Shown in pieces: positions 1 to 39,446 of a stretch of 39,446 bases of DNA. The stretch comes from an uncultured Bacteroidales bacterium. Lineage in GTDB: Bacteria; Bacteroidota; Bacteroidia; Bacteroidales; FEN-979. Within the stretch, counting starts at the first letter, position 1. Every line of letters begins with the position of its first letter. The translations under genes and the position numbers were made by a program. The DNA lies in assembly GCA_903828645.1 (NCBI GenBank), contig CAIKNA010000084.1:1-39446 (forward strand), written 5' to 3'. Below the pieces are notes generated by a model. That model saw nothing but the letters and a program-made list of their open reading frames with translations, did no database searches and had not been told where the DNA came from.

Positions 1-2961
1 TCCTGTGATGATGGGCGACATGCCTGCAGCCGGTTGCAGTGTGATGGTGTTTGTGGCAGATGCCAGCGGGATCACTCCGACCGTAACCGGGAAGAGCTCC
101 CCGTTCGCGCTGCTGTATGGAAGGGAACCCGGGTTTGTCAGTTTGAAAATCACTGGTCCGCCGGTACCGCGATGGTTGATGTTGTTGATAGCATCTGTAA
201 TAGTTGTAAAATTGGGATAGCTGTTCAAGGCGCCCACAAGATAGTTGCCACTCATGGGGCCAAGGATTGCGAGGTTCCCGGCTGGGGATGTCACTGCAGG
301 TGTTTGTGGCACGCCGCCAATGGTTATGCTTAAACATTGCCCGTCGATAGCATGGCCTGTCGGCGCGGTTTGAATTATGTCACAAACAAGCCAGAAATAG
401 TTATCACCGGGGGTGAGAACTTGCGATCCGCTGACGATAAAATTGCCTGTGGTGGGTGTTATCGAACCGAACAGAAGACCAGGACCGTAGACCGCGGAGT
501 TGCCTGTATAATATATTTTTGAAGGTGTTGCATTGATATCGGCGATGGCTGTTGTGCCCAGGGCATTGCAGGTGATCTGGGTGACGTTCAGCGCATTAGT
601 TCCTCCTGAAACCGTAATTTTCATGCGGATGACGGCCTGGTTCGTTGTTCCGGAGAAGGTATTTCCCGATATCTGGTCGGTGGTACACGACTGGAATCCC
701 ATGGAGGAAACAGGGGTGAAATTACCCTCATCTGCACCAACATCGGTTGCTGTACCTGCACCGGAATAGCCTGTTTCGCCCCACCGGGTATCCCCGTCAA
801 AATCAAATGCGATTGCTGTTGGCGTTGTGATCCGGGTCCCCGAACTTTCGATCATGGTAGGGCTTCCCTGTGAAATATGGAAGTCGTGATTTGCCACATC
901 CGAAAACGGTGGCAGCTCGGAAAAAGAGGCTGTTTCACGGGGTGTTACCCTTGCTTTGAAGAGGCTGATCGATTGATCCGCATTTGTCCCGTCATAATAG
1001 ATCAGGCTATTCGGGCCGGGTGTGCCGGCATAAAAGCAGTTGTTGTTGGATGTGGCGGAATAGGCCGACAGGGAGGTGCTGTTTCGCCTGAATGCAGCTG
1101 AACAGGAAAAACCGGAGGTAAAAACAGGAATTGAAGTGTTGACAATGATGTTATTCTTCATTTCGGTAGTATTGGATGAAACCGTATACACACCGCTTGT
1201 CCCGAAAGTTGTGGTGGAACTGCTTGTCGCATTCAGATAGATTGTATTGTAGCAAAGGCTGATGGGATTGGGATTATTCATGTAGATTCCGCAAACTGCA
1301 TTGGTGCCCGCCGAGACCGGGGTTTTAAGGTCACTGACATAATTGTTGTGAACGAGCACATTATTTCCGCTATAAACATAGAGTCCGTAAACCTGGCCTG
1401 CTGCGGTTAGTGAAGTCAGGTCATAGATCATGTTTTTATAGGTGTTCTGGGTACTGTATGCATGATACATCCCATAAACCGTGCCACCTGCCGAAGAGAG
1501 GGAATAAATGGTATTCGAATAGGTTTGCCTCGTACCCGTCGTGGTATTGAGATACATTCCATAAACTTCCCCGTTGCCGGCGTGGTTGAAATTATAAAAT
1601 GCATTGTTGTAATAGCTTTCAACCGTAGGGGAGGAATATTCAAACAGTCCGTAGATTGGGTTGTTCCCGGAGTTGACCGTAAGGTCATGAACCATATTGT
1701 CGTGCACCGTTGTTGTTCCGTTCCAGCTTCTGAGCGCATACAGGTAAGCTGATCCCGTGGCTGCGAGGTTGTAAATAAGATTGCTGTTCATGTTCACGTT
1801 CAACGCAGAACCAGCATCGATTGCGTAAAAATAACCTCCGCCTCCCAAGGTTATATCATGTATGATATTGTTATTCACATTGATCGTTCCCGGCCCGTTG
1901 CTTGAAAGAGTATTAAATATACCGTAGAAGTTAGCTGTTGAAGCGGTAGGGAATGAGCAATTCTGAATGATATTGTTAGAAATTGTCAGTGTGTTGGTAG
2001 TCCCTGCATTTCCGTATTGGGTATAGATACCATAAAAAGCCTGCGAGGATCCGCTCGTAATGTTGAGACTTATCGTGTTGCCTGTGATGGTCCCGCCTGA
2101 TTGATAACCGCCGGTAAGGCTGATCCCAAACATACTGTATGATGGTGCGATGGTATAGGTTCCGCTTGCGATTGAGTTGTTTGAAATGGTAATCCCGTTC
2201 TGGTAGCTGGCACCGATACCGAAAGGGTTAAACGAACCGCCCAGGTTTGTCACATGGTTCGCCCCGGCAACACCGATTTCATTCCCCTGGTCATAAAGCG
2301 TGTAAGGAGACGGGGCATTGTACCCGTTGAGAACAATTCCATTGCACACATTGGCGATGTTGTTGCTGTAAAACCTGCAGTTGCTGCATGCATCCGAGAT
2401 AGCAGTAATTGAGAGAGCTGCAGTACTTGTGGCGGTATGATTCCCGGCATAGATGCCGTATGAATTCTGGCTGTTTTGCAACGATATGTTGCAGTTCCTG
2501 ATCGTCACGTTCTGGCAGCCGTCAAAAGGGGCAGTACTGCTTTTTTTAACCAGCGCGTATCCCCAGTCAACGGTATTGTCTGTACCTGTGATGTCAATTC
2601 CGTCGAATGTAACATAATCACTGCCTGCAATGATGATGGCCCCGTCGGTAGTGCTGTTCCAACCCCCGCCGGAGGCAAACAATTTCGGGTTGACAAGCCC
2701 TCCGGGCACTTTCTGGAAAACGATGGGCGCGGAAACCGACGATGTGTTTGTGTTCAGAATGATATTGATGCCATTTTCCATATAGCCCGACGCGACATTG
2801 AAGATAACCCCGGGAGCTGCGGTGCCATTGATATTCAACTGGGCAATGGCATTGGCAATTGTGGCATAATCTCCCGGTATTGTTTTCACCCCGGTGAGCG
2901 GCTGACTCTGTGTAAGATTTACGATAAACCCCATGAGGCAAATAATCCAGATTCTTTTCAT
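1..2961 (-). CDS. Large beta-helix surface protein, partial (C-terminus beyond left edge)
   Basis: Reading the minus strand from the ATG at 2961 gives 987 codons with no stop before the window edge. The protein starts with a signal peptide (basic MKR, hydrophobic stretch, cleavage near residue 20). Residues about 22-700 are rich in Asn, Ser, Thr and Gly with repeated short turns such as VYGMY, VYGLY and FYGIF, as in right-handed parallel beta-helix proteins. Residues about 750-890 resemble the BNR-repeat neuraminidase N-terminal domain (GTTAIADINATP, KIYYTGNS). Around residue 910 a second copy of the N-terminal module begins (YPNFTTITDAINNIN against DYATIANAIAQLNIN near residue 31). Such proteins in Bacteroidota are usually secreted by T9SS with a C-terminal sorting domain, which would lie outside this window. 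The substrate or partner is unknown. Start choice rests on the signal peptide and a TAnnTTTG box 47 bases upstream. Confidence 0.88.
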   Translation of the reverse strand, partial: MKRIWIICLMGFIVNLTQSQPLTGVKTIPGDYATIANAIAQLNINGTAAPGVIFNVASGYMENGINIILNTNTSSVSAPIVFQKVPGGLVNPKLFASGGGWNSTTDGAIIIAGSDYVTFDGIDITGTDNTVDWGYALVKKSSTAPFDGCQNVTIRNCNISLQNSQNSYGIYAGNHTATSTAALSITAISDACSNCRFYSNNIANVCNGIVLNGYNAPSPYTLYDQGNEIGVAGANHVTNLGGSFNPFGIGASYQNGITISNNSIASGTYTIAPSYSMFGISLTGGYQSGGTITGNTISLNITSGSSQAFYGIYTQYGNAGTTNTLTISNNIIQNCSFPTASTANFYGIFNTLSSNGPGTINVNNNIIHDITLGGGGYFYAIDAGSALNVNMNSNLIYNLAATGSAYLYALRSWNGTTTVHDNMVHDLTVNSGNNPIYGLFEYSSPTVESYYNNAFYNFNHAGNGEVYGMYLNTTTGTRQTYSNTIYSLSSAGGTVYGMYHAYSTQNTYKNMIYDLTSLTAAGQVYGLYVYSGNNVLVHNNYVSDLKTPVSAGTNAVCGIYMNNPNPISLCYNTIYLNATSSSTTTFGTSGVYTVSSNTTEMKNNIIVNTSIPVFTSGFSCSAAFRRNSTSLSAYSATSNNNCFYAGTPGPNSLIYYDGTNADQSISLFKARVTPRETASFSELPPFSDVANHDFHISQGSPTMIESSGTRITTPTAIAFDFDGDTRWGETGYSGAGTATDVGADEGNFTPVSSMGFQSCTTDQISGNTFSGTTNQAVIRMKITVSGGTNALNVTQITCNALGTTAIADINATPSKIYYTGNSAVYGPGLLFGSITPTTGNFIVSGSQVLTPGDNYFWLVCDIIQTAPTGHAIDGQCLSITIGGVPQTPAVTSPAGNLAILGPMSGNYLVGALNSYPNFTTITDAINNINHRGTGGPVIFKLTNPGSLPYSSANGELFPVTVGVIPLASATNTITLQPAAGMSPIITG

Positions 2962-3007
2962 TCTCAAAGTGATTTTGGTTTCACAAATGTTCCTTATTTT
3001 AACATTG

Positions 3008-3015
3008 CAAAAGTA
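3008..3015 (-). promoter_or_regulatory. Bacteroidota -7 promoter box for the beta-helix gene
   Basis: On the minus strand this reads TACTTTTG, an exact match to the TAnnTTTG -7 consensus, 47 bases before the ATG at 2961. No clear TTTG/TTG -33 element is seen at the right spacing, which fits a promoter that needs an activator. The 31-bp repeat at 3042-3072 lies just upstream. Confidence 0.55.
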
Positions 3016-3041
3016 TACCACGGAAAAAAGAAGGATTGACA

Positions 3042-3072
3042 GGCATGTGTTAATAATTGCCAGTCATGTGCC
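3042..3072. repeat. 31-bp direct repeat, copy A (candidate activator site)
   Basis: This copy matches the one at 3143-3173 at 24 of 31 positions in the same orientation, 101 bases apart. Both share the ends GGCATGTGT and TCATGT. It lies directly upstream of the -7 box of the beta-helix gene and in the only gap between that gene and an AraC-type regulator. Role as an operator is an inference. Confidence 0.5.
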
Positions 3073-3142
3073 ATTTTAGGGGTTCAGCCCGGGGAAAAGA
3101 GGTTCGCGCGAAATATCGGAAAAGGGAGAAAAAACGTTGAAA

Positions 3143-3173
3143 GGCATGTGTCAAATATTGACACTCATGTCTC
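3143..3173. repeat. 31-bp direct repeat, copy B, with inner palindrome
   Basis: This is the second copy of the repeat at 3042-3072. It contains the inverted repeat GTGTCAA-ATA-TTGACAC (3148-3164). It overlaps the last codons and the stop codon of the hybrid kinase gene, so part of the sequence is also constrained as coding. Confidence 0.5.
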
Positions 3174-6099
3174 TTTTTGCCATAAATTCACTGGGTGTCA
3201 TGCGGTAGACCTCCCTGAAACTTTTAGTGAAGTAGGATAGATTGTTGAAGCCCACTGCGTACATGATATCCGATACATTCCCGAATTTCTGTTCCATGAG
3301 CTGGGCTGCGCGTTTTATCCGGATGATGCGGATAAAACCCGTAATGGGCTGATCGGTGATGGCTTTTATTTTGCGGTGAAGCTGACTCCTGCTCATCGCA
3401 ATGTTCTGTAAAAGGAACTCGATGTCCAGTTCCGGGTTGTCGATATTGGCTTCTATCAACTGTATCAGTTTGCGGAGAAATTTTTCATCGGCAGAGGTCA
3501 CACTAATTTCTCCAGGTTCAAGTTTCATCGGACTGGAGAAAATCTGCCGCAATTTTCCCCGCTGGTCGATCAGGTTCCTGATCCGTATAACCAGCTCCCT
3601 GTTGCTGAATGGTTTGGTGATGTAATCATCCGCGCCGGTTTCCAGCCCGGTGACCCTCTCCTCCGAACCCGTCAAAGCCGTCAGCATGATAACCGGGATG
3701 TGGCTAGTTTTCTCATCCTTCTTTACTTTCATGCAAAACTCAATGCCATTCACCGGCTGCATCATCACGTCCGTAATGATCAAATCGGGAATAATAGTAC
3801 AGGCCATTTCGAAACCCTGGTCTCCATTTTCGGCATCAGACACGGTATAATAGGGATGAAGAATTTCCCTCATATAGAGGCGCATATCCGGGTTGTCATC
3901 CACAACCAGTACCTGGGGCAAACTGTCGTTATCCTGGCCTTTATAAGGCCTGTCCTCCGGAATCCCGGGCCCCTTAATCGTTTCACTTGCCGGTAGCGGC
4001 AGACTTTCCTTTTTCAGAGCAGGAATATATGGATGAATTTCGGTTAATTCTTCAATTGAATAGGTGTTTCTTTCCGCTGACAGGAATACTGAAAAAAGAC
4101 TTCCTTTGCCCGGGGTGCTTTCAAGAGTAATAAAGCCACGATGCAGTTTTAACAACTCCCTGGTGAGGGCCAGTCCGATGCCAAACCCGCCGACTGTATT
4201 TCCCTGGTTGTGATTTAACTGGTAAAAACGTTCAAAAATCTGCTCCTGTTTATTTTCCGGAATCCCGATCCCGCTGTCTTTTACATCGATCCTGATAAAT
4301 TCACCTTTCATATCCGCCGCGACAGTATCGCCTTGTCCGGGGGCCATTTTGTCGATGGAAACCGTAAAATCAAGGTTGCCGGACGGAAGGGTGTACTTGA
4401 TGGCATTCGAAAGGAGATTGCCAATGACTTTTTCCAGTATATCGGGATCAAAGCAGGTATTCATCGGTTCAACAGGAAGATGTTGCCTGAAATGAATGTT
4501 TTTCTGCCCGGCAAGGTGTGAGAATGATTCTGCAATGGATGCGAGGGGTACAAGGATGTTTCCGGAGACAAGGCGTATTTTCTGGCTTCCGCTGTCAATC
4601 TTAGTGAATTCCAGCAATTGTTCATCCAGGAACAGCAACCTGGTGGCATTCCTGTGGATGAGTTCGAGCCAGGGTTTGTTTTCCGGGGTGGCTGTTTCCA
4701 GCAACTTTTCTGCCGGTCCCAGCATCAGGGTAAGGGGTGTGCGGAATTCATGTGAAAGATTCGCAAAAAAATGGGACTTCATTTCGTTGATCTCCTTCAG
4801 TTTTAAGGAGAGTTTCCTTGAAATTCTGGACCGGTAGTAAAAGAAGAGGGCAAGGGCAAGCAAGGCAATGAATAAACCGATCGCAAGGCTGTACCATGCC
4901 CTTAGCTTTTGGATCTGCAACTCCTGGTTGTTTTTTTCGATTTTAAGTGCTGTGATTTCATTTTCTTTCGCAACAATGCTGTATTTTGCCTGGATTTCTG
5001 TCAGGGCCTTCAGGTTGTTTTCATTCACTATGCTGTCGCTGAAAAGTTTAAACATCACATGGTACCGGTATGCTTCTTTGAAATTTTCAAGGGCACCGTA
5101 GGATTCAAAGAGAACCCTTGCCGATTCGCGGATGACTTTCAAATCATTAATCTGTTTGCCTGTTTCCAGCCCCTTAAGTGCATAAAAAACCGCCCGGTTG
5201 TTGTCTTTTCCCTTCTGGTAATCAAAACCAAGATTGATATAGCTCATTGCGATATCAATATTGCTGTGATATTCAGAGGCCAGGGCCAGGGACTGTTCGT
5301 GGTATTGAATGGCACTTTTCACATCCCCCATGTTCATATAAGACATTCCGATGTTGTTCAAACATTTTGCCTTACCCTGTTTATCGCCCAGTTTTTCTTT
5401 AATTTCCAGGGATTTGAGATAATAATTAATGGCAGTCTGATGATCCCCTTTCTTTTCATAAATGGTGCCGATGTTGATCATGTTAACCGAAGATCCAAGT
5501 TTAAATCCCGTCGCATCATTGATCTCAAGCGATTTTTTAAAATAGAAAAGGGCGGAATCAGGAATGTTTTGGGCATTATACATGCTTCCAAACCGGTTGT
5601 ACAACAGGGCCAGGTTCTTCCTGCTTCCTGATGCCTTATAAATTTTCATGGCTTCCAGCATATTGATCAGGGAGTTTTTCTGATCATTTTTCAAGGAATA
5701 GAGGTATCCGATTTCTCCTAAAAAATCAGCATAGGCTGTACGATCGGTCAATTCTTTAAAAATGGTTTTCGACGCGACCAGGATTACGAGTGCGCTGTCG
5801 TATTTTCCCCTGATCCTGAACAGGGAACTTTGGTTGTAAATGGCATCGGTAATGCCTTTGGGATAGTTGATCTGCTTTGCAAGGCTCAGGCCCTGGTTAT
5901 TATATTGCGTTGCCTTTTCGAGGTTTGACCTGATGTATTCATTAAACAGGCTGTTCAGGATCGAACATTTCAATTTGTCGTCCTTTGTTTTCGAAAGAGA
6001 GCTGACCAGGCTGTCGACCGTATGCTGATTCTGTCCAAAGGAGATTGTTGGAAGTAAAGCAAAAAAGAGAAACAGGAATTTCCAGGTTAGTCGAGCCAT
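3151..6099 (-). CDS. Hybrid two-component regulator: TPR sensor, histidine kinase, receiver, AraC output
   Basis: The 982-residue protein joins a whole signalling pathway in one chain. Order: signal peptide 1-22, TPR repeats about 40-360, coiled segment 365-400, one membrane helix 402-424, HisKA with the phospho-accepting H450 (NLSHEFRTP), HATPase with NAIKYT, DSGIGIP (608-614) and GIGLA (640-644), receiver with VVDD (732-735), phospho-acceptor D777 and K829, and an AraC-type DNA-binding domain at about 880-970. The TPR part is predicted to be periplasmic and the rest cytoplasmic. The arrangement resembles the hybrid two-component systems of Bacteroides, with TPRs instead of a Reg_prop propeller. 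Start: an in-frame extension to 6393 runs through a tRNA gene on the other strand and is rejected; ATG 6099 (or 6105) gives a normal signal peptide. Its target may be the neighbouring beta-helix gene. Confidence 0.93.
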   Translation of the reverse strand: MARLTWKFLFLFFALLPTISFGQNQHTVDSLVSSLSKTKDDKLKCSILNSLFNEYIRSNLEKATQYNNQGLSLAKQINYPKGITDAIYNQSSLFRIRGKYDSALVILVASKTIFKELTDRTAYADFLGEIGYLYSLKNDQKNSLINMLEAMKIYKASGSRKNLALLYNRFGSMYNAQNIPDSALFYFKKSLEINDATGFKLGSSVNMINIGTIYEKKGDHQTAINYYLKSLEIKEKLGDKQGKAKCLNNIGMSYMNMGDVKSAIQYHEQSLALASEYHSNIDIAMSYINLGFDYQKGKDNNRAVFYALKGLETGKQINDLKVIRESARVLFESYGALENFKEAYRYHVMFKLFSDSIVNENNLKALTEIQAKYSIVAKENEITALKIEKNNQELQIQKLRAWYSLAIGLFIALLALALFFYYRSRISRKLSLKLKEINEMKSHFFANLSHEFRTPLTLMLGPAEKLLETATPENKPWLELIHRNATRLLFLDEQLLEFTKIDSGSQKIRLVSGNILVPLASIAESFSHLAGQKNIHFRQHLPVEPMNTCFDPDILEKVIGNLLSNAIKYTLPSGNLDFTVSIDKMAPGQGDTVAADMKGEFIRIDVKDSGIGIPENKQEQIFERFYQLNHNQGNTVGGFGIGLALTRELLKLHRGFITLESTPGKGSLFSVFLSAERNTYSIEELTEIHPYIPALKKESLPLPASETIKGPGIPEDRPYKGQDNDSLPQVLVVDDNPDMRLYMREILHPYYTVSDAENGDQGFEMACTIIPDLIITDVMMQPVNGIEFCMKVKKDEKTSHIPVIMLTALTGSEERVTGLETGADDYITKPFSNRELVIRIRNLIDQRGKLRQIFSSPMKLEPGEISVTSADEKFLRKLIQLIEANIDNPELDIEFLLQNIAMSRSQLHRKIKAITDQPITGFIRIIRIKRAAQLMEQKFGNVSDIMYAVGFNNLSYFTKSFREVYRMTPSEFMAKRDMSVNI

Positions 6100-6166
6100 C
6101 AGCATGCAATGAAGGATGTAAAAGTAGAGAAAAAATGCCAGATATGATAATGTCTTCGTGCATTTC

Positions 6167-6197
6167 TTGGCCGGTAACCAAATAGTTCCTACTTTTG
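6167..6197 (+). promoter_or_regulatory. Promoter of tRNA-Ser
   Basis: TTGG at 6167-6170, a 19-base gap, and TACTTTTG at 6190-6197 match the Bacteroidota -33/-7 consensus. The -7 box ends 13 bases before the mature tRNA 5' end. Confidence 0.7.
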
Positions 6198-6210
6198 CAA
6201 GCCCAAACCC

Positions 6211-6301
6211 GGAGAGATGCCAGAGCGGTCGAATGGGGCGGTCTCGAAAACCGTTGATCCCTTTTAGGGGTCCCAGGGTTCGAATCCCTGTCTCTCCGCC
6301 A
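6211..6301 (+). tRNA. tRNA-Ser (anticodon CGA)
   Basis: The acceptor arms GGAGAGA (6211-6217) and TCTCTCC (6291-6297) pair fully. The anticodon loop CTCGAAA sits between GCGGT and ACCGT and gives CGA, which reads UCG. A long variable arm (GATCCC paired with GGGGTC) is typical of class II tRNA-Ser. The T arm is CAGGG-TTCGAAT-CCCTG. The discriminator is G6298, and the next three bases are CCA, so the 3' end appears to be encoded. Confidence 0.96.
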
Positions 6302-6303
6302 AT

Positions 6304-6353
6304 AACCTTCGCTGATGTACTTTTTACAGTACTTTGCGAAGGTTTTGTTTTTT
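6304..6353 (+). terminator. Rho-independent terminator of tRNA-Ser
   Basis: AACCTTCGC (6304-6312) pairs perfectly with GCGAAGGTT (6336-6344), with a smaller GTAC/GTAC stem inside the loop. A T-rich tract follows on the plus strand to 6353. Confidence 0.8.
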
Positions 6354-6416
6354 TATTCACCTGGAAAAGCCGGAACCACTTTACACGGATCAAGCGGAAT
6401 TTCCATGGGGGAAGTG

Positions 6417-6458
6417 AATTTCGGATTTCACATTTCAGATTTCAGATCTCACATCTCC
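6417..6458. repeat. Heptamer tandem array 1
   Basis: Six consecutive degenerate 7-bp units: AATTTCG, GATTTCA, CATTTCA, GATTTCA, GATCTCA, CATCTCC. Rotated, the units read TCA(G/C)ATT, which fits the TMANWYN consensus shared by four other arrays in the window. It lies between the tRNA-Ser terminator and the truncated FISUMP gene. Confidence 0.75.
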
Positions 6459-6530
6459 TATTCAAACAAGAATCTCCCCGGTCATCAATTTCCATGTGCA
6501 AAACATTGATTGTTATTATGCTAGCAGCCA

Positions 6531-7670
6531 ATGACCGAATGGGACAATATAAATAATTCGGGCAAATGGAGTGACTGGAGCGGGCCCTGGCAGTCGTCAC
6601 TTAAACTTCATGCGGCGGGCTTCCTGGATAATACCAGTGGCTTGCTTGTTTACCCTGGAATTGAAGACGACATTTGGAGCAGCAGCCAGCAGGGCTCCAT
6701 GACGGGGGCAGGACTGAAGTTCAACTTTGATATCAGTTCAATCAGAAATTCCGATAAATCCTATGGTTTACCCTTGCGTTGCATTGCCGATTGTGCCGGG
6801 CTGGTTTATCCTGCTCCCGGTGTCCACAGTTCAACCAGGGCAACCATCACCTGGAACTGGACAGCAGTGGCTGGCGCTGTCGGATACAAATGGGGAACGG
6901 CAAATAACCCGGTCACTGCAACTGAAATCGGGGCTGCCAATACGAAAACCGAAACCGGGCTGACATGCAATACCAGCTTTACCCGTTATGTGTGGGCATT
7001 CAATGAGTGCGGGATATCCACGGCCGCAGCACTGAATTATTATACACTCCGCTGCGAAAGCTGCAATATTCCTGACCTGACCATCAACCACACCACCGCG
7101 GGTGGCGTTGCACCGGTTGATAAAACGGTTACTTACGGAACAGTGACCAACATCCCGGGCGAACCTTCCAAATGCTGGATCACCCGCAACCTCGGTGCAA
7201 GCCGGCAGGCTTCTTCAGTCAGCGATTATTCGGAAGCTTCAGCAGGGTGGTACTGGCAATTCAACCGCAAACAAGGATACAAACACGACGGGTCGGTGGT
7301 GACACCTTCATGGAACATCACGACGATCGATGAAAATTCAGACTGGCAAACCCTCAACGATCCCTGCACCCTTGAACTTGGCGCCGGATGGAGGGTTCCC
7401 ACAAACACCGAGTGGACCAATCTCAACAATGCAGACAACTGGACAAACTGGAATGGCTTATGGAACAGCGGGTTGAAAGTCCATGCTGCAGGATACCTCG
7501 AATATTCAACGGGTTCTCTGGGTTCCAGGGGAGCAGAAGGTTTCTACTGGGGGAGTAAGCAAAACAGTTCATCCACCGGCCAGGTTATTCAGATTAATAA
7601 CAGCTTTATCAATTTATTCAGCAACTATAAAACATTCGGCTATTCCGTCCGATGTCTGAATGGCAATTAG
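6531..7670 (+). pseudogene. 5'-truncated FISUMP-domain surface protein
   Basis: The 379-residue frame has no signal peptide and starts inside a Fibrobacter succinogenes major paralogous (FISUMP) domain. Residues 1-84 (TEWDNIN... LPLRCI) match the second half of the complete FISUMP domain at about 220-377 (TEWTNLN... YSVRCL). Between them, about 88-172, is a fibronectin III-like segment. A TAG stop lies in frame just before the ATG, and upstream sequence shows no FISUMP homology, so the gene most likely lost its 5' half. The break lies between the tRNA-Ser and the intact 3' part, with a heptamer array in the gap. An intact small protein with an unusual start is possible but unlikely, because half a domain would be missing and no export signal is present. 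Confidence 0.7.
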
Positions 7671-7763
7671 CCTATATTGCTGTTAACATGGTTATGGAGA
7701 TAATGGTGCTCATTTTCATGATTATTTGATATAATCATTTTCTGTTTTTTGGTATCGTCCTGG

Positions 7764-7793
7764 TTGTTTTACCAACAAAAATATTTATCTTTA
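7764..7793 (+). promoter_or_regulatory. Promoter of the PAS-photolyase-glycosylase group
   Basis: TTG (7764-7766), a 19-base gap, and TATCTTTA (7786-7793) fit the -33/-7 pattern except for the last base. The PAS gene starts 46 bases later. Confidence 0.5.
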
Positions 7794-7839
7794 CAAGACA
7801 ATTAACCATCGGGCATAAGTACCATTATATTGATATTAA

Positions 7840-9105
7840 ATGGATTATCTGAAAAAAACCGGGAAGGAACCGGATGAATTCCGGGATCATGAGCAGGTTG
7901 TTGACGGGTTAGTGTTTAATGAAGAAAAATTCGCAAAACTCACCCAATCATTCCTGGATATTGTCTTCATCCTGGATGAAAAGGGACACTGCATCTTTTT
8001 CAATGACAAAATGGAATCGCTTCTCGGTTATAAATCGGAAGAGGTCGTAGGTAAGCCATTTTCAAATTTGATGCCTGTCATTGAAATTCCAAGGTGCAGG
8101 ACTCAACTGGACAACATCTTCAACAATAAAGATGTTTTTGAATTTCACACCCGGATCTGTCATAAAAAAGGACACCTTGTTGATGTTGAGATCAATGGTA
8201 ACCTTACGAGGTACAAAGGAGAACCGGTAGCACAGGGGACTATCAGGGACATTTCCGAACGTAAACGGATTCAGAATGCGCTCGAGGAGAGCCTGAGAAG
8301 CTACAAAGGGTTGTTCGACTCGGTTTCCGATGCCATTTATATCCACAAGGCCGACGGGGTGTTTATTGACGTGAACGCAGGAGCAACGATCATGTATGGC
8401 TACTCGCGGCATGAACTCATTGGCAGGAATCCTGAAATGGTATCCGCATCCGGAATGAATGACCTGAAGCAGGTTTCATCACTCATGCAGAAAACCATGC
8501 TTACCGGGAAGCCTGAGCAGATAGAATTCTGGGGCATGCGCAAAAATGGGGAAATTTTCCCCAAGGAGGTTATCTTTCACAAGGGAAAATATTTTGGAGA
8601 GGATGTGATCATCACCACCGCCCGAGATATCACCGAACGCAGGCGCGCAGAACAGGCATTGCGCGAAAGCGAAGCCAAATACCGCATTCTTGCCGAAAAA
8701 ATGCATGATATAGTCTGGATACTGGACCTTGATTTGAAGCTTGTCTATGTAAACCCTTCAACGGAATTTACCCTGGGCTTTACAAGGGAAGAGAGGATGT
8801 CTATGAGGATCGATGAATGCATGGTTCCTGAGTCGCTTGATTATGCCATGCAGAAGCTGATAAACGAAATTGTTTTGAACCAGGATGGAAAGGCCGACAA
8901 AGACAGGGGCGTTCTTCTCGAACTGGAATATTACCATAAAGACGGCTCTACCCGCTGGCTTGAGCAGAGCATCAATGGTATATACGATGAAAACGGTGAA
9001 CTGACAGAAATCATGGGTGTTGCCAGGGACATCACCGAACGTAAAAAAGCAAAGGATGTTTTGCATCAATACGGGGAGGGTAGAAGTAACTATTCAACTT
9101 CCTGA
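7840..9105 (+). CDS. Triple-PAS sensory protein without output domain
   Basis: The 421-residue protein holds three PAS domains with PAC ends at about 30-142, 155-267 and 280-402. Each ends in the usual linker (RDISERKR, RDITERRR, RDITERKK). After the third linker only about 18 residues remain before the stop, where a histidine kinase or GGDEF domain would normally follow. No membrane segment or signal peptide is seen, so it should be cytoplasmic. The stop is two bases before the photolyase start, suggesting translational coupling. It could be a 3'-truncated sensor kinase or a free-standing PAS adaptor. The ligand is unknown; no diagnostic LOV-type GRNCRFLQ motif is present. Confidence 0.85.
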   Translation: MDYLKKTGKEPDEFRDHEQVVDGLVFNEEKFAKLTQSFLDIVFILDEKGHCIFFNDKMESLLGYKSEEVVGKPFSNLMPVIEIPRCRTQLDNIFNNKDVFEFHTRICHKKGHLVDVEINGNLTRYKGEPVAQGTIRDISERKRIQNALEESLRSYKGLFDSVSDAIYIHKADGVFIDVNAGATIMYGYSRHELIGRNPEMVSASGMNDLKQVSSLMQKTMLTGKPEQIEFWGMRKNGEIFPKEVIFHKGKYFGEDVIITTARDITERRRAEQALRESEAKYRILAEKMHDIVWILDLDLKLVYVNPSTEFTLGFTREERMSMRIDECMVPESLDYAMQKLINEIVLNQDGKADKDRGVLLELEYYHKDGSTRWLEQSINGIYDENGELTEIMGVARDITERKKAKDVLHQYGEGRSNYSTS

Positions 9106-9107
9106 AC

Positions 9108-10460
9108 ATGACCATCGACCACAGGAGAATATATCCCCTGAAACAGGGTGAAGCAGAACCAGGTCCTGTTGTTTACTGGATGCAGCGCGATCAACGCTCT
9201 ACCGATAATTGGGCGTTACTTTATGCCCAGGAACAGGCGGTTGCACTGGAGCAGCCTTTGGTAGTGGTATTTTGCCTTGTTTCAGACTTTCTCGGGGCTG
9301 CCATCAGGCAATATGGCTTCATGGTAGCCGGACTTGCCGTGACGGCCCGAAAACTTGCCAGGTTTAATATCCCTTTTATCCTCTTACAGGGGTTGCCGCA
9401 GGATGTTCTGCCGCGGTTCCTTGTAGAACATGGTGCCGGGATGCTCATCACCGACTTTAACCCGCTCCGTGTAACCATGAATTGGAAGCAGAGGCTGGCT
9501 GAACGTGTCGACATCCCTTTTCATGAAATAGATGCGCACAATATCATCCCCTGCAGGTTTATTTCAGATAAAGCGGAATATGCCGCCTTTACACTGCGAA
9601 AAAAGACAGAACGTCTCTTGCCGGAGTTTCTTACCGGGTTCCCTGCCTTGGTAAAGCATCCTTATTCTCACGATTTCCCGGAAATGGTTGCGACCGATTG
9701 GACAGATGTCATGAAGTCGTTGAAGGTTGATATGAAAGTTGCTGAAATTGACTGGCTTGAGCCGGGGGAGCGCGCAGCCGGTGAAGCCCTTCTAAACTTT
9801 ACAGGCGACAGGCTGGACCATTATGCTTCCGACCGGAACTTTCCTGAAAAGAATGGCCAGTCGGGGCTATCTCCTTACCTCCATTTTGGCCATCTTTCGG
9901 CCCAGCGGCTTGCTCTCGAGGTTCAGCGCTTCAACGGGAATCCTGACTCCAAAAAAGCTTTTCTGGAGGAGTTGGTCGTACGTCGCGAACTGGCCGACAA
10001 TTTCTGCCTTCATAATGCCAACTATGATCGTTTCAGCGGTTTTACCCCCTGGGCCCGGGCATCCCTGGACAGGCATCGCGATGATCCCCGGGAATACATT
10101 TATTCACCGGAGGAACTCGAAGAAGAGAGAACCCATGATCCACTATGGAATGCAGCTCAACACGAAATGGTATCCACCGGTAAGATGCATGGCTTCATGC
10201 GCATGTACTGGGCCAAGAAAATCCTCGAATGGACTTCTTCACCGGAAGAGGCTATCGAAACTGCCATATACCTGAACGATAAATATGAACTGGACGGACG
10301 CGATCCGAATGGTTATGCAGGAATTGCATGGTCCATCGGGGGTGTACACGACCGTCCATGGGGCGAACGAAGCATATTTGGAATGATCCGTTACATGAAT
10401 TACAACGGCTGCAAAAGAAAATTCGATGTTGAAAAGTATATTCTAAATCACAAATCGTAA
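9108..10460 (+). CDS. phrB: Class II deoxyribodipyrimidine photolyase
   Basis: The 450-residue protein repairs cyclobutane pyrimidine dimers using FADH- and light. The N-terminal alpha/beta domain (VVYWMQRDQRSTDNWAL) and the C-terminal FAD domain (SPYLHFGHLSAQ, ELVVRRELADNFC, GFMRMYWAKKILEW, DGRDPNGYAGIAWSIGGVHD, PWGERSIFGMIRYM) are the hallmarks of class II rather than class I enzymes. Length is normal. The start lies two bases after the PAS gene. The last codons and the stop are part of a heptamer array (10444-10492), so the C-terminus LNHKS is repeat-derived. A DNA glycosylase gene follows 45 bases downstream. Confidence 0.95.
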   Translation: MTIDHRRIYPLKQGEAEPGPVVYWMQRDQRSTDNWALLYAQEQAVALEQPLVVVFCLVSDFLGAAIRQYGFMVAGLAVTARKLARFNIPFILLQGLPQDVLPRFLVEHGAGMLITDFNPLRVTMNWKQRLAERVDIPFHEIDAHNIIPCRFISDKAEYAAFTLRKKTERLLPEFLTGFPALVKHPYSHDFPEMVATDWTDVMKSLKVDMKVAEIDWLEPGERAAGEALLNFTGDRLDHYASDRNFPEKNGQSGLSPYLHFGHLSAQRLALEVQRFNGNPDSKKAFLEELVVRRELADNFCLHNANYDRFSGFTPWARASLDRHRDDPREYIYSPEELEEERTHDPLWNAAQHEMVSTGKMHGFMRMYWAKKILEWTSSPEEAIETAIYLNDKYELDGRDPNGYAGIAWSIGGVHDRPWGERSIFGMIRYMNYNGCKRKFDVEKYILNHKS

Positions 10461-10492
10461 ATCGTAAATCGTAAATCGTCAATCGTAAATCA
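10444..10492. repeat. Heptamer tandem array 2, overlapping the photolyase stop
   Basis: Seven contiguous 7-bp units: TAAATCA, CAAATCG, three copies of TAAATCG, TCAATCG, TAAATCA. The photolyase stop codon (10458-10460) lies within the third unit. The array fills the gap to the glycosylase gene. Confidence 0.85.
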
Positions 10493-10505
10493 ATTTGCCC
10501 GTCTT

Positions 10506-11078
10506 ATGCCTGAAAACACCTGCGAATGGCCCACCCGGGATCCGCTGATGATCCGTTACCACGATGAAGAGTGGGGAGTTCCCCTGCACGATGATCAGAA
10601 AATTTTCGAGTATCTTGTCCTGGATGCCTTCCAGGCAGGTTTGAGTTGGAAAACCATTTTACACAAGCGGGAGAACTTCCGGAAGGCGCTCGATAACTTT
10701 GATGCGAACAGGATTTCAGAATATGGCGAACAGGATTTCACCAGGCTGATGTCGGATGCAGGAATCGTTCGCAACAAGGCAAAGATTCTCGGCACCATTC
10801 AGAATGCAAAGTGTTTCCTGGAGGTTCAAAGGGAGTTTGGAACATTTGACAGATATATCTGGCAATTTACAGGCGGGAAAACCATTTTCAACAGGTTGAA
10901 CAGTCTTGCCGCGATGCCGGTCTCCTCTGCCGAATCGGAAGCCATGAGCAAAGACCTCAGGTTAAGGGGATTTAAATTCGTGGGAAGCACCATCTGTTAT
11001 GCCTTTATGCAGGCCGCTGGGATGGTCAATGATCATCTCACGGGCTGCCAAAGATATGAAGAACTGACAAGGATATAG
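10506..11078 (+). CDS. tag: DNA-3-methyladenine glycosylase I
   Basis: The 190-residue enzyme removes 3-methyladenine from alkylated DNA. The zinc-binding set of the family is present: C6, H19, H177 and C181 (CEWPT, RYHDEEWG, NDHLTGC). The AGLSWKTILHKREN motif is also typical. At the position of E. coli Glu38, which contacts the base, this protein has Asp40 (LVLDAFQAGLSW), a conservative change. It lies in the same direction as the photolyase and probably in one DNA-repair transcription unit. Confidence 0.94.
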   Translation: MPENTCEWPTRDPLMIRYHDEEWGVPLHDDQKIFEYLVLDAFQAGLSWKTILHKRENFRKALDNFDANRISEYGEQDFTRLMSDAGIVRNKAKILGTIQNAKCFLEVQREFGTFDRYIWQFTGGKTIFNRLNSLAAMPVSSAESEAMSKDLRLRGFKFVGSTICYAFMQAAGMVNDHLTGCQRYEELTRI

Positions 11079-11084
11079 CAACTG

Positions 11085-11126
11085 TCAATCGTCAATCGTC
11101 AATCGTCAATCGTAAATCGTCAATGG
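11085..11126. repeat. Heptamer tandem array 3
   Basis: Six contiguous units: four of TCAATCG, then TAAATCG and TCAATGG. It fills almost the whole 53-base gap between the convergent tag and DUF5777 genes. Confidence 0.85.
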
Positions 11127-11131
11127 AACCC

Positions 11132-12037
11132 CTATTCCTTCGGCAGTTTCGGCTTCACGATTGTAAACATCCTGTTGATGTTGAATCCGAGGAAAATATC
11201 GCCATTTGACCATTTTCCGCGGGTGTCGGTGTAGATGGGTTGTTCATATTCCCCGTAGGAGTTGGTCATGAAAATCTGGAAAACATGTCCGCCGGTTTCA
11301 ATATCAACTCCCACAGAAAGCGAGTTATAAGCATTTGTCGAAACAACCTGGCCCTTGAAAAGGTAACTATACTCCACATTGACTGAGACCCGCTGGCTTA
11401 GTTTAACACGGCCGCCGGCACTCAGGTTGAAAATGTCGTTTTTATCATCAGAATTCGGAACGATGTTTTTATGAACATACGAAGGGGTGATTTGGAGCGA
11501 CACACTGTTCCCGAATTTACGGGCTATCATTACCTGGAAGTCATAGGTAAGACGGGAGGAGAAATAATTGGTCCGCGTTGGATCTGACCATTTGGTTGTA
11601 TAGACGGCTGCATTGCCATAAAGGTCGATGGTAACAGGTACGTTTTTTGCTCCTTTGCACTGGCGGAGTATTTTAACCTTGGCCGACCCGTCCCAGGTGT
11701 TTTTATCTGTGTTGATTGCCACGGCTAGGCCCAGCCATTTGGTCACTCCATACTCAACAGCGAGCCTGATGCTGGCCTGCTTGAGCCCGTAGAGGTTTTC
11801 ATAACCGGTATTCAGCGCTCCGAAATGGTGCGTGATCAGGAAATTCAAATTTCCGGCCGGGGCTGTTTCAATCGATTGCCCGATGATTATGTGTGTTGAT
11901 TTGAATGTGGCGGTAGTATAATCCACGGTGGGTTTTTCATTCTTATCCATCATTGACAGCAGGTCATCCTGGCCTTTGGCAGAGGAGGCGAAAATTACCC
12001 CGGTTAATGCGAGCAGTAAAAGTAATTTGTTATTCAT
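11132..12037 (-). CDS. DUF5777 family outer-membrane beta-barrel protein
   Basis: The 301-residue protein has a signal peptide (MNNKLLLLLALTGVIFASSAKG) and alternating beta-strand sequence typical of an outer-membrane barrel (GNSVSLQITPSYVHKN, RVSVNVEYSYLF, HVFQIFMTNSYGE). It looks like the DUF5777 family, which is confined to Bacteroidota and has no known function. It is the last gene of an operon with a cytochrome c lipoprotein, an OB-fold protein and YceI. The YceI stop is one base upstream of its start. Confidence 0.82.
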   Translation of the reverse strand: MNNKLLLLLALTGVIFASSAKGQDDLLSMMDKNEKPTVDYTTATFKSTHIIIGQSIETAPAGNLNFLITHHFGALNTGYENLYGLKQASIRLAVEYGVTKWLGLAVAINTDKNTWDGSAKVKILRQCKGAKNVPVTIDLYGNAAVYTTKWSDPTRTNYFSSRLTYDFQVMIARKFGNSVSLQITPSYVHKNIVPNSDDKNDIFNLSAGGRVKLSQRVSVNVEYSYLFKGQVVSTNAYNSLSVGVDIETGGHVFQIFMTNSYGEYEQPIYTDTRGKWSNGDIFLGFNINRMFTIVKPKLPKE

Positions 12038-12038
12038 G

Positions 12039-12593
12039 TTACATATTTGCTTTGTCCAATGTTATGTCAACTGTCACTTCAATCGTTTTGGAAATATTAT
12101 TTCCAACGTTGCCTGGGATGGTGATTTTATAATCACCAACGGCGATGTTGAATTTTGCCTTGCCGATGAACTTTCCCTGTTTCATTTCAAAAGTACCTTT
12201 TTCCTTGACATCCTGGGATACCCCGTGCAATGTAAGTTTTCCCTCGACATTTACGTCGTATATCCCATCTTTTAATGCGTTTACATCTTTGATATTGATC
12301 ACTTTTCCGACAAAAGTAGCGGTGGGATATTTATCGGATTCAACATAATTCTCATTGAAATGCTCCTGCATGAGGGCCTTTTCAAATTCAAAGGATTTCA
12401 TAAGCACTTTAAAGACAAAACCGCCTGTAGCGAGATCAAGCACACTGTTCACCTGCCGGTTATGCGCCTCAATTTTTTCCAATGGAGAAGCCGAGTAGAA
12501 CTTGATGTAACCTGTCTTGGTTATGTACTTCTGAGCGCCTGCAGAAAGTGCAGTCAGCAGAAGCAGGGAAAGAAAAATTGATTTGATGCGCAT
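12039..12593 (-). CDS. YceI family periplasmic protein
   Basis: The 184-residue protein has a signal peptide (MRIKSIFLSLLLLTALSAGAQ) and a YceI-like lipocalin-fold body: KTGYIKFYSASPLEKIEAHNRQ near the start, SDKYPTATFVGKV, and GKLTLHGVSQDV. The family binds isoprenoid lipids in a beta-barrel, although this divergent Bacteroidota branch is not characterised. The start at 12593 is preferred over an in-frame ATG at 12629 because the longer form overlaps the upstream gene and hides the signal peptide. Confidence 0.88.
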   Translation of the reverse strand: MRIKSIFLSLLLLTALSAGAQKYITKTGYIKFYSASPLEKIEAHNRQVNSVLDLATGGFVFKVLMKSFEFEKALMQEHFNENYVESDKYPTATFVGKVINIKDVNALKDGIYDVNVEGKLTLHGVSQDVKEKGTFEMKQGKFIGKAKFNIAVGDYKITIPGNVGNNISKTIEVTVDITLDKANM

Positions 12594-12607
12594 GGTTTTA
12601 GGTTTGT

Positions 12608-13045
12608 TTATTGGTTGATAATTGAACATTTCTCCAGGATTAAATCGGTCTCATTGTACCCGGTACAATAGCCCTTTACCTTAACCTCACCGTCAGGCTG
12701 CAGTTTGTTGGCCGCGTCATTGAACTTATGCAGCATTGTGCAGCGGATTCCCTCATCGCCAAAATCGCCCTGGTTGAATACAAAAACAGCCGTAACAAGA
12801 GAGTCAACGGTTTCGACTTTGCTGAGATTGCCCGTAATGGCAATTACTTTACCATTATATTTGGCGGAAGCGGCAGCCTTGTTGCTTTTGTATGCCTGGT
12901 ATAGTTCCCTGGCGGAAACAGTGAACGCGGCTTCTGCCTTCTCATAATCCGGGTGTTGCTTGTTATAAACAAACTTATAAACCAGGAGCATTGCGATCAA
13001 TCCAACCACAACCAATCCAACTACTATCTTAACCCATGTTTTCAT
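12608..13045 (-). CDS. Membrane-anchored OB-fold protein (tRNA_anti-like)
   Basis: The 145-residue protein has an N-terminal membrane anchor (about 5-26) and a soluble part resembling the tRNA_anti-like OB-fold: KYNGKVIAITGNLSKVE, FGDEGIRCTML, GEVKVKGYCTGYNETDLILEKCSI. The OB domain is expected outside the cytoplasm. Exact role is unknown. It lies between the cytochrome c lipoprotein and YceI genes in the same operon. Confidence 0.8.
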   Translation of the reverse strand: MKTWVKIVVGLVVVGLIAMLLVYKFVYNKQHPDYEKAEAAFTVSARELYQAYKSNKAAASAKYNGKVIAITGNLSKVETVDSLVTAVFVFNQGDFGDEGIRCTMLHKFNDAANKLQPDGEVKVKGYCTGYNETDLILEKCSIINQ

Positions 13046-13080
13046 TGAAAAAAAATTAAATGCACCAGAAAAACCTTTCG

Positions 13081-13115
13081 TAATTTTTAATTCGTAATTT
13101 TTAATTCTTAATTAT
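13081..13115. repeat. Heptamer tandem array 4, overlapping the cytochrome stop
   Basis: Five contiguous units: TAATTTT, TAATTCG, TAATTTT, TAATTCT, TAATTAT. The stop codon of the cytochrome c lipoprotein (13108-13110, minus strand) and its last two Asn codons lie inside the array. Confidence 0.8.
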
Positions 13116-13479
13116 TCGGACTGCCTGCATCAACCCATTTTTTAATCTTTGCAAGGTCACAAACCGAAAGTTTATCTCCTCCCTTGGGCATCGGATCACC
13201 TTCCCAGTTAACATCGGCCCAAAGTTGTCCGGTTTTGGCAACAATGCTGAGACCATCATAATTGCTGGTGACCACACTCCCCGACGGATTTCCGGCACTG
13301 TGACAAATATTGCAATTTGCCACCATGATGGGGGCAATTGATCCGGAATAGGTCATCACCCCGATGGTGTCACAATTGCCTTTTGTCGGATATAATTCAT
13401 TTTCTTTATCATAATAGCATCCCGATAATGTAAAGCTGAACAGGAAAATGATGGTAGTCAGGCGGATAATGTTTTTCAT
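13108..13479 (-). CDS. c-type cytochrome lipoprotein
   Basis: The 123-residue protein has a lipoprotein signal peptide with lipobox LSGC, so C21 should be lipidated. A single haem-attachment motif CNICH (56-60) is present, with Met97 (GDPMPKGG) as a possible axial ligand, giving a small cytochrome c domain that ends in KKWVDAGSPNN. It should carry electrons in the periplasm or at the outer membrane. The long in-frame extension to 13650 lacks support; 13479 gives a normal lipoprotein. It is the first gene of a minus-strand operon with OB-fold, YceI and DUF5777 genes. Confidence 0.88.
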   Translation of the reverse strand: MKNIIRLTTIIFLFSFTLSGCYYDKENELYPTKGNCDTIGVMTYSGSIAPIMVANCNICHSAGNPSGSVVTSNYDGLSIVAKTGQLWADVNWEGDPMPKGGDKLSVCDLAKIKKWVDAGSPNN

Positions 13480-13529
13480 ACTGCTTTCGTTTGGATTTCC
13501 GACGGGGTTTTTATTTGCTTTTGGATGCG

Positions 13530-13537
13530 CAAAGGTA
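13530..13537 (-). promoter_or_regulatory. -7 box for the cytochrome c operon
   Basis: TACCTTTG on the minus strand matches TAnnTTTG, 51 bases before the cytochrome start. No convincing -33 element is seen. Confidence 0.5.
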
Positions 13538-13565
13538 TGTATAATAATTGAATTGTTTTTTTGGT

Positions 13566-13573
13566 TAGTTTTG
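13566..13573 (+). promoter_or_regulatory. -7 box for the AlbA_2 gene at 13641
   Basis: TAGTTTTG on the plus strand matches TAnnTTTG, about 70 bases before the gene. It makes a divergent pair with the box at 13530-13537. Confidence 0.45.
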
Positions 13574-13640
13574 TTGTTTGAACATTCACAATCGTTCCGG
13601 CGCTTTGCCCGAACGAAGTCGGTGAGCTGATAACAGACAG

Positions 13641-14858
13641 ATGAACCCATTCCTGGACTACACGGAAAAAAAATGGCTAAACAGAACCGGTGAGCAGATT
13701 GATATCACCATGTATAACGGGAAATACCAGGTTGTCCAGGGAACAGTGCCATTGCTGACATTTCATGGCAAGGAGTATCTCCTCGGATCTGAAAGGCTGG
13801 CACACCTGTTCATCACAGACCTGATGTACATGGAATTTGCAAAGGAACCCCGGATTTCCGCACCATTGTTGTATGCTTTTCAGAAGGATGTTTTTGAATT
13901 AACAGGTGATCCGTTTTTGGGCGAATGGGATAATTTGCTTGTTGTCGACCCGTTTGTCACACTCAAAACAACAGGAAAGTTTAATTTCCACCCTTTCAGT
14001 CCCGACGATGACCTGTTTTCATTTGCTTTCGTTTCCTTTTCAGCACTGGTCAGGTCGATCAATGAGTTTGTCAATTCAACCATGAGCGAGGTCATTGTTC
14101 AGGAAACGGATGCACATCCGTTTCCTGAATTGCTTCGGCTGAGCTATGCCCGGCTTTCCGTCGAAAAGAAGGTTGCGGTTCAGGCATTGAGTGGTTTGCA
14201 TCATTCGGGTATCGTGTTGCCCCTGGTCCTCATTTCTGGAGTCATCACTCCGCTTGAGTATGCCAAGGGATTGATAGCTTTGAAAATAAAGGAACCCGGA
14301 CAGATGCCGGAGATTCTCCCCGATATCACTCATGTTCAGGATTACCTGGAATGTCTTGAACAGCGAACCGATGCCGGCCGCCATGCCGGGTTGATCATCC
14401 GGGAGGGAGAAAATGAAACCATTGAATTTAAATCGACCCTGCGGTGGGATATCCGGGCGGGTAAAACCAACCAGGCCGTGGAGCGGGCCTCCCTGAAAAC
14501 CATTGCGGCCTTTCTCAATTCAACCGGGGGCACCCTGTTGATCGGGGTGCGCGACGATGGAAGCATCGAAGGCATCGAAAGCGATAAATTCGTGAATGAA
14601 GATAAATTCCTGTTGCATTTCTGGACCCTGATCCGGACTTGCCTGGGAAGGGATGTCAGTCCTTATATCCGCACTACCCTTGAGAAAATGGATGAAAAAA
14701 CAGTCTGCATGGTTCATTGCAAAATGTGCAACCGTCCTGTATTTCTGCGCCAACCGGGGGCTGATGAAGCATTTTACATCCGCGTGGGCCCCTCGAGCAA
14801 TGCCATGGATATCAGTGAAGCGCTAAAATATATTGAAGATCATTTCAACGGCAGTTGA
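13641..14858 (+). CDS. AlbA_2 (Schlafen-like) domain protein with unrecognised N-terminal domain
   Basis: The 405-residue protein has an AlbA_2 domain at about 254-390, shown by ENETIEFKSTLRW, KTIAAFLNSTGGTLLIGVRDDG and FYIRVGPSS. This fold binds nucleic acid or nucleotides in Schlafen-type proteins. The first 240 residues are not recognised; they contain no signal peptide or membrane helix, so the protein should be cytoplasmic. A second, shorter AlbA_2 gene lies nearby at 15523-16176 on the other strand. It is convergent with the outer-membrane protein gene, leaving four bases between the stops. Confidence 0.82.
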   Translation: MNPFLDYTEKKWLNRTGEQIDITMYNGKYQVVQGTVPLLTFHGKEYLLGSERLAHLFITDLMYMEFAKEPRISAPLLYAFQKDVFELTGDPFLGEWDNLLVVDPFVTLKTTGKFNFHPFSPDDDLFSFAFVSFSALVRSINEFVNSTMSEVIVQETDAHPFPELLRLSYARLSVEKKVAVQALSGLHHSGIVLPLVLISGVITPLEYAKGLIALKIKEPGQMPEILPDITHVQDYLECLEQRTDAGRHAGLIIREGENETIEFKSTLRWDIRAGKTNQAVERASLKTIAAFLNSTGGTLLIGVRDDGSIEGIESDKFVNEDKFLLHFWTLIRTCLGRDVSPYIRTTLEKMDEKTVCMVHCKMCNRPVFLRQPGADEAFYIRVGPSSNAMDISEALKYIEDHFNGS

Positions 14859-14862
14859 AATT

Positions 14863-15507
14863 TTACCATCCCGGCGTACCAAAACCCGATGATGGTCTCC
14901 AGGAATCATTCAGGAAGGGATTGCGGGTAAAAGGATTCGCATAATAAGGGTTTGTCCCCTCCGAATACCGGAACCCGGCCTGTATCAAAATATGTTCTCC
15001 AATCTTGTAACTCATATTCAGGTTTATGCCCTGGGCTCCCCTGGACGAAACAGGATTGAACGGATTATAGGGCAATGGGTCCGCGGTGACCGGAAATTGC
15101 TTGTAGGCTGAACCGTATATGGTAAGGCGTTTATTGATCAGGTATTGCCCGTCAATAAAGATCATGCCGCTGGTAAAACTGCCATTACCGGAACCGGACG
15201 TTGCCTGCTCACTTTGGAAGGATGACCTGGCTTTGAAATAATTGGTCTGGACAACACTGATTCCGCCGCCGATGCTGAGCCGCTTGTTCAGATTGTATGA
15301 AAACCGGGGAGTGATATAGGTACTTAAAGCAGAACCGAATCCGGAAAAACTGGTAAATTCAGATCCCAGCGTTACATTGTAGTTGATTTTCTTTGGTTGC
15401 AAAAAATGTCCGCCGTCCTGGCTGAAAGTAGTGTCATTCCGCAGAACCTGGCAGAACACCTGGGTCACCAGGAAGAACAGTAAGACAAATGTTGTTAGTC
15501 TTTTCAT
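14863..15507 (-). CDS. Outer-membrane beta-barrel protein, unknown function
   Basis: The 214-residue protein has a signal peptide (MKRLTTFVLLFFLVTQVFC) and a body of short amphipathic strands (RFSYNLNKRLSIGGGISVVQ, MIFIDGQYLINKRLTIYGSAYKQF, ILIQAGFRYSEG), as in small outer-membrane barrels. The C-terminus is Pro/Ser/Gly-rich and lacks a T9SS sorting domain. It follows the AlbA_2 gene by 15 bases and so appears to be the last member of the pyrB-pyrI transcription unit. Confidence 0.72.
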   Translation of the reverse strand: MKRLTTFVLLFFLVTQVFCQVLRNDTTFSQDGGHFLQPKKINYNVTLGSEFTSFSGFGSALSTYITPRFSYNLNKRLSIGGGISVVQTNYFKARSSFQSEQATSGSGNGSFTSGMIFIDGQYLINKRLTIYGSAYKQFPVTADPLPYNPFNPVSSRGAQGINLNMSYKIGEHILIQAGFRYSEGTNPYYANPFTRNPFLNDSWRPSSGFGTPGW

Positions 15508-15522
15508 ATTGCGGAGGCAAAG

Positions 15523-16176
15523 TTAACCATTCTCTGTTAGTTTCGCTGCCGGGTTCAGTGTGAAAAATGTTAAATTTTCTGTAAAATTCATCTGCAGGAT
15601 TTTCAGCAGCATGAAACGCACCAGTATATTTTCTGCTTTTTTCCGGGTAACTCCGGCAAGCCTTATGAATTTTGATAAAGTGATCGAAGGGTTGTTTTCC
15701 AGGTACTCAAGAAGAAACTTTTCGGGTTCGGTAAATTTGAGATAAACGCCACTCGGAGCATTTTCAAGTTTCCATACGCGCATCAGGATCCTGTTTACGA
15801 GGAAATTCTGATCTTTTACCCGGTGGTAGGCGAGCCAGTTTCCCTCTTTTTGTTGCGCCAGGTGCGGGCGGCTGACGCTTTTTGGGATGATGACTTCAAG
15901 GATGGTCTTTTTATTCAGGTTCCACTCTTTAACGGTGAACTCAATGGCAGGTTTACAGTACATTTTTGCCGCGGCTTCGACCATATAATACTCTTCCTCC
16001 GACCGCACCCCGGCAAGTATGCCATTGTCTTTTACTCCAACAAGCAATCGTCCGCCGTCGGTATTTGCAAAAGCTACCAGTGTCCGGGCAATTTTGTGTG
16101 CATCCGAAATTTCAAATTTAAAATCAAGCTGCTGGTGCTCTCCCTCTGCGATCAGTTTGGTAATATGGTGCAACAT
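15523..16176 (-). CDS. AlbA_2 domain, winged-helix-like putative DNA-binding protein
   Basis: The 217-residue protein has an N-terminal AlbA_2 domain (GEHQQLDFKFEI, TLVAFANTDGGRLLVGVKDNG) at about 10-135. The C-terminal part, about 148-200, looks like a winged helix (KFLLEYLENNPSITLSKFIR). Its start overlaps the pyrI stop by one base (TGATG), so translation is probably coupled. Function is unknown; a role as regulator is inference. Confidence 0.8.
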   Translation of the reverse strand: MLHHITKLIAEGEHQQLDFKFEISDAHKIARTLVAFANTDGGRLLVGVKDNGILAGVRSEEEYYMVEAAAKMYCKPAIEFTVKEWNLNKKTILEVIIPKSVSRPHLAQQKEGNWLAYHRVKDQNFLVNRILMRVWKLENAPSGVYLKFTEPEKFLLEYLENNPSITLSKFIRLAGVTRKKAENILVRFMLLKILQMNFTENLTFFTLNPAAKLTENG

Positions 16177-16643
16177 CAGATGAAGGCAATATTTTTCCGG
16201 GCAGTAATTTTTTCACAGTAATGACACCGGAGTTTCAGGTCTTTCTTGTCGATCACTGTGAATCGTGTGGTAATATCTTCATTGTTGGTAATACAGTTTG
16301 GATTAAAACATTTCACGATGTTTTCGGCCAGGTCGGGAACCTCAACTTTTTTCTTTTCCACCACCTCGAAATTCCTGATGATGATGAGGGTTGCTGTCGG
16401 GGCAAAAAGGGCAATCTTGTTGATTTCGTCACTTTTAAAAAACTTATTGCTGACTTTGATGATTCCCTTTTTTACCATCTTCTGACTGTCGAGATTGGTG
16501 GCGATGAGCAACTGATTCTGGTATTCAGCCAGGTTTAACATTTTAATGACCTGGAACACGCTTCCCGATGGGATATGGTCGATCACAGTGCCGTTTTCGA
16601 TGGCTGACACCTTGAGTTCTTTTCTGAGGATTTCTTTTTCCAT
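16176..16643 (-). CDS. pyrI: Aspartate carbamoyltransferase regulatory subunit
   Basis: The 155-residue protein is the nucleotide-sensing subunit of aspartate transcarbamoylase. The N-terminal allosteric domain (IENGTVIDHIPSG) is followed by a zinc domain with C112, C117, C140 and C143 (KCFNPNC and RCHYC) that holds the catalytic subunit. Length is normal. It lies 19 bases downstream of pyrB. Confidence 0.95.
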   Translation of the reverse strand: MEKEILRKELKVSAIENGTVIDHIPSGSVFQVIKMLNLAEYQNQLLIATNLDSQKMVKKGIIKVSNKFFKSDEINKIALFAPTATLIIIRNFEVVEKKKVEVPDLAENIVKCFNPNCITNNEDITTRFTVIDKKDLKLRCHYCEKITARKNIAFI

Positions 16644-16662
16644 GATTTAGGTCTGTTTTCGG

Positions 16663-17574
16663 TTATTCTACAACCCCAAGAATTGAGGCAAGTAAAGCCT
16701 GGCGAACAAAAACCCCGTTGAGCGCCTGGGTGAAATAATAGGCTTTTGGGTTATCGTCGACATCGGTCGTGATTTCATTGACACGCGGCAACGGATGCAA
16801 TATCTTCAGGTTCGGTTTGGCATTGTCAAGCATGCTGTTGCGAAGGACATAAGCATTTTTAACTTTTTCATAATCGAGGGGATCAGAAAATCTTTCCTTC
16901 TGGATCCTGGTCATATAGAGAATATCGACCTTTTCTATTACCTCGTTCAGATCGGTTGATTGCGTATAATCAAGGTTTCGTTCCTTGATCGACATTTTAA
17001 CCGCACTCGGAAGTTTTAATTCAAGCGGTGAAACCAGGTGAAATGTTGTATTATAGTTGCAAAGCGCCTGTACCAGCGAATGAACGGTTCGCCCGTACTT
17101 GAGGTCGCCAACGAAGGCAACATTCAGATTGTCAAGAGATCCTTGTGTTTTCCGGATGGAATACAGATCCAGCAGGGTCTGCGTCGGATGCTGGTTGGCG
17201 CCGTCTCCGGCATTGATAACAGGCACTTTGGCAACTTCGCTGGCAAAACGGGCGCTTCCCTCTTTGGGATGGCGCATCACGATGATGTCGCAGTAGTTGC
17301 TGACGGTGAGAATGGTATCGCGCAGCGTTTCTCCTTTTGTCACGCTGGAACTGGAAGAATCGGTAAACCCGATCACCCTGGCCCCGAGACGTGTTGCAGC
17401 GCTTTCAAAGCTGAGTCGTGTTCGTGTCGATGGTTCAAAAAACAGGGTAGCCACGACATAGTCCTCCAGGATGCGTTGTTTTGGACGTTTTTCGAAGGCT
17501 CCTGCAAGTTCAAGGATCCGGATGTGCTCCTCCCTTGTGAAATCATTGATGGAAACTAAGCTTTTATTTTTCAT
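16663..17574 (-). CDS. pyrB: Aspartate carbamoyltransferase catalytic subunit
   Basis: The 303-residue enzyme makes N-carbamoyl-aspartate, the committed step of pyrimidine synthesis. Family motifs are present: FFEPSTRTRLSFE (carbamoyl phosphate site), HPTQTLLDL, VGDLKYGRTVHSL, and HPLPRVNEI. Length is normal. It is the first gene of a run pyrB-pyrI-AlbA_2-OMP on the minus strand with gaps of 19, -1 and 15 bases. Confidence 0.97.
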   Translation of the reverse strand: MKNKSLVSINDFTREEHIRILELAGAFEKRPKQRILEDYVVATLFFEPSTRTRLSFESAATRLGARVIGFTDSSSSSVTKGETLRDTILTVSNYCDIIVMRHPKEGSARFASEVAKVPVINAGDGANQHPTQTLLDLYSIRKTQGSLDNLNVAFVGDLKYGRTVHSLVQALCNYNTTFHLVSPLELKLPSAVKMSIKERNLDYTQSTDLNEVIEKVDILYMTRIQKERFSDPLDYEKVKNAYVLRNSMLDNAKPNLKILHPLPRVNEITTDVDDNPKAYYFTQALNGVFVRQALLASILGVVE

Positions 17575-17606
17575 TATCAGGATGTTGATCGTTGATATTT
17601 CCTAAA

Positions 17607-17614
17607 CAAATATA
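17607..17614 (-). promoter_or_regulatory. -7 box of pyrB, overlapping the upstream terminator tail
   Basis: TATATTTG on the minus strand matches TAnnTTTG, 32 bases before the pyrB start. It overlaps the end of the T-tract of the terminator at 17613-17640. No -33 box is visible because the terminator stem occupies that position. Confidence 0.4.
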
Positions 17615-17640
17615 AAAAAAATCCCGGTGAAAACCGGGAT
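17613..17640 (-). terminator. Terminator after the cyclic-DPG synthetase-like gene
   Basis: ATCCCGGT (17621-17628) and ACCGGGAT (17633-17640) form a perfect 8-bp stem with a 4-base loop. On the minus strand an uninterrupted T-tract follows. It lies 8 bases after the stop of the gene ending at 17648. Confidence 0.88.
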
Positions 17641-17647
17641 TTAAGAA

Positions 17648-18985
17648 CTATTTAATCTTGTGTTTTTTCAAAAAACCATTCAGGATATCATCCAGGTCGG
17701 GTTTTCCGATTTCCTGGAGGTCGTAGTAAACCCGTGTATTTGGTTTCTTGATTTTCACCAGGCGGTTGAGATCGATCGGGGTGGCTATAACAACAGAATC
17801 GCATTCGACTTTATTGATCGTGGCTTCGAGATCCTTCACCTGTTGGTCACCGTAGCCCATGGCGGGCAGAAGTTGCCCGATATTGGGATAAATCCGGAAT
17901 GTTTCAGCCAATTTGCCGACGACATACGGGCGTGGATCAACAAGCTCGGCTGCGCCATATTTCTGTGCAGCAACGACACCTGCGCCAATCTTCATTTCAC
18001 CATGTGTAAGTGTGGGGCCGTCTTCGATCACTAGAACCCTTTTGCCGCGGATGATTGATTCATCATCAACCCGGATCGGGGAGGCTCCGTCGATAACAAT
18101 AGCCTTAGGATTGATCTTCTGGATGTTGTCACGAACGATTTTAATATTTTCGGGGTAAGCAGAATCAATTTTATTGAGGACGACAACATCGGAGATGCGG
18201 ATATTGACTTCGCCCGGATAATAATTCATTTCTGCGCCGGGACGATGCGGGTCGGCAACGGTGACCATCAGATCGGGTTTGTAAAAGGGGAAGTCATTGT
18301 TCCCACCATCCCACAGGATGATGTCGCAACCCTTTGGATCCTGTTCAGCTGCACGGAGAATGGCTTCGTAGTCGACACCGGCATAAATGACATTCCCGCG
18401 TACCACGTGTGGTTCATATTCTTCCATCTCTTCGATGGTGCACTTGTGCTTTTCAAGGTCTTTAACCGTTGCAAAACGCTGTACTTTCTGGGCAACCAGG
18501 TCACCATAAGGCATAGGATGACGAACAGCTACAACTTTCAGCCCTTTTGCCATCAGGATTTCGATGATCCGGCGCGAAGTCTGGCTTTTTCCGCAACCTG
18601 TACGGGTTGCACCCACAGCAATCACCGGTTTTGTGCTTTTGATCATGGTATCTTTCGGACCAAGCAACAGGAAATTGGCACCGGCAGCATTCACAATGGA
18701 GCTGATGTTCATAACCCTTTGATAAGGTACATCGCTGTATGCAAAGTTGCAAATCTCAACATTGTGTTTCTTGATCAGGGCAACTAATTCTGATTCTGCA
18801 TAGATGGGAATGCCCTTGGGATAAAGTTTGCCTGCCAGTGCGGCGGGATATTTTCGTCCATCTATGTCCGGAATTTGTGCAGCTGTAAAAGCCACCACGT
18901 TAAAATTCGCGTTATCGCGATAATACGTGTTGAAATTGTGAAAATCTCTTCCGGCAGCACCAATAATAATTACATTTTTTTTCAT
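17648..18985 (-). CDS. Cyclic 2,3-diphosphoglycerate synthetase-like P-loop protein
   Basis: The 445-residue protein has an N-terminal nucleotide-binding region (NVIIIGAAGRDFHNFN) and a P-loop at 125-134 (GATRTGCGKS). Further motifs are VVAVRHPMPYGDL, ILWDGGNNDFPFYKPDL and VVLNKIDSA, the last resembling a G-protein NKxD motif. The closest known relative is archaeal CpgS, which makes cyclic 2,3-diphosphoglycerate from 2,3-DPG and ATP, a thermolyte. Whether bacterial homologues make that compound is unclear; some are annotated as GTPases. It is single-gene between a terminator and argS on the other strand. Confidence 0.88.
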   Translation of the reverse strand: MKKNVIIIGAAGRDFHNFNTYYRDNANFNVVAFTAAQIPDIDGRKYPAALAGKLYPKGIPIYAESELVALIKKHNVEICNFAYSDVPYQRVMNISSIVNAAGANFLLLGPKDTMIKSTKPVIAVGATRTGCGKSQTSRRIIEILMAKGLKVVAVRHPMPYGDLVAQKVQRFATVKDLEKHKCTIEEMEEYEPHVVRGNVIYAGVDYEAILRAAEQDPKGCDIILWDGGNNDFPFYKPDLMVTVADPHRPGAEMNYYPGEVNIRISDVVVLNKIDSAYPENIKIVRDNIQKINPKAIVIDGASPIRVDDESIIRGKRVLVIEDGPTLTHGEMKIGAGVVAAQKYGAAELVDPRPYVVGKLAETFRIYPNIGQLLPAMGYGDQQVKDLEATINKVECDSVVIATPIDLNRLVKIKKPNTRVYYDLQEIGKPDLDDILNGFLKKHKIK

Positions 18986-19154
18986 GCTAACCTCGCTTTT
19001 TGTGATTTGTAGAATATAGTTTGGGTGTTAAGAATTTCAGGAGATTGTTTGCAAACCTACTCATTTTTTGGGAAATAGCAAAACCGAAACTAAAATTTTG
19101 GAAAGTTTAAACGACGAATTTGCCATAAAAAAACTGATTCATCTGAATTCATCC

Positions 19155-19162
19155 TAAATTTG
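19155..19162 (+). promoter_or_regulatory. -7 box of argS
   Basis: TAAATTTG matches TAnnTTTG, 20 bases before the argS ATG, giving a very short leader. The 196-base gap 18986-19181 between the divergent genes otherwise shows no clear structure. Confidence 0.55.
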
Positions 19163-19181
19163 CAGCCAAATTAATGGACCA

Positions 19182-20972
19182 ATGATTGAAGAGAAAATAT
19201 TGGCACAGTGTTGTCATGCCGTGCAAAAGCTATACGGGCATGAATTGAATCCGGCCTCCGTTGGCCTGGAAAAGACTAAAAAAGAGATAACAGGCGATTT
19301 TACGGTTGTTGTATTTTCATTGCTTAAAATATCGAGAAAGTCACCGGAGACAACCGCCACTGAAATAGGAACCTTTCTGCAGCAGAACATGCCGGAAATT
19401 GAAACATTCAACGTCATCAAAGGGTTTCTCAACCTGGTGCTGAGCGACCATTTCTGGATGAAGTTCCTTGTGAAAAATGCTGTTCTGCCCGATTTTGGGT
19501 TCTGTAAAAGCCGTCACGAACATCCGGTCGTGCTTGAATATTCTTCTCCGAATACCAATAAACCGCTCCATCTTGGTCACATTCGCAACAATTTGCTCGG
19601 TTTTTCACTGGCAGAGATACTGAAGGCAAACGGTCATAAAGTGGTTAAGGTGAATCTTGTAAATGATCGGGGGATTCACATATGCAAATCGATGCTGGCT
19701 TACATGAGGTGGGGAAACCATGAGACACCCGGTTCCACAGGTATGAAAGGCGACCATTTGATCGGAAAATATTACGTGTTGTTCGATAAGGAGTACAAGG
19801 CTGAAATACATGATCTGATCGGGAAAGGGCTGACAGAAGAAGAGGCTGAAAAGCAGGCTCCCCTTATTGTCGAAGCCCAGGAGATTCTGCGGAAATGGGA
19901 GGCAAAAGACCCGGAAACCATTACCTTGTGGAAAGAGATGAACGGATGGGCCTACCAGGGATTTGATTTGACCTATCGTCGCCTGGGGGTTGATTTCGAT
20001 CATATCTATTATGAAAGTGAAACATACCTCCATGGAAAAAAGCTCGTGATGGAGGGGCTTGATAGCGAAGTACTGGTTCAGAAGGAAGATGGCAGCATCT
20101 GGGCTGATTTGAGAGACGAGGGACTTGATGAGAAACTCCTGCTCCGTGCCGACGGTACATCAGTTTACATGACCCAGGACCTTGGAACGGCACAGCTTCG
20201 CTATGACGAGTATCGTCCCTCCTCCATGATCTATGTGGTTGGGAACGAACAGAACTATCATTTCGACGTGCTGAAAAAAGTGCTGACAAAGCTGGGCATG
20301 GAGTACGGCAAACATATTTACCATCTTTCCTATGGAATGGTTGAACTTCCGCAGGGTAGGATGAAATCACGGGAAGGAACCGTGGTTGACGCCGATGACC
20401 TGATGGATGAGATGCTTCGGACAGCAGAGGAGACAACCCGTGAACTTGGCAAAGCAGATGAACTTTCCGACGAAGATGCAACCAGGTTATTTAATACCAT
20501 TGGGTTAGGAGCCCTGAAATATTTTATTCTGAAGGTGGACCCGAAGAAAAACATGATGTTTGACCCCCGGGAATCGATCGACTTCAATGGGAATACAGGC
20601 CCGTTTATTCAATATACTTATGCCCGTATCCAGTCCCTGCTTGCAAAAGCCAGTTCAGCAGGCTTCCTGTGGGAGGATGCGAAGATTTCATTACACCTGC
20701 CTTTGCTTCCGCTTGAAAAGGAGACCATCAAACGGCTCTACCAGTTCCGGGAAACTATTGTCCAGGCAGGGGAGGAGTTAAGCCCCGCCATTATTGCCAA
20801 TTACATTTTCGACCTTGCTAAAGGATTTAACCAATTCTACCAGGAGCTGCCGGTATTAAAAGAAGAGGATCCGGAAAAGGTTGTCCTGCGTATCTGCATT
20901 TCAAAATTTACCGGAAGCGTTATTAAAAAATCGATGAAACTTCTTGGAATTGAAGTGCCTGAGCGGATGTAA
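19182..20972 (+). CDS. argS: Arginyl-tRNA synthetase
   Basis: The 596-residue class I synthetase charges tRNA-Arg. Visible features: the N-terminal Add1-like domain (residues 1-100), the HIGH motif as HLGHIRNNLLG (about 129-139), a KMSKS-equivalent MKSREGTVVDADDLMDE, and the C-terminal anticodon-binding helices ending in KKSMKLLGIEVPERM. Length is normal. The start ATG overlaps the TGA of a 3-codon ATG-GAC-CAA-TGA frame beginning at 19174. Confidence 0.97.
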   Translation: MIEEKILAQCCHAVQKLYGHELNPASVGLEKTKKEITGDFTVVVFSLLKISRKSPETTATEIGTFLQQNMPEIETFNVIKGFLNLVLSDHFWMKFLVKNAVLPDFGFCKSRHEHPVVLEYSSPNTNKPLHLGHIRNNLLGFSLAEILKANGHKVVKVNLVNDRGIHICKSMLAYMRWGNHETPGSTGMKGDHLIGKYYVLFDKEYKAEIHDLIGKGLTEEEAEKQAPLIVEAQEILRKWEAKDPETITLWKEMNGWAYQGFDLTYRRLGVDFDHIYYESETYLHGKKLVMEGLDSEVLVQKEDGSIWADLRDEGLDEKLLLRADGTSVYMTQDLGTAQLRYDEYRPSSMIYVVGNEQNYHFDVLKKVLTKLGMEYGKHIYHLSYGMVELPQGRMKSREGTVVDADDLMDEMLRTAEETTRELGKADELSDEDATRLFNTIGLGALKYFILKVDPKKNMMFDPRESIDFNGNTGPFIQYTYARIQSLLAKASSAGFLWEDAKISLHLPLLPLEKETIKRLYQFRETIVQAGEELSPAIIANYIFDLAKGFNQFYQELPVLKEEDPEKVVLRICISKFTGSVIKKSMKLLGIEVPERM

Positions 20973-20979
20973 AGACAAT

Positions 20980-21023
20980 AAAAAAAACGGCTGCCTCATA
21001 TTTTATGAAGCAGCCGTTTTTTA
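20980..21023. terminator. Bidirectional terminator between argS and the BNR protein gene
   Basis: AAAAAACGGCTGC (20982-20994) and GCAGCCGTTTTTT (21010-21022) form a perfect stem with an extra small stem (TCATA/TATGA) in the loop. A/T tails on both sides allow it to end both convergent genes. Confidence 0.9.
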
Positions 21024-21039
21024 TTAAACTGAACGTGTG

Positions 21040-22608
21040 TTAGTTCACCACAATCTTCTTGTTGACAAATCCATCAATCATTTTAACCCGGAGGTTGTAA
21101 ACTCCTGATTTCATGCCGGATGTGTTGATGGCCAGGTTTGCTGCATCGGCTTTCTGGCTGAAAACAACCTGTCCGACCATGTCGGTCAAAGTTACTTCTT
21201 CGATATTGGCAGAACCCTGTATGTTCAGGATATCTTTCACAGGATTCGGGAATACAGAAATGGTTGCTGCTGAATGTTCATTGACGCCGACGCCACCAAC
21301 ATAGATGTAATTGGTTTTTACCTTTGTCGTGATGCCCCATGTGTTCGTTACAGTCAGCGTGGCATTGAAGGAACCTGAAGTATTATAAATAACTGACGGG
21401 GTCCTGCTGGTAGAAGTGGCAGGGGTTCCACCCGGGAAAGCCCAGCTGACAGTCGACGTGGAGTGAACCCCGGCAGTGATGGAGTATTTGATGGTACCAC
21501 CTTTGGCAATAGTAGTGAGGTTAGAGGTGAAATCGCAGGGGGCAAGAACGCCTTCGAATTTAAACATACCGCCGGTAGTAGCATCAGCATTGAATCCGCC
21601 GGCCCAGGCAGTCGAATCGTTTACCCATTCGGTATCCAGGAACTGGGTGCCGATGGTGGGGCCCATGTCATTCCATGCAACGGCATCATTGAATGAATAA
21701 GTGACGCCGGTAAATCCGGTGGCAGCACCTGTTGTAACCCATGTACTCGGTGTTCCCGGTACATAAGCCATATCATTGGTAAACACATTTCCGGTGGTAA
21801 CGATGGGAGTCCAGGTTGCACCTCCATCGGTTGTTTTAACCATTGCACCAGTGGTAGCGGCACTTCTGTCGGCACCAATACCTACAGAACCGCTGCGGAA
21901 AAATGGCTGAACGCTTTTGGCGCCCCAGCCGCTGATGGCCGACATCGTCCAGTTATGTCCGTTGTCAATTGATTTGAACATGCGTCCTTTTGTGGTACCA
22001 AACCAGGTGGTGTCTCCAACGGAAGAATAATAGCCTACAGTACCGTACTCACCGCTCAATGCATTGGGAATATTGGCACCCGGAACAATGGTCCATGTGG
22101 TTCCGCCATCATCGGTGGTATAAATTTCAAATTCACCGTTGATAGGATCGCCCATGCAGTATCCCAGGTTCTGATCCCAGAAATAAACAACATCAACAAA
22201 AGATGAAGCTCCAAAAGCTGCACTTGCCTGACGGGTCCAGGTTGCGCCACCATCGGTGGTCTTGTAAATTCCCTGACCGGCGGTGTTTGTTGCGGGCGGG
22301 TACAATGCTGCCCATGCCTTGTTTGCGTCAACAGCAACAACGTTTGCAATGTCAAGGTTGGTTGCTCCGGCGATGGTATGGGGCGTCCACAGGGTTCCCC
22401 CGTTGGTCGTAACAGTAACATCCTGGCAGGGAGCGGCGGCACCGCTGCCATCATAGGCGGTTGCCCACACAACCTGGCTGTTGACAGCATAAACACATCT
22501 GATTCCCCGGCTTGCGGTTGAGAATCCTGTAGCTTCTTCGATCCATTGGGCGTTAACAGCCATGGAAAGTGCCAAAATGGCAACAACTGAAAGTAAAATT
22601 TTCTTCAT
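21040..22608 (-). CDS. T9SS-secreted BNR/PKD protein
   Basis: The 522-residue protein has a signal peptide (MKKILLSVVAILALSMAVNA), then BNR/Asp-box repeats over about 60-350 (KTTDGGATWT, YTTDDGGTTWT, KSIDNGHNWT, KTTDGGATWT), suggesting a beta-propeller. A PKD domain follows at about 370-435 (TVSWAFPGGTPATSTSRTPSVIY, SGSFNATLTVTN). The last 75 residues form a T9SS type A sorting domain (ISVFPNPVKDILNI, GQVVFSQKAD, SGVYNLRVKMIDGFVNKKIVVN). It should be carried to the cell surface or medium. Ligand is unknown. It shares a terminator with argS. Confidence 0.9.
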   Translation of the reverse strand: MKKILLSVVAILALSMAVNAQWIEEATGFSTASRGIRCVYAVNSQVVWATAYDGSGAAAPCQDVTVTTNGGTLWTPHTIAGATNLDIANVVAVDANKAWAALYPPATNTAGQGIYKTTDGGATWTRQASAAFGASSFVDVVYFWDQNLGYCMGDPINGEFEIYTTDDGGTTWTIVPGANIPNALSGEYGTVGYYSSVGDTTWFGTTKGRMFKSIDNGHNWTMSAISGWGAKSVQPFFRSGSVGIGADRSAATTGAMVKTTDGGATWTPIVTTGNVFTNDMAYVPGTPSTWVTTGAATGFTGVTYSFNDAVAWNDMGPTIGTQFLDTEWVNDSTAWAGGFNADATTGGMFKFEGVLAPCDFTSNLTTIAKGGTIKYSITAGVHSTSTVSWAFPGGTPATSTSRTPSVIYNTSGSFNATLTVTNTWGITTKVKTNYIYVGGVGVNEHSAATISVFPNPVKDILNIQGSANIEEVTLTDMVGQVVFSQKADAANLAINTSGMKSGVYNLRVKMIDGFVNKKIVVN

Positions 22609-22640
22609 AATTTGATTTTTTTTGTTTTTGAATATTTATA

Positions 22641-22648
22641 CAAAAATA
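22641..22648 (-). promoter_or_regulatory. -7 box of the BNR/PKD gene
   Basis: TATTTTTG on the minus strand fits TAnnTTTG, 33 bases before the start. Confidence 0.45.
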
Positions 22649-22781
22649 CAATGTTTTTTATTGTCGTAACTGGTTATGAAAAAAAAAACTGTCATCATTG
22701 GTTTTTTATCATGGTGATGCAGTCTCCGGTGAAAAACAGGTGCCATTGATCATCTGAACTTTTTGTGTCAGGATAAATTGC

Positions 22782-22789
22782 TAATTTTG
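22782..22789 (+). promoter_or_regulatory. -7 box of ffh
   Basis: TAATTTTG fits TAnnTTTG, 69 bases before ffh. TTTG at 22762-22765 is a possible -33 element with a short 16-base gap. Confidence 0.5.
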
Positions 22790-22857
22790 CAAAAAAAGCA
22801 AATTCAACCGTTCACCCGTTTCCAAGTAGTTTGTTATAAATTATAAAGCAGCCTAAC

Positions 22858-24195
22858 ATGTTTGAAGGATTAAGTGATAAACTCGACCGTGCATTCAAAG
22901 TCCTCAAAGGACATGGACACATCACGGAGATCAATGTGGCCGATACGCTCAAGGATGTCAGGAAGGCACTGCTCGATGCTGACGTCAGCTTCAAAATTGC
23001 CAAACAGTTTACCGACCAGGTGAAGGATAAGGCGCTTGGACAGAATGTATTAACGGCTGTTTCTCCCGGCCAGCTGATGGTCAAGATTGTTCATGACGAA
23101 CTGGTTGACCTCATGGGAGGGCAGAAAACGGAGCTCAATATAAAAGGTGAACCTGCAATTATCCTTGTTGCCGGTTTGCAGGGTTCAGGAAAGACCACTT
23201 TTACAGCCAAACTGGCAAATTACCTTAAAACAAAGAAGGGTAAGAGGCCGCTGCTCGTTGCCTGCGATGTATATCGACCAGCTGCCATCGACCAGCTGAA
23301 AGTTCTCGGTCAGCAGATTGAAGTTGAGGTCTACTCGGAGGATGCCTCAAACGACCCGGTAAAGATTGCAAAACGCTCCTTGTCTTATGCAAGGGAGAAA
23401 GGGTATAATATTGTCATTGTGGATACTGCCGGGCGTCTGGCCATTGATGAACAGATGATGGATGAGATCGCAAATATTAAAAGCGCCATCAATCCTCAGG
23501 AGACTTTGTTCGTTGTGGATGCCATGACAGGGCAGGATGCTGTAAACACTGCTAAAGCATTTAATGAGCGTCTTGATTACGAAGGTGTGGTTTTGACAAA
23601 ACTGGACGGGGATACCCGCGGCGGTGCCGCATTGAGTATCAAATCAGTGGTGAATAAACCAATCAAATTTGTGGGCCTCGGCGAAAAAATGGAAGCCATC
23701 GATGTTTTTTATCCTGAACGAATGGCCGACCGTATCCTCGGAATGGGCGATATCGTATCACTGGTAGAAAAAGCACAGGAGCAATTTGACGAGGAGGAGG
23801 CGCAAAAACTTCAGAAACGAATTGCACGGAATCAGTTTGATTTTAATGACTTCCTGGCCCAGATCAAACAGATAAAAAAGATGGGCAATGTGAAAGACCT
23901 GCTTGGCATGATCCCGGGCATGGGGAAAGCCATCCGCAACCTGGAGATCGACGACAACGCTTTCAAAGGCATTGAGGCCATCATTCATTCCATGACTCCC
24001 GGTGAAAGGGTAAATCCTGCGGTATTGAATGGAAGCCGGCGCAAACGCATTGCCACCGGATCAGGAACTACCATCCAGGATGTAAACCGGCTGATCAAGC
24101 AATTTGATGACACCCGCAAAATGATGAAAATGGTCACCGCCAACAAAGGCAAAAACATGGCCAACGTGATGCGGAACATGAAAAATATGAATTAA
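22858..24195 (+). CDS. ffh: Signal recognition particle protein Ffh (SRP54)
   Basis: The 445-residue GTPase binds signal sequences and 4.5S RNA and delivers ribosomes to FtsY. Order: N domain 1-90, G domain with GLQGSGKTT (106-114), VDTAGRLAID, and TKLDGDTRGG, then the methionine-rich M domain from about 330 (GMIPGMGKA, RKMMKMVTANKGKNMANVMRNMKNMN). Length is normal. folD follows 11 bases later. Confidence 0.98.
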   Translation: MFEGLSDKLDRAFKVLKGHGHITEINVADTLKDVRKALLDADVSFKIAKQFTDQVKDKALGQNVLTAVSPGQLMVKIVHDELVDLMGGQKTELNIKGEPAIILVAGLQGSGKTTFTAKLANYLKTKKGKRPLLVACDVYRPAAIDQLKVLGQQIEVEVYSEDASNDPVKIAKRSLSYAREKGYNIVIVDTAGRLAIDEQMMDEIANIKSAINPQETLFVVDAMTGQDAVNTAKAFNERLDYEGVVLTKLDGDTRGGAALSIKSVVNKPIKFVGLGEKMEAIDVFYPERMADRILGMGDIVSLVEKAQEQFDEEEAQKLQKRIARNQFDFNDFLAQIKQIKKMGNVKDLLGMIPGMGKAIRNLEIDDNAFKGIEAIIHSMTPGERVNPAVLNGSRRKRIATGSGTTIQDVNRLIKQFDDTRKMMKMVTANKGKNMANVMRNMKNMN

Positions 24196-24206
24196 AGCAA
24201 TGATAA

Positions 24207-25088
24207 ATGAAACTGCTTGATGGCAAGCTGGTTGCCGACCAGATAAAAAGTGAAATCGCCCTTGAGGTGAAAGAGCAATTTCTGGACAGGGGAATTGAAC
24301 CCCCTCATATTGCCGCTGTCCTGGTGGGGGAGGATCCTGCGAGTATGACCTATGTTTCGGCCAAGGAAAAAGCCTGCCATGAGGTCGGTTTTGTATCCTC
24401 AGTTTACCGCTACCCGGCAAACATTACCCTGGAGAAACTGCTGGAGGTGATCGATTTTCTGAATGCTGACGACGAAATCCACGGATTCATCGTTCAGGTA
24501 CCGTTACCAAAACACATCGATGAGCAGAAAATCATTGAACGCATTGATCCAAAAAAAGATATAGACGGATTTCACCCGGTTAACATCGGGAAAATGGTGT
24601 TGAACCTGCCTTGTTTTCTGCCTGCAACCCCTTTTGGGATCATGACATTGCTGGATCGTTATCAGATTGATGTTGATGGAAAAAATTGCGTGGTACTAGG
24701 TCGCAGTCACACGGTCGGAACACCCATCAGCATCCTCCTTTCGCGCAAATCGAAACCGGGAAATGCCACAGTTACGCTTTGCCATAGCCATACAAGGAAT
24801 ATCAGGGAAATTACCTCCAATGCAGATATTCTTATTGTTGCCATGGGGAAGGAGGGTTATGTGACTGCCGACATGGTTAAAAAGGATGCAGTCGTTGTAG
24901 ATGTGGGGATTCACAGGATTCCATCTGCTGAAACCAAATCGGGTTTCAGGCTTAAAGGAGACGTGAAATTTGATGAAGTTTCAGGGAAATGCAGCTATAT
25001 CACACCTGTTCCGGGTGGGATCGGACTCATGACCATCGTTTCCCTGCTCCAGAACACACTCAAAGCGGCGAAAAAAGAAATAATCTGA
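24207..25088 (+). CDS. folD: Bifunctional methylenetetrahydrofolate dehydrogenase/cyclohydrolase
   Basis: The 293-residue enzyme interconverts one-carbon folates using NADP. Family motifs: YVSAKEKACHEVG with the catalytic Lys, GFIVQVPLPKHIDE, DGFHPVNIGKM, VVLGRSHTVGTP in the Rossmann domain, and the C-terminal PVPGGIGLMT. It is the second gene of a run ffh-folD-queE-porE with very short gaps. Confidence 0.97.
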   Translation: MKLLDGKLVADQIKSEIALEVKEQFLDRGIEPPHIAAVLVGEDPASMTYVSAKEKACHEVGFVSSVYRYPANITLEKLLEVIDFLNADDEIHGFIVQVPLPKHIDEQKIIERIDPKKDIDGFHPVNIGKMVLNLPCFLPATPFGIMTLLDRYQIDVDGKNCVVLGRSHTVGTPISILLSRKSKPGNATVTLCHSHTRNIREITSNADILIVAMGKEGYVTADMVKKDAVVVDVGIHRIPSAETKSGFRLKGDVKFDEVSGKCSYITPVPGGIGLMTIVSLLQNTLKAAKKEII

Positions 25089-25093
25089 ACCTA

Positions 25094-25726
25094 TTGGAAC
25101 AATCATCAGGTGATTTATTGCGGGAAGGGAAAGCCCTTCCGGTGATGGAGGAGTTTTACACCCTCCAGGGCGAAGGTTTTAACACCGGACAGGCAGCTTA
25201 TTTTATCCGTGTAGGAGGCTGTGATGTCGGGTGCAAATGGTGTGATGTAAAGGAGTCGTGGAATGCGACTGATTTCCCTCCGGTTTCTACTGACCTTGTC
25301 ATCCGGCACGCCATCTCATTTCCAGCCAAAGCCATTGTTGTCACAGGGGGGGAACCCTTGTTATATAACATGGATTACCTCTGCAGCGAATTGCATGGCA
25401 GGGGAGTCAGGATATTCCTTGAAACATCCGGATCCCAACCCCTCAGCGGCAGCTGGGACTGGATATGTGTATCACCAAAAAAAGATGCCCCGCCGCTGGA
25501 AGATGTTGCCGGTAAAGCCAATGAACTTAAGGTGATCATTCACGATAACACCGATTTCGGGTGGGCGGAGGAAAATTCGGTGCTTGTTTCGGAGTCATGC
25601 CTGTTGTATCTCCAGCCCGAATGGAGCAGGCGTGAAACCATGATGCCCCAGATCATCAGCTATATCCGGGAAAATCCCCGGTGGAGAATATCCCTGCAAA
25701 GCCATAAATATATGCACATCCCATGA
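25094..25726 (+). CDS. queE: 7-carboxy-7-deazaguanine synthase
   Basis: The radical SAM enzyme makes 7-carboxy-7-deazaguanine in queuosine synthesis. It has the substrate motif FYTLQGEGFNTGQAAYFIR and the cluster motif CDVGCKWC (CxxxCxxC), then VVTGGEPLLY. The in-frame ORF could be extended to 24989 inside folD, which is rejected. The choice lies between TTG 25094, TTG 25118 and ATG 25145. TTG 25094, 5 bases after the folD stop behind an A-rich stretch, keeps the LPVMEEF segment that precedes the family motif in relatives; this start is moderately supported. The gene ends in ATGA with the next gene. Confidence 0.93.
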   Translation: MEQSSGDLLREGKALPVMEEFYTLQGEGFNTGQAAYFIRVGGCDVGCKWCDVKESWNATDFPPVSTDLVIRHAISFPAKAIVVTGGEPLLYNMDYLCSELHGRGVRIFLETSGSQPLSGSWDWICVSPKKDAPPLEDVAGKANELKVIIHDNTDFGWAEENSVLVSESCLLYLQPEWSRRETMMPQIISYIRENPRWRISLQSHKYMHIP

Positions 25727-27669
25727 TCCCAGCCCGATTTTTCATCGCTCTTGTCATTTGTCACTTGTCATTTGTCAATTCTTTTGGCCAGGGAGAGCAT
25801 TTGTCAACCACGAATAAAAAGGCGGAGAAGTGGTTTTACATGGCGGTTGATTCGTACCAGGGAAAATATTTTGACAAGGCGATTGTCGAAGTGAAAAAAG
25901 CGCTTGAACAGGATCCTGCATTTACGGAAGCGTACATCCTTCAGGGAGATATTTATGCCGGGGATCAGCAATATGAGAAGGCAGTGGATTCGTATCAATC
26001 GGCGATTAAAACAAACAAGTCTTTTTCCCCGAATCTATATTACATCCTTGCCAACATGCAATTGAACATGGGAAGGTATTCCGATTCCCGTTCGAACTTC
26101 CTGCGATTTCTTGAATTTGAAGGACTCCCCGATGCCATGCGTCAACAATCGGAAAAAAGAATCAAGTCGTGCGAATTTGCCATGCAATGCGTTGCGAATC
26201 CTGTTCCGTTTTCGCCGGTAAATCTGGGAGACAGCATCAATACCCGGTATGATGAATACATCAATGCTATCACCCCGGATGAAGAGCGGCTGTACTTCAC
26301 CCGAAAAAATCCGCGCAATGCGCAAACCATTGACCAGAGCCAGGATTACGAGGAAGATTTTTACATCGCGCACAAGGCTGATTCCGCCTGGACAGAAGCT
26401 GTGAACCTTGGTCCGCCGATCAACAGCCATGGAAATGAAGGTGCACTGAATATTTCCCCCGATGGAAAATATCTTTTTTTTGCTGCCTGCAACAGGGAGG
26501 ATGGTTTCGGAAGCTGCGACATTTACTGGGCGAAGCGAATCGGCAATGGTTGGTCGGAACCGGTCAACCTGGGACCGGTTGTTAACTCTCCGCAATGGGA
26601 TTCGCAGCCATCATTTTCCTCTGATGGCAAAACACTCTATTTTGCCAGCAAACGCCCAGGTGGAAAGGGAAGTTCAGATATTTGGAAAACCGAACTTCAG
26701 CCGGGGGATCAATGGAGCAACCCGGTCAACCTTGGTGATTCGATCAATACGAAGGCCGAAGAGATGGCACCGTTCATACATCCTGACGATCAGACACTCT
26801 ATTTTTCTTCAAAAGGGCATCCGGGTCTTGGGGGCTACGACCTCTTTTATTCGCGCAAAGATATGAAAGGTGAATGGCACCGGCCTGTCAACCTGGGATA
26901 TCCGATCAACACGAACGCCGATGAAATTACCCTGGTTGTCAATGCAAAGGGGAACCTGGCCTACATTTCTTCAGATGTACAAGGAGGAAAAGGACGTCAG
27001 GATATTTATCAATTTCCACTGTACAAGGAGGCCCGGCCAATGCTTACCACCTATTTTAAAGGAATCGTTTATGATGTGGAAACCAGGGAAAAACTGGAAG
27101 CCCGTTTCGAACTGATCGACCTCGCTACCTCGAAAACCTGCGCCGAGGCCTCATCCGATAAAGTAACAGGAGGTTTTCTGCTTGTATTGCCTACCGAGAA
27201 AAACTATGCCCTCAACGTCTCCAGGGATGGCTACCTTTTTTATTCCGATAATTTCTTTCTTACCGGAACAAACTCGCAGGGCAAACCATTTTTGAAAAAT
27301 ATCCCCCTCAAACCGATTAAAATAGGAGAGGCCGTCATCCTGAAAAATATTTTCTTCGATACGGATAAATATATTCTTAAGGATGAGTCGCTTGCTGAAC
27401 TTCAGAAACTACTCGGATTTTTGAGGAAAAATCCGAAATTGAAAATTGTGATCAATGGCCATACCGACAATGTTGGCAGTGCTGAACACAACCTTGAACT
27501 CTCTGGGAATCGTGCAAAGGCAGTCTATGAATTTTTGGTTCAGCATGATGTCGCGGTCAGCCGTCTTTCGTATGCCGGATTTGGATTCAGCCAGCCAATT
27601 GATGTCAACACCACCGAGCAGGGCCGTGCGAATAATCGCCGCACTGAATTTAAAGTAGTGGGTAATTGA
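25723..27669 (+). CDS. porE: PorE-like T9SS/OmpA-family protein
   Basis: The 648-residue protein has a signal peptide (about 1-23), TPR repeats (about 35-135), a beta-propeller of PD40/WD40-like repeats (about 160-430; ISPDGKYLFFAA, SSDGKTLYFASKRPGG, HPDDQTLYFSSKGHPGLGG), a carboxypeptidase-regulatory-like domain (about 445-525) and a C-terminal OmpA domain (about 545-648; GHTDNVGSAEHN, NRAKAVYEFL, NRRTEFKV) for peptidoglycan binding. This order is that of Porphyromonas PorE, a periplasmic part of T9SS. Such architecture also occurs in related paralogues, so the symbol is provisional. It overlaps queE by four bases. Its signal-peptide core is encoded by a heptamer array. Confidence 0.85.
   Translation: MIPARFFIALVICHLSFVNSFGQGEHLSTTNKKAEKWFYMAVDSYQGKYFDKAIVEVKKALEQDPAFTEAYILQGDIYAGDQQYEKAVDSYQSAIKTNKSFSPNLYYILANMQLNMGRYSDSRSNFLRFLEFEGLPDAMRQQSEKRIKSCEFAMQCVANPVPFSPVNLGDSINTRYDEYINAITPDEERLYFTRKNPRNAQTIDQSQDYEEDFYIAHKADSAWTEAVNLGPPINSHGNEGALNISPDGKYLFFAACNREDGFGSCDIYWAKRIGNGWSEPVNLGPVVNSPQWDSQPSFSSDGKTLYFASKRPGGKGSSDIWKTELQPGDQWSNPVNLGDSINTKAEEMAPFIHPDDQTLYFSSKGHPGLGGYDLFYSRKDMKGEWHRPVNLGYPINTNADEITLVVNAKGNLAYISSDVQGGKGRQDIYQFPLYKEARPMLTTYFKGIVYDVETREKLEARFELIDLATSKTCAEASSDKVTGGFLLVLPTEKNYALNVSRDGYLFYSDNFFLTGTNSQGKPFLKNIPLKPIKIGEAVILKNIFFDTDKYILKDESLAELQKLLGFLRKNPKLKIVINGHTDNVGSAEHNLELSGNRAKAVYEFLVQHDVAVSRLSYAGFGFSQPIDVNTTEQGRANNRRTEFKVVGN
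25750..25777. repeat. Heptamer tandem array 5, inside the PorE-like signal peptide
   Basis: Four contiguous units CTTGTCA, TTTGTCA, CTTGTCA, TTTGTCA. It encodes residues LVICHLSFV of the signal peptide hydrophobic core. Because 7 is not a multiple of 3, gain or loss of one unit would shift the frame. Confidence 0.85.
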
Positions 27670-27680
27670 ATTTATTTTTG

Positions 27681-27688
27681 TACTTTTG
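27681..27688 (+). promoter_or_regulatory. -7 box of the thrS operon
   Basis: TACTTTTG fits TAnnTTTG, 26 bases before thrS and just after the porE-like stop. A second match, TATTTTTG, lies immediately upstream at 27673-27680. Confidence 0.6.
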
Positions 27689-27714
27689 CACCCCTAAAAA
27701 TCCTGCATCGTCTC

Positions 27715-29658
27715 ATGGTTAATATTACATTACCCGATAATTCGGTTCGTCAATATCCTGTAGGAGTTACGGGAGTTGACATCGCTAAAAGTATCAGCGA
27801 AGGACTTGCACGCAATGTCCTTTCCATCCTGGTAAATGATGAGATATGGGATGCAACCCGCTCTATTTCAGCGGATGCAAAAATCAGGCTATACACCTGG
27901 AGCGATGCGGAAGGGAAAGCGACCATGTGGCATTCCTCAGCTCATCTGATGGCAGAGGCCATTGAGTTGCTCTATCCCGGTGTGAAATTCGGCATCGGCC
28001 CGGATATTGAAAACGGGTTTTATTACGATATTGACTTTGGTGATTATTCGATTTCATCCGATGATTTCACCAAAATCGAAAAAAAGATACTTGAACTGGC
28101 AAAGGAGAAACAGAACTTTGTCCGCAAAGCTGTATCGAAAGCCGATGCCATAGGTTATTTCACGGCGAAAGGTGACGAATACAAGGTGGAGTTGCTGCAG
28201 GGTCTCGAAGATGGCCAGATCACCTTTTACGAATCCGGTAAATTCACCGACCTGTGCCGCGGGCCGCACATACCAGATACCAGTTTCATCAAGGCCATCA
28301 AGCTTCTCAACATCGCAGGCGCTTACTGGCGGGGCGATGAAAAACGCAAGCAGCTGACGCGCATTTATGGAATTACCTTTCCTAAACAGAAGGAACTGGA
28401 TGAATTTCTTGTTTTCCTCGAGGAGGCAAAAAAACGCGACCATCGTAAATTGGGCAAGGAACTTGAGCTTTTTGCATTTTCGCAAAAAGTCGGCCTTGGT
28501 CTTCCCCTTTGGCTTCCACGTGGCGCAGCGCTTCGCGAAAGGCTTGAGATGTTCCTCAAGAAGGTTCAGAAAAAGGCTGGTTACGAGCAGGTCATGTGCC
28601 CTCATATCGGCAACGTTGAACTCTATAAAACCTCAGGCCATTATCAGAAATACGGGGAGAGTTCTTTCCGCCCGATCAGCACCCCTGTTGAAGGAGAGGA
28701 ATTTTTCCTGAAACCGATGAATTGTCCTCACCATTGTGAGATTTACAAGGTGAAACCAAGATCTTACCGCGATCTGCCCGTCAGGCTTGCTGAGTTTGGT
28801 ACCGTATACCGGTATGAGCAAAGCGGGGAGTTGCATGGATTGACCCGTGTTCGCGGGTTTACACAGGATGATGCACATATCTTCTGTACCCCCGAACAGG
28901 TGAAAGATGAGTTCAAAGGTGTCATGGATATTGTGATGCTGATCTTTAAGGCCCTTAATTTCAAAGAATTTATCGTTCAGATCTCTTTGCGTGATCCTGA
29001 ACATAAAGAAAAATATATCGGTTCTGATGAGAATTGGGAGAAAGCCGAGCGTGCCATCATGGAGGTTGCTGAAGAGCGCGGGTTAAATACTGTTATCGAA
29101 CTTGGCGAGGCTGCCTTCTACGGTCCCAAAATGGACTTCATGGTGAAGGATGCCCTTGGCAGGAAGTGGCAGCTTGGAACCATCCAGGTGGATTATAATC
29201 TTCCGGAACGATTTGAACTTGAATATATTGGCAACGACAACCAGAAGCACCGCCCGGTTATGATACATCGCGCTCCTTTTGGTTCCATGGAACGTTTTGT
29301 CGCTGTATTGCTGGAACACACCGCCGGGAATTTCCCGCTCTGGCTCACACCTGATCAAGCTATTGTATTGCCAATCAGTGAGAAATACCAGGAATATGCA
29401 AAAAAAGTTTTTACTTTGCTAAATAATTCCGACATTCGCACCCTTGTTGACGACCGGAATGAAAAGGCCGGTAAAAAGATTCGAGATGCCGAACTGATGA
29501 AAGTTCCTTTTATGCTTGTCGTGGGAGAACGTGAGGAGAGCGAAGGGACCGTTTCGGTGCGCAAACACGGACAGGGCGACCTCGGACCACAGAAAATTGA
29601 AGATTTCATCAGGTTCGTTCAGGAAGAGGTGAGGAATGAACTTGGAGAGATAAGTTGA
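27715..29658 (+). CDS. thrS: Threonyl-tRNA synthetase
   Basis: The 647-residue class II synthetase charges tRNA-Thr. Domain order: TGS 1-60, editing domain ([22 protein letters not shown]), catalytic core with MNCPHHC zinc/ATP region and [11 protein letters not shown] motif 3, then the anticodon domain from about 545. Length is normal. It begins the conserved thrS-infC-rpmI-rplT cluster. Confidence 0.98.
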
Positions 29659-29696
29659 TAAAACCTTAGTATTCACTAATCATTGGAGGAAATACA

Positions 29697-30251
29697 ATAG
29701 TAACACAATTTAGCGGCCCGAGACGATATCCAAAACCGGGAAAACGGGAAGAACCTTATAATATCAACCAATGGATCAAGGCTCCAGTTGTGCGTGTGGT
29801 TGGTGAGAATATTGAACCTGGCATTTACAACATACGTGAAGCCCTGAATATTGCCGAAGGGAAAGGACTTGACCTTGTGGAAATTTCACCGACTGCGAAT
29901 CCTCCTGTCTGCAAGGTGATTGACTACAAAAAATTTCTTTACGAGCTTAAAAAGAAGCAGAAAGAGATGAAGGCCAAAACCGCTAAGATCATTGTGAAGG
30001 AGATCCGGCTGGGGCCAAATACTGATGAGCATGATTTCAACTTTAAATTGAACCATGCCATTAAATTTTTAAAAGAGGGTGCAAAAGTCAAGGTGGATGT
30101 CTTTTTCAAAGGCCGCTCCATTATTTATAAAGAACAAGGGGAGCTGATCCTGCTGAAATTCGCACAGCTATTGGTGGAAGTCGGGAAAATTGAACAGCTG
30201 CCACGGCTCGAAGGCAAGCGCATGATCATGATCATCACCCCAAAGAAATAA
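29697..30251 (+). CDS. infC: Translation initiation factor IF-3, apparent AUA start
   Basis: The 184-residue frame has the two IF-3 domains: N domain (about 30-100; [47 protein letters not shown]) and C domain ([41 protein letters not shown]). A GTG at 29790 would cut off the first 30 residues. The upstream frame is open to a TAG at 29667 and contains no ATG, GTG or TTG. A perfect Shine-Dalgarno GGAGGA (29685-29690) sits six bases before ATA 29697. IF-3 genes commonly use rare AUU/AUC/AUA starts, which the factor itself rejects, giving autoregulation. This start is therefore preferred. Confidence 0.9.
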
Positions 30252-30299
30252 CCCCGGACTTCAGTCCGAGGCTACAGAGATAGCCGGGGTAACACCCGG
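30251..30299 (+). promoter_or_regulatory. Structured infC-rpmI spacer with mutually exclusive hairpins
   Basis: Three pairings compete. CGGACT (30255-30260) pairs with AGTCCG (30263-30268). ACCCCGG (30251-30257) pairs with CCGGGGT (30284-30290). CCGGG (30284-30288) pairs with CCCGG (30295-30299). It lies directly before rpmI-rplT, where other bacteria carry L20-binding leaders. Alternatively it is a REP-like palindromic element (GGACTTCAGTCC core). Function is not shown by sequence alone. Confidence 0.45.
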
Positions 30300-30343
30300 T
30301 TCTATTATCAATCAAATAAATCAATAATTCAACAAAAGGTAAC

Positions 30344-30538
30344 ATGCCAAAAATGAAGACCAAATCCGGCGCAAAAAAAAGATTCGCTCTTACGGGCACC
30401 GGTAAAATCAAACGGAAGCATGCTTACAAAAGCCACATTCTGACCAAGAAGACCACCAAACGGAAACGCAATCTGACGTATTCGACAACGGTCCACAAGG
30501 CAGATGAAGCCAATGTAAAGGAGATGCTCCAGGGTTAA
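30344..30538 (+). CDS. rpmI: 50S ribosomal protein L35
   Basis: The 64-residue basic protein begins [33 protein letters not shown], a full match to the L35 family. It lies between infC and rplT. Confidence 0.97.
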
Positions 30539-30614
30539 TTATTCATTGTTTAACTTGTGTTTAGCTTCAAAAGATTCCCGAAACCGGGAGCGCTAACGCA
30601 AAAAATCAGAAATC

Positions 30615-30962
30615 ATGCCAAGATCAGTTAATTCAGTCGCCTCTCGAGAGAGAAGGAAAAAAATCCTGAAGCGGGCCAAAGGACAATTTGGAAGAAGAAA
30701 GAATGTCCTGACCGTTGCGAAAAATTCAGTCGAAAAAGGGTTGTGCTATGCCTACAGGGATCGCCGCACAAAGAAACGGAATTTCCGGTCGTTGTGGATT
30801 ACCCGTATAAATGCCGGAGTAAGGCAATATGGAATGTCGTATTCTGTGTTCATTGGAAAACTTGCTGAGAAAAATATCACACTCAACAGGAAAACCCTGG
30901 CCGATTTGGCCATGAACAACCCGGAAGCCTTCAAGGCCGTTATTGATGAGCTAAACAGCTAA
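30615..30962 (+). CDS. rplT: 50S ribosomal protein L20
   Basis: The 115-residue basic protein has the L20 motifs [44 protein letters not shown] and [17 protein letters not shown]20 is an early 23S rRNA assembly protein and in other phyla represses its own operon. It ends the thrS operon before a strong terminator. Confidence 0.97.
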
Positions 30963-30984
30963 CATTACGTTGGTGAATAACCAT

Positions 30985-31020
30985 AAAAAGCCGTTCTGAA
31001 TCATCCGGACGGCTTTTTTT
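30985..31020 (+). terminator. Terminator of the thrS-rplT operon
   Basis: AAAAAGCCGT (30985-30994) pairs with ACGGCTTTTT (31009-31018), followed by T residues. It lies 23 bases after rplT and reaches the stop codon of the convergent gene at 31020. Confidence 0.9.
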
Positions 31021-32444
31021 TATGGTTTATGGCCGTACTTAATATAGTTTTCCAAAAATGTCCCGACTTTATCGGCAGGTAGCCGCTTGGCGATGATCTC
31101 CTTATTTTTATTCAGCAGGTAGATGACCGGTGTGGAAATGATATCATATTGCTCATGATAATCGCCTGTTAAGGTTCTTGGGCCGTCAACATTGATCCAG
31201 GTCATCTTCTTTTTCCTGATGGAATTCTTCCACTTTACCAGGGAAGTGTCAGAACAGATGGCAAAGACCTCAAACCCGTACTTTTCCTTATTCTGATCAT
31301 AAAACTCCTTGATAACCGGGATCTCCTTTTCACAATGCCCGCAGTCCGGATCCCAGAACAACAACATCAAATATTCTGCATTGATGCTGTGCATTGAAAC
31401 CAACTGATTATTGGTATCCAGCATGATCATATTCGGGGCTTTCTGCCCGATTAACAGGGGACGGATCTTATTTGCCTTCTTGATAATATTTTCGTTAACG
31501 GTTTTGGTAATCCAGGTGGTTTGGCCCGTAACATAGTATTTATCAACAATATGAATGAATACCTTGTCAAATCCCATGTATTCAGGATTTTCATAATGGT
31601 AGGTGGTAAACCAGATGAGATATTTGAACATCTCAGGATTGGGCCGTGATTTTTCAATGTAATCATCTACTTCACGGATCACACTGTCGGGATTCTGGAC
31701 AACAACGTTGTCGAAATATTTCTTTAATTTATTGTGAAAGACAGGGGTTCTGAGCAAGCGGTCATCGGTAAAATCTGTCCCGTCCCAGAAATGTGCTTTA
31801 AAATAGCGGTAACTGAAGGTCGAATCCGGTCTGCCATTTGAAAGGACCGGAATTTCAGGAATCTCTGGTTCCTTCATGGCATTTATCATGAAAGCCGTAA
31901 AGGAATCGGGGTATTTTGCAACGATCCCAAGTTTAAACGCAATCAAATCCTTGTTGATTACATTGGCTCTTTCTGAATATGCCTTGAGTGTATCTTTCTG
32001 GTCGGCAACAAGCTTTGATTTTTTCTCCAGATCCTGTATCTGGTCATACTTCTCCCGGTTGTAGCGCAGGTATTTGTAAAACAGGTCATTTTCCGGAGAA
32101 TCTTTAATGATCATCTTATTGATAGGATCAGACGGAGTCGTTTCCATGGAGAACTTATGGTCATTGTTAATTACAAAATCAAAGTAAATCTTGTCCGTAA
32201 TTACCATCACATACAGGCCTTTAGGAAGATCGGCAGGCGCTTTATACAAACAACGTCCTGATCCATCTACTTTTAAAGTATCTTTGATATAGGTACCATT
32301 GCTGTAATAATAAGCGATGAGACAGGTTGTATCTTTTAACCCGTTGATTTTGAATTTTATCGAATATTCATGTTGCCCGATTGAGGATGATATCAGGCCG
32401 ATCCAGATGATCACGGTAAGGTAGATCCGGAGAAAGTTCAGCAT
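31020..32444 (-). CDS. TlpA-like thiol-disulfide oxidoreductase with DUF4369-like N-domain
   Basis: The protein has a signal peptide (MLNFLRIYLTVIIWIGLISSSIG), an N-terminal beta-sandwich of the DUF4369 type (EYSIKFKINGLKDTTCLIAYYYSNG), a helical middle region resembling DUF5106, and a C-terminal thioredoxin fold (about 345-474). The active site is DPDCGHCEKE (CxxC), with the cis-Pro STPVIYL. It should act in the periplasm or as an outer-membrane-linked reductase. An alternative ATG at 32465 adds seven residues (MRQRTTF) and is possible. It is the last gene of a minus-strand run with YdcF-like and DUF4301 genes. Confidence 0.88.
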   Translation of the reverse strand: MLNFLRIYLTVIIWIGLISSSIGQHEYSIKFKINGLKDTTCLIAYYYSNGTYIKDTLKVDGSGRCLYKAPADLPKGLYVMVITDKIYFDFVINNDHKFSMETTPSDPINKMIIKDSPENDLFYKYLRYNREKYDQIQDLEKKSKLVADQKDTLKAYSERANVINKDLIAFKLGIVAKYPDSFTAFMINAMKEPEIPEIPVLSNGRPDSTFSYRYFKAHFWDGTDFTDDRLLRTPVFHNKLKKYFDNVVVQNPDSVIREVDDYIEKSRPNPEMFKYLIWFTTYHYENPEYMGFDKVFIHIVDKYYVTGQTTWITKTVNENIIKKANKIRPLLIGQKAPNMIMLDTNNQLVSMHSINAEYLMLLFWDPDCGHCEKEIPVIKEFYDQNKEKYGFEVFAICSDTSLVKWKNSIRKKKMTWINVDGPRTLTGDYHEQYDIISTPVIYLLNKNKEIIAKRLPADKVGTFLENYIKYGHKP

Positions 32445-32507
32445 AAAAGTAGTTCTTTGTCTCATAAACGTAAACTTGTTGAGTCTGTTTTCCTGAAAAC
32501 CATTTTT

Positions 32508-33158
32508 TTATGGATGAAAGAAAAAACGGGTATAGAAATAGCCGAACGTTTCATTCATCGTTTCCCTGAAACCTTTGCCTGATTTCCACCAGGAATCCGA
32601 ACCATAGTACAGATTCGGGACAGAAATGATGCCAACGCGGATGGAGTCGCCAAGGGCTGCTTCAAATAAAAGCTGGCTGCGACCACCGTGAGCACCCATT
32701 GTCATTAGGTTTATCGCTTTGATATCCGGCCGGTTCGCGCGGATCCATTGTTTCAATTTGACGGCTGAATTATATGTTCGGTCATTTCTGATTTCGTCAG
32801 ATTCTATGATAACAAGTTTAGTTGAATCAAGACCAAGCTTAAGCATTGACATTCCTGCAACCCGTGCCGTATTGCGGTAGGGAATCAGCATGCCTCCGTA
32901 CTCAACCGGCGTACCGGTTGTGAGGAGTAGCGTGTAATGGTAGTCGTTAAATTCCCTGATCGCACACTGAAAAACAAAATCACTTACAAGCCCTTCAAGT
33001 ACCAGGACTTTTGTCTGTTCACGGTTTACCGGGGCAAGAATGGAATACAAATTCCTGAACATAAGATAAAGAGACAGGCAAATAATGACAGCGACCGTCA
33101 GATAACCATAGGCAGTCAGTCCCCACCGAACCCTGCGGCTGACAAATATAGAGTTCAT
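32508..33158 (-). CDS. YdcF/SanA-like (DUF218) membrane protein
   Basis: The 216-residue protein has an N-terminal membrane helix (about 14-36). The rest resembles the DUF218 family: VLVLEGLVSDFVFQCAIREF, LTTGTPVEYGG, RNDRTYNSAVKLKQWI, INLMTMGAHGGRSQLLFEAAL. Family members are envelope proteins of unclear enzymatic role (ElyC, SanA). Similarity is moderate, so the family call is uncertain. It lies 13 bases downstream of the DUF4301 gene. Confidence 0.7.
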   Translation of the reverse strand: MNSIFVSRRVRWGLTAYGYLTVAVIICLSLYLMFRNLYSILAPVNREQTKVLVLEGLVSDFVFQCAIREFNDYHYTLLLTTGTPVEYGGMLIPYRNTARVAGMSMLKLGLDSTKLVIIESDEIRNDRTYNSAVKLKQWIRANRPDIKAINLMTMGAHGGRSQLLFEAALGDSIRVGIISVPNLYYGSDSWWKSGKGFRETMNETFGYFYTRFFFHP

Positions 33159-33171
33159 TTCAGAAATATTT

Positions 33172-34731
33172 TCATCTCCCGGTGAAATTGTGCTCTTTGC
33201 GTAAAAGATCGTTGACTGTTTTCACTGGATTGAACGTAACAATGGGAACCTCAACAAAAATAGTGATCCATTTTGCCATGGCGCCATTCCAAAGTCCGGG
33301 TAATTCCTGTGCTTTCAGGATTTTGCCACCACTTGACTTCAGGGAGATGAATCCTGTGTTTTCATCCACGAATTTCGTTAAATCGAAGGCTTTTCCCTTA
33401 AAATCCCTGGTGCAGCATACGAGGTCAACCGGGTTAAAATGGGTAGCATGATCTGCAATTGCCTTCTGCAGATGGTCTTTGAAATTAATTTGCGACGATT
33501 CGACAATCTGGAGTGATAGTTTGTTGTCATCATCCATCACCCAGAATGGGCCGCCACCAGGTTCCCCTTCATTTCTGACCATTCCGCACACACGGATTGG
33601 ACGGTTTAAACAGCTAATAAGAAAATCAACCTGTTCCTTCAACGGAGATAAACCCAGATCCTTCGGTATGTCCAGGAACAATTTTTCCCCGGCAAATGAG
33701 ATTATTTCGTCAAGTTCGTCCTGGGCAGGATTTTGCCTGTGCAACTTAACAAGGAAACCTGTAACGGCATCTCTAAGATACAACAGGTAGCCTCCGATCA
33801 GTTTTTTATATTGAAAAGTTGTGTTTTTCAGGTGATCAGGTACGATGTTGTCGATGTTCTTGATAAAAATGAGATCAGCGTCAATTTCATCAAGGTTTTC
33901 AAGCAACGCGCCATGGCCGCCGGGCCTGAACAGGAGTGTGTCATCCGCGTTGCGAAAGGGCTGGTTGGTTTCATCCACGGCAATTGTATCCGTCGAAGGT
34001 TTTTGAATAGAAAATGAAATATCAAATTTTACCCCAAACTTTGACTCATAGATGCCTTTGACAGTGGTAAAAAGTTCCGTGAACAGAACCCTGTGTTCAG
34101 GTGAAATGGTAAAATGAATGCGGGCGATGCCAGCACCATCGGCAGTGTAAGCTGCTGCTTCAACCAGGTGCTCTTCAGCCGCGGTCCGCGATCCATCAGG
34201 ATATTGATGGAATTTCAGCAAGGCCTTGGGCAGATTTGCATAGTTCAGGCCATCGGCAGAGAGAATGGCGTCAAGGATGACTGCATATTCCTCGTTCTCC
34301 AGCAAATGCTCTATTGATTTACCTGATTTTGCAACAATTTTTGAAAGGTCGTTGTAAAATGCAATCTGGTTCAGGTGGGTTAGAAAGTAATGAACAGAAT
34401 TAAAACCCCGTTCCTTGGTGAAAAGGGCCCCTCCAGTTGCACCGGGGGCTAATTGTTCCCTGGATTCAAACAGGTGCTTGAACATCCGGCTCGCGGCACC
34501 GGAGGCGGGTACAAATTTCACAACTTTTAATGAGGGTAGTTCCTTCTCAAAATATTTCAGAAAAAAACTTATTTGTTCGTCGTCAAACCGCAGTATACCA
34601 TCACCGGCAATTGCAGGTCTGGCAAGGCTTATAAAAGGGAATCCTGTTATAAAATGATGAATTTGCTTTCGGATAACCTCTAAATCTATTCCCTTGCTGT
34701 TTATCTGGTTATGATCTTGTAAGTTGAACAT
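33172..34731 (-). CDS. DUF4301 family protein, nucleotidyltransferase-like
   Basis: The 519-residue protein matches the Bacteroidota DUF4301 family as I recall it. It carries motifs reminiscent of sugar nucleotidyltransferases: VVKFVPASGAASRMF (a G-x-x-S-R-M loop), FRPGGHGALLENLDEID, and FIKNIDNIVPD. No signal peptide is seen, so it is cytoplasmic. The reaction is unknown; the resemblance to UDP-sugar pyrophosphorylases is an inference. It is first in the run DUF4301-YdcF-TlpA. Confidence 0.82.
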   Translation of the reverse strand: MFNLQDHNQINSKGIDLEVIRKQIHHFITGFPFISLARPAIAGDGILRFDDEQISFFLKYFEKELPSLKVVKFVPASGAASRMFKHLFESREQLAPGATGGALFTKERGFNSVHYFLTHLNQIAFYNDLSKIVAKSGKSIEHLLENEEYAVILDAILSADGLNYANLPKALLKFHQYPDGSRTAAEEHLVEAAAYTADGAGIARIHFTISPEHRVLFTELFTTVKGIYESKFGVKFDISFSIQKPSTDTIAVDETNQPFRNADDTLLFRPGGHGALLENLDEIDADLIFIKNIDNIVPDHLKNTTFQYKKLIGGYLLYLRDAVTGFLVKLHRQNPAQDELDEIISFAGEKLFLDIPKDLGLSPLKEQVDFLISCLNRPIRVCGMVRNEGEPGGGPFWVMDDDNKLSLQIVESSQINFKDHLQKAIADHATHFNPVDLVCCTRDFKGKAFDLTKFVDENTGFISLKSSGGKILKAQELPGLWNGAMAKWITIFVEVPIVTFNPVKTVNDLLRKEHNFTGR

Positions 34732-34773
34732 GAAAATCTTTTATTAATTTTATGACAAATTTATTCTAAAAAA

Positions 34774-36459
34774 ATGAAAAAGAGAGCTATTATTCTGATT
34801 TTACTGTTTACTTCCCTCCGGGTCACTGCCCAGGTCGCCCCGCAAAAATATTTTGTCGAGTTTATGGATAAAACCAACTCCCCTTATTCAATAAACAGCC
34901 CGATTCAGTTTCTGTCATTAGGGGCGATTGAACGAAGACAAAAGCAGGGGATCGCCATTGCGGAAAATGATCTTCCGGTAAACCCATCGTATGTAAACAG
35001 GCTGAGGGAATATGGTGTCAAGATACTGACACGCTCAAAATGGTTCAACGGCGTCACCATTTACTCCCTAAACCCAACGACTATTGACACGATTTTACGA
35101 CTTCCATTTGTAAAACGCATATATAAAAGCGAGTTTTTTGACAATATATATTATTTAAAATCAGACAATAAATTCACTTTAGAGGAAGCGTTACTTAAAG
35201 ATTACAACTTTCCATCATCTTCGTATCAACAAAATTACAAGGGTAACGCCGGATACAATTACGGACCTTCCTTTAATCAAATCCACATGTTAAACGGAGA
35301 CAGCATGCATAAACTTGGTTACAGGGGAGAAGGGATGGTGATAGCAGTTTTGGATGCCGGTTTCCTGCACGCGGATACCATCAGGGCTTTTGATAGTTTA
35401 AGGCTTAACAACCAAATACTTGGCACTAAGGATTTTGTGTTACCAGGCAACAACGTTTACAATGAATATGAGCATGGAATGGAGGTCCTTTCATGTATGG
35501 GAGGCAACCTTCCTGGTCAGCTCATCGGAACGGCACCAAAAGCAAGTTATTGGTTGCTTCGGTCAGAAGATTTTAATTCTGAGAACATTATCGAGGAGTA
35601 CAATTGGGTTTCGGCAGCTGAATTTGCCGATAGTGCCGGTGCCGACATCATCAATTCATCCCTTGGCTACACGGTATTTGATGATCCAAGCCAAAACCAC
35701 AGTTGCCTGGATATGGACGGCAAAACCACGCCGGTATCAAGAGGCGCCAACATCGCCTTTAGTAAAGGAATGTTCGTGGTGTGCAGTGCAGGAAATTCAG
35801 GAACAACTTCCTGGAAATGCATCAGCGCCCCTGCCGACGGCTACAGCGTGCTGGCAGTAGCAGCAGTGGATTCCAGTGGCATTCGTGCGGCCTTCAGTTC
35901 GGTGGGAGAGGCTACCTGGCGTATAAAGCCTAATATTGCTGCCATGGGAAGCAGGGCAGTAGTGTGTTCAACAGCCGGAACCATCATCCATAACAGCGGA
36001 ACATCCTTTTCATCGCCAATAATAGCAGGAATGGCCGCCTGTTTATGGCAGGCATTACCGGCCTCGAGCAATCAGTCAATACTCAGGGCCATTGAATTGA
36101 GCGGCAACCATGTGACACATCCCGATTCGTTGCTAGGCTATGGTATTCCTGACTTTGTCAAAGCACTTCATCATATGAATGTTGACAACAGGGGAGTTGA
36201 AAATCTGGCGAAGGTATATCCCAACCCTTTCTCGGGTGAGTTTTCGGTCTCGTTTAATGCTACGAAAGACCAGGAAATCACCATCCTCCTGGTTAACAAT
36301 CTTGGCATGATTGTCAGTGCCATTAAACGGACAGCCAGGGCAGGGGCCAATGAGGTCACTTTCCCGGATTTAAAATCTCTTCCTGATGGAAACTATGTTC
36401 TACAAATCATAGGAAACGATTTACTGTTGAATTCCAAGACCATTAAAGTAACAAATTAA
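34774..36459 (+). CDS. T9SS-secreted subtilisin-like serine protease
   Basis: The 561-residue protein has a signal peptide (1-19), a propeptide-like region (to about 170), and an S8 domain with catalytic D194 (VLDAGF), H234 (EHGMEV), oxyanion N341 (SAGNSG) and S411 (GTSFSSPI). Residues about 480-561 form a T9SS type A sorting domain (VYPNPFSGEFSVSF, LPDGNYVLQI, SKTIKVTN). It should be exported to the surface or medium and degrade protein. A 36-bp palindrome begins six bases after the stop. Confidence 0.95.
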   Translation: MKKRAIILILLFTSLRVTAQVAPQKYFVEFMDKTNSPYSINSPIQFLSLGAIERRQKQGIAIAENDLPVNPSYVNRLREYGVKILTRSKWFNGVTIYSLNPTTIDTILRLPFVKRIYKSEFFDNIYYLKSDNKFTLEEALLKDYNFPSSSYQQNYKGNAGYNYGPSFNQIHMLNGDSMHKLGYRGEGMVIAVLDAGFLHADTIRAFDSLRLNNQILGTKDFVLPGNNVYNEYEHGMEVLSCMGGNLPGQLIGTAPKASYWLLRSEDFNSENIIEEYNWVSAAEFADSAGADIINSSLGYTVFDDPSQNHSCLDMDGKTTPVSRGANIAFSKGMFVVCSAGNSGTTSWKCISAPADGYSVLAVAAVDSSGIRAAFSSVGEATWRIKPNIAAMGSRAVVCSTAGTIIHNSGTSFSSPIIAGMAACLWQALPASSNQSILRAIELSGNHVTHPDSLLGYGIPDFVKALHHMNVDNRGVENLAKVYPNPFSGEFSVSFNATKDQEITILLVNNLGMIVSAIKRTARAGANEVTFPDLKSLPDGNYVLQIIGNDLLLNSKTIKVTN

Positions 36460-36464
36460 TTTAT

Positions 36465-36500
36465 TACTGTTTACAAATGTAATTACATTTGTAAACAGTA
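36465..36500. repeat. 36-bp perfect palindrome made of two TTAC-N4-GTAA dyads
   Basis: The 18-base half (TACTGTTTACAAATGTAA) is followed by its exact reverse complement. Inside are two adjacent dyads, 36471-36482 and 36483-36494. It begins 5 bases after the protease stop. It could be an operator or, less likely, a loopless terminator, as no T-tract follows. Confidence 0.8.
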
Positions 36501-36562
36501 TTCTGACCATCCGGCCTTCATATTTTTCTATCCCATAGTTTAGTCTTGAGTCCACATGTTCT

Positions 36563-36718
36563 ATGATCCCGCTTTTATTAATGGACGAGCCTTGTCAAAG
36601 AGACTTTACTAAAAAATGTAAGGACAGGAAGGAATCCTTCCCGTTTAGAGAGTGGTTTTGGGTGTTGTTCTCTTATGGACGATATGGAAATATCATTTTA
36701 GAACAATCACTGGAATAA
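36563..36718 (+). CDS. Possible 51-residue small protein
   Basis: An open frame from ATG 36563 encodes MIPLLLMDEP... ending NIILEQSLE, with a basic middle and an aromatic stretch (REWFWVLFSYGRYG). No ribosome binding site or homologue is recognised. Chance is a real possibility. Confidence 0.2.
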   Translation: MIPLLLMDEPCQRDFTKKCKDRKESFPFREWFWVLFSYGRYGNIILEQSLE

Positions 36719-36726
36719 TCATCAGT

Positions 36727-36751
36727 GTACAAATGTAAATTACAAAAGTAA
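36727..36751. promoter_or_regulatory. Paired dyads upstream of the XRE gene
   Basis: GTAC-AAAT-GTAA (36727-36738) and TTAC-AAAA-GTAA (36740-36751) repeat the two-dyad layout of the palindrome at 36465-36500 with one base between. Candidate operator, by inference. Confidence 0.5.
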
Positions 36752-36877
36752 ACTCATTTATTTCAATCATTCACATGTCATAAATAGCTTTATAACAATA
36801 TTATATAAGATTTATATCGTTTAAATATTTAATTAAAATTTTTGTTATCATTTGTCATCCGGGCATTTCACATTTTA

Positions 36878-36889
36878 TTACTTTTGTAA
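36878..36889 (+). promoter_or_regulatory. -7 promoter box of the XRE gene within a TTAC-N4-GTAA dyad
   Basis: TTACTTTTGTAA contains TACTTTTG (36879-36886), an exact TAnnTTTG match, 14 bases before the ATG. The same dyad form occurs four more times upstream, so a protein bound here would block transcription. Confidence 0.5.
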
Positions 36890-36900
36890 AAAGTTTCAAC

Positions 36901-37308
36901 ATGATTGAACGGATTTTGGAGTTGATGAAGGATAAGAATTTAACTCCTTCCCAGTTTGCTGATGAGATCGGGATTCAGCGATCGGGAATTTCTCATTTGA
37001 TCTCAGGGAGGAATAAACCCAGTCTTGAGTTTATCATGAAGGTGCTAAAACGGTTTCCGGATGTCAAGGCGGAATATTTACTCTATGGCACCTCCGGGAT
37101 CAGCGATATAAGGACAGAAGAGAGCGGGAATGAAAGTGAATTCATCCCCAAAGTTTCGGCAACCTTGTTTGATCAGCCGGTAATGGCTGACAACAAACCT
37201 GAACCAAAGCCTGTAAAGCAGGGAAAGAGAGAACGATTTGAACGTAAAATAGAGAAAATCGTAGTTTTTTACGACGACAAAACATTCAGGGAATACGAGC
37301 CGGAGTAA
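36901..37308 (+). CDS. XRE-family helix-turn-helix regulator
   Basis: The 135-residue protein has an HTH_3 domain at about 5-60 (LTPSQFADEIGIQRSGISHLISGRNKPSLEFIMKVL), followed by a charged linker (PEPKPVKQGKRERFERKIEKI) and a short beta end (VVFYDDKTFREYEPE). It should bind DNA as a dimer. Targets are unknown; repeated dyads upstream suggest autoregulation. It is convergent with ndk, three bases between the stops. Confidence 0.92.
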   Translation: MIERILELMKDKNLTPSQFADEIGIQRSGISHLISGRNKPSLEFIMKVLKRFPDVKAEYLLYGTSGISDIRTEESGNESEFIPKVSATLFDQPVMADNKPEPKPVKQGKRERFERKIEKIVVFYDDKTFREYEPE

Positions 37309-37311
37309 AGG

Positions 37312-37731
37312 TCAGGTAGTTTCAAGGAAGGAGAAAAAGAAGGCGGATTCACGTTCTGCACTTTCGTCACTGTCAGAACCATGTATTGCATTTTCTCCCA
37401 GGCTCTTGCCATAGAGTTTCCGGATGGTTCCCTCTTCTGCTTTGGCAGGATCTGTCGCCCCGATGAAACTCCTGAAAGATTCAACGGCATTCTCTTTTTC
37501 AAGCATTGCGGCAACGATTGGGCCTGACGACATGAAATTCGTCAATTCCTCATAAAATGGCTTTCCCCGGTGCATTTCATAAAAATGACCTGCCTGCTCC
37601 TTACTTAGGGATATTTTTTTCAAGGCTTTTATTGTGTAACCACCCTCCTCTATTTTTGCAAGGATATTTCCGGTATACCCAGCCGCAAAGGCGGATGGCT
37701 TGATCATGGTGAAAGTAATTTTTCCTGTCAT
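37312..37731 (-). CDS. ndk: Nucleoside diphosphate kinase
   Basis: The 139-residue enzyme balances NTP pools by a phosphohistidine mechanism. The family motifs FTMIKPSAFAAG and the active His in NAIHGSDSDESAERE are present. ATG 37731 (MTGKITFTMIKPS) is preferred over an ATG at 37752 (MLLTKSS), which adds unusual residues ahead of the first strand. A minus-strand -7 box lies at 37754-37761. Confidence 0.96.
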   Translation of the reverse strand: MTGKITFTMIKPSAFAAGYTGNILAKIEEGGYTIKALKKISLSKEQAGHFYEMHRGKPFYEELTNFMSSGPIVAAMLEKENAVESFRSFIGATDPAKAEEGTIRKLYGKSLGENAIHGSDSDESAERESAFFFSFLETT

Positions 37732-37753
37732 ACTTGATTTTGTTAAGAGCAAA

Positions 37754-37761
37754 CAAAATTA
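37754..37761 (-). promoter_or_regulatory. -7 box of ndk
   Basis: TAATTTTG on the minus strand fits TAnnTTTG, 23 bases before the chosen start. This also argues against the longer start at 37752. Confidence 0.55.
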
Positions 37762-37783
37762 CAATTATATTCTGAATAATCCT

Positions 37784-37791
37784 TAATTTTG
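37784..37791 (+). promoter_or_regulatory. -7 box of the nrnA-gldI unit
   Basis: TAATTTTG fits TAnnTTTG, 23 bases before the TTG start of nrnA, and diverges from the ndk promoter. Confidence 0.55.
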
Positions 37792-37813
37792 CACCCCTTA
37801 AACCCCGAACTAT

Positions 37814-38833
37814 TTGGAAAATACAGACTTCAGCATTGTTTCTGCACTTGTTTCGAAACCTTTACGGATACTGATCACCACCCATTCCAACCCGGACGGT
37901 GATGCCATTGGATCAAGCCTGGCCCTGGCTGCTTATTTGAAAAAGAAAAACCATCTGGTCCAGTTAATGGTTCCAGATCCTTATCCCGATTTTCTCGCAT
38001 GGATGAGCGGGCATGAGCAAATTTTGATTTTCTCTTCCAATAAAGCGGAGTGTATCAAAGCCATCGGGCGCGCTGAAATGATCATAGCATCAGACTATAA
38101 CAATTTGGGCCGGCTTAATGATGCCGCCCCGCTCGTTCGTCAGTCAGGGGCTATTAAAGTCCTCATCGACCATCACTTAAATCCTTCTGACGAATTTGAT
38201 CACCAGATATCCATTTCAAAAATTTCATCGACATCCGAGATCATTTACAATTTTATCGAGAAGATGGGTGATCTGCATTTACTTGATAAAGAGATTGCCG
38301 AATGCATCTATGCGGGGATTATCACGGATACAGGTTCCCTTAGCTATGCATGCAATTATGTTAAGACGTACCTGATCATGGCTGAACTTTTTCGGTTGGG
38401 GATTGACGGCGAACACTTACACAGACTGATTTACGACACATACTCTGAAAGCAGGTTGCGGCTGTTGGGATATTCCATCAGCGATCAGCTCGTCGTCCTG
38501 CATGAATATCATACTGCGTTTATTACCTTGTCAAAAGAAGACCTGGCACGGTTTGACCACCAGATAGGAGATACCGAGGGGGTGGTAAATTATGCACTTT
38601 CAATTAAAGATATCAACCTGGCGGCTTTATTTATGGAACGGGATGGAATTGTGAAGGCTTCATTTCGATCAAAGGGATCATTTGCAGTAAATACACTCGC
38701 AGCCAAATATTTTAACGGAGGTGGCCACCGCAATGCCGCTGGAGCAAATGTTACAACAACCCTTGAAGAAACAGTCCTGAAATTTAAGCAAATATTGCCG
38801 TTGTACCAATCGACGCTTAAATCAGTTTACTAA
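37814..38833 (+). CDS. nrnA: DHH-family oligoribonuclease/pAp phosphatase, TTG start
   Basis: The 339-residue protein degrades nano-RNA and dephosphorylates pAp. It has the DHH catalytic motifs THSNPDGDAIGSSLA, DYNNLGRL, LIDHHLNPSDEFD and the C-terminal DHHA1 motif NGGGHRNAAGA. No ATG precedes the first catalytic motif; an in-frame TAA lies just upstream, so TTG 37814 is the only reasonable start. The next gene follows after one base. Confidence 0.93.
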   Translation: MENTDFSIVSALVSKPLRILITTHSNPDGDAIGSSLALAAYLKKKNHLVQLMVPDPYPDFLAWMSGHEQILIFSSNKAECIKAIGRAEMIIASDYNNLGRLNDAAPLVRQSGAIKVLIDHHLNPSDEFDHQISISKISSTSEIIYNFIEKMGDLHLLDKEIAECIYAGIITDTGSLSYACNYVKTYLIMAELFRLGIDGEHLHRLIYDTYSESRLRLLGYSISDQLVVLHEYHTAFITLSKEDLARFDHQIGDTEGVVNYALSIKDINLAALFMERDGIVKASFRSKGSFAVNTLAAKYFNGGGHRNAAGANVTTTLEETVLKFKQILPLYQSTLKSVY

Positions 38834-38834
38834 T

Positions 38835-39398
38835 TTGAATAACTTCAAAATCAGTCCTTTCAGATCAATTTATCCGGTGATCTTTTTGCTGTTGTCAGCA
38901 TGGTTAACTTCATGCAGTGGATCAGAAAAAAGAACGACTGCCAGCACAGATCAGCAATCGGTGGAGGACTCTGTCGTTCGTTTCAATCATCAGATTGTCA
39001 AATCAGAAAGTCAGGAAATTAGCGATTTCATACTCCGGTATCACTGGGAGATGAATGAAACACAAACCGGCCTGCGTTACCTTGTATACAAAAAAGGTGA
39101 GGGAAACAGGGTGGAACAAGGTGATGTCGTTGCAATAAAATACAAAATCAACCTTTTGAACGGCGACATGGTATTTCGTTCAGATTCAATTTCACTTGTT
39201 CATATTGAAGTCGGTGCAAGGACTGTGGTCAGCGGTCTTGAGGAGGGACTCATGCTGATGAAAAAGGGCGACCGGGCAAAACTGATTGTCCCTTCACACC
39301 TGGCCTATGGAGTGCTTGGAGACATGGCAAAAATACCGGCCAGGGCAGTATTGGTTTATGATGTTGAAGTTTGTGCAATTAAACGATCGAAAAAATGA
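38835..39398 (+). CDS. gldI: GldI-like FKBP-type peptidyl-prolyl isomerase lipoprotein, TTG start
   Basis: The 187-residue protein has a lipoprotein signal (FLLLSAWLTSC) with the lipidated Cys at about residue 27, and an FKBP domain at about 85-187 (GDVVAIKYKINLLNGDMVF, EVGARTVVSGLEEGLMLMKKGDRAKLIVPSHLAYG). It should assist protein folding in the envelope. In gliding Bacteroidota the FKBP lipoprotein GldI is encoded near a DHH-family gene, as here. The start is TTG one base after the nrnA stop; no ATG precedes the signal peptide. The symbol is tentative, as other FKBP lipoproteins look similar. Confidence 0.85.
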   Translation: MNNFKISPFRSIYPVIFLLLSAWLTSCSGSEKRTTASTDQQSVEDSVVRFNHQIVKSESQEISDFILRYHWEMNETQTGLRYLVYKKGEGNRVEQGDVVAIKYKINLLNGDMVFRSDSISLVHIEVGARTVVSGLEEGLMLMKKGDRAKLIVPSHLAYGVLGDMAKIPARAVLVYDVEVCAIKRSKK

Positions 39399-39446
39399 AC
39401 TCAATCTCATGTGATATGCAGGAGTTTGCTATCTTTGCCGGTCGAA
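39395..39446 (+). CDS. Possible start of the next gene, partial
   Basis: An ATG overlapping the FKBP stop (ATGA) opens a frame (MNSISCDMQEFAIFAGR) to the window end. The 17 residues show no recognisable feature. The competing reading is that this is promoter DNA: TATCTTTG at 39430-39437 fits a -7 box. Confidence 0.3.
   Translation, partial: MNSISCDMQEFAIFAGR
39430..39437 (+). promoter_or_regulatory. Possible -7 box for a gene beyond the right edge
   Basis: TATCTTTG fits TAnnTTTG and is followed by sequence to the window end. No clear -33 element is seen. Confidence 0.4.

Follow-up and report, generated by a model that had tools for sequence, protein, structure and literature searches.

The question raised by this locus is how several sites in one bacterial genome came to carry tandem arrays with an exact 7-bp period, when the repeated unit differs from site to site. 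The window, i.e., the whole stretch of DNA analysed, comprises 39,446 nt from an uncultured Bacteroidales bacterium (FEN-979; assembly GCA_903828645.1, contig CAIKNA010000084.1, positions 1 to 39,446, forward strand). We put at about even the chance that the arrays arose by copying of a heptamer repeat that disperses, and are neither independent products of local slippage nor a conserved regulatory site; on our best reading, both purely local slippage and a sequence-specific binding protein fit worse than dispersal.

Heptamer arrays in the window and in the genome

An earlier note had described five sites as contiguous heptamers in register, and every one of them is indeed present in register (Table 1). 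Tandem Repeats Finder returned a period of 7 and/or 14 at each of the five sites. An autocorrelation scan of the window detected four arrays at period 7 and zero at periods 5, 6, 8 to 13, and 15; the same scan found zero period-7 arrays in order-2 Markov shuffles, and lowering its threshold recovered all five sites. Intergenic status is not universal, as site A and the TAATTTT/TAATTCG array overlap stop codons and site 5 lies within an ORF, at its hydrophobic N-terminus (a putative signal peptide, judged by eye). No known RNA family was found in the window at gathering thresholds, and a PADLOC defence-gene search with two of the window's ORFs gave no match.

Table 1. Heptamer arrays (corrected, approximate bounds) and neighbouring ORFs in the window
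Feature	Coordinates	Strand	Context
Degenerate heptamer array, TCAGATT/TCACATT family	6418-6457	+	Between tRNA-Ser (6211-6301) and ORF 6531-7670
TAAATCG array (site A)	10444-10491	+	Covers stop codon of photolyase-like ORF (9108-10460)
TCAATCG array (site B)	11084-11124	+	Between convergent 3' ends of glycosylase ORF and DUF5777 ORF
Degenerate TAATTTT/TAATTCG array	13081-13116	+	Overlaps stop of minus-strand ORF 13108-13650
TCACTTG/TCATTTG-type array (site 5)	25750-25777	+	Within coding sequence of ORF 25723-27669
ORF with PF00875 DNA photolyase match	9108-10460	+	Context of site A
ORF with PF03352 methyladenine glycosylase match	10506-11078	+	Context
ORF with PF19089 DUF5777 match	11132-12037	-	Context
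ORF with PD40, OmpA, and TPR matches	25723-27669	+	Context of site 5

In the genome search that the earlier note had called for, the pattern TMANWYN repeated four times in register occurred at 458 positions (227 forward, 231 reverse) versus 20 for the reversed pattern (15 and 5) across the whole genome, these positions overlapping inside single arrays and so not being equal to array counts. A total of 787 kb contained 81 arrays of period 7, whereas none of the remaining periods between 4 and 13 exceeded 10; together with their absence from the shuffles, this is the 7-bp excess that characterizes heptameric intergenic repeats. Some of the own-genome sample had been selected for arrays, which we count against dispersal. 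Counts at chance level, the outcome that the earlier note had named as refuting, did not occur according to both pattern counts and shuffles, and the note's claim is supported: the family is dispersed, its period is exactly 7 bp, and local slippage of a single unit does not account for it. As a common core, TMANWYN held in part: it fits the TAAATCG, TCAATCG, TCACTTG, and TCAGATT units but misses further heptamer arrays found in this genome (TCACGCG, GATATTC, and TGCAAAA types), and several heptamer units of relatives likewise fall outside it. A universal TMANWYN core was thus rejected.

Placement and structure of the arrays

The arrays are mostly extragenic, as expected of heptameric intergenic repeats: 3 of 86 lay inside predicted genes, and genes contained 12.5% of array bases versus a coding fraction of 87.9% (both by a rough gene caller). 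A gene 3' end was located within 5 bp of 47 of 83 arrays, and among the 13 TAAATCG arrays oriented opposite to their gene, 12 were that close to a 3' end; overall, both array orientations were found near stop codons. Gene 5' ends were not enriched (16 of 79 arrays within 5 bp; null mean, 21.8). Replication-strand bias was considered and rejected, in that array orientation (+/-) against the sign of contig GC skew gave counts of 13, 12, 8, and 4, with no signal (contigs unordered).

The TAAATCG arrays, the least decayed family, are nearly perfect and ~6.5 units long, and their ends favour one phase (23 of 38 on the left and 30 of 38 on the right, versus maxima of 14 and 22 in 2000 simulations). 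The same short block opens and closes the arrays, i.e., AAAT for TAAATCG and GTCAC for GTCACNC. A preferred end phase was also observed in G016 and G013, and the phase is genome-specific, the same unit showing other phases in other genomes. Looser ends in G006 and G014 (right side) count against dispersal, and pooled Chloroflexi loci showed no preferred end phase. Short arrays were scarce: exact runs numbered one of 14 to 17 bases versus 42 of 18 to 67, only 1 of 41 arrays was shorter than 26 bp, and two-unit intermediates were almost absent. Outside arrays, the TAAATCG word is as frequent as expected (66th percentile among 1172 heptamer classes), so that the single word is not enriched. We rejected the idea that the arrays sit within a larger mobile element, as the flanks of the 38 TAAATCG arrays are unconserved beyond ~7 bp.

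Species-specific units and the origin of the arrays

One or a few heptamer units are abundant in several genomes of the genus, each recurring in register at numerous distinct junctions. Three-unit runs of TAAATCG occupy 275 positions in the own genome, and three congeners show 359 positions for GTCACNC, 155 for ACTGCCN, and 159 for TCANATT, respectively, while five further congeners have at most 6 positions for each of these four units. G+C content is nearly equal in G000 (0.474) and G013 (0.477) despite their different abundant units. Arrays recur at shared junctions across several species, and an orthologous junction can carry arrays of different units in congeners, as it does at site A. There, five of seven array-bearing species (G000, G012, G018, G013, and G016) display a unit abundant in their own genome; G008 and G011 carry units outside the four counted, which we count against dispersal. 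Many junctions of variable length have no array in any species, so tolerance alone fails to predict the sites.

The use of different words by related species, in some cases at one and the same junction, suggests that arrays spread by copying within the genome and did not grow in place. Dispersal is favoured by the different abundant units of congeners with equal G+C, by the match between site A units and the own-genome dialect, and by the preferred end phase, near absence of dimers, low decay of TAAATCG, and stop-codon placement. Among the earlier note's explanations, an element spreading between sites is the one favoured by the data. Under dispersal, what arrives at a new site would be a piece of several units, perhaps by way of a 3' end that pairs via the short block bounding the arrays, after which the paired end would be extended on an existing array or other template and rejoined. 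Inserted pieces would persist mainly just 3' of stop codons, as tolerated gene-end sites, landed arrays would go on to vary in length and to decay, and a more recent unit may insert within an older array. If arrays do arrive as pieces, this would represent an unrecognised bacterial route for dispersing short repeats and for reshaping gene ends, stop codons and final residues among them.

Local replication slippage, whereby a polymerase-dependent preference for 7-nt units would expand each site's own seed, is an idea credited to Mrazek et al. 2007 (PMC4679880, PMC4692102). It accords with the dominance of period 7, which spans many units and extends to other phyla, and with the variable array lengths, including a single duplication-like difference of 34 bases within the repeat region of the close pair G005/G010. 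Slippage would yield such a difference too, and no insertion event was seen in that sole close pair compared (2.3 kb overlap), which counts against dispersal. However, slippage leaves unexplained why one unit occupies many sites and another does so in a congener of equal G+C, as well as the preferred end phase and the missing dimers. Strongly length-dependent slippage could remove dimers too. We regard slippage as unlikely.

Somewhat less likely still is that the arrays are under selection as DNA sites for a binding protein that evolves fast, with repeated half-sites every 7 bp and a species-specific specificity. Array ends on a full block, non-random placement, and the same junction bearing arrays in several species would be consistent with such a protein, but single words are not enriched, five congeners nearly lack all four units, both orientations occur near stops, and different units occupy one junction. 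The same grounds disfavour the earlier note's idea of a protein that touches one base in seven, units changing between congeners while the period is kept. A function at the RNA level is further disfavoured by the mixed array orientation.

It is conceivable, if rather improbable, that a template-directed heptamer writer, i.e., a system based on a polymerase or primase, places finished A(BA)n arrays, their ends defined, at junctions between genes, its template differing between species and thereby giving congeners their own dialects at common landing sites. Such a writer would make the arrays a bacterial counterpart of interstitial telomeric repeats. We consider it quite improbable that the synthesis is RNA-templated by a reverse transcriptase using an A-B-A' template as in DRT10 (PMC12632851), with products ending at breaks. 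As described in that source, DRT10 and telomerase products resemble the arrays in their A(BA)n layout and short realignment block, and DRT10 templates vary freely; the genome-specific phase of the arrays would suit this scheme. In contrast to the arrays, however, these products have no fixed 7-nt length, the E. coli DRT10 system producing 9-nt repeats and other DRT10 systems a range of lengths with no constant 7 (PMC12632851). The reverse transcriptase family PF00078 was matched in 16 of 19 genomes of the genus but not in the array-rich G013 and G011, where a lost or model-divergent enzyme would escape the search. Finally, species-specific words at gene ends recall the uptake dialects of Neisseriaceae, but uptake words build up as single copies and TAAATCG outside arrays is at expectation, making accumulation of DNA-uptake-like words through biased uptake (molecular drive) highly improbable.

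Relation to known heptamer repeats

Heptamer repeats are, as a kind, already known from Cyanobacteria, Xanthomonas, and Beggiatoaceae, with the TAACTGA unit also in five Bacteroidetes. Cyanobacterial short tandemly repeated repetitive sequences are, like our arrays, heptanucleotide tandem repeats. The earlier note's statement that no Bacteroidota counterpart was described does not stand: MacGregor 2015 (PMC4679880) reports TAACTGA direct repeats in Beggiatoaceae, Cyanobacteria, and five Bacteroidetes, and the reverse complement TCAGTTA fits TMANWYN. As described there, the TAACTGA repeats resemble our arrays in forming in-register 7-bp intergenic arrays at many sites per genome, and in some genomes they are mixed with other heptamers. 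In contrast to that one-unit system, which in its main genome lies mostly just upstream of start codons in one orientation (PMC4679880), the arrays here comprise several units in both orientations at stop codons, with the abundant unit differing by species. No array listed for the own-genome sample has TAACTGA as its main unit, and start-codon placement is not seen, given the lack of enrichment at gene 5' ends.

Similarly, the GGGNATC and GGGGA(C/T)T repeats of Xanthomonas and Nostoc are, according to Rehm et al. 2015 (PMC4692102), heptameric, intergenic, over-represented genome-wide, and heterogeneous in unit, with some inverted pairs and with variation in length and sequence between the same genes of two species. 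Those repeats are G-rich and quadruplex-forming (PMC4692102), whereas G-richness is absent from the arrays here, and congeners differ by exchange of the entire unit; the abundant units of the own genome (TAAATCG, TCACTTG, and similar) lack the quadruplex-repeat hallmark of runs of at least three G in each unit. The same source mentions Calothrix heptanucleotide repeats, and states that many bacterial genomes contain an excess of heptameric repeats, on which there is no detailed literature, citing polymerase slippage as the proposed cause (PMC4692102). We found no literature description of species dialects, of an orthologous junction bearing different units, of a genome-specific end phase, or of the near absence of two-unit intermediates. 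The change of unit between species, at times at one junction with preferred ends, allows the reason for a length of seven to be addressed apart from the reason for a given word, and makes both testable.

Beyond the genus, TMANWYN was often no more frequent than its reversed control (e.g., G027, G054, G055, and G062). No period-7 arrays were found in thin samples of G061 (80 kb) and of G048, G071, and G077 (20 kb each), while pattern matches are present elsewhere in G061 and G077. As a separate observation, three consecutive TAAATCG units were found in 13 viral contigs.

Heptamer arrays of the window and the 7-bp period

Sequence checks confirmed that all five stretches singled out in the earlier note are heptamer arrays in register, and we found that they fall into different unit families. 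Consistent with the dispersed family proposed there, its degenerate pattern TMANWYN, repeated four times in register, occurred genome-wide at 227 + 231 positions in the window's own genome (G000; 5.1 Mb, 409 contigs), versus 15 + 5 for the pattern read backwards.

Arrays of the window and loci discussed in the text (L numbers, sampled stretches)
Feature	Position	Remark
TCAGATT/TCACATT array	6418-6457	site 1
TAAATCG array	10444-10491	site A
TCAATCG array	11084-11124	site B
TAATTTT/TAATTCG array	13081-13116	
TCACTTG/TCATTTG array	25750-25777	site 5
tRNA-Ser (cga)	6211-6301	~115 bp upstream of site 1
Close same-family array pairs	L031:5878-5985, L036:8146-8239, L040:8988-9103, L111 (three places)	
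Armatimonadetes CGGA loci	L202, L205, L207, L211, L217, L236, L247, L250	

A unit-free autocorrelation scan, with shuffled sequence as control, detected five period-7 arrays in 174 kb (contigs picked by number), together with four arrays at period 9, four at 14, one at 11 and one at 13; periods 5, 6, 8, 10, 12 and 15 gave none in these 174 kb, and shuffles of the scanned sequence gave no period-7 array. Over 787 kb of the own genome, 81 arrays were detected at period 7 and at most 10 at any other period from 4 to 13, the ratio between periods weighing more than the density because part of this sample was picked for holding arrays. Period-9 arrays formed a smaller excess next to the heptamers (10 in this sample, L031-L090).

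Heptamer repeats as such are a known kind: published cases include arrays of TAACTGA in Beggiatoaceae, Cyanobacteria and five Bacteroidetes (PMC4679880) and GGGNATC repeats in Xanthomonas and Nostoc (PMC4692102).

Unit dialects among congeners and at orthologous junctions

Several of the 19 genomes of the genus (G000 and congeners G001-G018) differ in their abundant unit, as determined by counting exact three-unit runs at forward and reverse positions in 61 genomes, with several positions per array. More specifically, TAAATCG was found at 275 positions in G000, 134 in G006, 103 in G012, 37 in G003, 36 in G011, 34 in G008 and 33 in G018, and at 0-3 in the other 12 genus genomes. GTCACNC was most frequent in G013 (359), followed by G012 (102), G016 (65) and G008 (47), with lower counts in G002 (30), G007 (26), G000 (14) and G011 (12). 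ACTGCCN reached 155 positions in G016, 32 in G014, 24 in G002 and 0 in G000, and two genomes from a different genus in the family had 136 and 125; TCANATT reached 159 in G014, 37 in G015, 20 in G016, 16 in G012, and 15 each in G000 and G011. Among the matches listed, the N base tends to vary by genome (mostly ACTGCCT in G014, ACTGCCG in G002 and GTCACTC in G011). One unit per species does not hold throughout, since two units are equally numerous in G012. None of the four units exceeds 6 positions in G001, G004, G005, G009 or G010, genomes in which the looser TMANWYN pattern matches 1-30 times.

The reversed TAAATCG control gave 0 in all 61 genomes. Reversed ACTGCCN gave 100 positions in G013 and 52 in G012, where it coincides with these genomes' own GTCACCC unit in rotated form; the same relation accounts for nonzero reversed GTCACNC in ACTGCCN-rich genomes. 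Across 395 genomes of the phylum, three-unit TAAATCG runs were present in 7 (including G000) and the reversed control in 2. In other phyla, scanned with the unreversed pattern alone and with taxa taken from record names, the matches listed include Akkermansia, Armatimonadetes, Chloroflexi and Desulfococcaceae records, among others. Thirteen viral-contig stretches (L298-L310) also hold such runs, and the TAAATCG arrays of G006 (L331-L350) include in-register TATATCG blocks.

At site A, the photolyase/glycosylase junction, an array scoring at least 14 was present in 7 of 11 species, with different units: TAAATCG (G000, G012, G018), TCACCCG/TCACCTG (G013), ATCGTAT (G008), AATTAAA (G011), and ACTGCCN mixed with further units without a break in register (G016). 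The array was weak in G001 and G010 and absent from G005 and G017. For five of the seven carriers (G000, G012, G018, G013, G016) the unit is abundant in the carrier's own genome; for G008 and G011 it is not. The G016 tract (L146) exceeds 100 bp in strict 7-bp register, its unit shifting from ATTTCAG through TTGGCAG to CAGACTG. Site B, the glycosylase/DUF5777 junction, carries an array in 3 of 10 species (TCAATCG, TAAATCG or GTGAGAC). Among 524 comparisons of orthologous spacers, arrays occurred in both species in 18, in one in 58 and in neither in 448 (odds ratio, 9.7). Four junctions account for all 18, site A alone for 13, so these are not independent events and the p-value cannot be read as if they were. 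TAAATCG was common to both species at one of these four. Junctions of near-constant length (e.g., 16-20 bp [8 bp in G014], 73-77 bp and 44-45 bp) were array-free, as were several of variable length. The open-licence full texts searched yielded no account of whole-unit exchange among congeners.

The site 5 array lies inside an ORF (25723-27669) and encodes part of a hydrophobic N-terminus, MIPARFFIALVICHLSFVNSFGQG, by eye a putative signal peptide. The length up to the array point is identical in G018, G001, G002 and G011; at this position G018 has four perfect CATTTGT units, G002 has a degenerate version, and G011 and G001 are without such an array.

Placement at gene 3' ends

Arrays are placed preferentially at gene 3' ends. 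A rough gene call yielded 590 genes and 87.9% coding sequence; on this basis 3 of 86 arrays in 826 kb lay inside genes, with 12.5% of array bases within genes, and 47 of the remaining 83 were no more than 5 bp from a gene 3' end. When each array was placed at random within its own spacer (n = 79), 46 observed arrays at 3' ends compared with a mean of 27 and a maximum of 34 (100 trials); 5' ends were not enriched (16 of 79 versus 21.8). Between tandem genes, TAAATCG arrays oriented opposite to the gene lay within 5 bp of the stop in 12 of 13 cases (null mean, 3.3; 12 reached in 0 of 1,000), and those in the gene's orientation in 13 of 22 (null, 10.0; 13 reached in 24 of 1,000). In the latter orientation the unit contains TAA, so an array overlapping a gene end supplies a stop by construction; read oppositely, all three frames are open and the gene's stop sits at the array edge.

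Array ends, decay and a possible copying route

Dimers are lacking: exact TAAATCG runs in 826 kb comprise 42 of 18-67 bases, one of 14-17 and a remainder of 7-13 (single words and bits of degenerate arrays), array-selected contigs inflating the long class and not the absence of dimers. Array length has a median of 46 bp (<26 bp in 1 of 41), and words outside arrays are at expectation, with no excess.

Arrays also have preferred ends. In G000, TAAATCG arrays begin with AAATCG in 23 of 38 and end with TAAAT or TAAATC in 30 of 38 (maxima with simulated random ends, 14 and 22; 2,000 trials). Among 22 GTCACGC arrays of G016, taken from 20 stretches at listed positions, the first base is G in 13 and the C before it in 7, and the final bases are GTCACG in 15 and GTCACGC in 6. 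Likewise, G013 arrays (n = 14) start at G in 11 and end on the last two unit positions in 12, and G014 arrays (n = 8) start at the N of TCANATT in 6, with variable right ends; ends were looser in G006 (n = 26). The phase of TAAATCG ends varies with source: mostly AAATCG..TAAAT in Akkermansia records (left 12/20, right 15/20; several MAGs, loci possibly duplicated), mostly GTAAATCG..TAAATCG in one Armatimonadetes genome (left 10/16, right 11/16), and no preferred phase in pooled Chloroflexi loci (n = 9). Preferred ends were not found described in the open-licence full texts searched.

Of the genome's array families, TAAATCG shows the least decay (lag-7 identity, 0.941; perfect in 18 of 48), compared with 0.81-0.88 and 2 of 42 for the other families. 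In L047, two arrays forming one inverted pair each have an in-register TAAATCG block within TCACTTG-type units, which looks like successive waves.

We infer that multi-unit pieces may be copied to new sites via a short block at both array ends; the copies would be tolerated just past stop codons and would decay afterwards, newer units overwriting older ones. Templating by a reverse transcriptase would yield an A(BA)n layout of the kind reported for DRT10 (PMC12632851), but 3 of the 19 genomes, G010, G011 and G013, gave no PF00078 match, and two of these three are rich in arrays.

Neighbouring arrays of one family, separated by less than 300 bp, were inverted in 7 of 10 cases (ten genus genomes); in six of the seven pairs the reverse array comes first and the forward one follows after 13-46 bp, an arrangement that could form hairpins. 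By eye, Akkermansia TAAATCG arrays adjoin variable stem-loops (e.g., GGCGCC..GGCGCC) on one or both sides (L206, L219, L237, L253 and others). In one Armatimonadetes genome, also by eye, CGGA follows most arrays within a few bases, as if they were joined to a second repeat.
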